64,000 nucleotides of DNA from the NCBI GenBank assembly GCA_016648135.1, contig JADDOH010000477.1:310001-374000 (forward strand), in the 5' to 3' direction. The notes below the pieces were generated by a model, which made no database searches, was not told the origin of the DNA, and was given only the letters and a program-made list of their open reading frames with translations. This document shows positions 1 through 64,000 of the stretch, one piece after another. This DNA comes from Agrypnia vestita (taxonomy: Eukaryota; Arthropoda; Insecta; Trichoptera; Phryganeidae). Each line of letters starts with the position of its first letter. The stretch's first letter is position 1. Both the position numbers and the translations under genes were made by a program.

Positions 1-1237
1 TATTGAAAGTGCTAATAACAAAATGAAAGATAATTTACGTTTAAAAAGTAAGTATTAAATAAGATATTACACTTTAAACTTTCGAAAAATGCACTGCATA
101 TTTTGACATTTCATAGGCAATATATGAGGTTAGGTTAGGTGATTAGGTTTGGTTTGGTTAGGTTATTAGGTTTGGTTAGGTTAGGTTATTAGGTTTGGTT
201 TGTTTAATTTAGATTACGATTATTTTAGTTAGATTAAATTAAGAGGACATTAAATTATATAGTGAAATACTTATTTTCATTGTATGAACAATGGGACCAT
301 ATTCTTGGATTATTCCGGGCCATACTCGTTGTCTTTGCTTTTACGCCGAGTCACTTGTGGATTCAAAGCGATACGAGACAGTCAAAATGTAGCAGATAAT
401 TATTCTCAGGGCCCCGAATCGGGTAAAGTACAATTTATTTAACTTATTCTGATATAATAGCAATAGTAAAACACTTTGGTTGTAGTTTTTTTTTATTATA
501 AGCAGGGCCCGAGTGCGCGCAGCGTACATTTTATATGTGACAACAATGGCTGCAGTAGCCGTTGAAATATAGATAATTTCATTAAAATCGGAGGAATGCG
601 CGATCTTCTAGAATCTCCTGTAAATATCCCAGTACATTCAAAACCTTTTTAATCTTAGCTGTGGAACACTTATCATTTGGCGCTTTCGGACAAATATAAC
701 CTTAAAATTTACCAGGATATACAAGTAATATTTAATACTTCTATTTCTCTAATGCACGGGATGACATAAATCCACGATGAAACACTTTTTCACTTTAAAC
801 TTAGTATAATAACAAACCTATAGTATGTTTCCTAAATTGTATAGCTCAAAATTTTCCATTGATTGCATAAATTCTTTATTTTCTGTTAAACGAACCGCGC
901 TGGGCCATTAATAATTTTCATGCTACCCCTATGTTTCTATTTCTTGTAAAATTTAACTTAATTTTAAATTTTTATTTTTTGTGCAATTTCGTCTCACTAA
1001 ATTTTAATTCTACATTTTGTAAATCTGAGAGAGAAATTTTGTCTAATATTTTAAATAAACCTGTAAAATTTTTGTCAACATACAGCATAATTTTTATTTC
1101 ACAATATACCCTCTATCTAAAGTTGTAGCTACTTAAAATATATTTTTTTTTGTAATCGAAAGAACCCCTTTCTCATGCGTGAACCTTCTGACTAGCCGGT
1201 GAATGAAGTTGCCTGTAAGTCTGAGGAGTATTCATAA
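1..1237. other. AT-rich non-coding stretch with a TTAGG-like patch
   Basis: No gene is visible. Positions 126-210 hold clustered TTAGGT and TTAGGTTTGG motifs, related to the arthropod telomere unit TTAGG but too irregular for a telomeric array. The rest is AT-rich sequence in which I recognise neither a coding signature nor a repeat family found elsewhere in the window. Confidence 0.5.
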
Positions 1238-1945
1238 CTCTTAAAAGATTGTGATAAAAAATACCTTTGGGGACGGTGATGTAACACAGCGTTACCTGAT
1301 TAAAAATCAGCATAATTTTTTATATGTGAAAAAAATAAATAAATATATATATATATATATATATATACGATACAAATAAGACTTTTTAAAAGTCCCTTTA
1401 TATAATAATGTAAGATAAACGTACATATTTGCATTATTTTAATAAATTATTGTAAAAATCATGGCATATCGAATTTGCGTGCACTTCCGCTGACGTAGCA
1501 TTAGCAACTGATTTCAACTACGCGGTCGCCAGCTCACGTCAGTCGCCTGCACACCGTCTTTGTCTAACACGTGTTACCCGAAACTACCGTACTCTTTCTA
1601 TATTCGTATATATATATGTTTTCGCTTTCGCCGAAACCCAAGCAACCGCCATCTCTGTCCTACATGAAATGTGTGGTATTGTCGTGCTCTTTCTTGCTCG
1701 ATTTAACTGCGATGTGCAATATTCTTCTCTCTTTTACACACTGGCCGAAAGTACGAGAGTAATGAATAAATATTTTTTAACTAAGAAATCCGTACATTTC
1801 TAACAGTTTAATTTAGTCATTTTGGTGTGAAAACGTCTATTCGATGATTACAAAAGAATGTGACGTTTTAGTTTTCGTAAATAAGGTAGATATTTCATAT
1901 TTTCTATGACAGGTAAACCTACGTTACATCATCGATACACAGGAG
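1238..1945 (+). mobile_element. Non-autonomous DNA transposon, family N1 copy 1
   Basis: This is one of three copies of the same non-coding repeat; the others lie at about 32.4 and 47.2 kb. Near the left end is CGGTGATGTAAC and near the right end its imperfect reverse complement GTTACATCATCG. Between them all copies share landmarks in the same order: CTTCCGCTGACGT, GCGGTCGCCAGC, CACGTGTTACCCG, CATCTCTGTCCTACATGAA and GAGTAATGAATAAAT. A (TA)n microsatellite at about 1343-1366 is private to this copy. No transposase is encoded, so I infer a MITE-like element mobilised in trans. Exact ends are uncertain because the outermost bases do not pair well. Confidence 0.6.
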
Positions 1946-2547
1946 GTTAATAAGTGGAACAGCTCGTCGGTAATGCAACGACATAAGATATACAAAATGT
2001 TGGAATAGTTGAATGAGAGAAGCGGCTCCCCTTGCGCCCCTGGTTGAAGTCCGCTACCCTTGCGTGTTCCAGAAGCGAGGTTGCGGCATCGACCAGCCTC
2101 GATCAGAATGCGCATCACGTACGCCGACGATGATTTGAATGCTGGAAATGGTTATCGAACGCGTAGACAATCAAAAGTCAACCGTACAAGCAAGTTTCGC
2201 TTGTAATGAAATTAGCCTGACGATATTTACCCTAATCGGTACTAACCGCCAGGTAGTGATCACAAAACCCGACTCGGTTCTTTTCTATGTGTAACTGCCT
2301 TTATTTACTGTACGGTTTAGTAAGAGATTTAGATTTTCGAACATATTTCTGCTAAATTCTTTTTTAACTCACTGAAATATAAATGCTGAAAAAAAACAAA
2401 ACAAATTATTCATCGAATGACTTATTTTTATTTTCAAATTTTAAATTTATGAAGTTTCTCTCCTAGAGCAGCATCGCCATAAACCGAAAAATGCCGGATT
2501 TTACTATGAATGCCAATTTAAATGCCTAGTCACTATTTATGATGTAA
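1946..2547. other. Non-coding stretch, nothing recognised
   Basis: I see no coding frame of substance, RNA gene or repeat shared with the rest of the window. About 2020-2110 is less AT-rich than its surroundings, but I cannot assign it a role. Confidence 0.4.
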
Positions 2548-3023
2548 CTAGCTGTAACCCGTGCTTCTCGTGGATCTTTTGCGTTAAACCAAATGCCGTA
2601 GACCATTTGTCTTTGGACCTTTTATCGTTTGATCAAACGTCAATGGACCTTTTGTCTTAAGACCAAATGCACCTGGACCTTTTGTCGTTGGACCAAATGT
2701 CTGTGGACCTACTATCGTTGGACTAAATGTCAGTAGACCTTTTGTCTTTAGACCAAATGTCTGTGGACCTATTGTCGTTGCACCTAATGTCTGAGAACCT
2801 ATTGTAGTTGGACCAAATGTCTGTAGACCTTTTGTCGTTGAACCAAATGTCTGTGGACCTTTTGTCGTTGGACCAAATATCCGTGCACCTTTTTATCGTA
2901 CTCAAAAAATCTAAAAAGAAAAAAGAAAATAAAAATTACGGATGTTAAATGAAATTACGGACGTCACAGGAAGTTGCGGACTGACAGACACACAATGAAA
3001 TTATTCATATTATTATGTAAGAC
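2548..3023 (-). mobile_element. Helitron-like element carrying a minisatellite
   Basis: Read on the minus strand, the element ends in GGGTTACAGCTAG followed by T, the CTAG-type 3' terminus of Helitrons inserted between A and T. Its other end contains TAATTTCATTGTGTGTCTG, matching the 5' region of related pieces at about 7.95, 23.85, 25.76 and 45.9 kb. Between the ends lies a 30-bp minisatellite (separate entry). There is no Rep-helicase coding, so it would be non-autonomous. The 3' terminus is better supported than the 5' terminus, whose flanking base does not fit the usual A. Confidence 0.45.
2599..2895. repeat. 30-bp minisatellite
   Basis: About nine to ten head-to-tail copies of a 30-bp unit that alternates the half-motifs GGACCTTTTGTCGTT and GGACCAAATGTCTGT. 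Units diverge by a few bases each and the outer ones are most degraded. The unit length is a multiple of three, so the minus strand reads as an open repeat of TDIWSNDKRS-like residues. That frame is a by-product of the repeat and not a gene. Confidence 0.85.
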
Positions 3024-3113
3024 TACTGTGTCTATAACAATTACCTATTTATGGTGAAATCTTTTTATTCTTTTGTTTTATTTACGCTTCAACATGCCAC
3101 GAGGTCCAATTAC

Positions 3114-3244
3114 AGAAGCGAAACACATCACAAAATATCCAGGCTTGAGTAAATCACATACATTAATTTTGACCTCACCGGGAATCAAACCCAGAATCCT
3201 CGGTGTGAAAAGCCAGTGTCATACCCACTGGGCTACGAGGGCCG
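3114..3244 (-). mobile_element. tRNA-headed SINE, family S2 copy 1
   Basis: On the minus strand the 5' part looks like a tRNA. It has an A-box-like AGCCCAGTGGGTATGAC and a B-box-like GGGTTTGATTCCC ending in CCGGTGAGGTCAA. It is followed by a unique body (TTAATGTATGTGATTTACTC and CTTCTGTAATTGG regions) that is shared with the copy at 24.9-25.06 kb, so this is a dispersed SINE and not a tRNA gene. Pol III internal-promoter transcription is expected for such elements. The acceptor stem does not close as in a real tRNA. Confidence 0.6.
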
Positions 3245-3249
3245 CCTGC

Positions 3250-4798
3250 AATGTAAGAGTACCGTATATACAATTAACGATGTAATTTAATTTTTAATAA
3301 TTTAATTAATTTTAAAAGAAATGGTTTTCTATTCCTGGATTTTCAGCTTCGAAATCCTGCAATTTTTATATTTATCCTTGTGATTTATCAAGGTGTAAGG
3401 TAAGTATTTAATATAATTTTTCTTCACGATTTTCTAAATTATCAAAATCTCTCATCGACAGGTGAAGAATTAAAATGATTATTATTAATGTCTTTTTTAC
3501 GTATACTTGTATAGTAATCATTATTTAATAATTGAGGCAACATTTTTTCCATTGAACACTAATTTGTATAACGTTATTATATGCATAATCTCATAAATAT
3601 ATATGCAAATTTTGAGAATTTCTATCGATAATAGGTCATTTTTTTAATAATCAAAATCGTAATGATAGATTTTGTAAAACTCTTTATTATTTCTGGTATC
3701 AAAAATACACTTTACTCCCTTATAATTCTATTCCGGAAATATATTATAATTAATATCGTTAATATATGGACTCCCAAAACAATGTTTTTTTCAATCAATA
3801 AATTACGAATATAACATAGACAAAGAATGGAAGAAGCAGTGAGACCAAAAACACTTTCATTTTCTCCCAAGCGTCTCCGTACACTTAAGCGAATTACATT
3901 CACTATCCTCGTCATAAAAAGCACCAAGCAGCAAGACTACTCACATCAACCGGTGATCTGCAAGTGTATGCGTATTACGAATACACTTGCAGATAAAGTG
4001 CGTCATAAATATTTGATACCTGAGCAATGAAAAGTTTCCGCGCTCGGGGGGGGAGGGTCGTTTGATTTACCTTCATCCCCTAATATTGTAATGTCAGCGG
4101 TTTACAATAAAAGTATAACGAGCGGGGAATTGAATGGGAATCCGAAACGGAAAGTTGAACCGGAAAGATTACAGTTTTACGACCAGGGAAAGTGATTTTC
4201 AGTAAGGACGTCTCTTTGGACACATTTCCACAGTAAATTCATCAAATAAAATGTTACACGTACCACGTAAAATAACATGATTAAGAAATATTTAAGAATT
4301 TTATTTTTTATGATTCCGTGAACCTACAAGTTTTTAATATCGTTGTAATTTACAAAAAACCCTGAAGATGGAAAGGTTTTTCCGTGACATGTAGGTTTAA
4401 TTAATAAAATACAAGTAGATACATATCAAAAACAAAATTAATTTTTAATCAGTTATAGATTTTATTGGCACTTATAAACGTGTCTCCACTCTTGTACAAG
4501 CAATCTGATTCTTAAGATCTTATTCTTAATAATTTTTTATTTTTTATTTTTCATTAATTGGTTTTCTTACAGCGATATAATTAATAAATCTTGAAAAAAA
4601 AATTATTGATGTACAAAGCCTTGGGCCAATTACAAGAAAACACATATACACAAGAATATTATAGCAAGATCGATAAAAAAATAAAAAAAAACAATATGTC
4701 AAATAGTGAGTTTGTGTGAGTGTGTGTATTTGTGTGTTTTTATGTATCCGTGTGTGTATGCGTTTTTATGTGTTCGTGTGTGTGTTCACATGTGTGGG
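3250..4798. other. Non-coding stretch with a G-rich island and TG-rich run
   Basis: No gene recognised. About 4030-4215 is less AT-rich and contains a run of nine G; it has no recognised repeat and could be conserved non-coding DNA. From about 4697 to 4795 there is an imperfect TG/TTTATG-rich simple repeat (GTGTGTGTATTTGTGTG and similar), whose apparent cysteine/valine-rich reading frame is an artefact. Confidence 0.45.
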
Positions 4799-5131
4799 AA
4801 GAAAAATGTCATTAAAGAGTTAAGGTTGTTATTACGGTCGTTAGACATATTTAACTGTAATTTCGCATATTTTATACGCACCGTATGTATTACCGAGAAG
4901 CGAATCTCGACGCTTCGTTGGATACTTATCCAACGTTATCAGGAGGACGACCTTTACCCGCGTAGGTGGAGGTCAGACTCTCATCCTGACTGACCTCCAC
5001 CTCCGCGGGTAAAGGTCGCCCTCCTGATGACGTTGGATAAGTATCCAACGAAACGTCGAGATTCGCTTCTCGGTAGTACATATGGTGCGTATAAAAAATC
5101 CGAAATTACAGTTAAATAAGAAAAATGTCAT
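4799..5131. mobile_element. Palindromic hammerhead-ribozyme insertion, copy P1, with 14-bp target duplication
   Basis: The direct repeat AAGAAAAATGTCAT occurs at 4799-4812 and 5118-5131. Inside lie a 38-bp unpaired tail (4813-4850), a left arm (4851-4976), a 13-bp spacer and a right arm (4990-5115). The 126-bp arms are reverse complements with roughly nine mismatches. The arms carry a hammerhead core (separate entry). The architecture of direct repeat, one-sided tail and long palindrome recurs at 29.5 and 33.0 kb. Hammerhead motifs with a palindromic helix III are known from Penelope-like retroelements; that this is a non-autonomous member is inference. It sits at the end of a LINE open frame on the minus strand. 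Confidence 0.8.
5021..5060 (+). ncRNA. Hammerhead ribozyme motif in palindrome P1
   Basis: The right arm holds a complete small core. CUGAUGA is at 5024-5030, and helix II is 7 bp (GUUGGAU/AUCCAAC). GAAA is at 5050-5053, followed by CGUC with predicted cleavage after 5057. Helix I pairs CUC (5021-5023) with GAG (5058-5060). Helix III is only the self-complementary ACGU, so activity would be expected mainly as a dimer, as reported for Penelope-type hammerheads. The left arm carries the same motif on the minus strand with damage in both core boxes. Cleavage is predicted from sequence only. Confidence 0.75.
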
Positions 5132-5553
5132 CGCGCGAGTTTATACGTAACGGATTTTGTAAACTGCTCAAAAATTAAATATAAAATATCGAGATCATAG
5201 GTATCTAGAACTCTGTTAATAATACAGTTTTTACCGTAGTTTGTTCTCCAATGTTTTAAGTGGAAAAGGCGTGGTGCTCTTGTTCGTCTCTGCGGGACAT
5301 TAAAGTGTATCGAATTTAAAATTTCACGTGAATCTATGCGATTATAAAGTATTTTGTAAAGGTATTTAATAACGCTTATTGTTCGCATGTCTTCAAGAGT
5401 AGTTATCTCGTGGTACTTATATGAGCCGTCATAGTTATCGAAGTGGACGTGATTTTTGAAATTCAGTGTTTTTGTGAAAGTCTGCTGAATGCGTTCGAGA
5501 CTCTTTTTATGTATTTCGTAGTACGGATACCAAATTGGTGATGCGAATTCCAA
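5128..5553 (-). pseudogene. CR1/Jockey-type LINE, C-terminal end of reverse transcriptase ORF
   Basis: A 141-residue open frame opens with EFASPIWYPYYEIHKK and ERIQQTF, the signature that follows the RT domain in CR1/Jockey-type LINEs (LEYASVIWSPYY...IERVQ). It continues with TTLEDMRTI, a YKIL motif, FNVPQRRTRAPRLF and INRVLDTYDLDIL, the usual closing motifs of these proteins. RT motifs such as YADD and the endonuclease are absent, so this is a 5'-truncated copy. The stop falls inside the target duplication of palindrome P1, so the ribozyme element probably inserted at the 3' end of this LINE copy. Clade assignment is tentative. Confidence 0.7.
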
Positions 5554-5559
5554 AATGCT

Positions 5560-6945
5560 ATGTACATAACAGGAGAATATGCATCTTATTCTTATTCTTT
5601 CATAATCCTTACAATTTAGTTTTCATTACCAATTATTTATTTTCCAGAATATATTTTGAATTGTTATCAATATAACGCCTTTATTACGTTATATGATATC
5701 CAATATAATACGAAGAATTTAGTTAGATTAGAAGACCTTTAGTTATATTATTGTATTATATTTAATCATTTTACGATATTCTGTTCTCATATTTCTGTTA
5801 GTATAATTACGAATTACGGTACGGTAATTACGGATATGAAATTATTCCCATTCTTGTTTAATTTCTATATATCATAGAATCTGGTATCTGTATAGAAATA
5901 CGAAAATTAAGACACTCCATGACCACAAAATATACTACTTATTCTATCGAGTTTTAACTTTATTTGACCATTAAATTGGAATTATTTAATAATAAATTAA
6001 AATTAAAACAGTTGATTTCTAGCATGAATGCTCATTTGTATTTACGTTGGCTGAAGATCTAATTATTTCACAATCATCGTTTGATTAAGAGGTTACACCA
6101 CCGTGAGGCAAAAAAAAAAATTGACGTAACTATTGCATATATTAAATTTGTTTCACTTTCATTGTTTACGGCTTAAATCATTCGTTTTTTTTTCCATAAA
6201 CGAATTATTTTGAAAATATAAAAATAGCGAAGTTGTGTGCTGAACCACAAAGGTCCTTCTCCATGACGCTCGCAGCTGGTGGAGATAATCGTGTCACCAG
6301 GGTTTGAGTGTGAAATCAATATTTTAATTATTTTCTCGTTAATTGATGTAATGTTTTTGTATCCTGCAAATCAGATCAGTATGCGAAGAATTTTTTTTTT
6401 CTAAAAACATCTGATTTAAAATTTCGTATTTGTAATAAATCAGGTGATTTTTTGGAATCTTTGAATAGATAATGCTATATATTGTGTACTAATATGTAAC
6501 TTGTTATAAGCTGTAAAACAGCCATATTAATTTTATTCTCACAAATTTAATTATTTCATTTTGCTTGTTACTCTTATCTGTTACGAAATTGTATTCTAGA
6601 TTATCCTATTTACCGTGATTATTTTAACATATTTTATTTTATTGTATCATATTTTATAGATTGTTATTTGTGATTATATTATTTGATTGCGGTTATTTAC
6701 TAATTTTGTCTTATTTATTCACCATATTTTATAGATTTTCTATCCTGCTTTGCATACCAATTATATCATCTTTTTTTTTCTTATACTTTTAGCTAGCTTG
6801 CCATTACTTTTGTGGATCCATATGAAAGACGCCATTTTGATAAGAAATATTAAACTGTCGTTTGCATTTATTACTATTTTTTTCTGCATCTCGCTTGATA
6901 ATTTTATATATCTTAATATTTTAACAAAATGAGACGATATTCTGC
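5560..6945. other. AT-rich stretch, nothing recognised
   Basis: Very AT-rich with homopolymer runs and no recognised repeat shared with the rest of the window. Short open frames here are dominated by F, I, L, N and Y and look like chance. Confidence 0.45.
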
Positions 6946-6948
6946 GAT

Positions 6949-7436
6949 GACAATCTTAACCTGAAACTTCGACAGCGACTGGTCAAATGTTATATATGGT
7001 CAGTCCTGCTGTACGGAGTGGAATCGTGGACCCTCAAAGTGAGTAGCATGAACCGGCTGGAGGCGTTCGAAATGTGGATACATCGGAGAATGCTCCGGAT
7101 ACCCTGGACGGATATGGTCAGCAACACAAGAGTTCTTCAAAGAGCTAGAGTGAATAGAGAGTTGCTGACAAATATCAAAATCCGAAAGGTATCGTATTTG
7201 GGTCATGTGCTCAGAGGAGAAAAATATGAATTGCTCCACCTGATTCTTATGGGCAAGATAGAGGGTCGTAGAGGTGTTGGAAGGAGACAAATTTCCTGGC
7301 TCCGCAATATACGCGACTGGACGGGCATAAGAAGTGTTGGAGAGCTGTTTCGTGCTGCCCAGGACAGGGACGCTTTCTCTCGGGTGATAGTCAACGTTGG
7401 GGGGACCTGACATGACACCAAAAGAAGAAGAAGAAT
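6949..7436 (+). pseudogene. RTE-like LINE 3' fragment, family B copy 1, with (GAA)n tail
   Basis: The open frame reads through RLVKCYIWSVLLYGVESWTL, LEAFEMWIHRRMLRIPW, VSYLGHVLRGEKYELL, GRRGVGRRQISWLRNIRDW and ELFRAAQDRDAFSRVI. This is the typical post-RT C-terminal domain of RTE-type non-LTR retrotransposons. The frame is intact from the 5' truncation to GGT, then stops, and a short AAGAAGAAGAAG tail follows at 7422-7435, the microsatellite-type 3' end of such elements. RT and endonuclease domains are missing. Related fragments lie at 16.7-17.1 and 57.4 kb. It is a dead 5'-truncated insertion whose intact frame suggests moderate age. Confidence 0.8.
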
Positions 7437-7779
7437 ATTTTTGCTCTTGATTTTTACCGTATGTACTTTCTTTCAAAATAAATATCAGATGTCGATCTAA
7501 GGGGATAAAATTTTTAAAAAAGCTACCTACAAAACAGATATTTAGCGAGGTAGGCAGTGGCTGAGAGGCTTGTTACATATATATTATCCTGATTTATTTG
7601 CATTATGTGTACGTCACTAGCAATCAAATGTCTATCGTCCAATAAACGCCGATTCTTCTGTAACGAAATGAAATTAATGACTCAGATTATTTTTAGAATT
7701 TAAAGCTTTAATAGCTGTAGTTTGCGTCTTTGTTAATAAGCCCTTGTATATATTTAGAGCATATGTTTGGCGATCTACG

Positions 7780-7951
7780 AAGAGACGGCGTAGCAACATG
7801 CGTGAAACGGCCGGTTCGGGTTCGGTGACCCGGGATTTAAATCCGTCTCCGGCCGTTTTTGTAACCGTGAATTCGAACGATGTAACGGACGTTACAGTTA
7901 CGAAGTTACGAGGACAGGCAGACGGACAGACAACGAAATTATTATGTTTGA
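7780..7951 (-). mobile_element. Helitron-like 5' end fragment
   Basis: On the minus strand this begins TCAAACATAATAATTTCG directly after a host A, followed by TGTCTGTCTGCC. The same start occurs at about 23.85 kb (TCTCAATTATAATAATTTC) and 25.76 kb. TC at the 5' end preceded by A fits Helitron insertion. The 3' CTAG end is not identified here. The fragment abuts a LINE tail at 7952 and together they create a chimeric open frame. Confidence 0.4.
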
Positions 7952-7952
7952 T

Positions 7953-8597
7953 AACAGAGCATAAAAATAATTTTGTACCAAAATTCACAAAAACATTTTC
8001 ACAAAGATTTCACCTCTTCCAAGCACCAAAAATATTCAATACTCTTAACACTACACTAAAAAGTTTTAGCCATAGTCTCGCATATTTTTCTTCAAAAGTG
8101 AAACTATGGCTGCATGAAAAGGGAAGGAAGCATGTCCAAAACCTACTAAAATCCATGATATAAACTAAATTTGAAAAATACTAATCCTACAAGAACATTT
8201 ACTTTCATCTTTCTAAATACTTTTAATTGTTTTATTTTATTTTATTAAATATCCTATTCAGATCATTTTTTTCCTTTGTCTATAATAGAATTAATTAATA
8301 CCATTATTAGATTGTAAACATTTAATTCTTACTATTACTCAATTTTAATTGGCAATAATTTTGATTCACAAATGTTATATAAATACTAAATATTCTTGAA
8401 CATTATACTACTGGAAGAGCACTGTCTGCTATAATACAGTAAACTACTAGTGTAGCAGGCAGGGCATCAAATCAATTTAGTGTTTACTTGCTGCCAAGAC
8501 TCTCAGCAACAATGAAAAAAGCTTAATTTAATTTTGTAAACACTAATTGTAAACTTTGTAAACTTTGTAACATTGAATAAACATTGAATTGAATGAA
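7953..8597 (+). pseudogene. CR1-like LINE 3' fragment and 3' UTR
   Basis: The frame reads SQRFHLFQAPKIFNTL, SFSHSLAYFSSKVKLWL and stops at 8161. This resembles the extreme C-terminus of CR1-like LINE ORF2 proteins (APKIYNSLP...FKKKLKxWL). About 430 bp of UTR-like sequence follows and ends in the imperfect repeat CATTGAATAAACATTGAATTGAATGAA, a TTGAAT-type tail. Everything upstream, including RT and endonuclease, is lost. The open frame continues upstream only by chance into a Helitron-like piece. Confidence 0.6.
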
Positions 8598-8599
8598 CT

Positions 8600-8974
8600 A
8601 TTTCTTATTTTTGAAAATGTCAAGGAAAATGTAACCCTTTAATAATTTACTCAGAATATTAAGTTAGAAAATGATTTGTTTATTATTCTCGTGAAATCCT
8701 TCAATCGAGGGTTTTATTATGTTAACAATGCGGTGTTTTGAGCCGAGAAAGTGAATTCGGGGAAATCCACATAGAGGCTGAATTTCGTGATGTTTGTTGG
8801 GGCAGAGTTAAGGAAACACGTGCGTAGTAATATTATTCCGCCGAATAAATTGCGTCGAGTAAATCAGGCAGCGTAATACGTTAATGGCTGGAAACATAAA
8901 TTATTTTCGCGAGGTAATTGAAAGGAGCTTGTTACTGGAGGTGATTAGTGGAACGTGCGCTTTTCTCGCAAACA
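8600..8974. other. Repeat-free, GC-richer island
   Basis: From about 8690 to 8970 base composition rises and no transposon signature is seen. It contains TAATTGAAAGG and CATAAATTATTTTCGCG-type AT-core motifs embedded in mixed sequence, as often seen in conserved non-coding DNA near developmental genes. No reading frame or splice pattern supports an exon. The regulatory interpretation is inference. Confidence 0.3.
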
Positions 8975-9059
8975 ATCATCATCATCATCATCTTCATCCC
9001 CTTGTCCTAGTAGGTCTGGGGCCCAGAGACTCGACGAGGCTCCTTAAGCATGAGTCAAC
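8975..9059 (-). mobile_element. LINE 3' end, family D, part 1 of 2 (interrupted)
   Basis: On the minus strand this is the last stretch and (ATG)n-like tail of a LINE. It matches 23.66-23.745 kb (CCTACTAGGACAAGGGGAAG) in order and sequence. The rest of the same element continues at 11361, after a 2.3-kb insertion. The 8-bp site GAGTCAAC at 9052-9059 is duplicated as GAGTTAAC at 11361-11368. Confidence 0.8.
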
Positions 9060-9125
9060 TAGTGATGGGTCTGCTCTGTAGTACTGCATTACATTGCAGT
9101 GTACACTTCACACTTTTTGAAGTGT

Positions 9126-9438
9126 ATTTATTTATTTATTTAATGTTCATGGAAGACCAACAGCACAAAAAAAAAGCATAGAAAACATTGATACAATATA
9201 GATGGTCAATTACAGGTCTCCACATTTAGAAATATGTCAGTAATGATAAATATTTATGAATGACTAAGGCATATTAAAAATTATATAGAAAGAAAGAATA
9301 AAAAATTAAAACAAAAGAAAAAGAAACTTAATTATTACTTGGAAAAAAAATTCAGCATTCAAAATTTTTCTTAATCTTGTGTGGCTGCACTCGAACAGAT
9401 CAATATCCAATAATCTTATCAGTTTATTGCACACTAAA
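9126..9438 (-). mobile_element. CR1/Jockey-type LINE 3' end nested in the hAT-like element
   Basis: On the minus strand it reads NKLIRLLDIDLFECSHTRLR, the closing motif of CR1/Jockey ORF2, then 3' UTR and an (AAATA)n tail that abuts 9126. The UTR segment 9140-9300 is nearly identical to 31975-32150, implying the same fairly young family. Only the last residues of the protein remain. Confidence 0.65.
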
Positions 9439-9802
9439 AACTGTAGTGCACACTAAAAACTACACACACTTCAAAGTTATTGAAAGTATATACTTCAAAT
9501 AGTACATTTCATTTCAAAGCGAACACTACAAAGTACACACACTTCAAAGTTATCGAAAGTACGAGCACATACTTCAAATAGTAGATACATTTTTTATGTG
9601 AAATTTTTGGGAAGTCGATGTAGATAAATGAAGAAATTTTTGGAAATCGAAGCAACCCTCCCCTCCACGCTTTGAAAAAATTTTGGGACCGAACGAAGAA
9701 ATCTCTGGAAACTGAAACAACCCCCCCACCCCATGGTTGGCGACCTCTTTTTTTTAGGTCGCCAAATGTTATTTTACCGAAAAATGTCGATATATTCATA
9801 TA

Positions 9803-11114
9803 TTAGGTCCTTACATATGAAATTGGCGTTTTGCCGTACTGGCAAATTTGATCTCAAATATCTTCTCTTTGGTTAGGAATTCCAAATCCAAATTTATACA
9901 GCTATTTACTCATGTATTTTTGTTTTGAAAATTATAATTCATTTGTTTTTTCCTCAATTGTTTTTTTCTTTGCGTCACTCAGTTTACAAAATGAAAAACT
10001 TGAAATATCGCGTTATTTACGAGTAGGAGTTCCACCGTGGCACCAGTGCTGCAGAAACGGCTCGAAGGATTAATGATGTGTATGGCGACGGTGCCGCAAA
10101 AGAAAACACAGTGCGTTTTTGGTTCCAACGTTTTCGTTCTGGAAATTTCGACCGCTGCCAGGGAACAAGCACCGGACGGCCGAGACCAAAGTTGATAATG
10201 AAGAACTTGAAAGGCTATTGTGGAAGCGGATCCATCGCAAAACCACATCCGAGTAGGCAGGCTGCTGGTGTAGTGATAAAAACTGTTTTAATCCACTTGA
10301 AGCAAAGGGTAAGGTGTGAAAAAGCGTGAAGGTTGGGTACCTGACGAATTGAGTGAAGCAAAAGCAATATCAACAAACGCGCGTTGATGCTGCGTGCATT
10401 ACTCAACCGGCCTACAAAAATGAAGGGATTTTAAATCGAGTCATTAACCTGTGATGAAAGTGGATCCTGTACGATAATAGGAAGTGATCATCGCAATGGA
10501 TGAAACCCGGCAGTAACACCAGCCAAACATGCCCCAAGCGAAAATTGACTCCAAAAAAGTACTGTGAGAGTTTGGTGTGGACTAATGCTGTTGTCGTTCC
10601 CATACAGCTTTCTTTAAAATCTGGCCAGACGATTACGGCAGATGTCTTATTGTCAGCAACTGCAAAACAATGATGGAAAAGCTAGTGCTTAAACAACGAG
10701 GATGGTTAATCGCTCTAGGCCACCTGCGTTTCATGATAACGGCTATAGACCACATGCACTGTAACAGACAGACTTACCCAAATTAGAGGAGCTTCAATTG
10801 GAATGTCTAAGACATCCACCGTACTCTCAGGACCTTGCCCCAATAGATTACCATTTCTTTCGAAATTTGGATAACTTCTTGCAAAGGAAAAAATTCAACT
10901 CCGATGGGGCAGTCCAAACCGCCTTCAAAGATTTTATTGATTCCCGTCCGAATGGTTTTTTTAGTAAAGGGATCGATGAACTACCTATGAGATGGCAAAA
11001 GTGCATAGATAGCAATGGTACATACTTTGATTAAATAAATATATTATAATAAATAAAAAAATCGGCTTTATGTTCCTCCCATACTAAACGCCAATTTCAT
11101 ATGTAAGGACCTAA
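9803..11114 (+). mobile_element. mariner element, about 1.3 kb, with 29-bp perfect terminal inverted repeats
   Basis: The termini match for 29 bp, starting TTAGGTCCTTACATATGAAA, and a TA dinucleotide flanks both sides (9801-9802, 11115-11116). Length (1312 bp), TA target and internal transposase remnants identify a full-length mariner of the Tc1/mariner superfamily. It inserted into the hAT-like element, so it is the younger of the two. The intact ends contrast with the broken gene inside. Confidence 0.93.
9991..11034 (+). pseudogene. mariner transposase pseudogene
   Basis: Homology runs over most of a mariner transposase but with stops and frame changes. The N-terminal DNA-binding half shows GTSAAETARRINDVYGDGAA and RFWFQRFRSGNFD (10045-10155). 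The first catalytic region, TCDE followed after a one-base shift by KWILYDNRK, is at about 10447-10480. HDNGYRPH is at about 10733 and the last catalytic Asp is in YSQDLAPIDYHFF at about 10820-10860. The last 78 residues (10798-11034) are open and end in RWQKCIDSNGTYFD, the normal mariner C-terminus. Spacing between the last two acidic residues is 36 rather than the usual 34. The motifs resemble cecropia-type mariners; subfamily is not certain. Confidence 0.9.
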
Positions 11115-11360
11115 TATTTTTTCTAGCGAGCTTTTTTTTAGTCACCAAACTTTTTATTTGGGAAAAATTACAAAAAATATAATTACTACAAATTTGTAGT
11201 ACAATTACTTCATTGATACTACAATTATTTCATTATTTCATTTCATTAGTATTACAATTACGTTTTTACTACAAATGTAGTGTACACTTTGTAGTCTTTA
11301 AACTGGTGAACGTGTGTGTGTTGTAGTCTTCATTTTGAAATGTAGTTTTTCCCTTCGCTA

Positions 11361-11755
11361 GAGTTAACTAGTCCAGACCCGTTCTGTTTTCATACACATT
11401 TTTTGTTGCTTCTCCCAGCTTAATCTAGGCGACCCATCGGCCGTCTTCCTTTCGGGGTTGCGTAGAGGATTTTCCTGGTAATAATTTATCAGACATTCTT
11501 AGCACATGTCCAAGCCACTTCATTTGTGATTTTTCTATATGTAGGAGTAGGGGCTAAATGCCGAGTGTGTGCCCTATATTGGCATTTCTCACTCTGTCCA
11601 TCAGTGTGACTTAGAAAACTCATCTTCTGGATGCTTGCTCTCACTCTCTCCGTCAGGATCCAAATTTGATGGTCTGTCTTAAAGCCGTTGCGGGGTTTGT
11701 CCAATCGCCACTACTGATATCGAAAAACTGAGTCATAAACTCAAGGGACACTTGA
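11361..11755 (-). pseudogene. LINE 3' fragment, family D, part 2 of 2
   Basis: Continuing from 9059, the minus strand encodes broken pieces of an RTE-like C-terminus: KTDHQIWILTERVRASIQKM, an RNANI-like piece and RKITNEVAWTCAKNV (compare SQMKWLGHVLRM in related elements), followed by GKSSTQPRKEDGRW. Several frame changes separate them. The part nearest the insertion matches the family D tail at 23.56-23.66 kb. Confidence 0.65.
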
Positions 11756-11759
11756 TCCT

Positions 11760-14384
11760 TACGATGTTTTGCCTAACCTACATTTTAGGTCACTGTCGCT
11801 TGCGATAAAATGTATAGGGGGAAAAAATCCATATTACATGTTATAATAAGTGTTATTATCAAATTGAGATGATGCGTTTAGCTGTTTAGGGTGCTTTTAA
11901 CAAATTAAAGCTATTTGAGCAAAATTATCGGTTACGATGTTTTGGCTATCATGGGACGATATATTAGGGTAGGCCTGTGCACAGATTTGAAAGAGTCAAT
12001 TTTATATTGATATTAAGCTCGGATTTTCTTATCAACGCAATATATAGAGAACGTAGAACGCTGGCCGCATCTCCGATTCTTCTATTTAATTCACTTTCCT
12101 GCCTACGAAAATGAAATAGATAGCTTTCGCTTTCGCAAACAATCTTGAATGCTATTTTTTTTAAATTTTCTTCTTCTTTGTTTTTCTTTTAGTGCTTGTC
12201 CAGTTATCAGATGTTAGTGATATTTTTGGCGATCATAATTTTGTTATCAGCAATTTAAAATAGCTGGACCGTGGATGTTCTGAACCATTATATTTGATTT
12301 TTCAGTCAGGGTGACCTTCGCCATCCAAGACCTCTTCTGCTCGCGATTTCAACTTGAATGCTGAGATGCAGGGTCTAGTATTTCTCTGAATCTTTTAAGG
12401 ATTCATTTTTTCTTTCGCATCCGGATTATTATTAGTAACCCGCTCGACCATTTTTTCGTCGACTTTAGTTGTAAAATAGGTCACCACGAAAAGCCCTTTC
12501 ATTTTAACGGAATAATATATAGCCTTTGTCCAATTCGAAAGTCCTTTTTAAATATTGGTGAAAGAATTTTTGAAATCGGATTAATAGTTTCGGAGATTAT
12601 ATCTCCTACATGCAAACATACAAATTTTACCTCTTATAATATATCAGTGTTAGTATACGAGATAAAAGAACCATTTTCAAACATGAATAAAATTTACGTT
12701 TTTATATTAAACTTTAACAATACCTACACATTTTCCTAATACCTATTTAAATCAGTGATTTACTTGTAATGAACATGTTAGTTAATATTTTTGTGTTTCA
12801 TTAAAAGTTATTTAAGAATTCTTGTCACTTAAGTTTTGAATTCGGTTTGACAAAGAATTAAAATGTACCACCGAACTGTCATGAAAATTTAAACTTCAAA
12901 AAAAATCAGTTCCTTTGAAAAAACAAAAAATATTATTAAAATATGTACTTGTCTATAAAAGGAGTAAAAAATTCAAAATATTGATTTTCAGGCCTATTAC
13001 GGCGTATATGTTTAATAATTCGGTAGAATAAAATATATACATTAAAACAGATATTGCTTAATACCCCACTTTAAAAATATAGAGGTATCATTACCAGCTG
13101 CGAAATCTATGTTTAGTGTTTCATGAGAAGGACTATAGATGTCTCTAGCATAGTCCATCAAATATACGGAAGGTTTTCAGATTTGGGATATATATACAAC
13201 TTTCAATTTTTTTTGGTGTGTAAATGTTCTTACAATGGAATCGATGCGTTATGTAGAATAGTCATTTAAGCCAGCTTATACAGGTTGTGCGCCCTGGGCC
13301 AAAATACGACAGACACGTTTCTCATATAGCTTCATCTCTGAGAGACTATTATAATTTGTCTTAATTGAAATAATAATCTCGAAGTGGACAAATCCAGTAA
13401 TTGTGTTCTCAGAACATACATATAAAAATATATTTAATTTAAAGTTCGATTTTTCAACTCTACACTGTTTAACAAATCTTGAAGATGTTTTCTACTAAGC
13501 TTTTATTTAATATTTTTTAGGATATTTATTAAATTTTTCTACTTACTTAGGAAACCAGGTGAGCAAATTAGCTACTAAATTAAGTTGTAAATTTGCAATT
13601 GAGAAACTAAATAAAAAAACTAAATGAAAATCGCTGTCTTTGGTACGGCGTTTGTAATTAATTAATTACAGTTCAAAGTATTTAGTAACGTAAGTCATTT
13701 TCTGTCTCCGTCTAATCTCAAGAATCTGACGTTTTCTATGAATATAAATGTATAATGTTAAATTTTAAGTAATATTTCTCAGCTAATTATTTAATGAACT
13801 TTAAGTAATTACGGGGCACACCAAACACTTAAAGCTGATTACAGTTGGCTTAGATTATTACGTACATAATTAATCATTTATGGTAGTTTAAAACATAAAA
13901 AAAAGATTTTTACTAATTATATTATTATTATAGCAGCAAATGAACTTAAATATAATTTATAAATCCGTGAACAAAGTTTACTGTGGTACTTTTAAACAAT
14001 CTGGTAAAGCAATAATGAAAGAAAGCACAAAAAATAAATCTCTGACATGTTGACAAGTTTTAAGAAAGGACAAGACAGTTAAAAACAAAAAATTAAATCC
14101 CAGTTCCGACATTTGAAAATATTTAGAAAAAATTGTATTGCACAAATAATTAAAATAATTCAAAATTTGAAGCAATCACATCCTTAAAATCTTTTTACAA
14201 ATTCAAAATACGAAAATGTAATACCAAACAATATTAGAAAAATTATATTTATTTAGGAATAAAAAATTTCAATAGCCCCCCTAGGGAAATTAAGAAGATA
14301 ACTGAGCTCAAACAAATAAAAAAGAAGATAAATGAACACTACAAAAAACACAATTAATAAATTTTTTAAACACATGTATATATT
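11760..14384. other. AT-rich stretch with one Helitron-like fragment
   Basis: No gene is visible. About 12425-12655 shares CGTCGACTTTAGTTGTAAAATAG, a TTTCGGAGATTA block and ACATACAAA with 28435-28545. Both resemble the dispersed Helitron-like sequences common in insect genomes, but no terminus can be fixed. The remainder is AT-rich with nothing recognised. Confidence 0.4.
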
Positions 14385-14580
14385 CTTCTGTGTGTATAGT
14401 TTTCTGGGATATTCTGCCGTGTATATGTGACCTCTCTGGCCGACGTTTCTGATCCCATTGCAGGGTCCATCATCAGTGCCTACACTTCAACATATGTATC
14501 CATCACACATGCGACACTAGATCCTGAGCACCAGAAGATTCTCCCGGTCGGGTGGGAACCTTTCCTTGGTGGATGTTCAA
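14385..14580 (-). mobile_element. Hammerhead-family (Penelope-like) remnant, copy P4
   Basis: Positions 14385-14476 are closely related to the arms at 29.5 and 33.0 kb: CTTCTGTG, TTTTCTGGGATATTCTGCCG and the ribozyme block. On the minus strand CUGAUGA (14470-14476), a helix II with one mismatch and GAAACGUC (14442-14449) are preserved. Helix I has decayed next to the core. The other arm is not a palindromic copy here, although AGAAGATTCTCCCGG at 14533 resembles the one-sided tail of the palindromic copies. This may be closer to the parental, non-palindromic structure. Confidence 0.6.
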
Positions 14581-14584
14581 TCAC

Positions 14585-15400
14585 TAATTAGGTACATCCA
14601 TTAAATGACTTATTTAACATTTTCTTCACATTTGTTGCTTTAACATGACCAAAACATCTAGGCCGCCGTTTATTTTTATAAATAAAATCATGAAAACATT
14701 TTTTCAAGCACACTAAAATTTTATTATAAAAAATTAACATGTTTCGGGAGCGATGCTTCTTTCTTTACGACAATAATGTGGTTAAAACAAAATATTCATT
14801 ATTTGATTTATATAATGGTGCCACAAAGGGAATTAAAAAAAGGATAAGTCATGTTTATGTTTATAATAATTAAACATTTATTTTTTGCAAAATTAAAATT
14901 AAAATTTTGTTTTTAATAAAAGTAACCCATAAAAACCAAGTTTTTATTGTACTCCCTTTGTCATTTATATTGTTTCCAATTTGATATTCTACCAACATAT
15001 TCTTCTTGCTTTAAGTTCATGTGGAAAATCTATTCCATATATATTATTATCCTTAAAACTTATAGAATATTGAAAACGAGCACGGCTTGAATCAGACTAT
15101 CTGAAACAGGGGTTGCGCCTTCTCCACGCGTCGGGCTCCATTCTCATTTGTATGGTTTCCAATTTGAAAAAACCGTTAGAATTTCGAAAAATACAAAATT
15201 ATACTATAATTAATTTTTTTTAACGAAAATTTGTTAGATCATTTTTATCGTCACCAAAAGTCTTCCTGCAAAATTTCAGATCGATTGGACTACGGGAAAA
15301 GGGTTAAAAATTGATCAAAAAAATTTTCGGCAAACAAGCAGACGCTACGAGTTAAAAATGTAAAATAATTAAATGAATTTGAAAAAATATGAAGTGACTT
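14585..15400 (+). repeat. Dispersed repeat R2, copy 1
   Basis: About 14930-15395 contains AACCCATAAAAACCAAG, TTTTTATTGTACTCCC and, further on, TTAACGAAAATTTGTTAGATC, CAGATCGATTGGACTACGGG and CAGACGCTACGAGTTAAA. The same landmarks recur at 21.44-21.92 (inverted), 35.0-35.3 and 51.92-52.27 kb. It is non-coding. The copy at 21.4 kb ends in a Helitron-like CAGCTAG. Upstream, 14735-14760 has CGAAACATG on the minus strand, perhaps an older hammerhead relic. Confidence 0.55.
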
Positions 15401-15911
15401 CATTTAAGTTACGCGTCAACAACAAACGGAGTCTGTCCCCAACCGATTATTCCATAATCATGTTTGTTTTAACAGCGCATTCGTATTTTTGTGAATTAAA
15501 AACGCTGTCGCAAATCTATTGATACTGCCCGTTGACCCCAGAGAGGCTCCCGACATCAAGCATCATAAATCATGCGAGGATGTTGCGGCATTGTTGCGAT
15601 CAACAATAAAATGTTTTTCCCTTGAAACAAAGTCTGAGGGCTGAATAAGGGATCTCGTTCCCTGGGGGGTAGTGAGGTGGCGGGGCGGGGGTGTTGTGTG
15701 ATTTATGACTCGCAGGGTTAACAAAAAACCCTGCCGGACCGGGGCACTTTAAAAGGATTAATGCTCCTTTAAGTAGCCAAGGTTATTTATATTAATCTGC
15801 GAAGATGGCGAAAAATCTAGGGTGGCAGTATTTACCATGCAACATCTACACGGTGGGTGTAGTTGCATCGTGAGGAAAAATACGTATTTTTTTAAAAATT
15901 TTAAATATAAT

Positions 15912-15942
<31 letters not shown>

Positions 15943-16120
15943 GAAACCCGTGTTTCCCTATCCGCCAAGTTTTCTTCATAACCAGATACTACCACCCCCT
16001 GGTGGTTATGGTGGTGGATAGCCCTTGGTGTCCCATTGAAAATGTGCGAGTTTGGTGGGGCTGGCTGAGCGTGAGTGGGAGTGGATGACGAAAATGTGAA
16101 TTCTAGCACATTGTTTTGTT
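15401..16120. other. GC-richer island and (TA)n microsatellite
   Basis: About 15505-15840 is repeat-free and less AT-rich. It includes a G-rich block near 15665-15695, the short inverted repeat CAGGGTT/AACCCTG and CATCATAAATCATGCG. About 15914-15940 is a (TA)n microsatellite, and 15985-16090 is purine/pyrimidine-biased sequence. No exon is supported; conserved non-coding DNA is possible. Confidence 0.35.
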
Positions 16121-16425
16121 ATGGGAAGGCCGCAAATACTTCAGATTGTTCCAGAATGGGCTCGCTGACTGTGTTTAAGTGGTTAGTCTAGAAGGTTCCG
16201 GAAAAACCTGCTCTTGAAAGTTCTGGAAGGAAAATTTCCGATAGTTCTATATGGTTCTAAACTGAGCGGCGGAATGTGTCGGTATGTCTAGAAGGTTCCT
16301 GTACATTCGACAAATTTCTTAAAAGTTCTGGAAGGAGAATGTTCTAGAAGGTTAGCGAAAGTTCTATGATCATCCGAACAGTGTATTAAAAATCTTCGCG
16401 TGCGAAGCCGCGCGGGCACAGCTAG
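16121..16425 (+). mobile_element. Helitron-like 3' region with terminal hairpin and CTAG end
   Basis: The right end reads CTTCGCGTGCGAAG, a 6-bp stem hairpin at 16394-16407, then 14 nt, then CTAG ending at 16425 and followed by T. This is the classic Helitron 3' arrangement. The body carries repeated GTCTAGAAGGTTCC and AGTTCTGGAAGG modules and is shared with 36.84-37.17 kb. No helicase coding is present, so it is a non-autonomous copy. The 5' end is not defined. Confidence 0.6.
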
Positions 16426-16719
16426 TAGAAATCTAAACGGTTTAAGGACAACATTTTTACATGATTCTATATAGGAATATAATAATAATATAATTAGATA
16501 CAAAGTCTTTTTTTTATAGTTGGCCGAGTTTTAGCATTTTTGTCACATCTGTTTTGAATTTGTCAGTGGTCAGTTGTTTGGTCTATTGTGGTCGTTGTAC
16601 AGTTTTAATCGTTACAAATTAGTCGGGATTGTCCTGTTTTTGTTTTGGCGTGTGTTTTGTTTGTGTTATGTTATGTTATTTTATGTTACATTGTTACCTT
16701 TTTCTTAGGTTTCGATCCA

Positions 16720-17112
16720 TGGGATTGATTGGCAGCAAAGCCTCACATCTTCTTCTCCATTCCTCTCGGTCTCCGGCGATCATCTTCAGGTCAGTGTAGG
16801 AGGCTCAATATATTCACGGCGAGGGCGCCCTCTGGCAATCTTTCCCTCGAAAATTCCCTCCAGAATATTTTGTAGAAGATTTTCATGCCGTAGTATATGT
16901 CCAATCTAATTTGCACGTCTTTCTGAAATAGTGTTCAACATGTGTGTGGTTTCATCGATCCTGATGAGAACCTTCTCATTCGCAGTGTTGTCTCTCCAGG
17001 AAATCCCTAGGACACGTCTGTAGGTCCACATCTCGAAGGCTTCCAATAGTTTTTTTATCTCTATCGCCAATGTACCATGTCTCACAACCGTACAGAAAAA
17101 TATTCTACACAT
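16720..17112 (-). pseudogene. RTE-like LINE C-terminal fragment, family B copy 2
   Basis: The minus strand encodes RIFFCTVVRHGTLAIEIKK, LEAFEMWTYRRVLGISWRD, ANEKVLIRIDETTHMLNTI and then, after a frame break, IGHILRHENLLQNIL, EGIFEGKIARGRPRREYI. This is the LEAFEMW...GHILR...GK..RGRPR series seen at 6.95-7.41 kb. RT is absent and the frame is broken near RRAN*. The order of motifs fixes the minus-strand orientation. Confidence 0.75.
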
Positions 17113-17442
17113 AAACCTTTATTGATTGCTTGCGGAGCTATGTTGTTGGATTCGAAAATCTTTGATTTTTTGTTAAACGCAAGTTTTGCTTGGTGGATGC
17201 GACAGACAACCTTTACCAACAAGAGCTAAAGATGGTCTTAAATGAATGTTTAGTTCGATATAAACGTAAACAAGTCATCTAACCTAAGTAAGGACATTTA
17301 TATAATATAGAAATTAGCAATTAGAGATAGAAATCATATCAAAGGGAGACAGAGTATCAGCTGTGCTTTCTTTCAGTCTCTTTGTTATTGCTAAACTTCT
17401 ACGTAATGTAAATTTCTGTATTAAGATAAGTTTATATTATAC

Positions 17443-17482
17443 TATCCTGAAGAAGGTTGTGTGCAACCGAAACCAGTAGGTA
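17443..17482 (+). ncRNA. Hammerhead ribozyme motif, ACCGGU-type
   Basis: CUGAAGA (17447-17453) is followed by one base, a perfect 5-bp helix II GGUUG/CAACC with loop UGUG, and GAAA at 17469-17472. Then comes CCAGUA with predicted cleavage after 17478. Helix I can form UAUC/GGUA. Position 7 of CUGANGA is free to vary, so the core is formally intact. Helix III would be ACCAGU, one change from the palindromic ACCGGU seen at 30.3 kb. No inverted partner was found nearby. Confidence 0.6.
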
Positions 17483-17519
17483 TTGTATATAATGACAATA
17501 CAGTGGCATTAAACAAAAT

Positions 17520-17660
17520 ATTTTATAGATGTCTCATTGAAATGAACCAATTTTTTTAATGGGAAAGTAGGTATGGAATTCTTTTTCTGGGTGTTCATAG
17601 AACTTACGTACGGTTGGCTTTAGTGATGACTTTACATAATGTAACGTTCACTAATTCCAC
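17520..17660. repeat. Unclassified dispersed repeat R4, copy 1
   Basis: ATAGATGTCTC, GGGAAGTAGGTAT-like, GGGTGTTCATA and ACTTTACATAATGTAACGTT occur in the same order at 43.85-43.995 kb. No coding, termini or class could be recognised. Confidence 0.45.
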
Positions 17661-18394
17661 CCTTGATAGACTGCCACATCTATCAAATTTTTGGAAGTTG
17701 AATTTATGTTTAACTTGCACACCTTGTTTTTTTGGTGAGTTGATTTTCTATTACCGCCACCTACAGTCGAAATCTTGGTCAATCGCATTAACCAGCACAG
17801 ATGTCGCCAATGATAGTGAGATGTCTGTATTTTGATTGTTAATATTCTTTATATGTATGTATAACATCCATCCGAATTAATAAATTACATTAGAATACGT
17901 CACTAGCTTCGTCTCTTCGAGACATTTTTAATGTATCTTGATATATGATGTCCACCTTTGGAAAAAATCCAGTATTGTGTTCTTGAAAAATTTGAATACA
18001 CAAAATATTCTAAATAAATATATACTTTAATTAAATTATGAAGTACCGTATTATAATGCAAGCTAACTACACCCTGCCTAGAAATGCGCTGCTTGCCAAA
18101 CTCTTACAAGTGCATTGTATGCTGGTTATGTTGGAATATATCAAGAGTTGTTAACACGAAGCTGTATGCGCTATAAATAAACGGGCATATTGCATTGTTC
18201 CCTTGCAACCTGCAACTTCAAACACGTGAACAAGCTTCGAGTGTATCAATTTCTCGGCATTATCTGAAATACATTCAAATTTCCCCAAACCGTTTGTTAT
18301 TCACTCAATTCACATTTTTATTTATAAAACATTATAAATAAAACACTATGTACCTAAAATATATATTTTTAATAAGTACAGATTAATACTATAT
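17661..18394. other. Non-coding stretch, nothing recognised
   Basis: AT-rich sequence with no supported gene. About 18060-18260 is slightly less AT-rich but has no recognised repeat. Confidence 0.4.
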
Positions 18395-19072
18395 CTAACT
18401 GACTTACCATCACGCCACACTTACCATTCCCCAAGAGGGTCATCAGAGAAAATAGAGCGCCACACTTTCTGTCCTGACAAACAACTCTCGCCTCATCCAC
18501 ATTGATACATCTTCGTATGCAAACTGGACGGTAGTTGAGGCTTCTAACGGGACCGTCTTCCAGTATCTGGTTAATCTGGTAGTGCCACGTCTTCCGCGGT
18601 CGCCCTCTCTTTTTGGCGCCGTCAATACTTGCGTTATACCTATATCTTTTTTATCATTATTTCCTCATTCATTTGCTCAATATGCCCAAATCACCTGAGC
18701 GACCCTTTTTTTAATTCTATTAATTATGCTAAGATCAGCCTAACACTCATTCTGAATATCTTCATTCTTTACTTTATCAAAAATGGATTTGTCACACATA
18801 CGTCTAAAGGATCTCATCTCCACTGCATTCAGTCTACTTTCATTTCTCTTCTGCTAGCTCCAGGTTTCACTTCCATACATCAGTATTGATACCACAATTC
18901 CATTACGCACCGCTAGTCTTGCCTAGGTAGATACATTTCTATTAGAAATTATTGCATGCAAAGCACCGTTCACCCTATTCCCTGCAATCACTCTTCTCTC
19001 GATATCCTTCTCAACATTCCCTCTTCTATCGAACATACTTCCCAAGTACACAAACTCATCTACTTGTTCCAA
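18395..19072 (-). pseudogene. LINE reverse transcriptase fragment, family A copy 2
   Basis: The minus strand begins in the RT thumb region with EQVDEFVYLGSMF, then DIERRVIAGN and VNGALHAII. It continues through the pre-C-terminal block and closes with GRPRKTW-like, EDGPV and C..DRKCG..-type motifs before a short TTAG-like tail at about 18395. The order matches residues about 175-390 of the better copy at 22.3-23.5 kb. Multiple stops and frame changes make it a clear pseudogene. Confidence 0.75.
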
Positions 19073-20127
19073 CATTCATTAATACTATATGCCTTCGCAA
19101 ATACATTAAACACACACTGAAGTCCTATGTGTGTTAATTTCCTAGTTATATGGGAATGCATATCGCATAAACATTAAGTGCCGCGTCATTTTTATATAAA
19201 TAAGGCACTAAACGTGATGAGTATTTTGTAGCTTTTAGTATTAAAATGACCAACTCACGTGACGTACCGGCGTATAGCAGTGTTGAAAATATTCATGAAA
19301 ATGTATGTAAAATTGCACATAAAGAGAGAAAAAGACTTATCCCTTTTTACCTTTTATCTTAAAATAAACATTCTGGCACATAGTGCTTTATTCATTTTCA
19401 GTATTAATTTATTTTCTAGGAGGTTAGTTAAAAAAAACTCCATAATTACACATAAGGAAATTAAATCACTTGTTTTGATATATTTTTTTGATTTTTATGA
19501 TACGCGCTTCTCCTTATGAGGGCATCATCAGAAGTATTAAGTAAGTTTTAATACAAGTGAAATAAAATGACAAAAAAATATATTTTTCCGATTTCTGCAT
19601 AAAATTTACTTGTATTAAAGTGAAAGAATTTTTGATGTTGTGTATAGGTACTGTAATGATAGTCCAATTTATTACACAAAAAAATCAGATTTTGGAAAAA
19701 ATGCAATCTTTTATGTCGTTTATCTCCTTACTGTCAACATTTCACCAAAAGTGTAAAGAGTATTTTCGATTGAAAATTGACTACAGAAGACTCACTCGAA
19801 GTTGTAAATTTTGAAGAAACAGCAAATTTTGTTGTAGCCAAAGTGGAATTCGGAGTTTTTCCATTCATTCGTATACCGCGGTTTTCGATAGATTTTTTTT
19901 CGCTGGATTTAAACACACTTTTTAAGGTACCCTTGGATTACAAAGCAAAATATTTAAAAGGGTAAATATTCAGGTTGTTCATGGGAATTCACAATAGAGG
20001 CACATTTCACCGAGGCATAAATAAATTGAAGTCACGCTACAAAGAGCCTTAAAGCGCCGATGCTCGAGTGTTCTCGGGCCCAGAAAGTGGGCTCTGGAAG
20101 TGGATACAGATACGCGTCCCATATATA
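19073..20127. other. Non-coding; decayed hammerhead relic and partial inverted-repeat element
   Basis: On the minus strand CUGAUGAUGCCC at about 19523-19534, followed by GAGAAGCGCG, looks like a decayed hammerhead core. About 19600-19740 matches the right half of the long inverted-repeat element at 53.2-53.35 kb (ACTTGTATTAAAG, GTAATGATAGTCCAA). No gene is supported in the rest. Confidence 0.4.
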
Positions 20128-20129
20128 TA

Positions 20130-21115
20130 CAGGCGGACCTCGACTTTCGAACATTCGACTTTCGCACAATTCGCTATTTCGCACATGTCGCGCTGTGGGG
20201 TAAAGATATCCCCTCTCGTTTGCTCACAAGCAAGTGGAATTCTGGCATCACTTGCATCTTTCTTGCTCCCGTCACTTTGCTTGTGAGCTAGCTAGGATAG
20301 AGATTTAGTCTTGCGCAGGAAGGAAAGATGATAATTTACCACTTAAAATATTATTAATCTTAGACAATGCTCCAGGACACCCAAAATCTCTACAGAATTT
20401 ATACATGGAAATCAATGTTGTGTTTTTTCTTCCCAATACTACCTGCCTTATACAGCCTATGGACCAAACGGTGATAGCTATGTTTAAACGATAATTATAT
20501 GAGGTCAATAACGACTCAGGCTATCGAGGCAACTGACAGGGAAGGTGGGCCTACATTAAAAGATTTCTGGAAGAACTAGAATGTATAAAAGCGTGGACAT
20601 ATATGAGGATGTTAATGAGATTATAAAATCTCACTCAGAACCTCTAACAAATGAATATTTAATTGAGCAACATGAGTATGAAAATGAAAGTGAGGAAGAA
20701 GAAGCTGATGAAATTATCAAGACTTTAATAATGAAAAATATGAATGAAAACTTCATGCATCTTGACAAATTTTTAAATATAATGGAAGATTGTGATCCCA
20801 ATGGAGAACGCATATCTCGAATGTGCAGGCCGATCAATAAAGACATAGCATGTTATAAAATATTATATGAAGAAAAGAAAAAGAGTGGCAAACAATTAAC
20901 TCTTGATAACTTTTTAACTAAACACCCGCAAACCCCACTTAAGCATGTCTCTTAAACCACTTTAAAGCCTCTTAAACATCATATATTTACTTGATATATA
21001 AATATTATAAAATACATACAATTTTAATTTTTTTTTACTTCCCTCTACTTTCGAACATTCAACATTCGCACACATTTTCAGGAACCAATTATGTGCGAAA
21101 GTCGAGGTCCGCCTG
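20130..21115 (+). mobile_element. Tigger/pogo-type DNA transposon, internally deleted
   Basis: The inverted termini CAGGCGGACCTCGACTTTCG match perfectly for 20 bp and TA flanks both ends (20128-20129 and 21116-21117). CAGGC...CCTCGACTT-type ends and a TA target are typical of Tigger elements of the Tc1/mariner superfamily. The element is 986 bp against more than 2 kb for a complete one, so most of the N-terminal transposase is deleted. Beyond the TA, both flanks carry similar sequence (GATACGCGTCCCATA left, GATACGCGGCCCATA right). Confidence 0.92.
20318..20955 (+). pseudogene. Tigger transposase, C-terminal remnant
   Basis: One frame reads LPLKILLILDNAPGHP (20336-20383), FFLPNTTCLIQPMDQTVIAM (to about 20484) and stops at 20491. 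Another picks up ATDREGGPTLKDFWKN. A third, open from 20581 to 20955, gives the acidic C-terminal tail ending KSGKQLTLDNFLTKHPQTP. DNAPGHP contains the second catalytic Asp and QPMDQ the third. The CENP-B-type DNA-binding region and the first catalytic Asp are lost. The 124-residue open tail could look like a small gene but is only the transposase C-terminus. Confidence 0.9.
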
Positions 21116-21119
21116 TATA

Positions 21120-21436
21120 TAGATACGCGGCCCATACACACGTGCGCGCAGATACACGGATAAGAGATTCACTCTCAGGGAAACATTTTAGTGTACAATC
21201 GAGTTCAGTGCGATATTTGTCGGAATGTCTTTGATCTGAAATGAGGGCACAAAGCGAACAAAAAAGGCAGAGAGATTCCGGGAATTGTAAGGGGGGAGGA
21301 GGCGGGAGGTCGGAGGCTGGGCGCACCGCTCCAAAGTGACTCGAGATATTTTAATTGATCACAATAAAGGGCGGCTCGTATCGCAGCGTAAGAATTTAAG
21401 ACGTACAATAAGATCCGTTAACGAAAATTAATACAA
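21120..21436. other. GC-richer, repeat-free island
   Basis: About 21120-21420 contains mixed-composition sequence with a G-rich block (about 21285-21315), CACAATAAAGGGCGG and AATTGATCACAATAA. No transposon motif or supported frame was found. It may be conserved non-coding DNA. Confidence 0.3.
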
Positions 21437-21920
21437 CTAGCTGTAACCCGTCAAAAATTACGGTACTTTACCATTAACCCAAAAGGGAGTTTTTTTTTAC
21501 TCCCTTTATTTTAACTCGTGGCGTCTGGTTGTTTGTTTGTTTGACGGAAAAACTTTGGAGCGATTTTTAACCATTTTCCCGTGATCCAATCGCGCTGAAA
21601 CATTGCAAGCAGACTCGTGGCGACGATCAAAAAGATGTATCAAATTTTCGTTAAATTTTTTTTAATAATTATAGTATAATTTTGGATTTTTCAAATTTTC
21701 AATGGTTTTTTCATACAACTGAATAAGTTGTATGATATGACTGCAACGCGTCTGGTAGACACGAAAACTGATATAATTTTGGATTTTTAGAATTTTTTAG
21801 TACTCCCTTTCGTGGCGTCATCCGACTCAAGCCCAACGCGTAGGGTAAGCGCCAAACCTGTTTTAACTAGTAAATGAGAAAGGTAGTATAATAAAAACTT
21901 CGTTTTTATGGGTTAGTTTT
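21437..21920 (-). mobile_element. Dispersed repeat R2, copy 2, with Helitron-like 3' end
   Basis: On the minus strand the element ends in GACGGGTTACAGCTAG then T, a Helitron-like 3' terminus. About 55 bp upstream is the hairpin AAAGGGAGTAAAA/TTTACTCCCTTT. The body shares ACCCATAAAAACGAAG, TTTAACGAAAATTTGATAC and GCGCGATTGGATCACGG with the R2 copies at 14.9, 35.0 and 51.9 kb. It is non-coding. The 5' end is not fixed, so the Helitron class is tentative. Confidence 0.5.
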
Positions 21921-22094
21921 TTTCTATACCCTCAAATGTCCCGGCCTGTCTGCTCCTTACCTGTATAATCCTTTGTACCTTTATATTTTTATACTGTGTT
22001 TTTACATACTTTGTATTTTGTATATGCTTATATATCGTGTTAATGCTTTCTGTATTTAAATATCTTGATGGTTTATGTATTTTTAAAAATATAT

Positions 22095-22282
22095 ATAGAA
22101 GTGAACTGACGGGACAATGAGGAAAAAAACCCAACTCTGCTTTGCAACGCTGGGTTGCCCTGTTGCTTTTAGCATTAAAAAATCCCAACCTAGCGGTGAA
22201 TGAGTAGGACCGATATATGAGCTTTTGCTTATAAAACGGTCCTGGATAAGCGGTGGGTCTGCCTTCATTGCCCCCTCATTGA
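22095..22282. repeat. Dispersed repeat R5, copy 1
   Basis: GCATTAAAAAATCCCAACC, GAATGAGTAGGACCGATAT, GGAGCTTTTGCTTATAAA-like and AAACGGTCCTGG recur in order at 60.18-60.35 kb. It directly precedes the reverse transcriptase fragment, but the second copy has no RT next to it, so adjacency may be chance. Class unknown. Confidence 0.55.
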
Positions 22283-22284
22283 TT

Positions 22285-23553
22285 TAGGTACCATTTCGGT
22301 TCCGATGGAAGAGGATGCACGGACCAGATTCTCTCACTGCGCCAGATGTCGGAAAAGTTTTTGGCAAAGAACCAACAACTTTTTTGTGCCTTTGTGGATC
22401 TCCAAAAAGCGTATGACAGAGTGATAAGACGAAAGTTATGGAAGGTTTTGTCTGAATATGGGGTGAAGAGTAAACTCATACAAGCAATTGCATCCCTGTA
22501 CGAAGGAAGTAGTGCTTGCGTGAGAATTAATGGGACATTCACATCATGGTTCGATATTACAAAAGGTGTCAAACAGGGATGCGTAATGTCACTATGGCTT
22601 TTCAACCTGTATATGGATAATTGTATGAAAGAACTGAAGGAACTAGAAGTTGGAGCGAAAATGGACGGACTCACCATATCCTGTCTGCTATACGCAGACG
22701 ATGCAGTATTAGTGGCTAACAGTGAAGCTGATCTGCAGTGCCTGGTATCCAGGATGTCCGATGTTTGCATGCAGAGTGAACTTCTGATGAATGTCAGCAA
22801 ATCGAAAGTGATGGTATTCGAGAGAGACGAAAGAGTGACTAAGTGTGATGTAATTATAAACAACGAATGCTTAGAACAAGTGAACGAGTTTGTGTATTTG
22901 GGAAGTATATTTAGTAGAGACGGCAAGGCTGAGAATGATATCGAAAGGAGAGTAACTGCGGGAAACAAAATTAATGGTGCACTAAATGCAATTATGGCCA
23001 ATAAGAATCTGTCAAAGGAAGCAAGACTAGCGGTACATAATGGCGTTCTAGTGCCAATCCTTATGTATGGAAGTGAAGCCTGGAATTGGCAAAAGAGGAA
23101 TGAAAGTAGACTGAATGCGGTTGAAATGCGGTCACTAAGACGCTTGTGTGGAAAATCTTTGAACGATAGAGTGAGGAATGAACAAATTAGAAGTGAATGC
23201 AATGCTGGCTGTAGTGTGGTAGATAGAATAAAGAAAGGAGTGCTCAGATGGTTTGGTCATGTGGAACGTATGAACGAGGAAAGGATGGATAAGAAAATAT
23301 ATGAGGCGAGTGTTGAAGGCAACAGGAATAGAGGGCGTCCGCGAAAGACCTGGCACGATCAGGTACTATTACTACTAGTACAAGTATTTGAGGATGGCCC
23401 TGTTAAAAGCCGCAACAACCGTAGAACGTGTATGAGAAGATGTATGAATGTGGCCGAAGCAAAAGTGGTGTGCCAGGATAGAAGAGTGTGGCGTTCAGTC
23501 CTCTCTGCCTACCCCTGCGGGGAAACGGCGTGATGGTTAGTTAGTTAGTTAGT
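22285..23553 (+). mobile_element. 5'-truncated non-LTR retrotransposon (LINE), family A copy 1
   Basis: The body begins at about 22306 with SDGRGCTDQILSLRQ, part of the RT finger region, and runs through the protein end to a (GTTA)n-type tail GGTTAGTTAGTTAGTTAG at about 23534-23553. Five further copies lie at 18.4-19.1 (-), 29.9 (+), 35.3 (-), 49.3 (+) and 55.4 (-) kb; the tail is best preserved in those at 35.3 and 55.4 kb. The endonuclease and N-terminal RT are missing. Motifs are RTE-like, but clade assignment is tentative. Confidence 0.85.
22346..23533 (+). CDS. Reverse transcriptase C-terminal half of LINE family A
   Basis: This 395-residue frame is the longest in the window. The first catalytic Asp lies in FVDLQKAYDR (residue 18). 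GVKQGCVMS follows at 74-82 and LLYADDAVLVA at 114-124 supplies the YADD active site. Then come NVSKSKVMVFER, EFVYLGSIFSRDG, VLVPILMYGSEAW, VLRWFGHVERM and RGRPRKTW. The true frame continues upstream of this Met as GRGCTDQILSLRQ, so the Met is not a natural start. A CTATTACTACTAGTA expansion at about 23363-23380 inserts LLLLV-like residues after HDQV. MSLWLF replaces the usual MSPWLF. It reverse-transcribes element RNA at nicked DNA in intact relatives; this copy lacks the endonuclease and is not autonomous. Confidence 0.88.
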   Translation: MSEKFLAKNQQLFCAFVDLQKAYDRVIRRKLWKVLSEYGVKSKLIQAIASLYEGSSACVRINGTFTSWFDITKGVKQGCVMSLWLFNLYMDNCMKELKELEVGAKMDGLTISCLLYADDAVLVANSEADLQCLVSRMSDVCMQSELLMNVSKSKVMVFERDERVTKCDVIINNECLEQVNEFVYLGSIFSRDGKAENDIERRVTAGNKINGALNAIMANKNLSKEARLAVHNGVLVPILMYGSEAWNWQKRNESRLNAVEMRSLRRLCGKSLNDRVRNEQIRSECNAGCSVVDRIKKGVLRWFGHVERMNEERMDKKIYEASVEGNRNRGRPRKTWHDQVLLLLVQVFEDGPVKSRNNRRTCMRRCMNVAEAKVVCQDRRVWRSVLSAYPCGETA

Positions 23554-23745
23554 AAGGAGTAAGTTGGCAACCCCGGAGGGAAGACGGCCGGTGGGTCGAT
23601 CCAGATTAAGCTGGGAGAGGCAACAAAAAATGTATCTGAAAACAGAATGGGTCTGGACTGGTTGACTCGTGCAGAAGCAGCGTAAGACGAGTCTTTGGGC
23701 CCCCGACCCTACTAGGACAAGGGGAAGAAGATGATGTTGATGAGG
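23554..23745 (+). mobile_element. LINE 3' tail, family D copy 2 (empty-site reference)
   Basis: Starting right after the family A tail, this contains CAACCCCGGAGGGAAGACGG, GATTAAGCTGGGAGAGGCAA and CCTACTAGGACAAGGGGAAG, then a GAAGAAGATGATGTTGATG tail. It is the sense version of the interrupted minus-strand element at 8975-9059 plus 11361-11755. The insertion site of the hAT-like element is unoccupied here (GGACTGGTTGACTC). Confidence 0.75.
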
Positions 23746-23754
23746 AGTAAGTAT

Positions 23755-23850
23755 TTATTTATATTTAAAAAAAAGAAAAAAAGTAGAATGAAACAAGTTA
23801 CGGACGTTACACGGACGGACAGACAGATAAAGAAATTATTATAATTGAGA
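23755..23850 (-). mobile_element. Helitron-like 5' end fragment
   Basis: The minus strand starts TCTCAATTATAATAATTTC after a host A and continues TTTATCTGTCTGTCCGTCC, as in the pieces at 7.95, 25.76 and 45.9 kb. No CTAG terminus is present on the other side. About 23856-24100 beyond it is non-coding with nothing recognised. Confidence 0.4.
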
Positions 23851-24104
23851 TTTAATCATTCTTCATTACAAGTGAAAATAACATTAAGGGCTGGTTTTAT
23901 CAACTTGGATTGTAACTGGCGACGACAGATGAAACTGTGAAGCCGGTACGCGTGCGCACTGCGCGCGATTTTTAGCATCTAAACCTTTTTTTCGAGACAG
24001 TAAATATCTATTGATTTTGATCTTGCTACTCCTCTTAGATCACCACGTATTAAAAATAATAAATAATAAACAAAACTTTCATTTTCATTGGACACAAGTA
24101 CGTA

Positions 24105-24480
24105 ACAAACCGTGACCTCATATCAATAGTTATGGAGATATGCTACATCAAAGTTTGATTTTTTTCACAATATTTCTGACTTATTTTTTGTAAAACGTTG
24201 GACCATCATAACAGTAAATTTTATAAAATAAGAAAAATTTATTCCCTTTAATACAAATCAAATAAAATAATAAAAACTTTCCAATTAAAATTGAAAAGCA
24301 TTTCAGAATTTTATCATTTCATTTAACTTGTATTGAAACAAATGAATTTTTCTTAATCCATATAAGTTACTGTAATGAAAGTTCAACGTTTTGTAAAAAA
24401 TAAGTCAGCAAAATTTGATATTGCATAACTCCGTGACTATTGATATTAGGTCATGGCTGCTTGAACATTTTCGGCTCACA
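24105..24480. mobile_element. Long inverted-repeat MITE, family M2 copy 1
   Basis: The left half contains GTGACCTCATATCAATAG, GGAGATATGCTACATCAAA and CTGACTTATTTTTTGTAAAA; the right half is their imperfect reverse complement. Arms are over 100 bp each with a short AT-rich centre. A second copy lies at 53.03-53.43 kb and a half copy at 19.6 kb. It is non-coding. A foldback-type non-autonomous DNA element is the likely class, though no target duplication was fixed. Confidence 0.65.
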
Positions 24481-24913
24481 TTCAAGGCAGAAATATAGTC
24501 CTGCGAGGTAATTAATGTTTTCCAAATAATCCTGTATATTAAATTATTAATGACGACAATATTTATGAATTAAAAATAAAAACAAAATACGAACATGACA
24601 ACTGCTCAAAATGAAAACATTACATGTGACTACCTACTGGAAAGAAAACAAAATTTAATTATGCACTGTGGAATGAATTGTATGGTAAACCGCCGGGGGA
24701 CATTAAGGATGAAACAAATATAATAACTTTGATGTGGAAGTTAAAAAAAATGCGATGTTTCTATTTGACTGAAATATACGTCATTGTATGATACCATCTT
24801 TCATAACAAAAAAAATTACAAACCGAAATATTTATAAATAATAAGTATTTCAAATTTCTTAATAAAATTTTGAGAGTAGGTACATATAATGAAGTTTGGA
24901 AGTAAGAAAAGTG

Positions 24914-25063
24914 TATTATTATTATTATTTTATTAGAAGCGAGACACACCACAAAAACCCAGGCCTTAGGAAATAGCATAGATTAATTATGACCTCACCG
25001 GGAATTGATCCCGGAACCATCGATGTGAGAAGCCGGTGTCTTGCACACTGGGCCACGAGGCAT
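24914..25063 (-). mobile_element. tRNA-headed SINE, family S2 copy 2
   Basis: On the minus strand the tRNA-like head has TGGCCCAGTGTGCAAGACAC (A-box-like) and GGTTCCGGGATCAATTCCC (B-box-like), then GGTGAGGTCA. The body is shared with 3114-3244, and an (AAT)n tail appears on the plus strand as ATTATTATTATTATT at 24915-24930. The element is better preserved than copy 1. Confidence 0.65.
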
Positions 25064-25069
25064 AATTCC

Positions 25070-25757
25070 AAAGTATTACAGATTTGAATGCCATCGTGAT
25101 CCAATTAATAAGGTAGAGTATGAAAGGTCGTATACATTGTAGGAGTAATTTCAAACAACATAATTCTCTATGTAATAATGTCCGTCACTAACGTTCCAAG
25201 AGCTGCGATGGACATTTTCCATAGAGGATGATGCTTTTTTTTCTCTATAAACCTCATTTATGTTTGAAGTACGGCAAAAATGAAATTGTCGCAGACAAGT
25301 TAAAAAGTTTACTAAAAACGACATAGGAATTTAAAAAAAGAATATAAACAGGAAAAAAATAGTCAGCCTCAGCACAGGAACCCCTAGTGAGGAGGACTAA
25401 GAACAAAAACACCAACAACAATCACTTATTGTACTTATTATTTTATTTTACACATATACATGTACCTAACCTAACCTAACAAAAAATCATATTTCCGCCA
25501 TGTAACGGACATTGGAACATAGAGAATTTTTATTATAATAAAAATTTCAAGAAACAAAAGAAAAAAATATTCCGCATTTAAAAAAATATATAAAAGAGAA
25601 TAAGATTTGATTTAAATACCACTATGTCATAAAAACTACCAACTTGGATAAAAATGAAACTAGAACATATAAAAGTATGTCATTTTTGACGCGATATATT
25701 AGTTTATAGATAGTTTTATATACATATTAAATAAAATCAGTAACTTAACGGAGAGAA
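25070..25757. other. Non-coding stretch, nothing recognised
   Basis: AT-rich. CCTAACCTAACCTAAC at about 25466-25481 is a three-unit telomere-like run of the type scattered in insect genomes. No gene supported. Confidence 0.4.
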
Positions 25758-25981
25758 TCCCAATTACAATCATTTTGTTGTCGGTCTGTCTATCAGTCCC
25801 CGTAACTCTGTGTGACTCCCGTAACTTTTTGATAGTTTTTTTTTTGAAAATTTTTTTTGAACACATTTTATTTGAATTTTTTAAAAAATTTTTAACATTT
25901 TTTTTTAGTAAAATAAATAAATACATATTCCTTAGGAACCGCCGTGTAAAAGAACCGTTATTTTTGACGGGTCACAGCTAG
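25758..25981 (+). mobile_element. Short Helitron-like element, both ends visible
   Basis: It begins TCCCAATTACAATCATTTTG after A at 25757 and ends GACGGGTCACAGCTAG before T at 25982. TC at the start, CTAG at the end and insertion between A and T match Helitron rules. The 224-bp body has TGTCGGTCTGTCTATC near the 5' end and is otherwise AT-rich. The minus-strand relative at 45.76-45.89 kb shows the same two ends closer together. No coding capacity. Confidence 0.6.
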
Positions 25982-25984
25982 TAT

Positions 25985-26600
25985 TAGAGAAAGTAAAGAA
26001 AAATTACATAGGTGTAGAATGTTATTAATAAGTCTTTTCGTAACAGTGTGGGATGATACGGCTTCCTTTGGCATTAGTTTCTTGTAACGTTTCAATAAAT
26101 CTTTAAAACGCCAATATTAATAGTAAAAAAAAACACATGAAATCAATCCACAAATAAAACATGTCGGGAATAAGAAAGCATGGAAATAGTCGGTATCTAC
26201 ATTCTACATAAATATATTCTAGAGATGAATTAACATTCCCTTTGCCTGTTTTATTAACGTGTGGAAATAGGCATGATGACAGATTTTGAAATAAAATTGA
26301 TACACTACATACGATTTTATTGATATACGCATTAGGGTGTGTCACTTTGTATGGCGAAAAAAAAAAGTTTTTTAATTATTGAAATATGAATTAAACACTT
26401 AAATTTATTACGTATAATATGTAGAAACTTTACGACGGTTCAAAACAAGTAAGCTAACAAATACAACCGTTCGGTGTGGAGTCTGACCTAATGAGGCACG
26501 CATAACGGGAGGGCGACCCGAAACAAGCCGAAATTGCCCGAACGGGGGTAGGTATTTAAGCTAACAGATTATCAAAATGAACTTAAATATGGCGTTTTTC
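25985..26600. other. Non-coding stretch, nothing recognised
   Basis: AT-rich DNA with a short less AT-rich patch at about 26465-26545 (GGGCGACCCGAAACAAGCC). No gene or recognised repeat. Confidence 0.4.
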
Positions 26601-26675
26601 TTTTTTAAAATAGAGATGCTAACACGGAATACGTGTCGCATCAATATTCTTAATATTCTCAAACTAAGCCAAAAG
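26601..26675 (-). mobile_element. tRNA-headed SINE, family S1, 3' fragment
   Basis: The minus strand carries only the SINE body, TTGATGCGACACGTATTCC and TTAGCATCTCTATTTTAAAA, matching 48.98-49.05 and 58.32-58.38 kb. The tRNA-like head is missing; an LTR-like sequence adjoins instead. Confidence 0.5.
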
Positions 26676-26689
26676 TTACTGGTGTCCTA

Positions 26690-27110
26690 GAATGGGGCTC
26701 GTTAAATGGGAATGGAGAGTTAAATTAAGTTTTTATTTATCACTAAAGTTACTCAACACCAATTCAAATCACTAAGAGTTTATAGAATATTTGACACAAT
26801 TATTATTCAATATTTGAATTAACACTAATTATCTCTAGCCACACTTCTGTAGAACACTTTTTTAATACGCTATTTCTGTTGCATAGATCACTATCGAGAA
26901 TATTCCGCTCAATTTTGCACGTAAGTACTCGGCCGAATATCTGTCACTCGGTTATACATGCGCTGGTCACACCGCTTTGTCGCTACGCTTTCGCTGGTTT
27001 TATAACTCGCGCGCGCTTGCTTTCGCCTTTTTATACAAAACGGATTGGTTTTCAAATGGTTGAGTCTATTCTACACATTTCTAGTATTCCCTTGACATTT
27101 CTATGAGAGA
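26690..27110 (-). mobile_element. LTR-like promoter region, family L2 copy 1
   Basis: On the minus strand a TATA-like GTATAAAAAGGCG precedes GTGACAGATATTCGGCCG, TACTTACGTGCAAAATTGAG and GGAATATTCTCGATAGTGA. These align in order with 48.02-48.12 kb (GCGACAGCGATATTCTGG, TTCTTACGTTGCGAAA, GGAATATTCTAGTGAATAG). Downstream is ATAAATAAAAACTTAATTT, a plausible polyadenylation region. No gag or pol is seen, so a solo LTR or 5' leader relic is inferred. Confidence 0.35.
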
Positions 27111-27114
27111 ATAT

Positions 27115-29499
27115 CCCTGTCGAGTTCAGAGTGTTGTGGAATATTAGAGAGATTTTGATAGTGCGTAATTTCTTCCGATTTTACGTATTGTGCCCATTTT
27201 ATCTAAAAGGCTTCAAAAAATAATTTAATAATTATTTTGGGGTAATTCAAAAACCCCGCGTCAGAACAGACGGAAATATTTCGGCATAGTAAGGGAAATG
27301 ATAATACAGTGCAAAGTATAGCTGGTATCGGTATCGGTTCCAAGAGCCCGCCATGTGCTCGGCCGCCCCTGTAGCCGGAGGTGGCTTTGTTGTTAGATCC
27401 AGGGTAGTGTAATGAATTTGAGGGTGCGGACGTGTCTGGATTTAACGCCTTTTTCCTCCCCTGCCCCTCGAGGCGAAAACAATAAAATGAATACTTGATC
27501 AAAGAACCGAAAGGGTAGGCTATAAACATAAGACAGACATATTTCCTTTCGTGTTCCTCGCAACAGCCGCTGGAGATTTCATTTAAATGTGTCGGTGCTG
27601 GGGGTTGGGGTGGGAGCCTCCCTCTCGTTAGGGCTCTGTTAATAATATCATCGCAAATACCGGGGATAAAAGGAGCAATTTAAGGGTAGGTGGGCTACTG
27701 ATTCGTGCTGATGAATAACGTGAACTTTACGTATAGAATAGACATAATTATATTTTAAATGTCGAAATTACGACGGAACCACAACATCTTCTAGAACTCG
27801 TCAGATTATCGAACGCAAGCAATAATAACTAAAACAGTTATAATAATATTATTTATTATTATAATTTTACTCGAGTACGGAAACTCTCATCGAAAAATAA
27901 ATTATTACACTGAATATAAAATAAAAGATCGCAAACTTCTATGATGTATGTAGGATTTTAGGGATGAAAACAATATAACGACTTTTAAAAAAAAAAATTT
28001 AAAATATGTGATATAAACTTTTGAATAAAAATTTAATACACTTATATCTTATGGTGTATACATGAGGAAATATAAAATTATTGTATTACCTACTTAAGAA
28101 TAAAAATACAGTACAAAAAACAATACCAAGAATAAATAATATCTGACCATTGGCTTCTGCAGTTTGTTAATTTGTTTGTAGAATATATTTTCATTTGGAA
28201 AATGGTTGCACACGTACGCTTAGTGACAGAGTAAATAATCAATTCATAAATAAGAGCTTTTCCGCGCAGCTTCGCACGCGTAGATTTTTAGTAAGTTTTA
28301 GTCATATATTATCAATTTGTATATTAAATTTAACATATAAATATGTTATCTTTTGAGTTATACAACTTCTCTATAAGAATTATTTAAATATCTCTTACCG
28401 TTAAAGCAGCATCCGTCAAAAATGCATCGCTCCATCATTTTTCGTCGACTTTAGTTGTAAAATAGTTATATAAGTAGTTTCGGAGATAACCTTCTACATA
28501 CAAACATACAAACTTGATCTCTTTATTATATTAGTAAAGATGAAGCATTGAGAATAGGTTTTAAAAAGCTTTGTATAGATTTTTTAATTCCATGGAACGA
28601 ATGAATAAGTAAGAAAATAATGATAAGAAAGGTATCAGATATGAATTTTGACGGCATCGGAAATATTGAGTCTGTTGGAAAAATTGGCACGAGCAGGCAT
28701 GAGAAGGCGTATTGGAAGATGGCGTAGTCAAATCGAGTAGATAAAGATTTTGCTAGAAATCCAGGGTTAATCAAATTCTTGGACTTGGTTTATCTTTAAT
28801 AAAACATTGAATTTAAATGATCTACACAAAAAGTGAAAGAAGAGGTCCAATAATATTTCGGATCTCACCGCTAGACTGCGCATAGCTCGACTACTAGGGT
28901 GCTCGCGCCACCAAACAGCCATTTCACGCCAATTGCGAGTATAACGGCTACTTTGCAATAGCTGATACATATTAATTCTCTGGTTGAAGGTTCAATGTTA
29001 AAATGGTGATAAAATAAAAATACAATTGCCGAATCAGTTTTACAGAACTCACGAACACAGAAAACCTTGTACTGCATAATGACCATTTCACTCACAACTG
29101 ATGCAAAATGTCTATAGGGCGGCGCAGGAACTTAGCGGTTATTTGCGAAAAACGAGCGATGTATTGAAAGTAACTAAGTTTTGAATCCCTTCTCTAGGTG
29201 GAATTCAAAATTTTCAAACCCTCTTTTCAATTGCTATGTAGATTATTCACATAAGATGTATAATTCGGAAAACATAGCCTTATGAAATTGAGTCCATCAT
29301 TTTGAATAACCTTGTACGTGACATACATGTATATTGTATGAATTCTCTTTAACATCTTTTAAATTTATATAAAGCCTCATCTCATTACTAAGCATGTTTG
29401 GAGTTTTTTTTTAAAAAAAAACGTATAAGTAAGAAAATTACTTTCATAAGGCTTCAGTTAGGCACTTTCTCGTGATTTCCATAAATATATTCAATCTTT
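27115..29499. other. Non-coding stretch with mixed-composition patches
   Basis: About 27255-27720 is less AT-rich with no recognised repeat. About 28255-28300 contains CGCGCAGCTTCGCACGCG, resembling the Helitron hairpin region of 16.4 kb in inverted orientation. About 28435-28545 matches a Helitron-like block at 12.45-12.65 kb. About 28860-29130 is also mixed in composition without recognised features. No gene supported. Confidence 0.4.
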
Positions 29500-29740
29500 T
29501 TAAAATGAGAATCTTCAAGTTTGTGTTTACTGGGGTATTATGCCGTGTTGTTACGACCTTTCGGGCCGACGTTTCGGATCCCATTGCAGGGTCCATCATC
29601 AGGGCTGATGTTGGACCCTGCAATGGGATCCGAAACGTCGGCCCGAAAGGTCGTAACAACACGGCATAATACCCCAGTAAACACAAACTTGAAGATTCTG
29701 AGTGGCCGTGAAAACCTAAGAACATTCTTAAAATGAGAAT
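29500..29740. mobile_element. Palindromic hammerhead-ribozyme insertion, copy P2, with 13-bp target duplication
   Basis: TTAAAATGAGAAT occurs at 29500-29512 and 29728-29740. Between them are two 89-bp arms (29513-29601 and 29606-29694) that pair with a single mismatch at the tip around loop GGGC. A 33-bp unpaired tail follows (29695-29727, ATTCTGAGTGGCCGTGAAAA and so on). The near-perfect pairing implies a recent origin or gene conversion between arms. The tail resembles the one in P3 at 33.13 kb. Confidence 0.85.
29565..29605 (-). ncRNA. Hammerhead ribozyme motif in palindrome P2
   Basis: Reading the minus strand from 29605: helix I strand GCC, CUGAUGA (29602-29596), U, helix II GGACCC/GGGAUCC with a bulged A and loop UGCAAU, GAAA, then CGUC with predicted cleavage after position 29568, and GGC closing helix I. 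Helix III is the self-complementary ACGU. The plus-strand copy in the other arm reads CUGAUGU, losing the essential A, so only the minus-strand transcript is predicted to cleave. Confidence 0.75.
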
Positions 29741-29892
29741 ATTCAGCAAATGTGAATAATTCAAAAACATTTTTCGATTTCATTTTTATCTGATAGACAG
29801 ATATCGGAGAAAAATGTTTGGTATTTCAAATTTTTTTTGAAATAGAAAACATTGTATTGTAATACGTATTATATTTTTAAATTGCCTGAAAT

Positions 29893-30180
29893 TATTCTGA
29901 ATGATAGCAGATAGTAAATTCAAAGCGATGTTCCAGAAACTAGATGAGAGAGATGTAACTAAATGTGAGGTAATGGTAGATAATAAATTCCTGGATTTTG
30001 GTTTTTGGTAAGTATATTCACTAGGGATGGCAAGTTTGAGAAATATATCTAAAGGAGAAATTATGTGATGGGTGCTATGAATACGTTCATCGAACGTGGA
30101 AATTTGTCATGATCAAAATATGAGGTGCATAATGGATTTCTGTTGCAAGTATTAATATATGGAAATAATCTTGGAATTAC
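29893..30180 (+). pseudogene. LINE family A fragment, heavily decayed
   Basis: Scattered matches follow the order of the 22.3-kb copy: DERDVTKCEVMVDNKFLDF (compare DERVTKCDVIINNECLEQ), a SLGMASLRN-like remnant of the FSRDGKAEND block, and VHNGFLLQVLIYG-like sequence. Frame changes are frequent. Both ends are truncated. Confidence 0.6.
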
Positions 30181-30260
30181 AAAAAAAAAATTAAGAGAAT
30201 TGTAAAAATATTTTTAATATTTAAAGCATTAACTTTGAGGTCAGACATTTTAATAAAATG

Positions 30261-30839
30261 TTATTTATGTAAGTATATTACCATTAAAAATTACTTTTTT
30301 GTCTACCGGTTTCGAGACATAACCCATATTTTCGTCAGGACAACCACTACACTATCATGTAAATATTACTATACACCACAACCACAGTATAGTAAACATA
30401 CAGTATTACACCTTCATACAAACAGCCGAAACGACGCCCTTCGAAATCTCGGTATACTTCGGTCTGCGCGGTCGCCGCAGGGCTGCAGTAACGTACGGAT
30501 GCAAGCAGTGTGAGACGCTCCCGCGCATACATTTACGTCAATTTATGGCATCCCAAACCCTAAAGAGTCAGTCAATGAGCAGCCCTGGTGCGTGTTTAAC
30601 CAAGTTTAAGTACCAAGCGGCCGTAGGTATTTATTTCAAGGACAAGGACAACATACTGTATACTTTACCAAACTGTGCCACAACCATATGATTATTTATA
30701 TACCAATACCTTCACCAAAACCAAGGTGTGTAGTGATATTTACATGCTAATGTAGGGATTGTGCTGACAAAGAAAAGGGTTTCGTCTTGAAACCGATTGA
30801 AAAAAAGTAATTTTAGTGGTTATATACTAACATAAATAA
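30261..30839. mobile_element. Inverted-repeat element with hammerhead-type ends
   Basis: The left 30261-30349 and right 30748-30839 segments are imperfect inverted repeats of about 90 bp. Both contain a CUGACRA...GAAACCGRUUG/GUAGAC-like hammerhead block. The roughly 400-bp interior is partly GC-richer (30440-30540, CTGCGCGGTCGCCGCAGGGC) and has no coding. This resembles P1-P3 but with unique sequence retained between the arms. No clear target duplication was found. Confidence 0.55.
30299..30344 (-). ncRNA. Hammerhead-like motif, ACCGGU-type, left arm
   Basis: Minus strand: helix I UUGUC, CUGACGA (30338-30332), a poorly paired 18-nt helix II region, GAAA, CCGGUA, then GACAA completing a 5-bp helix I. 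Helix III is the self-complementary ACCGGU. The core boxes are intact but helix II is weak, so activity is doubtful. The right arm has CUGACAA in place of CUGANGA. Confidence 0.5.
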
Positions 30840-31385
30840 AAATTTTAGAATTGTATAAAGATTGAAAACAAACCCCCCAAAAATTTCAAGTTTCTGATTA
30901 TACTTATGAGAAACGTTTAAGGTTTCTCTTCCTTTGTTATAAACTTAACATTCCTGGGAAAGTTTTAATTTAAAAGTTGAGTTCTGTAAACACTTTTAGG
31001 AGACATTATTCCAGGAAGGTTTCAACACACACAAAAAGACCGGCATTTGTTTAGTGTATGTTAGGGATTTCAAAAATTACTTGCCGTGAATTTTCATCTA
31101 CTTCGGATAAATGTTTGATTTTCTCACAATACAAATATAACAATGGAATTGCGTAGAAAGATAAAATGAGGGGCATAAAAACAAAGGTAGCAATATCCAA
31201 AAAATTAAAAAAATGTTTTGAAAGCAGTCACCGAGGATTACTTATTTAAGATTTACTGAATTCGAGATTTTTAGGATATATAGCTCTATCTCTTTCAAAA
31301 TCATGTTTCAAAATATATACTATTAAAAGGTAAGATAGCAATATCCTATTCAATACAACCCCCAAGGATGTGTCACGTGACAAAA
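30840..31385. other. Non-coding stretch, nothing recognised
   Basis: AT-rich with no recognised repeat or frame. Confidence 0.4.
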
Positions 31386-31955
31386 TCTGCAGATCTGTAC
31401 CGATCGATCGATCGGACTCAAAATTTGGAAACTTGTACTTTAGGACCCGGTGGGTAACTTAGGTGATATTTCCCCCCTCCCCTCATATATTTTAAATGCA
31501 AATCTGTACCTTTCGACCGATCGGACTCAAAATTTGCAAACTTATTTTTAGGACCCGGCGGCTAATATAAGTGACATTTTCCCCACCCCTTTCCCCTATT
31601 CTCTACGCTGTTATATTTTCTGTACAAATCTACACTCTATGAAAAATTTCATTTTTATTCTTCAAGATCCAGCGGGTAATAGAGACTACAACTTTTTCCC
31701 TCTCCCCTCTTACCACGCCCCCTCACCTGACATATTTTCTTTACAAATCTACACCGTTTGCCGATCTCACCCAAATTTCGCATTCTTATTTCTTTGGTCC
31801 TGGCGGAATACATAGGTGACGATTTCCTCTTAGACATCCTATCCATCCCAGCCTAGATTACACGGAAACATTGTTTTAAGAGTCTTTGCAAAACAATGAA
31901 TCCTTTGTGTCCCGTTACAAACTAATTTTTAACTAAGTCCTTAAGCAGTGCAACT
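31386..31955 (+). mobile_element. Helitron-like tandem-module element, copy 1 (decayed)
   Basis: It contains about four modules of the type CTGTACCGATCGATCGATCG...CAAAATTTGGAAAC...TAGGACCCGGTGGGTAAC...TTCCCCCCTCCCCTC, as in the element at 52474-52986. The right part, AACTAAGTCCTTAAGCAGTG and CAACTGTGGGTA, corresponds to the 3' end there but lacks CTAG. Non-coding. Confidence 0.5.
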
Positions 31956-31956
31956 G

Positions 31957-32152
31957 TGGGTATTTATTTATTTTTTATTTATTTAATATTCATGGAAGAC
32001 CAACAGCACAAAAAAAGCATAGAAAACATTGATACAATATAGATGGCCAATTACAGGTCTCCACATTTAGAAATATGTCAGTAATGATAAATATTTATGA
32101 ATGACTAAGGCATATTAAAAATTATATAGAAAGAGAGAATTAATATATAGAT
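31957..32152 (-). mobile_element. CR1/Jockey-type LINE 3' UTR fragment
   Basis: The segment is nearly identical to 9120-9300 (GTTCATGGAAGACCAACAGC-like, GGTCTCCACATTTAGAAAT, GAATGACTAAGGCATATT) and carries the same (AAATA)n tail on the minus strand, seen as TATTTATTTAT at about 31966-31985. Only UTR remains. Confidence 0.65.
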
Positions 32153-32414
32153 AGTTAATTATATTTTCCACGTAAATGGTTTGGTTTACATTTGAAAATT
32201 CAATTTTCTACCACCCGAAAGAAAAAAAAACTCGTACACAAGTTAGCATTTTTCCGTTCTCCAGTAAAATTTTATTTAGCCCGCATGATCAATTTCCCGG
32301 TGAGACCGCGCGACATCGTAGTCCGGTAGACAACAGCCCCAGTTTCGAAGGTTCCAAAGGAGGTTGTATACAGAGGGGATCAAAAAATGCAGTTACACAG
32401 TAATGCAAATTTAT

Positions 32415-33218
32415 CTCTAAAAGAGTGTGCTAAAAAATACCTTCGGAAACGGTGGTGTAACACAGTGTTACATGATTAAAAATCGACATAGTTTTTAATA
32501 TGTGGTAAAAAAATATTTTTAATACAGATAAGAATTTTTAAAGGTCCCATTATATAATTATGTAAGATAAACATACATATTTGCATTATTTTGATAAATT
32601 ATCATAAAATCATGGTATATCGAAATTGCCTGCGCTCACGCCGACGTATCATTACCAACTAAATTCAACGACGCGGCGACTGCAGTCCGTCTTTGTCTAA
32701 CATGTGTTACGCGACTCTACCGCGCTCTTTTGATATTGTTTTCTGTTTCACCGAAATCCAAACAACCACCATCTCTGTTCTACATGAAATGTGTGGTATT
32801 ATCGTGCTCTTTCTTGCTCGATTTAACTGCAACGTGCAATATTCGGGTCTCTTTTACACAGTGGCCGAAAATATGAGAGTAATGAATAAATTCTTTTCAA
32901 TTAAAAAATCTGTACATTCTTCACAATTTAATTTAGCCATTTTGGTGTGAAAATGTCTATTCGATGATTCCAAAAAATGTGACATTTTAGTTTTTGTAAA
33001 TAAGGAAGATATTTCATATTCTTCTGTGTATAGTTTTCTGGGATATTCTGCCGTGTGTATGTGACCTCTCTGGCCAGAGAGGTCACATACACACGGCAGA
33101 ATATCCCAGAAAACTATACACAGAAGATTCTGAACGGCCGTGAAAACCTAAGGACATTTTTAATATTTCATATTTTCTATGACATGTAGACCTACGTTAC
33201 ACCACCGATACACAGGAG
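32415..33218 (+). mobile_element. DNA transposon family N1 copy 2, split by a palindrome
   Basis: Ends carry CGGTGGTGTAAC and GTTACACCACCG, which are exact complements of each other even though copy 1 has CGGTGATGTAAC/GTTACATCATCG. Both ends of this copy changed in a matching way. The landmark order of copies 1 and 3 is retained. A palindromic insertion with its own 12-bp duplication interrupts it at 33021-33174. Confidence 0.65.
33009..33174. mobile_element. Palindromic hammerhead-family insertion, copy P3, with 12-bp target duplication
   Basis: ATATTTCATATT at 33009-33020 is repeated at 33163-33174. Between them is a perfect 106-bp palindrome (33021-33126, two 53-bp arms with no loop) and a 36-bp tail beginning ATTCTGAACGGCCGTGAAAA, like P2. 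The arms correspond to the outer half of P2 and P4, but the ribozyme core is absent, as if deleted symmetrically at GGCC. Copies 1 and 3 of N1 give the uninterrupted site with one ATATTTCATATT. Confidence 0.88.
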
Positions 33219-34160
33219 TCCTTATCTCTGGACTTTTCCAAAGATTATTTATATTTCATATAACATAAAGATTATCAAAGTGTTCTTAGTCACCCTAATA
33301 TATAGTCCTAGTGTTACATTAAAGCATAATGTAAAAAAAAACAGATTTATTACAAATTATAAAAAATCAATGTTATTTTTAAGTGACATTACATTTATAT
33401 TATTGTGTATCAAATTAGCTTGCAATCCATGCTTATTTGCATTGTTTAAAAATTGAGTTTAATTATAATCGTGCATGTTGTAATTGCAATCATTCTGATA
33501 GTTTTACATATTTTGTATCATACAAAAAGTGAATTTCCCTCTAAAGCAAAGGTATATTAATCAGATCCTATACATTACACCAGTGATCTCCAGCGAACGT
33601 AAGTTGAAAGAACATATTTCTTATGGCTGCTCGTCGAATTTGAAACAGAGCGAAACATGTCTTACGTAAAATTTTCACTGCGGAAGTGGTATATTCAAAC
33701 TGATACAAATACTGAGTAACTGTCGAAATCCTAGTCCGCGATTGATGCAAACATCTCGAGCATCAATCTGACCAATAGAGTGAATCTGGCGATCATGGAA
33801 CAATGATTCAAAATACACTTTTTATGGTAGAGAAATTATACTACGAAAAATAAGGAGTAATGTCGAGTTGTGTCATTAGCACACAATCTTAAATATAAAT
33901 GTCTTAATGTTCGCGAATGTTAAAGAGAATTGTAAAGTTTTTATGATTTTATAAATATAATAAAAAAAAAGAGAAAAATCTAATGACGCCAACGGTCAAA
34001 TAGCAAACGAAATCGCGAGTAAAAAATGTAATCTTTTAGTTCGCTTGTCTCAGTAACTATTGATAAAATGATATTGAAGTCAACGCGTTTTCGATTCATA
34101 ATCAGGTCAGGAGTCTACTTGTAAGGCATTATGGACTAGCTCTCTTATATATTTTTTTGT
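33219..34160. other. Non-coding stretch
   Basis: No gene supported. CCAGTGATCTCCAGCG at 33579 resembles a hAT terminus, but no partner end was found. The rest is AT-rich. Confidence 0.4.
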
Positions 34161-34164
34161 GTAT

Positions 34165-34500
34165 ATGTGGTGGCCCGAGACACATACACACATACACCCG
34201 TGTAATGAGTTACCACAGATGCTGACATCAATTCCTTTATCCACGCCAACTATATAAACAGTAATCTCCAGAGCAGATTATCTCACTTCCCCAGTGAACG
34301 GCTCGTATAGCGGAAGCCCTCGCCGTCATACCTTCGAACGTCACGCTTTCACTTGTAACCCTTGTACCTACTGTAGTCTTTATAACTTGTGCTTTTGCAA
34401 TTCAATATATTCTGTAAAACTATCATGACTTCACATTAATAACACCACTTCAACTCATCCTAAACCGGAGGGCTCATCCACCTCCAAAGTGGTGACACCC
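34165..34500 (+). mobile_element. LTR-like sequence with TATA box and primer-site-like end
   Basis: AACTATATAAACAG at about 34248-34261 is followed at a normal distance by mixed-composition sequence. About 34391-34420 is AT-rich with possible polyadenylation sites, and the right end is AAAGTGGTGACACCCGACG, similar to the ends at 40.77 and 51.0 kb (GGTGGTGACC). This resembles an LTR followed by a primer-binding site. No internal coding was found downstream, so a solo LTR or truncated element is inferred. Confidence 0.45.
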
Positions 34501-34980
34501 GACGCAAGACAAACACGCACCTTCAACTCCAATATTTTTGGCCCCCTCTGTGGTTTGTCTTTGTATCGCGGGAGAACCTTCTACCCCGCGGGCGCAGGGG
34601 CGGCTCCCGCCCTGCAGCCCGCACGGGGCGATGCATTTTATGCAAACGAGGGTAATTTATCGGTCCAGCTCGGCGCCGACGGCCCCAGCGCCGGCCGATA
34701 GCGTTTCGGCGCCGTTTTTTTGGCCGATTTATCGAAACGATAAAAATAATTACAGCGGTCGTTGCAATTTCAGCGACGCATCCGGAATTTTCAGCAGGTG
34801 ATGGCGGACAAATTGTGGGCCGAAGGGAGATTTATCAGTCTCTAAAAATGCGGTCGGAGTAATAATAGTCATTTTTCCAACAAAGCGGAACATTATTGCA
34901 ATTTTACGGCGATTGATGTAATGGGAAGCAATGAACACTGAGTTAAAAGCAAAATTTACACAAGTCAACAGCTGTGCGTA
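34501..34980. promoter_or_regulatory. Candidate conserved non-coding, GC-rich island
   Basis: This is the most GC-rich block of the window. It combines CG-rich runs (about 34580-34640 and 34665-34715) with ATTTTATGCAAACGAGGG, GGTAATTTATCGGTC, TTTATCGAAACGATAAAAAT and AATAATTACAGCGG. TAAT- and ATCGAT-like cores within CG-rich sequence suggest a regulatory island. Short open frames exist but show no codon-like conservation I can judge. The call is inference from composition. Confidence 0.3.
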
Positions 34981-35004
34981 TTTCCTAAACGAAATATTTA
35001 AAAA

Positions 35005-35310
35005 AAAACTAGCCCATAAAAAACAAGTTTTAATTATACTCCCTTTCTCATTTAATCAGGTTTCGTGTCTATAGACGCGTCGGGCTAATTACTCATTTGT
35101 ATTGATTCCAATTTGAAAAAAACATTAAAATTTCGAAAAATCCAAAATTGTGCTACATTTATTAAATTGTTTTAAACGAAAATTTGTTAGATCATTTTTA
35201 TCGTCGCCACGAATCTGCCTGCAAAGTTCCAGCTCGATTGGATCACGGGAAAAGGGTTAAAAATCGATCCAAAGTTTTTTCGTCAGAAAGGGAGTAATTA
35301 TCCAATATTT
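35005..35310 (+). repeat. Dispersed repeat R2, copy 3
   Basis: Shares GCCCATAAAAAACAAG, ATACTCCCTTTCTCATTT, AACGAAAATTTGTTAGATC, AGCTCGATTGGATCACGGG and ends in GAAAGGGAGTAATTA. It is shorter than the other copies because the middle CAGACGCG...segment is reduced. Confidence 0.55.
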
Positions 35311-35478
35311 TACTAATTTACTAACTAACTAACCATCACACCGTTTCCCCGCAGGGGTAGGTAGAGAGGATTGAACGCCACACTCTTCTATCCTGGCACA
35401 CCGCTTTTGCTTCGGCCACATTCATACAAGTTCTACGGTTGTTGCGGCTTTTAACAGGGCCATCCTCAAATTTTACCT
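35311..35478 (-). mobile_element. LINE family A, 3' terminal fragment
   Basis: The minus strand ends in a GGTTAGTTAGTTAG tail and encodes GPVKSRNNR, CMNVAEAKAVCQDRRVWR and the CGETV-like C-terminus of the 22.3-kb protein. Only the last 50 or so residues remain. Confidence 0.75.
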
Positions 35479-35479
35479 A

Positions 35480-36240
35480 ATGTTCTACATATAATAATTT
35501 CGTTGTCTATCAGTCTATGGAATTATAACTTAATAAGTTTGAAATTACACCGTATTGACATTTTTGTATTATCATTTTATTTTATTTTGTTTTAAGTTAG
35601 AGCGAAAAGTCAACTAAAAAAAAACACATGGCTTTTGATTCATAAATTTTCAACTTCAAAATTCTGCAACTATTATGTCCCGTGATTTTTTACGGGTATA
35701 CGACTAGTTATAAAATATTAATCTACCTATTGGATTTACTACTATTATTATTATTATTATTATTATTTACTACTATTCGCTTTTGCTCTGTATTTGGCTT
35801 TTTGTATATGTATTTACATCATATTCCCTAATATTTCACAAGCGATGAAAAAATCCATTCTCGCAAGAAAGTAAGTAGCCGAAACAATGGAGTATATAAA
35901 AAAACGCTTTTTTATGTTATTTTTCGTTAAAAAAAAAGAATAAAAAATTGGGTTTCATATATTTGGACAGTTAATTAGGTATTTAAAGCTTCATAAATTA
36001 ATTTCATATTCCCTTATATTTCACTAAAGAATGTTGAAAAAAAGTTGTACTCGCATGGAAACACACGTCCTATGGATAAAAAGAAAACAGTCGAAATAGT
36101 TCTGAAATCGATGCTATTTTTTCGAAATATTTTTTTTTCTCTTGACTTATTTTTTAATTTTTTTTTACATTTTCTAACCTTCATCTTTGCCATCGTTGAG
36201 CATTCCTCAGAAATAAGATTTTGCATTGTCATTAAACAAA
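35480..36240. other. Non-coding stretch with an (ATT)n microsatellite
   Basis: An (ATT)n run lies at about 35742-35768. The rest is AT-rich with long T and A runs. No gene supported. Confidence 0.45.
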
Positions 36241-36247
36241 TTATTTC

Positions 36248-36425
36248 TAGCACTCATCATCATCATCATTCTTGGCACTACAACCCTTGGTGGGTCTTGG
36301 TCTCCTCAATAATTTTCCTCCACACATCTCGGTCTAGTGCCAGCTCTCTCCAGTTTCGAAGGTCTAAGGCAGAGATATCTTTGAGGACGTTGTCACTCCA
36401 TCTTAGTTTTGGCTTTTATCTCTCG
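36248..36425 (-). mobile_element. LINE-like 3' end with (ATG)n tail
   Basis: On the plus strand, CATCATCATCATCATT is followed by CTTGGCACTACAACCCTTGG and GGTCTTGGTCTCCTC, then CCAGCTCTCTCCAGTTTCG. This is the layout of an antisense LINE 3' end with a trinucleotide tail. The protein match is too short to assign a clade. Confidence 0.45.
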
Positions 36426-36429
36426 CACT

Positions 36430-36835
36430 GCCAGAGTTTTATTTGGGAGTTGCTTTTTTTATAAAATGTTGCACTGATTTCTCCTCTCTAACTGCAAAAT
36501 TTCCTCTCTCTCTCTCTCGCGTGTGGAAGAGAAACCACAAAGAGGGAAGAAAACCACCATCATCGGTTAGAAACCTTGGTTGTGATCACGCGACGCACGG
36601 TAGAAACGATAAAAATATAAAAATAATAATAAAAGCAGAATAGCTGATAACAAAAATGATGTAGTAAGCTGAAAATAATTGTCACTACCTAGAAATTTCA
36701 GACGAATTGTAGGCTAAAAGCAGCAATATCCAAAAAAATAAAATATGTTTTGAATGCAGTCACCGAGGATTACTAATTTTAAATGTATTGAATTCTAGAT
36801 TTAATGTATTTATTTCTTCCAAAATAATATTTGTT
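36430..36835. other. Non-coding stretch
   Basis: A short (TC)n tract lies at about 36501-36520. Nothing else recognised. Confidence 0.4.
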
Positions 36836-36839
36836 TCTG

Positions 36840-37175
36840 GGAGTGGGTGACAAAAATGTGCTTTCTAGCACATTGTTTTATTATTGAAAGGCCGCAAATG
36901 CTTTAGATTTTTTCAAAATGGGCCCGCCGACTAAGTCGGTGAGTCTAGAAGGTTCCGGAAAAACCTGCTATAGAAAGTTCTGGAAGGAGAACGTTTTCAA
37001 AAATTTCCGAAAGTTTTATAAGCTTCCGAAGTGAGTGGCGGAGTGGGTCGGTGAGTTGAGAAGGTTCCAGAAGATTTAGGGAAAATTTCAAAAAGATCTA
37101 GAAAGTTCTGGATGTAGAAAATTTTAGTTAATTAAGAAAATTAAGTTTTATAAGGTTCCAATCGGAGGTGCCGAA
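36840..37175 (+). mobile_element. Helitron-like body fragment, copy 2
   Basis: Matches 16080-16380: TCTAGCACATTGTTTTATTA, AAGGCCGCAAATGC, GTCTAGAAGGTTCCGG, AAAAACCTGCT and AGTTCTGGAAGGAGAA, with the same imperfect internal modules. The 3' hairpin and CTAG end are not present. Confidence 0.5.
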
Positions 37176-37926
37176 ACCAATAAAAAAGAAACGACAACGC
37201 AATTCTTTGCTACCGAATTATGGTCCCGGACGAAGTCCGGCCTAATTCCATATATTCCTTTGAAATCTTCAACTCGGTACATAATAAATTAGTAATCCTT
37301 GATGAATGCATTAATTTTTTTTTGATACTGCTGTATTTGCTTTTACACCCCACAATTAAGCACTACAAGCTTTATTATGCTAGAGCGCGCCGTTTGAGAG
37401 TATTTTCTCGTTTGAGAATATTTCACAAAATAACTTACGGTACCGAAAGAAGACTTTTAATTAATAAAAGTCAATTTACTTGTTATCTAAAAAGATAGAT
37501 AAAAGGTACTTCGGAAAGTTTTTGTTGGAACACGAAAAGTGGAAAATCGGGTGGAACCATGAACTGCAAGTTTTATACGACGAATAAATACCTACACTAA
37601 AGTTCGGAAATGTTCAAGGAATCTTCTTTCAGATTTTTTCTTTTTTCTTATACAAGTTAATGAAGAAAAATAGTTTTTATTACATTTAAGTATATTTTTA
37701 TCATGCTTGTATTATTATAGCTTCATCTGTTTGTCTGGACTGTCTGGAATATTATAATCGGGAAACCCGCTTCCTAATGTCCAATCAATTTTGCACATAG
37801 ATGTATTATCGATGACAATTCTATCGATGACTTCCCAACGTCCAACCAATTTTGCACACAGATGTATTCCCGATGACAATTCATGAATCGATCAAATTGA
37901 TCAATAAAAATTTACTAATTACTAAA
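37176..37926. other. Non-coding stretch with a small tandem duplication
   Basis: About 37768-37890 holds two imperfect head-to-tail copies of a roughly 65-bp unit containing TCCAATCAATTTTGCACA and AGATGTATTATCGATGACA. Nothing else recognised. Confidence 0.45.
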
Positions 37927-38265
37927 TTAATCTTCTTCTTCTTCTTTTGTTAGATCCTTGATCTGTGTTGACAGGTCAGTCCTGGTCTTGTGACGAGGAC
38001 GTCCAGCTCTCTCTCCATCTCTTTGGTGGTCTCGAATCTCTGGAATCCCGCGCATCACGGCTCTGGGAAGTCTCGTCAGCTCCATTCTCTCGACATGGTC
38101 CCTCCAGAAACGCCTTCTCTGCCTGCTCCATCTTACAATGTCTTGTATGTCGCAGGTTCTGCGGATATCCGCATTGGGTACTCTGTCTCTGAGGATCTTG
38201 CCCGCAGTGCGTCTTAGGGTCTTCATCTCAGTAGTCCTGAGGAGGTGTTTAGTTCTCACACTAAA
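37927..38265 (-). pseudogene. RTE-like LINE C-terminal fragment, family C copy 1
   Basis: The minus strand keeps a 110-residue open frame: LLRTTEMKTLRRTAGKILRD, RVPNADIRRTCDIQDIVRW, RRRFWRDHVERM and a basic AGRPRHKT stretch, then DLSTQIKDLTKEEEED. The final E run is the (GAA)n tail read through. This is the C-terminus of an RTE-like ORF2; RT is absent. A sense copy lies at 46.26-46.55 kb. Confidence 0.75.
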
Positions 38266-38269
38266 TTAA

Positions 38270-40540
38270 TCCATCATTCAAAGTTTTTTATTGGAAATCA
38301 GTTAATGAGCTCATCAAAATATGGCGCTAGTTTACTACCGAAGCAATTTTGTGCGCTGGGTAAAATGAATACTAAGTAGAAAATCATATTACATAAAAAT
38401 AAAATTGTTTTTAAAAAAACACGCTTATATTTAAATATACCTATTAAAAAGTAAAAAATAAATTTTCGCCAATTTTTTTTTTGCCTCACTGTACGAATAG
38501 AAACGTGGGCAATTTTCCTCCATCAACAATAAAATGCTGTTATCTATATTGTAGGTGCCTTATTTTTATTCGGAGAGCGAAGCAAAAATTTTTTGTCGGA
38601 AAATTTATTTTTTTACTTTTAAGTACCTACATTTAAACATGTGGTTCTAAATTATTTTTTTTCATAATACGTTTTATCGAAAAAACAATTAATTAATATA
38701 GTGGCCTTTTTAGTACCTCCGTTTAATATCTACCCAACACCCTCTCCACAATTAAAACAACACTGCCACCCAACAATAAAACCCTTTAAATATTTAATTT
38801 AATTGAACTAGTACGCAAGTCTTAACGAAATTTAAATGCTATTGAAACCAGTCGAAATTAAAAATAATTAATACGGTTTATACAAAGTTTGTTAGTTTTT
38901 TGAAATTAATTAAATGTTTTCGTCCGTAACTATCCGTTATCTTTACCATTGTTCTCCGGTGTAATAAAGTATCAGGTCTGAAGTGTGCAGGTTAGTTTGG
39001 TCAGAGATAAAAGTAATTATTTTTACACTAACTGCAATGGCAGACAGGTGGAGAGCAGAGCTTTCCAACAAGCAGCATGCAATGAAAATAAGACAAAAAC
39101 AAAAAATTAAATAAATGAGGATGGACAAAAAATTTAAAAATTTCAAAATTAAATTGGAAAATCAATCAAAAACCGAAAATCTTTTCAAAACAATCAATAT
39201 GTACTTTTAGATATTGTTACGATACTTTCATAATTTTTATAACATAATCTAATGTTTCTAGATACATTTTATCCTTTTTCACTATTCTGATAAAATGCCA
39301 CTAATGATTACATTTTCGATATATACGACAGTGCCCCCCCCCCCATCTTTAAACACGAGAATTTAATTCTCTATTTAAGGTGGGTAAGCGTAAATTTTAT
39401 ATTTTATTTATATTTATTTATTTCGTATGAGTTTATACACATAAATTTAGGTAGTTGCTTCAAGGTCTGTTCTGAAGCAACTCACTGTACAGTTTTTTTA
39501 TAAGTTTAAACATTAGAAAAGACTACACCTTCGAAATAAAATTTTACATATTGCATATAAGAAATAAAACACAAACAAGATAATGACTACATATTAGAAA
39601 TATACTTTTAAACATTGTACACAAGGAATAAAAAGAGAATAATTAAACTTGATAAACAAAAATATTTGGCCTTTTCGATAAAAAAATATAGAATATCCCC
39701 ATCCCAGATAACATCACAACACACACATTTATTTCAGGCATAAATCTTACATGCAACCGTGAAACAATCGACAAATAGATAGAAACATGATATCTCGGGC
39801 TGACAATCGATGAAAACCTATGTCGGGCTCCGCACAACGAATGTTCAATCCAAAAAGTAAGAAAAACCGATACATACATTCAAAACTCCACACAGTTTCA
39901 TGAATCTCGGTCTTCCAAAAATGGTATATTATGCACTCCGTCAAAGTATTATCAGCTACTCCAAGTGTGCACGGGTTGGTGCGCGTCCAACTATATTAGA
40001 CCCCTAAATAAAGTATTCTCGTTCTGTTATGCAAGTACATGATATGTAATTAGCGCCTTTGTGTAAAATGTAATTAAATTAAAAAATAAAATAAAAATTT
40101 AAAGACATATCTTCAAACGCTTTCTTTGCATACAATCATAATCGATTTTTGAACATTACTTATGCAGTAGCCGATTTATTAAACACGTTGTTTTAACGTT
40201 TAAAACATATTTTGAACGGCATGTTCTCCAGTTGTTTCTGCGGCTTTTGCTTATAAGTGACGTGATTATTTATTTTAAATGACGGAAACATGTCAAAAAT
40301 AATTTATTAATGCTGAGTCATCCACTTAATGTTGAAAGTTTCAGAGCCCTAGCTAGTCGTAATATTCTTGAAAAATCTGTGGAATTCATATCATGATATA
40401 GAAAACCACCAATCTAGGCCACACACACAGTGGCAAGAAATGCCACATAAGCAAATCGGGACACGAGCAAGACACGCGCGGCCGGCAGTTCATTGCATCA
40501 TCAGCATATTGGACGATTTCTTCACACTCACACAGCCGCA
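38270..40540. other. AT-rich stretch with a hairpin-bearing LINE-like tail
   Basis: About 39390-39500 has a TTTATTTATTTATTT tract followed by the hairpin GTTGCTTCA/TGAAGCAAC (39454-39481), possibly the 3' end of a minus-strand LINE or SINE. The remainder shows no gene or known repeat. Confidence 0.4.
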
Positions 40541-40544
40541 CTCC

Positions 40545-40770
40545 AAGACTCCTTCGTTAGTAAACTATATAAAAAGAGGCTCACGCCCAAGGCCGGCATG
40601 TCAGTCTGTCACCTACTTCCGGTGGCGGCCGGAGGCCATGGCCCTTAGAGTATCTATCATTGTCTTTATAATCATAATCATGTATATTTTGTACTTGTTT
40701 TATGGAGATAATAAATCATAAAATATTCTACGCCTTTGGAGCTTTTCCGTCGCATGACGGTGGTGACCCG
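40545..40770 (+). mobile_element. LTR-like promoter, family L1 copy 1
   Basis: ACTATATAAAAAGAGG (TATA box, about 40564) is followed by GGCATGTCAGTCT, ATCTATCATTGTCTTTATAA, GGAGATAATAAATCA (polyadenylation-like), ATTCTACGCCTTTGGAGC and GGTGGTGACCCG. The same string of motifs in the same order appears on the minus strand at 51.0-51.23 kb. A solo LTR ending at a primer-binding-like GGTGGTGACC is inferred. The upstream limit is unclear. Confidence 0.55.
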
Positions 40771-40866
40771 AAAAAACAATTGCTCCTAACCATCTCTAAA
40801 CCCCGAAAAATCAATTACAAGATTCCGCCACATTAAACAGAGAGTTAAAAATCCGGCACTTAAACA

Positions 40867-41138
40867 ATCTACTTATACAAATACTAATACTTCTGTAAGT
40901 AATCTAACTATAACTAATATACAGGTGAAATTATTTTAAAATATGAGCAAGTGATTAATTCGAGTGATTTAAATAACTGCATTAATCAGTTAATGAGAGA
41001 CAAGTTATTCAGAAGTGATAAAAAGTGGAGAAAAGATTCTAGAATGAACTTAGTGTGTAAAATATTATAGAAAAATTTAAAGTGAAATTAGTGTCCAGTG
41101 ACTTTATGTAATTAATAAAACTTTAATTCATTCATTGA
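40867..41138 (+). repeat. LTR or leader-like repeat interrupted by a SINE
   Basis: AGTGTCCAGTGACTTTATG and TTAATAAAACTTTAATTC precede the SINE. After it, GTGTTTCATTTGCCTCCC and CACAGCCACGATACCGTGAC resume at 41304-41345. The latter also occurs at 51.55-51.59 kb, and a related ending (CGTAGCCACGCACGTGAC) at 48.31 kb. It may be part of an LTR element, but no coding was found. Confidence 0.35.
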
Positions 41139-41303
41139 GTAGCTTATTGGTCTTGTGGTTAAGACTCTCACCTCGTGTTCCAAGTGGTTCGAAGCTCATT
41201 GCAGACCGGCAAGTTAGTCCTATTTTCAATGCACAAGCGTTTAGCTTAGTAAGAATATTGATGTGACACGTATTTTGTGTTTGCTTCACTATTTAAGAAA
41301 AAA
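41139..41303 (+). mobile_element. tRNA-headed SINE, family S1, plus-strand copy
   Basis: Starts GTAGCTTATTGGTCTTGTGG (A-box region), then GACTCTCACCTCGTG and a diverged B box GTGGTTCGAAGC. The body CAAGCGTTTAGCTTAG, ATATTGATGTGACACGTATT follows, ending in a short A tail. The layout is the same as at 48.96-49.15 and 58.2-58.5 kb but it is more diverged. Confidence 0.65.
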
Positions 41304-41389
41304 GTGTTTCATTTGCCTCCCACAGCCACGATACCGTGACGAAATTCAGAAAAATATTAAAAAATGTGTAATTTTATAACAGTGTAATT

Positions 41390-43710
41390 CCCTCTTCAAA
41401 CACATGATCTAACCTCTTCTCAGAGTGGTAGGTACAACGTTAACATATATGTTATGAACAGAATTTACAAATCGGCTCTGAAAAGGGCTTGTGCTTATAT
41501 TTTATAAGATATTTATCCTTTTAGAGGAGGCGACTTCGGTACGGCACTGAAGTCGCCAATGCGTTAGTATTTTTTGTTGAATAAATAAATGGAGGGGGTA
41601 AAATTGACCCCCCACCACTGGACTGGCTGAGGACAGTGTAAATACTCACCCATCCAGGCTATAAGGTATTCTAATCGAAAATAAATGTGGAGGTAGAAAA
41701 ATCAAAATTTATTCCTGGTTCTACATCCAGACCATCAACACCTCTTTCTTTAGACGATACAGCACAAGTTTTCAGCATCCACCTCTAAAACAAATACATT
41801 CTTTGTTCCTATACTCAACATATATATATCCCAGTAGTTTTTTTAATGCAACAAAGTTACAAGTACAAAAAGGACAGCATATTAATAATATTGAAGACCT
41901 ACAACAAATAGATGCATCACAGCAGAAATTAGATAAAACAGTAACAACTCGAGTCAGATAAATCGTCGTTATGCCACCAAGAAATACTTTTACTTACATT
42001 AACAGAAAAATTTTCTTACGACTTTTGTTTTTTTTTTATATAGCGTAGGAGATATATTACGAAAATAACAATTTGACTTATCGCTTTTGAATGTTGCAAA
42101 AATCTTTTTCCTTTCCTTTGTAATATTTCGCGAGAGAAAATGCGGGAGAAAACTTCCTTCAGGAGTGCTTGACATCTTTATGAAATATGTCAAGTTATCC
42201 CCTTGAACAATATGTTATTGACATAACATTACATTATTATGAATAAATGATATTTGAAGCACAATATTCTTATGGTCAGATTATTTTTGGAAATAAAAGG
42301 AATTGAGACGAAAATATTATGACGTAATTCAATGAAATTTCGTGATACGACAATATTAGATGACATGAAAAAAGTTTTTTATTAACATTTAACCGAAGTA
42401 AACACATGAATGAGTTCGTAGTAAGTAATATTTCATTAGCTTAAACAAAATGTTAATAATCATTCATGTAAAGAATGTTTTAATAATATATCAGACATTA
42501 ATAAATACAAAATATTGCAGCAGAAAAAGCTAATATTTTTATCATTTTTATAACATTTTTATAGCGTTCTAGACGATTCCAATGTAATGTTTTAATATGT
42601 AATGGAATGTCATGGAATCTTCAAGAGAGAGAATGCGGTCACGGATGCAGCACTCACCTTGCTTTGCGTGCGTAATATTCGAATGTTTGCAGTCATGGAT
42701 GACCCTGCGTTGCGTGATGCCGTTATATTGTTATCAGCATTTAGTAGGTTCAGCATCTCTTTACAATATTTCGTTACTTATATTTAAAACTCGTTACTTA
42801 TATTTAAAAACCATGTCAGCTATACAAACTATTCGGTACATATATGATTTTTCTCTTTGAGTGTGTTGGTAAATTATCATTTCATTTTGTCTATTATTTA
42901 TTTTTAACTTTAATTACTTGTCTATGAGAAATCTCTTAGGACGTACTATTTGTAACTATTTTTTTATTATGTATAAAATAATATTATAATTATACACTCC
43001 CTATTTCACATACAAGAAAAAAAAATATATATACTAAAGATTGTGAAGTGTGCATATTATTAGTGCTACCACTGATGGTTAGCAATTAAGTATTTTTTCC
43101 AATTTTGCTCGTTTTAATAGCATTTTGTTAAAAACCTTCTATTAATTAAGCAAATACGAGAGTAGTGACGTCACGTGTATCCTCCTACTGGGAAGTATTA
43201 TTGTCTGAGAGGGAAAAACTCGGGATGAAAGGGGAAAATACCTCCTCGGAACAAATGCGACCCATTTTCTAATGAAAAACAGAACCGTTTGAAGGATTCA
43301 GGTCGGCGAAAGCTTTAAAAGCAACAAAAAAGGATTTTTTGTATTTTGTACAATACAGATTACAATCCGTTGTTTTTTGAGATAATGGTTTTAATTGTTC
43401 GGGATTATTAAAAAATATTTTTAACTGGATTAAATACAAACCAAAATCTAAAAACATTTTTAAAAACAAATGCCAATCAATATATCAATTATGATTGACA
43501 AAAAAAGACATAAAAAAAAAAGACATAAAAATGAAAAAAAGAAAGGAAAATTGTCTTTGAATAAGAGGGAAATGAACTATTAGTAGTAAGTTTTGTTGAT
43601 TTTTACAGAGGCTGTGATTTGTGAACACAGATTAATTTACATAGGTATATCCTCGTACGACACGATGATAGGAAAAACAAAAAAAAAATTTGCTCATATT
43701 TTACGATAAG
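41390..43710. other. AT-rich stretch, nothing recognised
   Basis: No gene supported. About 43160-43270 is less AT-rich (ACGTCACGTGTATCCTCC, an E-box CACGTG) and could be conserved non-coding DNA. About 42600-42780 is mixed in composition without recognised features. Confidence 0.4.
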
Positions 43711-43715
43711 TATAG

Positions 43716-43840
43716 AAATAGAAAATTGAACACGGAACACGTGTTACGTAAATATTCTTACTAGGTATTTTCAAACTAAGCTAAACACAACATTTGATGA
43801 AAAAAGGACTTATTGGATTCCCGGAATAAAACTAGAAACA
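43716..43840 (-). mobile_element. tRNA-headed SINE, family S1, decayed 3' part
   Basis: ACACGGAACACGTGTTACG, AATATTCTTACTAGG and TTTTCAAACTAAGCTAAA match the SINE body at 48.98-49.04 kb. The head is lost. Confidence 0.45.
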
Positions 43841-43847
43841 CCAACCA

Positions 43848-43995
43848 TTATAGATGTCTCGTAGAGACAAAGCTATATTTCATGTGGGGAAGTAGGTATA
43901 CGGAAGTGATTTTGGGTGTTCATAAGGCTTACTTACGATTTATCGTACAGCTAGCTTAAGTGATCACTTTACACAATATAGCGTTAGAATACCTT
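43848..43995. repeat. Unclassified dispersed repeat R4, copy 2
   Basis: Matches 17520-17660: ATAGATGTCTCGTAGAGAC, GGGGAAGTAGGTATACGG, TGGGTGTTCATAAGGC and ACTTTACACAATATAGCGTT. Class unknown. Confidence 0.45.
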
Positions 43996-44329
43996 CTGCT
44001 TTCAACGTGCCACGTAAGATGGCGCCTTTTACGGGTCGACGTATTTTTTTTTAATCAGAGAACACATATCATCTCACGCAAAAACTTATTAAATAATAAC
44101 AATAATAAAATAACTTGTTAAAGTTTATTTTAATTTTTTTAAATTTATTTATACATACATAATTTTTTTTACAACAATGATAATTAACAGTTTCACAAGG
44201 TATTCTCTTCTACATGAGTATATAATTCATGAGTAGGAGAGAAGTATCATTATATTTAAATGTATTTTATAGTATGTAGTACTCACTATGTACATAAAAG
44301 TACACTATGTACAGAAAAATAATACGCAA

Positions 44330-44925
44330 TAAATTTTTATTTTTATTTTATTTATTTTTAACGCCCTATAGGGCTTTTACAATAGAAAGTTAAAGTGTAC
44401 ATTAATAGAATATATAGTTTAAAGATAAAAAAAAAATAAAAACATATAAACATAATAATGACATAAAGTGGAAAGAAAATACTTAAAATACAGATACAAA
44501 TATATAAAGATAAATATAATATAAAGTAAAAAGCAAGTATATAACAAGCAGAAGCATAAGAAAAACATAGTATAAAAGAAATTCAAAAACAAAAAAATGT
44601 AATAATGTAGACTGAAAAGCAATAGCACAAGCTTTGAAAATCATAATATAATAAAAAATATACATACAAATACAAATATTATTTAAGTCCAATTCGACAT
44701 ATACTAGTAATCTTTCAATACACCTTTCATATATGTTTGAATAATATAAAGTTATTGGCAAAGACGTCAAGTTGCTCGTATCTGTTTCCTAGTCTAGGAA
44801 GCCTTTGCAGTGGGGAATTAAAGAAATAGTTAGTAGCAACAGTTTCACGGCATAACCTGCATGACTTGTATTTATGCGAGACGGAACACGCAAGCAGATA
44901 CGTTCTAGTAGTTGAGGACAGTCGA
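44330..44925 (-). pseudogene. CR1/Jockey-type LINE 3' end
   Basis: The minus strand encodes HKYKSCRLCRETVATNYFF, NSPLQRLPRLGNRYEQLDVF and ANNFILFKHI before a stop, the closing SPLNRLC...DIF...FK motif of CR1/Jockey ORF2. UTR-like AT-rich sequence follows, with CCCTATAGGG near the end, and a tail visible on the plus strand as TTTATTTTTATTTTATTTAT. All upstream domains are missing. Confidence 0.65.
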
Positions 44926-45761
44926 TTTATTAGTTTGTGTAAAAATAAAAAATTAAAATTAAAAAAAAATCGAAATACAGAAAACCTAATGCAATAATGT
45001 GGAACAACAATAAAAAAGAAATAATAAGCCCAAAACATTTAACAGTGTATAGTATAGCATTAAAATAATGAATATAGTAAGAAAAAATAAAGTAAAATTA
45101 TAAGCAAAGACATACAACAGTAGATATGCAGTAAAAATAATATTAATTATCAAACAATCTATTATTTAAGAAATATTCCACAGGATTTAATGAACTTTGT
45201 CGTAACCACTTGAGTTTCTACTAAAACTTTCCAGTCACGAGAAAAAAATACTTGAAAAAACTAAAAACATCCCTAAGCAATAAATTTTTATTTCAAGTAC
45301 ACAGAATTTAATTTTAAAAATGTAGAAAGGTATGGGAAGATGATCACATATGACCGTGATACTTGCAGTAAATATTTTAAAATGAACCATTAAATTCCCT
45401 CTCTCTGTACGGTCGAAAAATGCCTCCAAGTTATGACACTCCTGACCTGGTTTTAGAGGTTATCTCTTCAATGGCCTGGATTCTCTAACTCTTACCGACT
45501 AATTTACTGTCGAGCCGTTTACCCGCGAATCCTAGCCTGATATGCGATTATTGCATAGTCCCCTTTTATAGACATTTTCCTCCGCACTTATCCATTATTA
45601 AAAACTAATAAGGTCAAAGATTATTGACTTGATCGGGCCATGTCTTTTGCAGGCGTTCTCTGAACTGCCTCTATGTTTTCAACGAATTATTCATATATTT
45701 TCTTCACTTGAATATTTCACATACACAAAATCATTTCAAATACTTTATATTTTTTTAATAA
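44926..45761. other. Non-coding stretch with a mixed-composition patch
   Basis: About 45435-45620 is less AT-rich, repeat-free and without a supported frame. The rest is AT-rich. Confidence 0.35.
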
Positions 45762-45888
45762 CTAGCTGCAACTCGTTAAAAATTACGTTATATTGGTTCG
45801 CGTCTTGTGAATTCGAACAAATTTACGGGGATAGACACAGATGGACGGACAGACGGACAGATAAAGACAAATAAATTATTATGTTTGT
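45762..45888 (-). mobile_element. Short Helitron-like element
   Basis: On the minus strand it runs from AAACATAATAATTTATTTG through CTGTCCGTCTGTCCGTCC to GAGTTGCAGCTAG followed by T. It has the same ends as 25758-25981 but a shorter interior. The 5' TC is not clear. Confidence 0.45.
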
Positions 45889-46179
45889 TAATCATAATAA
45901 AAATAATAGTAAATTTATGTAGCAATATTTGTATAAACATTTCACTTCAACAGCGCTTACTTAATAAAGAGGGTTTTAATTAAAATAACTATTTTGTAAC
46001 ATATAATACCTGTCATATCATATTTTTAATGTACGTCTGTCCGTTCATCCGTCCTTCCACTCGTCCGTCGGTAAATGCTGGAATTACAACTGCAACACAA
46101 AGATCAAAACGAAAGACAACAAAAGATCATTCACCAAAAATGTCGTCATTAAACATGTGCTGCTGTAAATATACATTAT

Positions 46180-46260
46180 GTATTTTCTGGGTATTACGCC
46201 GTGTTTTTACGAGCTTTCTGGCTGATGTTTTTGATCCCATCGCAGGATTCATCATCAGGG
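46180..46260 (-). mobile_element. Hammerhead-family relic, copy P5
   Basis: The plus strand TTTTCTGGGTATTACGCCGT, TTACGAGCTTTCTGGC and ATCCCATCGCAGGATTCATC parallels the arm of P2. On the minus strand GCC-CUGAUGA is kept, but GAAAC has become AAAAC and GUC has become AUC, so the ribozyme is dead. It directly abuts the LINE fragment at 46262. Confidence 0.6.
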
Positions 46261-46261
46261 C

Positions 46262-46556
46262 TGATGGCGGGCAAGACCTTCAGAGACAGAATATCCAACG
46301 CGGAAATCCGCAGAATCTGCGATGTAGAAGACATTGCACGATGGAGCAGGCAGAGAAGGCGTTTCTGAAGAGATGGTGTCGAGAGAATGGACCAGACAAG
46401 ACTTCACAGTACCACGATGCGCGAGATTCCAGAGGGGCGCCAAACACCAGAGAGACCACCAAAGAAATGAGAGAAAGCTTTACGTCCTTGTCACAAGACC
46501 AGGACTGACACCTATCAACACAGATCTACTAAAAAAGAAATAAGAAGAAGAAGAAG
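46262..46556 (+). pseudogene. RTE-like LINE C-terminal fragment, family C copy 2
   Basis: Frame: GKTFRDRISNAEIRRICDVE, DIARWSRQRRRF, stop, RDGVERMDQTRLHST, EIPEGRQTPERPPKK, stop, and an AAGAAGAAGAAG tail at about 46541-46555. The motif order equals the minus-strand copy at 37.9-38.3 kb. The internal TGA marks it as a pseudogene. Confidence 0.75.
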
Positions 46557-47203
46557 TGTCGTGAATATTGATTTTTCACGTACGTCAATTAACGCGTCGA
46601 TTCCCGTGTAAAAACCAGTAAAGGAAATTGGATAAATTTTATGTTATTGTTGGATGTGTATATAGACATAAAAAGGGTACATTTTTTTAACATGTTTTTA
46701 TTATTCTCCCCTACAGCTTGCAACAATCACTATAAAATACTTTGAAAGCGTACATTTACTTGAAATTATGCCCGATGTCACCTGTAGGTGACACTCAATG
46801 CTTGCGCCAGCATACGATGCATGTGTGAACTCATATTGCTTGTATTATTTATATTTATAAAGTGAGAAGAAGATTTCTAAAACAGAAATCAACAAGAATA
46901 TCTTTAGTAATTATATTACCGGCATTTTAGCAGCTTCATTAAAATTTAGCTGGACGCACTTTTTCGCAAACCTTACGGAGCACCTGCCACAACTCTCTTT
47001 GACAGTTAATATGTTCATCAAGATTGCCGGGATAAATCTCAACAAGGAACAATATTGTAACGAGGTTAAAAAGAATCACGCTATCATATCAAGTGACAGT
47101 TCTTTGAAATGATTAAAATACTACCGAAGATTCCACAGTCTAGCATAATCTATGGCTTACGAGAAACATCTCCAAAAGTCTGGAAACTGCGAGCAAGTTC
47201 TCG
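46557..47203. other. Non-coding stretch, nothing recognised
   Basis: Contains a small hairpin TGTCACCTGTAGGTGACA at about 46778. No gene or repeat family recognised. Confidence 0.4.
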
Positions 47204-47831
47204 TTAACTCTTAAAAGACTGTGCTAAAAAAAAACTTTGGGGACGGTGGAGTAACACAGCGTTACCTGATTATAAATCGGCATAGTTTTTAATATGTGAT
47301 AAAATATACATATATACTATACAGATAAGACTTTTTAAAGGCCCCTTTATATAATCATGGCAAATCGCATTTGGGTGCGCTTCCGCTGACATTTCATTAG
47401 CAACTGAATACAACGACGCGGTCGCCAGCTTTTTTCAGTCGCATGCACTCCGTCTTTGTCTAACACGTGTTACCCGACTCTACCGTACTCTTTCTATATT
47501 ATTTATGCTTTCGCCGAAACCCAAGCAACCGCCATCTCTGTCCTACATGAAATGTATGGTATTATCGTGCTCTTTCTTGCTCAATTTAACTGCGATGTGC
47601 AATATTCTGCTCTCTCTTGCACACTGGCCGAAAATACGAGAGTAATGAATAAATATTTTTTAATTAAAAAATCCGTACATTCCTAACAGTTAAATTTAGT
47701 AATTTTGGTTTGAAAATGTCTATTCGATGATTACAAAAAATGTGACGTCTTAGTTTTCGTAAATAAGGTAGATATTTCATATTTTGTATAACAGGTAGAC
47801 CTACGTTACATCACCGACACACAGGAGTTAA
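47204..47831 (+). mobile_element. DNA transposon family N1 copy 3, TTAA-flanked
   Basis: TTAA occurs at 47204-47207 and 47828-47831, directly outside CTCTTAAAAGAC and CACACAGGAG. TTAA flanks would suit a piggyBac-type element, but copies 1 and 2 lack a clear TTAA pair, so this is only suggestive. Sub-terminal CGGTGGAGTAAC and GTTACATCACCG are the inverted motifs. The interior is collinear with copies 1 and 2 and non-coding. Confidence 0.6.
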
Positions 47832-47869
47832 TGCTGGAAACGTCTGGGAATTTCTATATCAGCATTAGC

Positions 47870-48325
47870 AAAAAATACGGCACACGGTTGTAAGGACGGG
47901 TCAGTTGTTGTTTGAACGCGGTTGACAGACGATAACAAAGCGAAAACAGTCTCGAGCTGCGGGCCAGGCTGGCCAAGCGAGCGGTAGCGGCGAGTTGCGA
48001 GAGGCCGGTGGTGCCAAGCGAGTGGTAATGCGACAGCGATATTCTGGAAAGTTCTTACGTTGCGAAATAAACCGAAGCGAAATTAATAAGTGCGGAAATT
48101 GGATGGAATATTCTAGTGAATAGTGAATAAATTGTTAAAACGAATATAAAGTTTTTCATATTTACGAGTGATAAACTTGCGAAACAGTTTAATTTAAGGA
48201 AAAGCGTTACATTTAATAGTAATAAGTGACCGTGTACGTTTTAATAATTAATTATTCAGAAATCAATAAATCCTGCATTAAATCCCAGCGTTTTCATTTA
48301 TTCCTTCCGTAGCCACGCACGTGAC
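47870..48325 (+). mobile_element. LTR-like region, family L2 copy 2
   Basis: GCGACAGCGATATTCTGG, TTCTTACGTTGCGAAAT and GGAATATTCTAGTGAATAG align with the minus-strand sequence at 26.69-27.1 kb. An AATAAATCC polyadenylation-like signal lies near 48270 and the right end is CGTAGCCACGCACGTGAC. No protein coding is seen, so this is an LTR or leader relic. Confidence 0.35.
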
Positions 48326-48817
48326 AATATTTATGCATTCCAGAAATGCTACATATATTTTAAAAGCTTTATTTATTACTTAGTGAAAAAGCGCCTAAGT
48401 TGCTGCACCTGGAGGTGATACTAGGAATTGACGGGACAAGGGTGTACACAGTTGGCCTTGAAAAATATTACCCTTACATGCGAGCCAAGAGCGCCGCGAC
48501 CTGGGACGTTTATCCGAGTAGCGCCACGCTGTTCTGCCAGCCATTGCGGGGATTTGCGGAACCCATGAATTACAAATTACTCTTCATTTACCGAGTCGAA
48601 AAAACACGGGACTTGTAAAACATTACTCGCACTTTTTATGACATAAAGCCCACTCACTTCACTCCGACCCCTCTAGGAAAACCTAATTCCTGCATTATCC
48701 AAAGTGCCCCCCGACCAGGGCTGACACCTTAAAACGATTTTTTTTTAATTTTAAAATTTTTTCATCGTTTGTTTTTATGAAATTTAAAATTAATTAAATT
48801 TGAATTAATATTATCTT
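48326..48817. other. Mixed-composition stretch, nothing recognised
   Basis: About 48395-48725 is less AT-rich. The open frame at 48400-48618 has no recognisable domain and I do not call it a gene. It might be conserved non-coding DNA or an unrecognised repeat. Confidence 0.3.
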
Positions 48818-48933
48818 GTTTGCGTAAAGCGTTATTATAAAAATGTCAGCTGTTTCGGCACACTAAGCTACTATCCAACAGTTTTAATGATGATAGCTGA
48901 ATACTATAATATAAAAATAACGCTTTACCAAAC
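48818..48933. mobile_element. Small MITE, 116 bp
   Basis: GTTTGCGTAAAGCGTTAT at the left and its reverse complement with one mismatch at the right (ATAACGCTTTACCAAAC) enclose about 80 bp. The minus strand contains GCCGAAACAGCTGACAT, reminiscent of hammerhead-type GAAAC plus a palindrome, but no CUGANGA box was found. Confidence 0.5.
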
Positions 48934-48962
48934 TCGCGAACTTAAAAATTACCGTTAAGAAT

Positions 48963-49146
48963 TTTTTTTTTTAAATAAAGATGCGAACACGGAATACGTG
49001 TCACATCAATATTCTTACTATTTTCAAACTAAGCTAAACGCTTGTGCTATGAAAACAGGACTAACTTGCTGGTCTGGAGTGAGAATCGAACCCGCGACCT
49101 TTGGATCACGAGGCGAGAGTCCTAACCACAAGACCAACAAGCTACT
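48963..49146 (-). mobile_element. tRNA-headed SINE, family S1, good copy
   Basis: Minus strand: AGTAGCTTGTTGGTCTTGTG, GGACTCTCGCCTCGTGATCC and B box GCGGGTTCGATTCTCA, then body GACCAGCAAGTTAGTCCTG, CAAGCGTTTAGCTTAG and CACGTATTCCGTGTTCGC, and an A tail of about 10 nt (poly-T on plus at 48963). The A and B boxes are the internal pol III promoter. Confidence 0.75.
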
Positions 49147-49261
49147 CAAATTTATTATAGATTTATTATAAATTTTATTTAAAATTAACATGGATTTCTA
49201 TAAACTAAACACAGAAACCACAAATAAAATTTTCTCATGTTAGACTCTTATCCGTACACAA

Positions 49262-49676
49262 TGGAATTCTGGTGCCAACGCAATTGTTTGGAAAAGAAGC
49301 CTGGAACTAGTAGAACGAAAGAAGACTGAATGAATGCAGTGCAGATGAGATCATTTAGACGAATGTGTCGCAAATCCGTATATCATAGAGTAAAGATTGA
49401 AAAAAAATGTAAATATAATCATAGAAAAGTCAATAGAATTAAAAATGGGTCGCTCAGATAGTTTGGGCATGTTGAGCAAATGAATGAAGAAAGAATGCTA
49501 AGAAAAATATATGACTCAACCACGGTTGACGGCACCAAAAAGAGAGGGCGACCGCGAAAAACGTGGTACGACCAGATTAACCAGATGCTGGAAGATGGTC
49601 CTGTAAGAAGTTTTAAAATTCGTCGAGCTTGTAAGCAAAAATGTATAAATATGGACGAGGTGAGATTTGTATGTTA
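49262..49676 (+). pseudogene. LINE family A, C-terminal fragment
   Basis: Broken frames give SLELVERKKTE, MRSFRRMCRKSVYHRVKIE, RIKNGSLR-like, and then an open stretch (49480-49677) RMLRKIYDSTTVDGTKKRGR, PRKTWYDQINQMLEDGPVRS and CINMDEVRFVC. This corresponds to the last 170 residues of the 22.3-kb protein. The GTTA tail is missing. Confidence 0.75.
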
Positions 49677-49714
49677 GGACAGAGGAGGAAATTGCTTTAT
49701 TCTCTTCTATGCTA

Positions 49715-50085
49715 TTCTAACTATGCCTCCTGGAATGACGAGTTCCAGCAATACCTCCACCTTTTCGGTGGTCTTCCCGGTGGGCGTCGTCCAGAGGGGA
49801 TTTCATTCGCTGCTGTATGCACGAGTCTGTCACTGTCCATTCTGGCTACGTGATCCCTCCGTAATCTCCTTCTGGATCTACTCATCGTGCTATCTCCTCT
49901 ATTTTGCTAGTTTTGCCTATGTCTACATTTCGGGCACGATCACGTAGAGTTCTTACAGTAGTGGATCTCAGCACTTTCATTTCTGAATTCTAAGGAGACC
50001 TTTGGTGCAAATAGTATCAGCCCGCGTTTCTACAGCACATGTCATGATAGGTCGCACGCATGTCTTGTATATTTCGACCTTAATT
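49715..50085 (-). pseudogene. RTE-like LINE C-terminal fragment, family C-like
   Basis: The minus strand encodes NIQDMRATYHDMCCRNAG, EMKVLRSTTVRTLRDRARNV, DIGKTSKIEEIAR and then DPEGDYGGIT-like, RMDSDRLV-like pieces in shifting frames, the ...VLRRV...DRIRNxxIRxxCKIQxIxRW... series of family C. No intact frame longer than about 75 residues remains. Confidence 0.6.
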
Positions 50086-50194
50086 AATTACTAAATTTCA
50101 ATTGTTTTATTAAAAAAAAATAAAGTGTATAATTTATATATAGTAGCGAGTCTAAATATGTAATAAGCTTTTACGACCCTCAATTAAGGAGACT

Positions 50195-50580
50195 TGTGTT
50201 AGCTATAAGAAACAATACAAATACTTTTTATTCTCAAACGCGACCAGCCCTTGGTCCTCTCTGCTGTGGGGGTAGGTACCCGCCGGGCTGCTAACGATAA
50301 TACGAGCGGGGAACAACCACAATCATGATTAAATTGTTTTTCCCGCCAGAAACGCGCGCCCTTTTTGCGTTTATTATTTTCGAAATGATTCGACTTTTGT
50401 TTTATAACTCGTATTAACGGGATCGCTTCCTCTCCGCGGATGAGCCGCCCCCGCGTAGGGGAGGCGGCGGAAGACTTGTATGACGCGCGCGACATTCGCG
50501 AGTGAAGACGACTTGCGGCCGCCCTGCGTTTTAATTTTATTTTATTTTAACTGTAATTTTATATATAAAACTGGCGACCC
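50195..50580 (+). mobile_element. LTR-like GC-rich sequence with CTGGCGACCCGAC end
   Basis: The segment is GC-richer than its surroundings and ends TATATATAAAACTGGCGACC followed by CGACACGG. TGGCGACCCGAC-type sequence after an AT-rich end is how many insect gypsy-like elements continue from LTR into the primer-binding site. No repeat of it exists in this window, so the call rests on this end alone. Confidence 0.35.
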
Positions 50581-51003
50581 GACACGGCTTCGTCCGGTAC
50601 AGTTTATTCCACGTCTCATTTTTTTAAACTCGTCATATTTTTTAAGGTATTTAATTTAATGAATTGGTGTCAAGAATGAATTTGATCTGGATACATGCTA
50701 AATGTTAATGAGATGTTTGATTTGATAAGGATTAATTCTGAATTTGTCAAAATATAAAATCTTAGCTGTACTTTTGACGAAATTTTAAAGACAAAAATGG
50801 TTAGTTTAAATTATCCTTAAAAGATAGATATATACTACTGAGATAAAAGATTGAAACCGTTTTAAAAAATAATTGCAAATATTAGATTTATAAAAAATAT
50901 TTTAAATAATTATTAGGCAGACTTTCTAGATGAACGGCAATGTTTTTTTCGTATATATCTATTATTTATATGAAAAATTGACAAATTGAAGCAACTGCTT
51001 GTA

Positions 51004-51230
51004 GGTCACCACCCTTCATGTGAGGGGAAAGCTCCAAAGGCGTAGAATGTCTAATGATTTTATTATCTCGATAAAGCAAGTACAAGTTATACACGAGTAC
51101 GATTGCAAAGACAATGATAGATAATCGAAGGGCGAATGCCTCCTGCCTCAGCCGGAGGTCGATGGAAGACTGACATGCCCATACAAGGTGTTGGCCGCTT
51201 TTTATATGATTTTCGAACAAAGAAGTTTCG
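51004..51230 (-). mobile_element. LTR-like promoter, family L1 copy 2
   Basis: On the minus strand: ATCATATAAAAAGCGG, GGGCATGTCAGTCTTCC, TTATCTATCATTGTCTTTGC, GAGATAATAAAATC, ATTCTACGCCTTTGGAGC, GGTGGTGACC. All motifs are collinear with 40.55-40.77 kb. No gag-pol coding follows. Confidence 0.55.
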
Positions 51231-51480
51231 TGAAATCTGACTGTATGGGTGTAGATATTTTAAAGTGCATGATAATTTTAAAGTTTATAAAACTTTGTAT
51301 AACTTCAATGTGAAGCGATTCGTAAACATAACGTAACCAGAACGTAAAAAGCCTGTCTCGATACAGATTTCTCTGGTGAGACAGGCATAGTCCAACCAAA
51401 ATTGGTATAATTTTAATATAAAATTAATAAGTAAATAAATAAATAAAAACACAAGTTCAAAAGGTTAAACTAAAAGTACA

Positions 51481-51850
51481 CAGTATGAATTAAAAAATGG
51501 TGATTCGATTAAATTCATGTCCATAAATAAAGTTAAAACAGTTATAAGTGTTTCATTTGCTCCCACAGCTATAATCCCGTGACAATTTTATACAGATATA
51601 TTTGGTCATACAGATTTTATCTTATTTATTTTTATTTTATTTTATTTATCCATGGGAAACTAACAGTATATATAAAAATCAGATTACACATGATTATTGA
51701 GTAGTATAGAGACTATCTTACAAGTTTCCACGGAATTAACATGTTATGTATTAACATATAGCAAAAATAACTTGAGTTATACAAAAAAGTGAAAGTTTTA
51801 AGTTGCGAACAAACTATGAAAGTCAAAGAATTAAATATAAAAGGGGAATA
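51481..51850. repeat. Repeat fragments, including a LINE-type tail
   Basis: About 51545-51592 repeats GTGTTTCATTTGCTCCCACA of 41.3 kb. About 51616-51700 shows TTATTTTATTTTATTTAT and ATCCATGGGAAACTAACAG, resembling the LINE 3' UTR start at 9.13 and 31.98 kb on the minus strand, but diverged. Confidence 0.4.
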
Positions 51851-51919
51851 AGGAATGGATAGGAAAGGACAGAGCTACTTAGTAAAAAGGAGAAGAGATA
51901 AGAAGAAGAAGAAGTGAAA

Positions 51920-52275
51920 AAATAACCCATAAAGACCAAGTTTTTATTATACTCCCTTTCTCATTTACTATGGAAACTGGTTTTAGCGCTTAACCTACGC
52001 GTTGGGCTCCGGTCGAGCGACGCTACGAAAGGGAGTAATAAAAAATTTCCAAAAATCCAAAATAATACTTTAATCAGGTTCCGTGGCTACCAGACGCGTT
52101 GAAATATTTTCGTACAACTCAACAAGCAATCCAAAAATTTACTATTTTTTTTAACGAAAATTTGATAGATCTTCTCGATCGTTACCATGAGTCTGCTTGC
52201 AAAGGTTCAGCTCGATTGGATTACGGGAAGAATCGATCCAAAGCAAGCAGATGCCACAAGAGTAGAAAGATATAT
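51920..52275 (+). repeat. Dispersed repeat R2, copy 4
   Basis: Contains AACCCATAAAGACCAAG, ATACTCCCTTTCTCATTTAC, CCTACGCGTTGGGCTCCGG, GCTACGAAAGGGAGTAAT, CCAGACGCGTTG and CAGCTCGATTGGATTACGGG. It is the most complete copy for the left two thirds. Non-coding. Confidence 0.6.
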
Positions 52276-52473
52276 GTATAGCATAAAGATATCTGATCAA
52301 TACATCTGCATATACATATACGATATATTATTCAGGAGGTAGCGCGATTAGACGAAGGACAAGTCTATTTTTTTCTTTTACGCAGAGCCTAATGAGATGT
52401 CCGCAGAGGATGCGTTAACTTTATTTCCCTAAGAGCCTGAAGAGAAAAATAACAAAATTTGTAATGGATGGCA

Positions 52474-52986
52474 TCTATACCTATAAAACTCAATGACTGT
52501 CTGTCTGTCTGTTCTCTATACAAATCTACACCGTTTGTCCGATTCGATTCAAATTTTGCATACTTATGCTTTGGAACCCGGCGGGTAACATAGGCAACAT
52601 TTCCCCTTCCCCTCCCCTGACATATTTTCGATGCAAATCTATACCGTTTGACCGATCGGACTCAAAATGTGGAAATTTATTCTTTAGGACTCGGCGAGTA
52701 ACATAGGCGATATTTCCCCCCTATTCTCATATCCCTTTCCCTTCACCTGACATATTTTAGATGCAAATCTGTACCGTTTGACCGATAGGACTCAAAATAT
52801 GGAATCTTATTCTTCAGAACTCGGCGAGTAACATAGTTTATATTTCCCCCCTATTCTAATACCCCTTTCCCTCCCCCTGACATATTTTCGATGCAAATCT
52901 ATACCGTTCGAATCAAACCTTTGTTTCCCCCACAAATATATTTTCAACTAAATCTTTAATCCGCAACGCTGGGTACGAACAGCTAG
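52474..52986 (+). mobile_element. Helitron-like element with internal tandem modules
   Basis: Begins TCTATACCTATAAAACTCAA after A (52473) and ends GGGTACGAACAGCTAG before T (52987). TC...CTAG inserted between A and T is the Helitron rule. GTCTGTCTGTCTGTTC lies near the 5' end. The interior holds about four roughly 120-bp modules with CTATACCGTTTGACCGATCG, GGACTCGGCGAGTAACATAG and CCCTTTCCCTCCCCCTGAC. A decayed relative is at 31.39-31.95 kb. No helicase is encoded. Confidence 0.65.
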
Positions 52987-53026
52987 TTTAATATAATGCA
53001 CAATTATATGAGTATATAGGCAGCAG

Positions 53027-53430
53027 TTTTGGATTGGAGCTATACAATATCAAAATTTACATTTTTCTCAATATTTCTGACTTATTTTTTACAAAACGTT
53101 GTATCAATTACGAAAAATTTATTCGTTTCAATATAAATTCAATAAAATAATAAAAATCCTGCGTAATTTCCTGATTAAATTCCAATTTTGACCAGTTGGA
53201 ATTGGGAAGTTTTTTATATATTATTTTACTTGTATTAAAGGGACAAAATATTTCATATTCGATATAAGTTACTGTAATGATAGTCTAACGTTTTACAATA
53301 AATAATTCAGAAATATTGAAAATAATGCAATTTGATTTAGCATATCTCCATAGCTATTGATGTTTGATGTAGCATATCTCCATAGTCATGGTTACTTCAA
53401 CGTTTTCGACTGATAATTAAAGGAGGAATG
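53027..53430. mobile_element. Long inverted-repeat MITE, family M2 copy 2
   Basis: Left CAATATTTCTGACTTATTTT and ACAAAACGTTG are mirrored on the right by CAACGTTTT-type AACGTTTTACAATAAATAAT and TCAGAAATATTG. The right arm continues ATTTAGCATATCTCCATAGC, duplicated once (GTAGCATATCTCCATAG at about 53376). The structure is as at 24.1-24.5 kb. Confidence 0.6.
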
Positions 53431-54112
53431 TATTGTTGTGGATTATCTCTGCTACATCCTGTATAAAATAGTAAAATAGAAACAAAGTGGAATTGACAAA
53501 CAGAAGAAAAAAAATCACACCGATAAATGTCATTCGCTTTCATTATTTATAATTATTAAACTAAACTGGTAGAATTTTATAATCAGTGTTGTTTAAACAC
53601 CGTTTTTTAATTTTTTCGAATTGATAATTTTGTTCACTAAAAAGTCAACGCTGTAAACATCAAAAATGTAATGAAATATTTTCAGTTTAAAATTTTATTA
53701 AAATTAAACACCTCTCGCTCCTATATTATTATAATTAAACAAACTCTCCCCTATATTAAACGATGAAGGTATTTCTGGAGATAAAACCTTATTCATAAAT
53801 ATGATCCTGAAGTGCCACGTCCGTGGGGGTATCTCTGTGAAAGTGAGGGCAGATGGACAATTAATGGAAGTGTGAACAGTGTAAAGGTCAGGGTTGGCCA
53901 CATTAAACCTGGCAAGTTGAAATTAAACCTTGAACGAAAAATACCTTTAAAAGGGTTATCGGTTTGAAGAAAGGCGTAATTACATATATCAAGGGAAAAG
54001 CAAAAAATGGGAAAAATAATGTTTGATTATATATGGATGGAAAGGCATGCGTCAAGACATTGAATTTTCTAATGCTGTATACTATGTTGAGATTGCCTTT
54101 AATTATGTGAAG
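53431..54112. other. Non-coding stretch, nothing recognised
   Basis: AT-rich; about 53800-53930 is somewhat less so. No gene or known repeat. Confidence 0.35.
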
Positions 54113-54655
54113 ATTTCAATTTCAATTTCAATTTCAATTTCAATTTCAATTTCAATTTCAATTTCAATTTCAATTTCAATTTTCAGTTTCAGTTTCAGTT
54201 TCAGTTTCTGTTTCAGTTTCAGTTTCAGTTTCAGTTTCAGTTTCTGTTTCAGTTTCAGTTTCAGTTTTCAATTTTCAATTTCGATTTCGATTTCGATTTC
54301 GATTTCGATTTCGATTTCGATTTCGATTTCGATTTCGATTTCGATTTAGATTTCGATTTCGATTTCGATTTCGATTTCGATTTCGATTTCGATTTCGATT
54401 TCGATTTCGATTTCGATTTCGATTTCGATTTCGATTTCGATTTCGATTTCGATTTCGATTTCGATTTCGATTTCGATTTCGATTTCGATTTCAATTTCAA
54501 TTTCAATTTCAATTTCAATTTCAATTTCAATTTCAATTTCAATTTCAATTTCAATTTCAATTTCAATTTCAATTTCAATTTCAATTTCAATTTCAATTTC
54601 AATTCCAATTTCAATTTCAATTTCAATTTTCAATTTACAATTTCAATTTTAAATT
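54113..54655. repeat. Hexanucleotide repeat array in four variant blocks
   Basis: About 540 bp of 6-bp units arranged as blocks: TTTCAA (54113-54183), TTTCAG with a few TTTCTG (54184-54265), a TTTTCAATTTTCAA junction, TTTCGA (about 54279-54491, one TTTAGA unit), then TTTCAA again (54492-54640, one TTCCAA unit). Each block is nearly homogeneous, so variants spread by local expansion. Long frames (KS, KL or EI dipeptides on the minus strand) result only from the 6-bp period. Confidence 0.95.
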
Positions 54656-55430
54656 TAAATTTAAATTTATTTTTTAATATAACATTTACATTACAAACAT
54701 AAATATGTTTAATTCGTAAATATTATTAACAAGTGAGAAAATATACAAACACCAAAATATTGAACGTATAATAAATACATTAATATCAAAGGTGTAGGAG
54801 AATCCTGGTTCGGAAAACCCTCTCAGAGACATTCAAAGACATGGAAGAGATCGATGTCCAGAGTAATATTGTCTGAGTAATACAGGTCCTGTATATTGGA
54901 ATGTGAAACAATCTATGCTGACGCTGTCTTAGGTAATTATCAAGAACATCTAAACCAACGCTCTTCACAATTTCAGGATTGTCGACCATACCGCGCAACA
55001 ACTGATAGAAATTGTAATCAAAAACACATTCCTTCTAGTCTCTTAAATACATACAGATATATGGATACATTAAATAAGGGTGTCCCTATAAAAAGGGTTT
55101 ATATTAAAATAACAACATTTTACAGGATTTAGAAAAAATATTCAATGAATCAAATAATCTTTTCAAAAAGAGCAAAATGATTTTGTGGTGATTAATAATA
55201 TAATAATTAAAAATGTCTTTTATATATTGACAATATTAACATACTTCAGGAAATAATCCCTTCTTGAAACATGTTGATATTTTCTATATGAAAACAGAGT
55301 ACATTTTTATAAATTATATAAACAAACAACCAGAATTATAGATTTGTAGTGTGCAGATTTTATATCCACTTATTAATATTAGAATTAACACAATAACAAA
55401 ACAAGGTTGAAATTCGATCTCTCTATAATA
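54656..55430. other. Non-coding stretch, nothing recognised
   Basis: AT-rich. About 54795-55010 is mixed composition without a supported frame. Confidence 0.35.
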
Positions 55431-55881
55431 TAACTAACTAACATACCATCAGGCCATTTTTCCGTGGTGGTAGGCAAAGAGGATAGAGCGCCACACTCTT
55501 CTGTCCTGACATACAACTCTCGCCTCATCCACATTCATACATCTTCGCATGCAAGCTCGCCGGTTGTTGAGGCTTCTAACTGGACCATCTTCCAGTATCT
55601 GGTTAATCTGGACATGCCACGTCTTCCGTGGTCGCCCGCTCTTTCTGGCGCCATCAACACATGCATTTTGTATCTTTCTTATCATTCTTTCCTCATTCAT
55701 TCGCTCAATACGCATCTGAGCGACCCTTTTTTAATTCTATTAATTATGCTAAGATCAGCTTTACATTCGTTCGTAATATCTGCATTCTTTACTCTATCAT
55801 AAATTGATTTGCCACACATACGTCTGAGGGATCTACTTTCGTTCCTCTTCTGCCAGCTCTAGGCTTCGCTTTCATACATAG
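55431..55881 (-). pseudogene. LINE family A, C-terminal fragment with TTAG tail
   Basis: The minus strand keeps an 88-residue frame, RIERMNEERMIRKIQNACVD, GARKSGRPRKTWHVQINQIL, EDGPVRSLNNRRACMRRCMN and VDEARVVCQDRRVWR, ending HHGKMA and a GTTAGTTAG tail. Upstream (to 55881) broken frames cover the EAW...RSLRRMCGKS block. It is close to the copy at 22.3 kb but lacks its LLLLV insertion after the WH(D/V)Q motif. Confidence 0.8.
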
Positions 55882-57365
55882 GACCCGTAAAAATGAAATA
55901 AAATATATAAGCACTCACACACGAGTATGAAATCTTCCTAATTCTTTCAGCTAGAGCCAGAAAATTTCATTTATATTCGAACATTCATACTTAAAATACG
56001 ATTCTTTTTCAATACGAATGGTATGGTCTCGATTCATAAAACCTTTAAAAAAACCTTTAGACGAATTAAGCTCGACGTGCGATTAATAGATGTCGCTAAA
56101 CTCCGGCAGTTCGGAGCGGTAAAACAGTGCTGACCACTCCACACAGAAATGTCCAATAGTTAACTCTGCGGGGGTCGTGTAGTGGCGAGCTGGGTGGCGG
56201 GGAGGGTGCGGGTTAATGAAAAGAACGGTCAGCCAGTCAAAGGATTGTAATTGCTCTGAAGGCTCAAAAAGTAGGGTGCACAGGTGGTCGGGGCTAATGA
56301 TTTCTTACAGCTACCTGCAAAAAATTATATTGATCGGTAAAATATATTAGATACCTACATAGTATGAGATAAACTAGTTCCTTAGAAAAGGGTGATGGGT
56401 TACAGTGGAAAAATGTCCCCCTCAAGTATGTTTAAGGGGGGGGTAAGGTTAATTCGTACAAAAAAGGCATGTTTTTGTGAATTTTTTGTGACGACACAGT
56501 TAAAATCTCTTTATTAAAATCAATGGTACAATAAAGTATGACATTTGAAAAATATTGTGTAAAATTTTCAAGAAGAAATATTTAAAAATACGGCAATGGC
56601 AGCAATTATTCGGACGTGTCTCGGAAAAAAGTAGAATTGCGGTGTCCATCATAACTTGGTGCTAGATCATCTGAAATCAATAAATCAAAGTTCATTTGTT
56701 AGATAATAAGTTTTCCCAGGTAACGCTGTGAGGGTTTTTTGAAATTTCAATTTTTCAATTTTTTGGAACACTTTGAAGGGAAAAAAAAATTAAAAAATAA
56801 AAATTAATAACATATTTGAAAAAAAGTCTCCAGCGTTACCTCGTAAATTATGTACAGAAATAGTTTTCAAAATTTCAAAAGGATCGGTGCAGTAGTTTTG
56901 AATTTATGATGGACACCGACTTTGAAAACGTGAGATGTGGGGAAAACGCTTTAAAGTTTTGCACAGTGTAAAATTCAAAATAAAACTCAACACTTATTTT
57001 ATACTTACACATAATCGTCGATGTCATGTTCACACAGCAAAGAGCTTTCATCATCAGCATCTTTTTGTCCTTGTCTACGCAAAACTTTTCCAATACAATA
57101 GCACGTCCGGTAGTCCTCAGGTGAGCGCGTCTCTTAGCTGCCCGAGCAGGTATAGAAAATCAGTCTGAGTATCGCTCAAATGTTCATAATTTCGTCAATT
57201 TTGCTCTGATTGACTTGAAATTTTGACACAATATTCTTGCATTGTTACACATTCATTTAAAAAATTAAAAATAAAATGCAAAAAAAAAGTTAACCACCCT
57301 TAAGTCATATTTATACCGCAGTTGAAGTATTTATTATTGCACGATTAAATCCCCTATTACAGAAA
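55882..57365. other. Non-coding stretch with one GC-richer island
   Basis: About 56080-56320 is less AT-rich and repeat-free (GTGCGATTAATAGATGTCGC, GCACAGGTGG E-box, GGCTAATGATTTC) and may be conserved non-coding DNA. About 56718 and 56830 carry AGGTAACGCTG and CAGCGTTACCT in inverted orientation 100 bp apart, perhaps a small foldback element. No gene supported. Confidence 0.35.
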
Positions 57366-57565
57366 CTTTGTTTAAAAGGAAAGTATGTGGTAAAAGAATC
57401 GTAGGAAGACACCGCATCTCATGGATGTGTAGCTGGAGGGGCTGGTATACATAAGTGTAACTCGACTGAGTTGTTCCATGCGGAGGTAAATAAAGTAGTA
57501 ATCCCTAGAATGATCGCCGATCTCCAATAGGAGACGGCACCATAAGAAGAAGAAGAAGATGAAAA
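57366..57565 (+). pseudogene. RTE-like LINE 3' end, family B copy 3
   Basis: Broken frames give GKRIVGRHRISWMC, a W-rich RGWY remnant, ELFHAE-like (GAGTTGTTCCATGCGGAGG) and RMIADLQ-like (AGAATGATCGCCGATCTCCA) before AAGAAGAAGAAGAAG at about 57545-57560. These are the last motifs of family B (GRRQISWLRNIRDW...ELFRAA...VIVNV). Confidence 0.65.
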
Positions 57566-58492
<927 letters not shown>

Positions 58493-58790
58493 TCCAGTGT
58501 TTGACATATGCCGCGCATGCGCCATGACAGCTAGATTGACCAGTAACAAAATAAGAGTACGCATGTTACAAGATTCACTGAAATTTTAAAACACGTATAT
58601 TTATGTTATTATAAATTAGTAAACGTGTATAAATATTAAATACATTATTTTTATATGTGACCAGTAGATAATATTTTATGTGTGTAATAATTCTACACAT
58701 TTAATATTATCTGCATGTATTTTAAAACAATCTGTACTGTACATTCATATTATAAGATACAATATTATTTAATAAAATATTGGCACTGTG

Positions 58791-59492
58791 TAGCGAAGGG
58801 AAAAACTATATTTCAAAATTAAGTGTACAACACACACACGTTCACCAATTTGAAGACTACAAAGTGTACACTACAATTGTAGTAAAAACTACTTGAAGTG
58901 AAGTAATTGTAGTACTACGAAATGAAGTGAAATAAATGAAGTGAAGTAAGTGAAGTGAAGTAATTGAAGTGAAGTGAAGTCATTGAAGTGAAGTAAATGA
59001 AGTGAAGTAATTGTGATAATAATAATGAAGTGAAGTAATGAAATGAAGTAAAACTGAAGTAAATAGTATTTTATTCCCACAAATAAAAATTTGGCGACCT
59101 AAAAAAAAAAAAAAGGTCGCCAGTCTTCTGCCAGCCAGATTTCTGGGGGGGGGGGGTTGTTACAGTTTCCAGAAATTTCTTCGTTTAACTACATCAACTT
59201 TCCAAAAATTTCACGTAAAAAATGCACTATTTAAAGTATGTTTCTCATACTTTCGATAACTTTAAAGTGTATGTACTTTGTAGTGTTCGCTTTGAAATGA
59301 AGTGTACTATTTGAAGTTTGTACATTCAATAACTTTGATGTTTGTAGTTTGTAGTGTGCACTACACATCAAAGTGTGCGAAGTGTGCACTACACATCAAA
59401 GTGTGCACTACACATCAAAGTGTGCGAAGTGTGCACTTCAATGTAGTGTAGTACTACACTGTAGTAGTGAGTACAGAGCGGACCCATCACTA
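58791..59492. mobile_element. hAT-like non-autonomous element, copy 2 (inverted)
   Basis: Ends TAGCGAAGGG and CCCATCACTA correspond to the two ends of 9060-11360 in reverse. Flanking 8-mers GCACTGTG (58783-58790) and GTACTGTA (59493-59500) agree at six of eight positions. The interior has CAACACACACACGTTCACC, AAAAAGGTCGCCAG, a run of about 13 G at 59144, and TACTTTGTAGTGTTCGCTTT. The GAAGTGAAGTAA-type simple repeat at 58893-59060 and ACTACACATCAAAGTGTGC repeats at 59370-59430 are private expansions. Confidence 0.7.
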
Positions 59493-59500
59493 GTACTGTA

Positions 59501-60170
59501 TACTGTACATTAATTAGGCGGTCCGGCGGGACTTGGTCTAGTGAACCTTATTAATTTAGCGATCCCGATATTTTGCTCCTTGGGACCTCAAATCCAATTT
59601 GGAAGGGTCAAATGGCGGCGAGCGAACTCATTCATAAATATATTACATCATATTGTAAACGAAGCGTTAATTAATTACCAATATTAAAAGCTAATCACCT
59701 GCATGTTTGTACCGCGGCAGATATTTCAGGATATATATTAGCATAAATTATGACGTCATATCTCGCCCCGAGAGAACATTTTCCACCCCCATTACCTCTC
59801 CAAAATATGCATTCTGAGATAATGTGGTTTAAGCCATTAAACGCCGCTACCAGTTCTCGTGGTTCGATTTTCATGAAATTTGAGAAAAAAATAAAACTTT
59901 TAAAAAAATCATCAAAAAAATACTTTGATTTGGAAAATATGAGGTGTTGCATTTTCGCAATGACAGTGAAATAGGGGGTAAACGATAAAAGTATCAATCA
60001 AAATTCTTGCATTTTGCAATATGTCACAATATTTCATGCTTCTTATAACGAAACAATCATATCCTTTGCAATATGTCACAAAACTATCATCGGCTTATAA
60101 ACCTAGGGTGATCTACAATATTCGGGAAATACCTGGAGCCATCGAGAAGCGACGAGAACCTTTTCAGGTA
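59501..60170. other. Repeat-free stretch with candidate conserved non-coding island
   Basis: About 59505-59700 contains ACATTAATTAGGCGG, TATTAATTTAGCGATCCCG, CATTCATAAATATATTA and AAGCGTTAATTAATTACC in otherwise mixed sequence. Clustered TAATTA cores are typical homeodomain sites. About 59750-59860 is a second mixed patch. No exon is supported; regulatory role is inference. Confidence 0.3.
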
Positions 60171-60355
60171 GATGGCAGCCGTGCGGCTCAATTCTGCTTT
60201 ACAGTGCTGGGTTGCACGGTTGCCTTTAGCATTAAAAAATGCCAACCTGGCGGCGAATGAGTAGGACCGATATAGGAGCTTTTGCTTATAAATGTGAAGT
60301 GAAGTAAATGAATATAAAACGGTCCTGGGTAAGCAGTGGGTCTGCCCTCAATCCA
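60171..60355. repeat. Dispersed repeat R5, copy 2
   Basis: Collinear with 22095-22282 (GCATTAAAAAATGCCAACC, GAATGAGTAGGACCGATAT, AGGAGCTTTTGCTTATAAA, AAACGGTCCTGG, GTGGGTCTGCC). A GTGAAGTGAAGTAAATGA interruption at about 60295-60312 is private to this copy. Confidence 0.55.
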
Positions 60356-62145
60356 GAGTGTACGAAAATATCACAATTGCGTAAAAACATGGAACTGTAC
60401 CACGGCGCAAATTACTAGCGAAAATACCATCATTTCGATATAAATAGCACGGATCTAGGCAGCCGTGCAGTCGTCGTATTTGACAGTTCGTGTGGTGCGA
60501 AGTCGGCCACTAACTTCGAGAATATATGTCAGATAGACATGAAATTTTCTGTGTACATTACGAAAATGAAATAAAAAAAATCGATTTTTTGGAAATCCTG
60601 ACTGCGTAAGTTTTATAGACATTTTCGGGTCACACAAGATTCCTGTTACGTATCCAAATTTTCATTCCACATCTATTCTATGGTCAACATCTGCTGCACA
60701 TGCTGTGAATGAGTGAGCCCAGATAATTTAATGCATCACAGTTGGCTAATGTTCTCCCATCTAGTTGCATTGCAATCAGTTGAGTTACAGCATTTGTGTT
60801 TTCAAATGCAAGTACAAATATTTAGTCCATGCTCCAGGATTTTTCGGCACCTTTCAAAACCATTGTGTGCTTAGAAAATATGCATAAAAATAGTTTATAT
60901 TTAACTTAAAATTATACAGATAAATCGAGGTGTTAATTCTTACCTGCAAAATTGCTAAAAATAGTTTGTATCTTTTTAAAGAAATCTCAGATCAAGAGTG
61001 ATTTTCAAGTCTTGTAATTATTTAAGGGATTCCTCCCTTCGCCAGGCCAGGCAGTACGAGGCGAGACAGAAATTAATGGCGAGGTTCAGGCAAGGGGCAT
61101 CGAATAACGGTAGTTTTACAGAGGCAGCCGTCAGAATGGCAGAAGCCTCCTGAGAGAGCCTGCGAACCGTTATTGCAGGATAATTACCCTCACTCTCGAA
61201 TTACGGGATTTTATCAGCAATTTCCAAAGAAATACTTGGTTTTATTTCTTTCCGGAACACGCCTTCGTTTCTAATTAATAACTATTGATTGCATTTCGAG
61301 TAGCGATTCAGAGAGCTGAGGCGAAATGAGTATTTTAAAAGTAATTTTAAATCTATCTATATACAAATGTATGTCTATCTGATCTCTAAATAACTGGGCC
61401 TTGGAGCAAATGCTGAATAAGTATCTCGCAATTTTTTTTATAGTTCTTTATGTGTATTTCATTTTATATCACTTTTAGAAAGTCTTGTGGTTCTATTATA
61501 TGTGATGCATTTTTTAAGTTTAAGTTATTTTTTATATTGACTTAATATTAATTAATTTAATTAACGATAAAAACTAACGTTGATGTTTTTTTACTATCAG
61601 ATTAAATAAATATAATAAAAAATAACTTGTTGCTCTACGACTTAATACTGTCCTAGGGGTTAGTGGTTCAAAACTCAGATTAATATTGCCATATTTAAAT
61701 AACCTCTCTGGCCAAAATCTCTGTCTTCTAGGCATATGTGGCTTTGATATCAGCTCTGAAGATAAACCTTGAAATGGGCTCCGATGTGTAAATATTCAAA
61801 ATAATATTATTTGTTTTATGTTGATCTAAGGCCTGCAGTGTGGACGGGCCGCTAAGCGGGAGTCGGTAGAGCAATGAGGGGTCAAGAACGCAGCGGCAGC
61901 GAACACTTCTTTGGTTTATTTTTGTAAAACGTATTTTACCTTTAGTTTGTATAAAATTCTTGTACCTTATATAATACTGTAAAAGCTCACTAGGGCGTTG
62001 ATAGTAAAAAATAAATAAACATGAATTTTTTTTTAAATTAGATTTGTTAGGGTGGTCATGATATATTGTAACGTGACTGTACATCGCAAATGTTAAAGTG
62101 TATTTTGACTACACCAATTCGCCAAGTTCATTTCGCTCACTAATT
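60356..62145. other. Apparently unique DNA with one island
   Basis: About 61020-61340 is less AT-rich, repeat-free and contains TTTCTAATTAATAACTATTG, ATTAATGGCGAGG and GCAGGATAATTACCC. It is a candidate conserved non-coding element. About 61820-61910 is a second short GC-richer patch. No gene or RNA was recognised. Confidence 0.3.
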
Positions 62146-62149
62146 GTTT

Positions 62150-62225
62150 TGGTCGAGTGGAACCAGTTGACTGGAATCGAACCCGCGTCCCGGCGTGCCG
62201 ACGCGACCGCGCTCCAGTGACAGCA
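62150..62225 (-). other. tRNA-like sequence (SINE head or tRNA relic)
   Basis: The minus strand reads GGAGCGCGGTCGCGTCGGCA, CGCCGGGACGCGGGTTCGAT, TCCAGTCAACTGG. It has an intact B box GGTTCGATTCC but no convincing cloverleaf (acceptor ends do not pair). It is likely a tRNA-derived SINE head of a third family, single copy here. The GC-rich sequence to about 62560 has no recognised function. Confidence 0.4.
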
Positions 62226-62905
62226 AATAACTACAAACGGCACAAGGGCTCTTTATTATTTACAAAGTGGCCCTGCATAAGGCGGAATCGGCTCCATTTC
62301 CATGCCGGCCCCAAACCCATTTCCGGGAGGAGTGGGCTCCACGAGATCGGTTGACCGGATTGATTGGAAGCTGAGGGTAGTTCGGACGGTATCGGGGGTG
62401 GCTGGGGGATGGCTGGGAGGGAGCCCTCCAGAGACGGTAATGAACGTGTGAAGGGAATGATATACGCCCGGGGCATTGAAATTTCTCGAATCCGGGGAGC
62501 TGCGATAAACGAATTTTGCCATGTCGATCATTTATGATACGGGAATAATTTGAGACGTATCTGTTGTTCACGACGCGAATCGCCGGGAATCTTGGGTGAG
62601 AATTACGGAAATAAGAGAAGGTTGCCCGGATGGGGATATGGAGAGGTAATATGGAAAGAATGTGTTTTATGGGGGGTGAAAGAGGAATAGGGAACACAGT
62701 TAGAAGCAGCTCTGCAGCTTCCGTACCAGAAAAAGTTAACCTCCGTCGAATCAACGGGCATCGTAAAGAAAAATAGCGGTCTCTGTTTAACGGTGAATCC
62801 GAATGTTTTGTCTTAGCTAGCCAACTCGGTCACCAGGGAGGTCGCTGCAACGGCACACGCATCGGGCAAATAAGTGTAAATAGTTTTCGAGATACTTGAG
62901 CCTTG

Positions 62906-63988
62906 CCCGTCGTTTCGACGGATGGTTAGCTTTACCGTTAGTTTTTTTGTTTGAGTGCGCGTGTATATTTTTGACATAAGTTGTGTTGTAGATTTTTACC
63001 ATATCTTCATTAAATAATGATGCGATATCGAAGTTAATAAACCAAGAGTATAGTTTCGAAGACCAAGATGATGCGTCCACCAGTGAGACGGAAAACTTTG
63101 TGCTGGAAGACGATGTCCAAAGTGACGAAAATTATGGGCCATCTAATTCCGAAGTCAAATGAGTACACCTCGAGACTTATCATCAACTGTGGAATAAGTT
63201 CTTATAGAAATTCTAGTACTCTTCCAGGTTCCTCACAGACCAGCGTCATTAAATTGCCTCAAGGGAACATACGAGGTAAAAACCATTTTGTTTAGTCTAC
63301 CAGTGGGCTAGAAATTTATTGCACGCAAAGAATTTATGAAAACACTACACTTTCGACTTGTGGAGCCTTGAATGAAGGCAAGATTGGTAAAAACAACAAT
63401 GCCTACGCAAAAGTGAAAGATAAAATCAAGAGTGTTCTTTCAGCGCAACTATCCATTAGTCAAGACCAATAATCATCAGGCCAAGCTCTTTTTAAGGCTT
63501 GAAAAATAAAGAAGAGCTATCAACTTCTTCAAAACAAGAAAATCATAAAAGAAAAACGTGCGAGAACGTGGCACTACAAGAAAAAGCGTATAAAATTATT
63601 TGTGCCAAATGTAAGGTAGCGATGTATGTCGAACATAAGATTGATTTTTGTACCACATGCTATATATATAAATAAGTTTTTTATTTTAATTACTTTTTTA
63701 TATCATCTTAATTGCCATAAAATACCAATACATAGAAAGTTATATTATTTTTTCTAGTTGATTTTGTATGTTAGAGTTTATGAAAAAATAATGATCTTTT
63801 TTTCCAGAAGTTTTAGAAATTTTACTATAGTTCTTAAATAAATAAGTAAAATTTAATGTATAAGACGTTTTTTTATTGAAAAACCTTTAACTTTACGATA
63901 TTGTAAAGTATCACGTGCATAAAGTTTATATATTTTGCAAAAAAGTACTTTTTCAAGTACCCGTCGTTTCGACGGATGGTTAGCTTTA
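62906..63988 (+). mobile_element. piggyBac-like remnant bracketed by a 29-bp direct repeat
   Basis: An identical 29-bp sequence beginning CCCGTCGTTTCGACGGATGG lies at 62906-62934 and 63960-63988; it includes the hairpin CGTCG-TTT-CGACG, and the second copy runs into TTAA at 63986-63989. Between them are two parts of a piggyBac-like transposase (next entry). Direct rather than inverted orientation is odd for piggyBac ends. Either these are internal repeats of a longer element running beyond the window, or the element lies between older repeats. Confidence 0.5.
63067..63675 (+). pseudogene. piggyBac-like transposase, N- and C-terminal remnants
   Basis: The first part (63067-63171) is acidic: DDASTSETENFVLEDDVQSD then ENYGPSNSEVK and a stop, like the acidic N-terminus of piggyBac-type transposases. 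Another frame gives GNIRGKNHFV, stop, STSG, resembling the following RGKNxFxW motif with W changed to stop. The end (63559-63675) has a Cys pattern, C...CAKC...CTTC, like the cysteine-rich C-terminal domain. The catalytic DDD core between them is deleted. Several frame breaks exclude function. Confidence 0.55.
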
Positions 63989-64000
63989 ATGGGGTGCGCC

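Follow-up and report, generated by a model that had tools for sequence, protein, structure and literature searches.

Background

Penelope-like elements (PLEs) are characterized by inverted or tandem pseudo-LTRs (pLTRs), an optional tail of 30-40 bp, short target duplications and a minimal type I hammerhead located in the pLTR, where the ORF begins; the tail and the inverted pLTR are established signatures of these elements (PMC3846280, PMC11167929). The ORF encodes a telomerase-like RT and a GIY-YIG endonuclease. Purified PLE protein cleaves the two target strands, extends each of them and prefers ATT sites. Reverse transcription starts internally at two sites, which bound the tail of 30-40 nt; initiation is most frequent 111-118 nt from the ORF start, with no difference in start site reported between the strands, and the ORF begins at stem II of the hammerhead, with the cut 26 nt past the start codon (PMC11167929). 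Rotifer Penelope elements of Adineta vaga (Pen2a_Av and others) have inverted pLTRs, one of which may carry a 31-bp tail, as well as duplications of 8-10 bp and palindromic junctions (PMC3846280). The word hammerhead is never used in that report. Dimeric cleavage of PLE hammerheads that are poor in helix III has already been published (Lunse et al. 2017; PMC7761336). The role of the hammerhead in PLEs is given as unknown (PMC7761336), and a cleavage site without RNA-seq ends and hammerhead mutants that still insert in vitro have been described (PMC11167929).

Here we analyze palindromic insertions in a 64,000-nt stretch of the Agrypnia vestita genome (contig JADDOH010000477.1, positions 310,001 to 374,000), hereafter the window.

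Results

Architecture of the palindromes

All three palindromic insertions named in a preliminary description (E1, E2 and E3) are real, and two further relatives, K14 and K46, were found beyond its list (Table 1). Inverted pairs were detected in the window at 4848-4976/4990-5118 (E1), 29508-29602/29605-29699 (E2) and 33013-33073/33074-33134 (E3). The arms are inverted head to head in all three palindromes; K14 and K46 are single arms. Arm lengths are 128, 90 and 55 bp, which preserves the inequality reported earlier and corrects its values (126, 89 and 53), and the two arms of a pair mismatch at 8 of 128, 1 of 90 and 0 of 55 positions, respectively. A tail occurs on one side only in each palindrome and, counted from the common arm end, measures 36 nt in every case, within the 33-38 bp first claimed; the arm end (site B) and the tail end (site A) are thus 36 nt apart in 3/3. 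The arms do end at similar positions, as had been described, with the site-B boundary GAAG common to E2, E3 and K14. The predicted cut lies 60 nt (E1), 55 nt (E2) and 57 nt (K14) from site B, and the GGCC of E3 lies 55 nt from it. Outer ends are therefore fixed and centres variable across the palindromes.

Table 1. Positions of the palindromic insertions and their relatives in the window
Feature	Position	Strand	Remarks
E1 target-site duplication, left	4799-4812	.	14 bp, AAGAAAAATGTCAT; exact repeat of 5118-5131
E1 one-sided tail	4813-4848	- (sense on minus)	36 nt, beyond common arm end; similar to E3 tail
E1 tail-bearing arm	4849-4976	-	hammerhead damaged (CTGATAA, GAAGC)
E1 inverted arm without tail	4990-5117	+	
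E1 minimal type I hammerhead core	5024-5057	+	intact; helix II 8 bp in fold
E1 target-site duplication, right	5118-5131	.	exact repeat of 4799-4812
K14, lone arm of E3 subfamily	14385-14480	-	hammerhead 14476-14442; arm end GAAG
E2 target-site duplication, left	29500-29512	.	13 bp, TTAAAATGAGAAT
E2 inverted arm without tail	29513-29602	-	
E2 minimal hammerhead core	29568-29602	-	intact, within inverted arm
E2 tail-bearing arm	29605-29694	+	hammerhead core damaged (CTGATGT)
E2 one-sided tail	29695-29730	+	36 nt; final 3 nt shared with the duplication, assignable to either
E2 target-site duplication, right	29728-29740	.	
E3 target-site duplication, left	33009-33020	.	12 bp, ATATTTCATATT
E3 inverted arm	33021-33075	-	no hammerhead; starts at GGCC, predicted cleavage product end
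E3 tail-bearing arm	33072-33126	+	equals inverted arm; GGCC 33072-33075 shared
E3 one-sided tail	33127-33162	+	36 nt
E3 target-site duplication, right	33163-33174	.	
K46, decayed relative	about 46136-46266	-	degenerate hammerhead; probably extends into tail

The copies fall into two families, E1 alone and E2, E3, K14 and K46 together. E1 gave no blastn match to E2 or E3, and is tied to them through its hammerhead, its geometry and a weak tail similarity (0 of 2000 shuffles reached the real score of the E1 and E3 tails).

The tail bears directly on self-priming, in which a single cDNA, or an antisense template, folds back on itself at its end and is copied into a palindrome. Such an origin, with an antisense template, has been proposed for the palindromic junctions of rotifer Penelope (PMC3846280), and the nearly or fully identical arms of E2 and E3 are consistent with it. 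Snap-back of a whole cDNA should, however, leave a tail on each arm; the palindromes have it on one side, and in E2, E3 and K14 the arm that lacks it ends at a common site B. We consider self-priming unlikely, and the foldback product suggested earlier fits poorly if it is understood as one cDNA copying itself.

Target-site duplications

Direct duplications of 14, 13 and 12 bp flank E1, E2 and E3, as first described, and exceed chance. When each element was placed at random 4000 times, its spacing kept and a slack of ±3 allowed, 0 (E1), 0 (E2) and 3 (E3) placements reached 12 bp, although the real junctions had been placed only after the duplications had been seen. The E3 duplication is weaker than the other two, its 12-mer having 5 occurrences on the plus strand of the window. 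Three of the five copies are thus flanked; for K14 and K46, no duplication of at least 9 bp was found in the ranges searched.

A palindrome with direct duplications would also be expected of an inverted-repeat DNA transposon (MITE) or a foldback transposon. Another six inverted pairs from the window (including two nested ones), however, have direct repeats of only 3 to 6 bp at ±6 slack, and terminal inverted repeats do not reach both ends symmetrically in the palindromes, given the one-sided tail. With fixed outer ends, a variable centre and hammerhead landmarks as well, a DNA transposon is highly improbable, as the preliminary description had also held. Chimeric reads can likewise yield near-perfect inverted copies, but three duplications of 12-14 bp, homologous end positions in separate copies and the mismatches between the E1 arms leave an assembly or read foldback artefact with a negligible probability.

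Hammerhead motifs

A descriptor consisting of CTGANGA, helix II, GAAAC and then CGTC matched three sites in the window (5024 on the plus strand, 29602 and 14476 on the minus strand) and none across 60 dinucleotide shuffles. The preliminary description had placed a hammerhead in each palindrome; this is correct for E1 and E2, where one arm has an intact core and the other a damaged one, and incorrect for E3, whose palindrome (33021-33162) lacks the motif. Cleavage of E1 is predicted after GUC at 5057. Rfam reported no hammerhead at gathering scores or at E values up to 10; its miRNA matches on the palindromes (mir-2545, mir-788) were well below gathering scores and were read as hairpin shape only. 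In predicted folds of isolated hammerhead pieces, helix II forms and the whole three-way junction does not. Each whole insertion is predicted to fold as a single long hairpin, which would lock the E1 and E2 hammerheads, so that these copies probably have no cis activity. A loose hammerhead pattern matched 9 contigs in viral_contigs, which were set aside as probable chance matches after 250 bases on each side had been viewed; they form groups of near-identical contigs with a higher GC (0.48-0.55) and no such palindrome by eye. Stricter patterns had no match in viral_contigs (two patterns) or genome_contigs (one).

Like the minimal PLE hammerheads described as dimeric (Cervera and de la Pena 2014; Lunse et al. 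2017), the putative ribozymes found here have a type I core without a helix III of their own and a self-complementary ACGU; they differ in that one core per pair is damaged. The same motif invites comparison with a separate non-autonomous family, of retrozyme or SINE type, whose mobility would come from a PLE enzyme acting via small or circular hammerhead RNAs. Metazoan retrozymes carry type I hammerheads and reportedly can have longer-than-usual duplications, and PLEs have been proposed as their movers (PMC7229834, PMC7761336); metazoan non-LTR retrozymes (PMC7229834) are also small and without an ORF, as are the copies here. Retrozymes, however, are tandem repeats of about 150-450 bp, whereas self-comparison of the window revealed inverted copies of unequal arm length and dispersed single arms, with no direct tandem copies or tandem array and no common length. 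With hammerheads lacking their own helix III, as in PLEs, and lying in inverted arms, the retrozyme-like assignment made earlier is not upheld, and we regard such a family as very unlikely.

Lone relatives

K14 has no tail motif like that of E2 and E3. The sequence beside it (14480-14575) was considered as a second, different PLE arm and rejected, as its best shared stretch was 11 nt with a score of 22, below the 99% point of 1415 random pieces (95% = 20, 99% = 23); a real second arm there would have spoken against self-priming. The notion that the K14 and K46 arms tend to stop where the hammerhead core begins was also discarded, both having been found by similarity to E2, the only palindrome with an arm that itself ends there.

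Coding content

No PLE ORF was found in the window, and no RT or GIY-YIG gene was seen at the insertions; among six frames tested, one RT domain was found, in a separate frame (22283-23530). A frame is open through arm and tail in E2 and E3, with tail peptides differing by one residue. Its codon changes (3 synonymous, 10 non-synonymous; 6, 8 and 7 changes by codon position) show no purifying selection, and a reading-frame argument on that basis was dropped. The 42-aa peptide had no homologue in one protein search.

Discussion

An RNA-templated, Penelope-derived origin of these insertions is well supported. This part of the preliminary description stands; a separate non-autonomous system is unneeded, because the tail and inverted pLTR are published PLE signatures and severe 5' truncation of a PLE insertion would give the same appearance. 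The palindromes are probably severely 5'-truncated PLE insertions in which each target strand acted as a primer, with one arm per start site, joined where copying ended.

The dimensions agree with those of Poseidon from Anolis carolinensis, which shares AT-rich targets and, putatively, a hammerhead at the ORF start with the insertions (PMC11167929). By sequence count, the intact E2 arm has three in-frame ATGs located 32, 29 and 17 nt upstream of the cut, compared with 26 nt in Poseidon, and the tail ends 123, 120 or 108 nt after them, compared with an RT start at 111-118; the 36-nt tail falls within the 30-40 nt of Poseidon. Unlike Poseidon-type PLEs, the insertions comprise only the start of the pLTR, present at either side, and lack an ORF body; no enzyme gene was found. 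The Adineta vaga elements share the inverted pLTRs, optional one-sided tail, duplications and junction palindrome, but their inverted pLTR is joined to a longer element (PMC3846280), whereas here two inverted pLTR starts form the whole insertion.

We infer two-strand priming, joining and the use of ribozyme-cut RNA from the fixed outer ends, variable centres, duplications and hammerhead landmarks observed here. In the proposed mechanism, a GIY-YIG endonuclease would cleave an AT-rich target on its two strands, at positions about 12-14 nt apart, yielding two 3' ends that would both prime reverse transcription on PLE RNA, one cDNA starting at the 3' site A and the other at site B, 36 nt upstream. 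Each cDNA would extend a short distance 5', entering or crossing the hammerhead region, and stop at the template end or at an enzyme stop; the two would then be joined, in E3 at least via a short self-complementary end. Fill-in would produce a head-to-head palindrome that bears a single, one-sided tail and is flanked by a duplication. As start sites are reported not to differ between strands, A/A and B/B palindromes are also expected; the A/B ends of all three palindromes could be coincidental (1 in 8, given even choices) and are unexplained.

The centre of E3 sits exactly at the predicted ribozyme cut, a placement made because K14, of the same subfamily, continues upstream into the hammerhead, and both E3 templates would appear to end at that cut. 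It is tentatively hypothesized, at rather less than even probability, that the centres of head-to-head PLE palindromes record template 5' ends and that the PLE hammerhead cuts template RNA in vivo, with the E3 cDNAs having run off at the cut and GGCC having joined the two target-primed cDNAs. GGCC is self-complementary, so the E3 centre could reflect annealing instead of ribozyme cutting.

Conclusions

Seemingly strange palindromes can be placed in a known retroelement class, probably as a routine outcome of PLE insertion. They would provide natural examples fitting the in vitro biochemistry, in which both strands are extended from two internal start sites one tail apart. If the hypothesis on the E3 centre is true, the ribozyme helps to finish short insertions, and if centres cluster at the hammerhead cut genome-wide, the role of the PLE hammerhead would become directly testable from assemblies alone.

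Three palindromic insertions with one-sided tails

Three insertions in the window (E1, E2 and E3) consist of head-to-head arms with a tail on one arm only and lie between direct duplications. The duplications measure 14 bp in E1, 13 bp in E2 and 12 bp in E3, in agreement with the range of 12-14 bp in the preliminary description, and are longer than chance placements give: at equal spacing and with a slack of ±3, duplications of at least 12 bp were found 0 (E1), 0 (E2) and 3 (E3) times per 4000 random placements, the real junctions having been positioned only once the duplications had been seen. At six other inverted pairs of the window the duplication was 3 to 6 bp. That of E3 is the weakest of the three, because its 12-mer is AT-rich and occurs five times on the plus strand of the window. 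The one-sided tail also described earlier was recovered in 3/3 insertions, the tail end (site A) lying 36 nt beyond the end of the tail-less arm (site B) in each; the last 3 nt of the E2 tail are common to the duplication, giving an alternative count of 33 nt plus a 3-nt microhomology. The E2 and E3 tails are identical at 32/36 positions, and the E1 tail is similar to that of E3 (0/2000 shuffles score as high) and less similar to that of E2 (6/2000).

Self-comparison of the window yielded no match of E1 to other copies and two single-arm relatives of E2 and E3, K14 and K46. K14 belongs to the E3 subfamily (identity at 54/55 aligned bases, with a single 2-nt gap in addition) and shares with E2 and E3 the boundary GAAG at site B. 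Upstream of its E3-like part it continues through the hammerhead, and neither tail nor duplication was found for this lone arm of a Penelope-like element (PLE). The adjoining stretch, 14480-14575, has 11 nt in common with the E3 arm/tail boundary, a match that exceeds the 95% point of chance and stays below the 99% point. In K46, GGGCTGATG stands directly past the hammerhead remnant and is identical to the bases at the E2 centre.

Positions of the insertions, their relatives and the hammerhead sites
Feature	Position	Strand	Remarks
E1 palindrome	4813-5117		near-perfect
E2 palindrome	29513-29730		near-perfect
E3 palindrome	33021-33162		near-perfect
K14, E2/E3 relative	14385-14480	minus	self-comparison of the window
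K46, E2/E3 relative	about 46136-46266	minus	decayed PLE copy; self-comparison of the window
Hammerhead site with CGTC	5024	plus	E1; descriptor
Hammerhead site with CGTC	29602	minus	E2; descriptor
Hammerhead site with CGTC	14476	minus	K14; descriptor

The window gives the impression of animal, probably arthropod, DNA. It is low in GC (0.31-0.40 in 4-kb pieces) and contains LINE-like frames, among them a fragment at 22283-23530 with a 416-aa frame and a reverse transcriptase domain (RVT_1, E 3.5e-25). Inverted repeats of 34 bp (94%), 936 bp apart, enclose a 131-aa frame without Pfam match at 20121-21124, which looks like a DNA transposon remnant. Near E2, nested inverted repeats (79-80%, about 590 bp overall) at 30255-30845 are MITE-like, with a duplication of at most 6 bp at the arm ends. 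A long simple repeat, open in more than one reading frame, occupies 54103-54702. An Rfam tRNA match on the minus strand at 3170-3242 (31.4 bits, E 0.013) is possibly a tRNA-derived SINE; ARAGORN found no tRNA in the window.

Hammerheads and open frame

A descriptor of the minimal type I core (CTGANGA, helix II of at least 3 bp, GAAAC) identified four sites in the window, three of them followed by CGTC; in 60 shuffles no site with CGTC occurred, and the mean number of sites of any kind was 0.08. In E1 and E2 alike, the core is intact in the arm that lacks the tail and damaged in the tail-bearing arm. The core is absent from E3, so that the earlier assignment of a hammerhead to all three palindromes holds for E1 and E2 only. 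Folded singly, the three hammerhead pieces form helix II and not the complete three-way junction, as may be expected when a hammerhead has no helix III of its own. PLE hammerheads are described in an excerpt of PMC7761336 as minimal forms of unknown role for which dimeric cleavage is possible.

An open frame runs through arm and tail in E2 and E3, and the tail peptides differ by one residue over 12 codons. The two copies differ by 3 synonymous and 10 non-synonymous changes across 30 codons, distributed evenly among the codon positions, and the frame is therefore no evidence of coding by itself. No homologue of the 42-aa peptide was found among candidates limited to short proteins.

Relationship to Penelope-like elements

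According to excerpts of PMC11167929, purified Poseidon protein cuts and extends both target strands, with a preference for AT-rich ATT sites, and reverse transcription begins at two internal template sites that bound a genomic tail of 30-40 bp, as compared with 36 nt in E1, E2 and E3. In the same excerpts, the Poseidon ORF starts at stem II of the hammerhead, its start codon lies 26 nt ahead of the ribozyme cut, and reverse transcription most often begins 111-118 nt inside the ORF. Counted by hand, three in-frame ATGs in the intact arm of E2 precede the predicted cut by 32, 29 and 17 nt, against those 26 nt, and site A lies 123, 120 or 108 nt past them, against 111-118 nt, depending on the ATG chosen. 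Rotifer Penelope has inverted pseudo-LTRs (pLTRs), junction palindromes, duplications of 8-10 bp and an optional 31-bp tail on one inverted pLTR (PMC3846280, in excerpt); inverted pLTRs and short 3' extensions are counted among PLE peculiarities (PMC8969392, in excerpt).

A PLE origin of the insertions is very likely, a possibility that the preliminary description raised; its suggestion of a new system gives way to PLE insertions, a known class, whose members here are double-ended and unusually short. Hammerhead-bearing palindromes of two pLTR starts alone were not found described in the literature surveyed by listings, and an earlier description may exist.

Proposed two-strand mechanism

Two target-primed cDNAs, one from site A and the other from site B, would be joined at their far ends into a palindrome with a tail on one side only. 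This account, which we consider probable as a whole, would produce the observed structure directly. The sequence itself shows duplications, centres that vary and outer ends that fall at two sites separated by 36 nt; both strands would have served in priming, and two RNA molecules as templates. A single cDNA that folded back and then copied itself would instead be predicted to leave a tail on both sides, and one-sidedness in 3/3 is the telling feature against it. Under two-strand priming, the combination of one end from each site, again in 3/3, counts against fully independent priming events, because start sites do not differ between Poseidon target strands in the excerpts of PMC11167929, although three insertions are too few to settle the point.

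Palindrome centres and the predicted cut

The arms of E3 start with GGCC, at precisely the position where cleavage of K14 is predicted. These arms have one GGCC in common and not two in succession, the outcome expected from annealing of two cDNA ends through GGCC with subsequent fill-in. The E2 centre is the start of the hammerhead core, with CTGATG in both arms and GG in between, and that of E1 lies ~34 nt further upstream of the core. Centres are thus at the cut in 1/3 (E3), at the core start in 1/3 (E2) and elsewhere in 1/3 (E1); K14 and K46 were left out of the count because their similarity stops where the E2 arm stops.

The position in E3 may reflect templates cut by the ribozyme. Such cutting is disfavoured by PMC11167929, in whose excerpts hammerhead mutants retain insertion in vitro and RNA-seq ends at the cut are not seen. 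Annealing alone could have picked the E3 centre, since the K14 arm contains eight self-complementary tetramers, of which GGCC at the cut is one. The novelty of the insertions lies in what palindrome centres may tell of ribozyme cutting in vivo.
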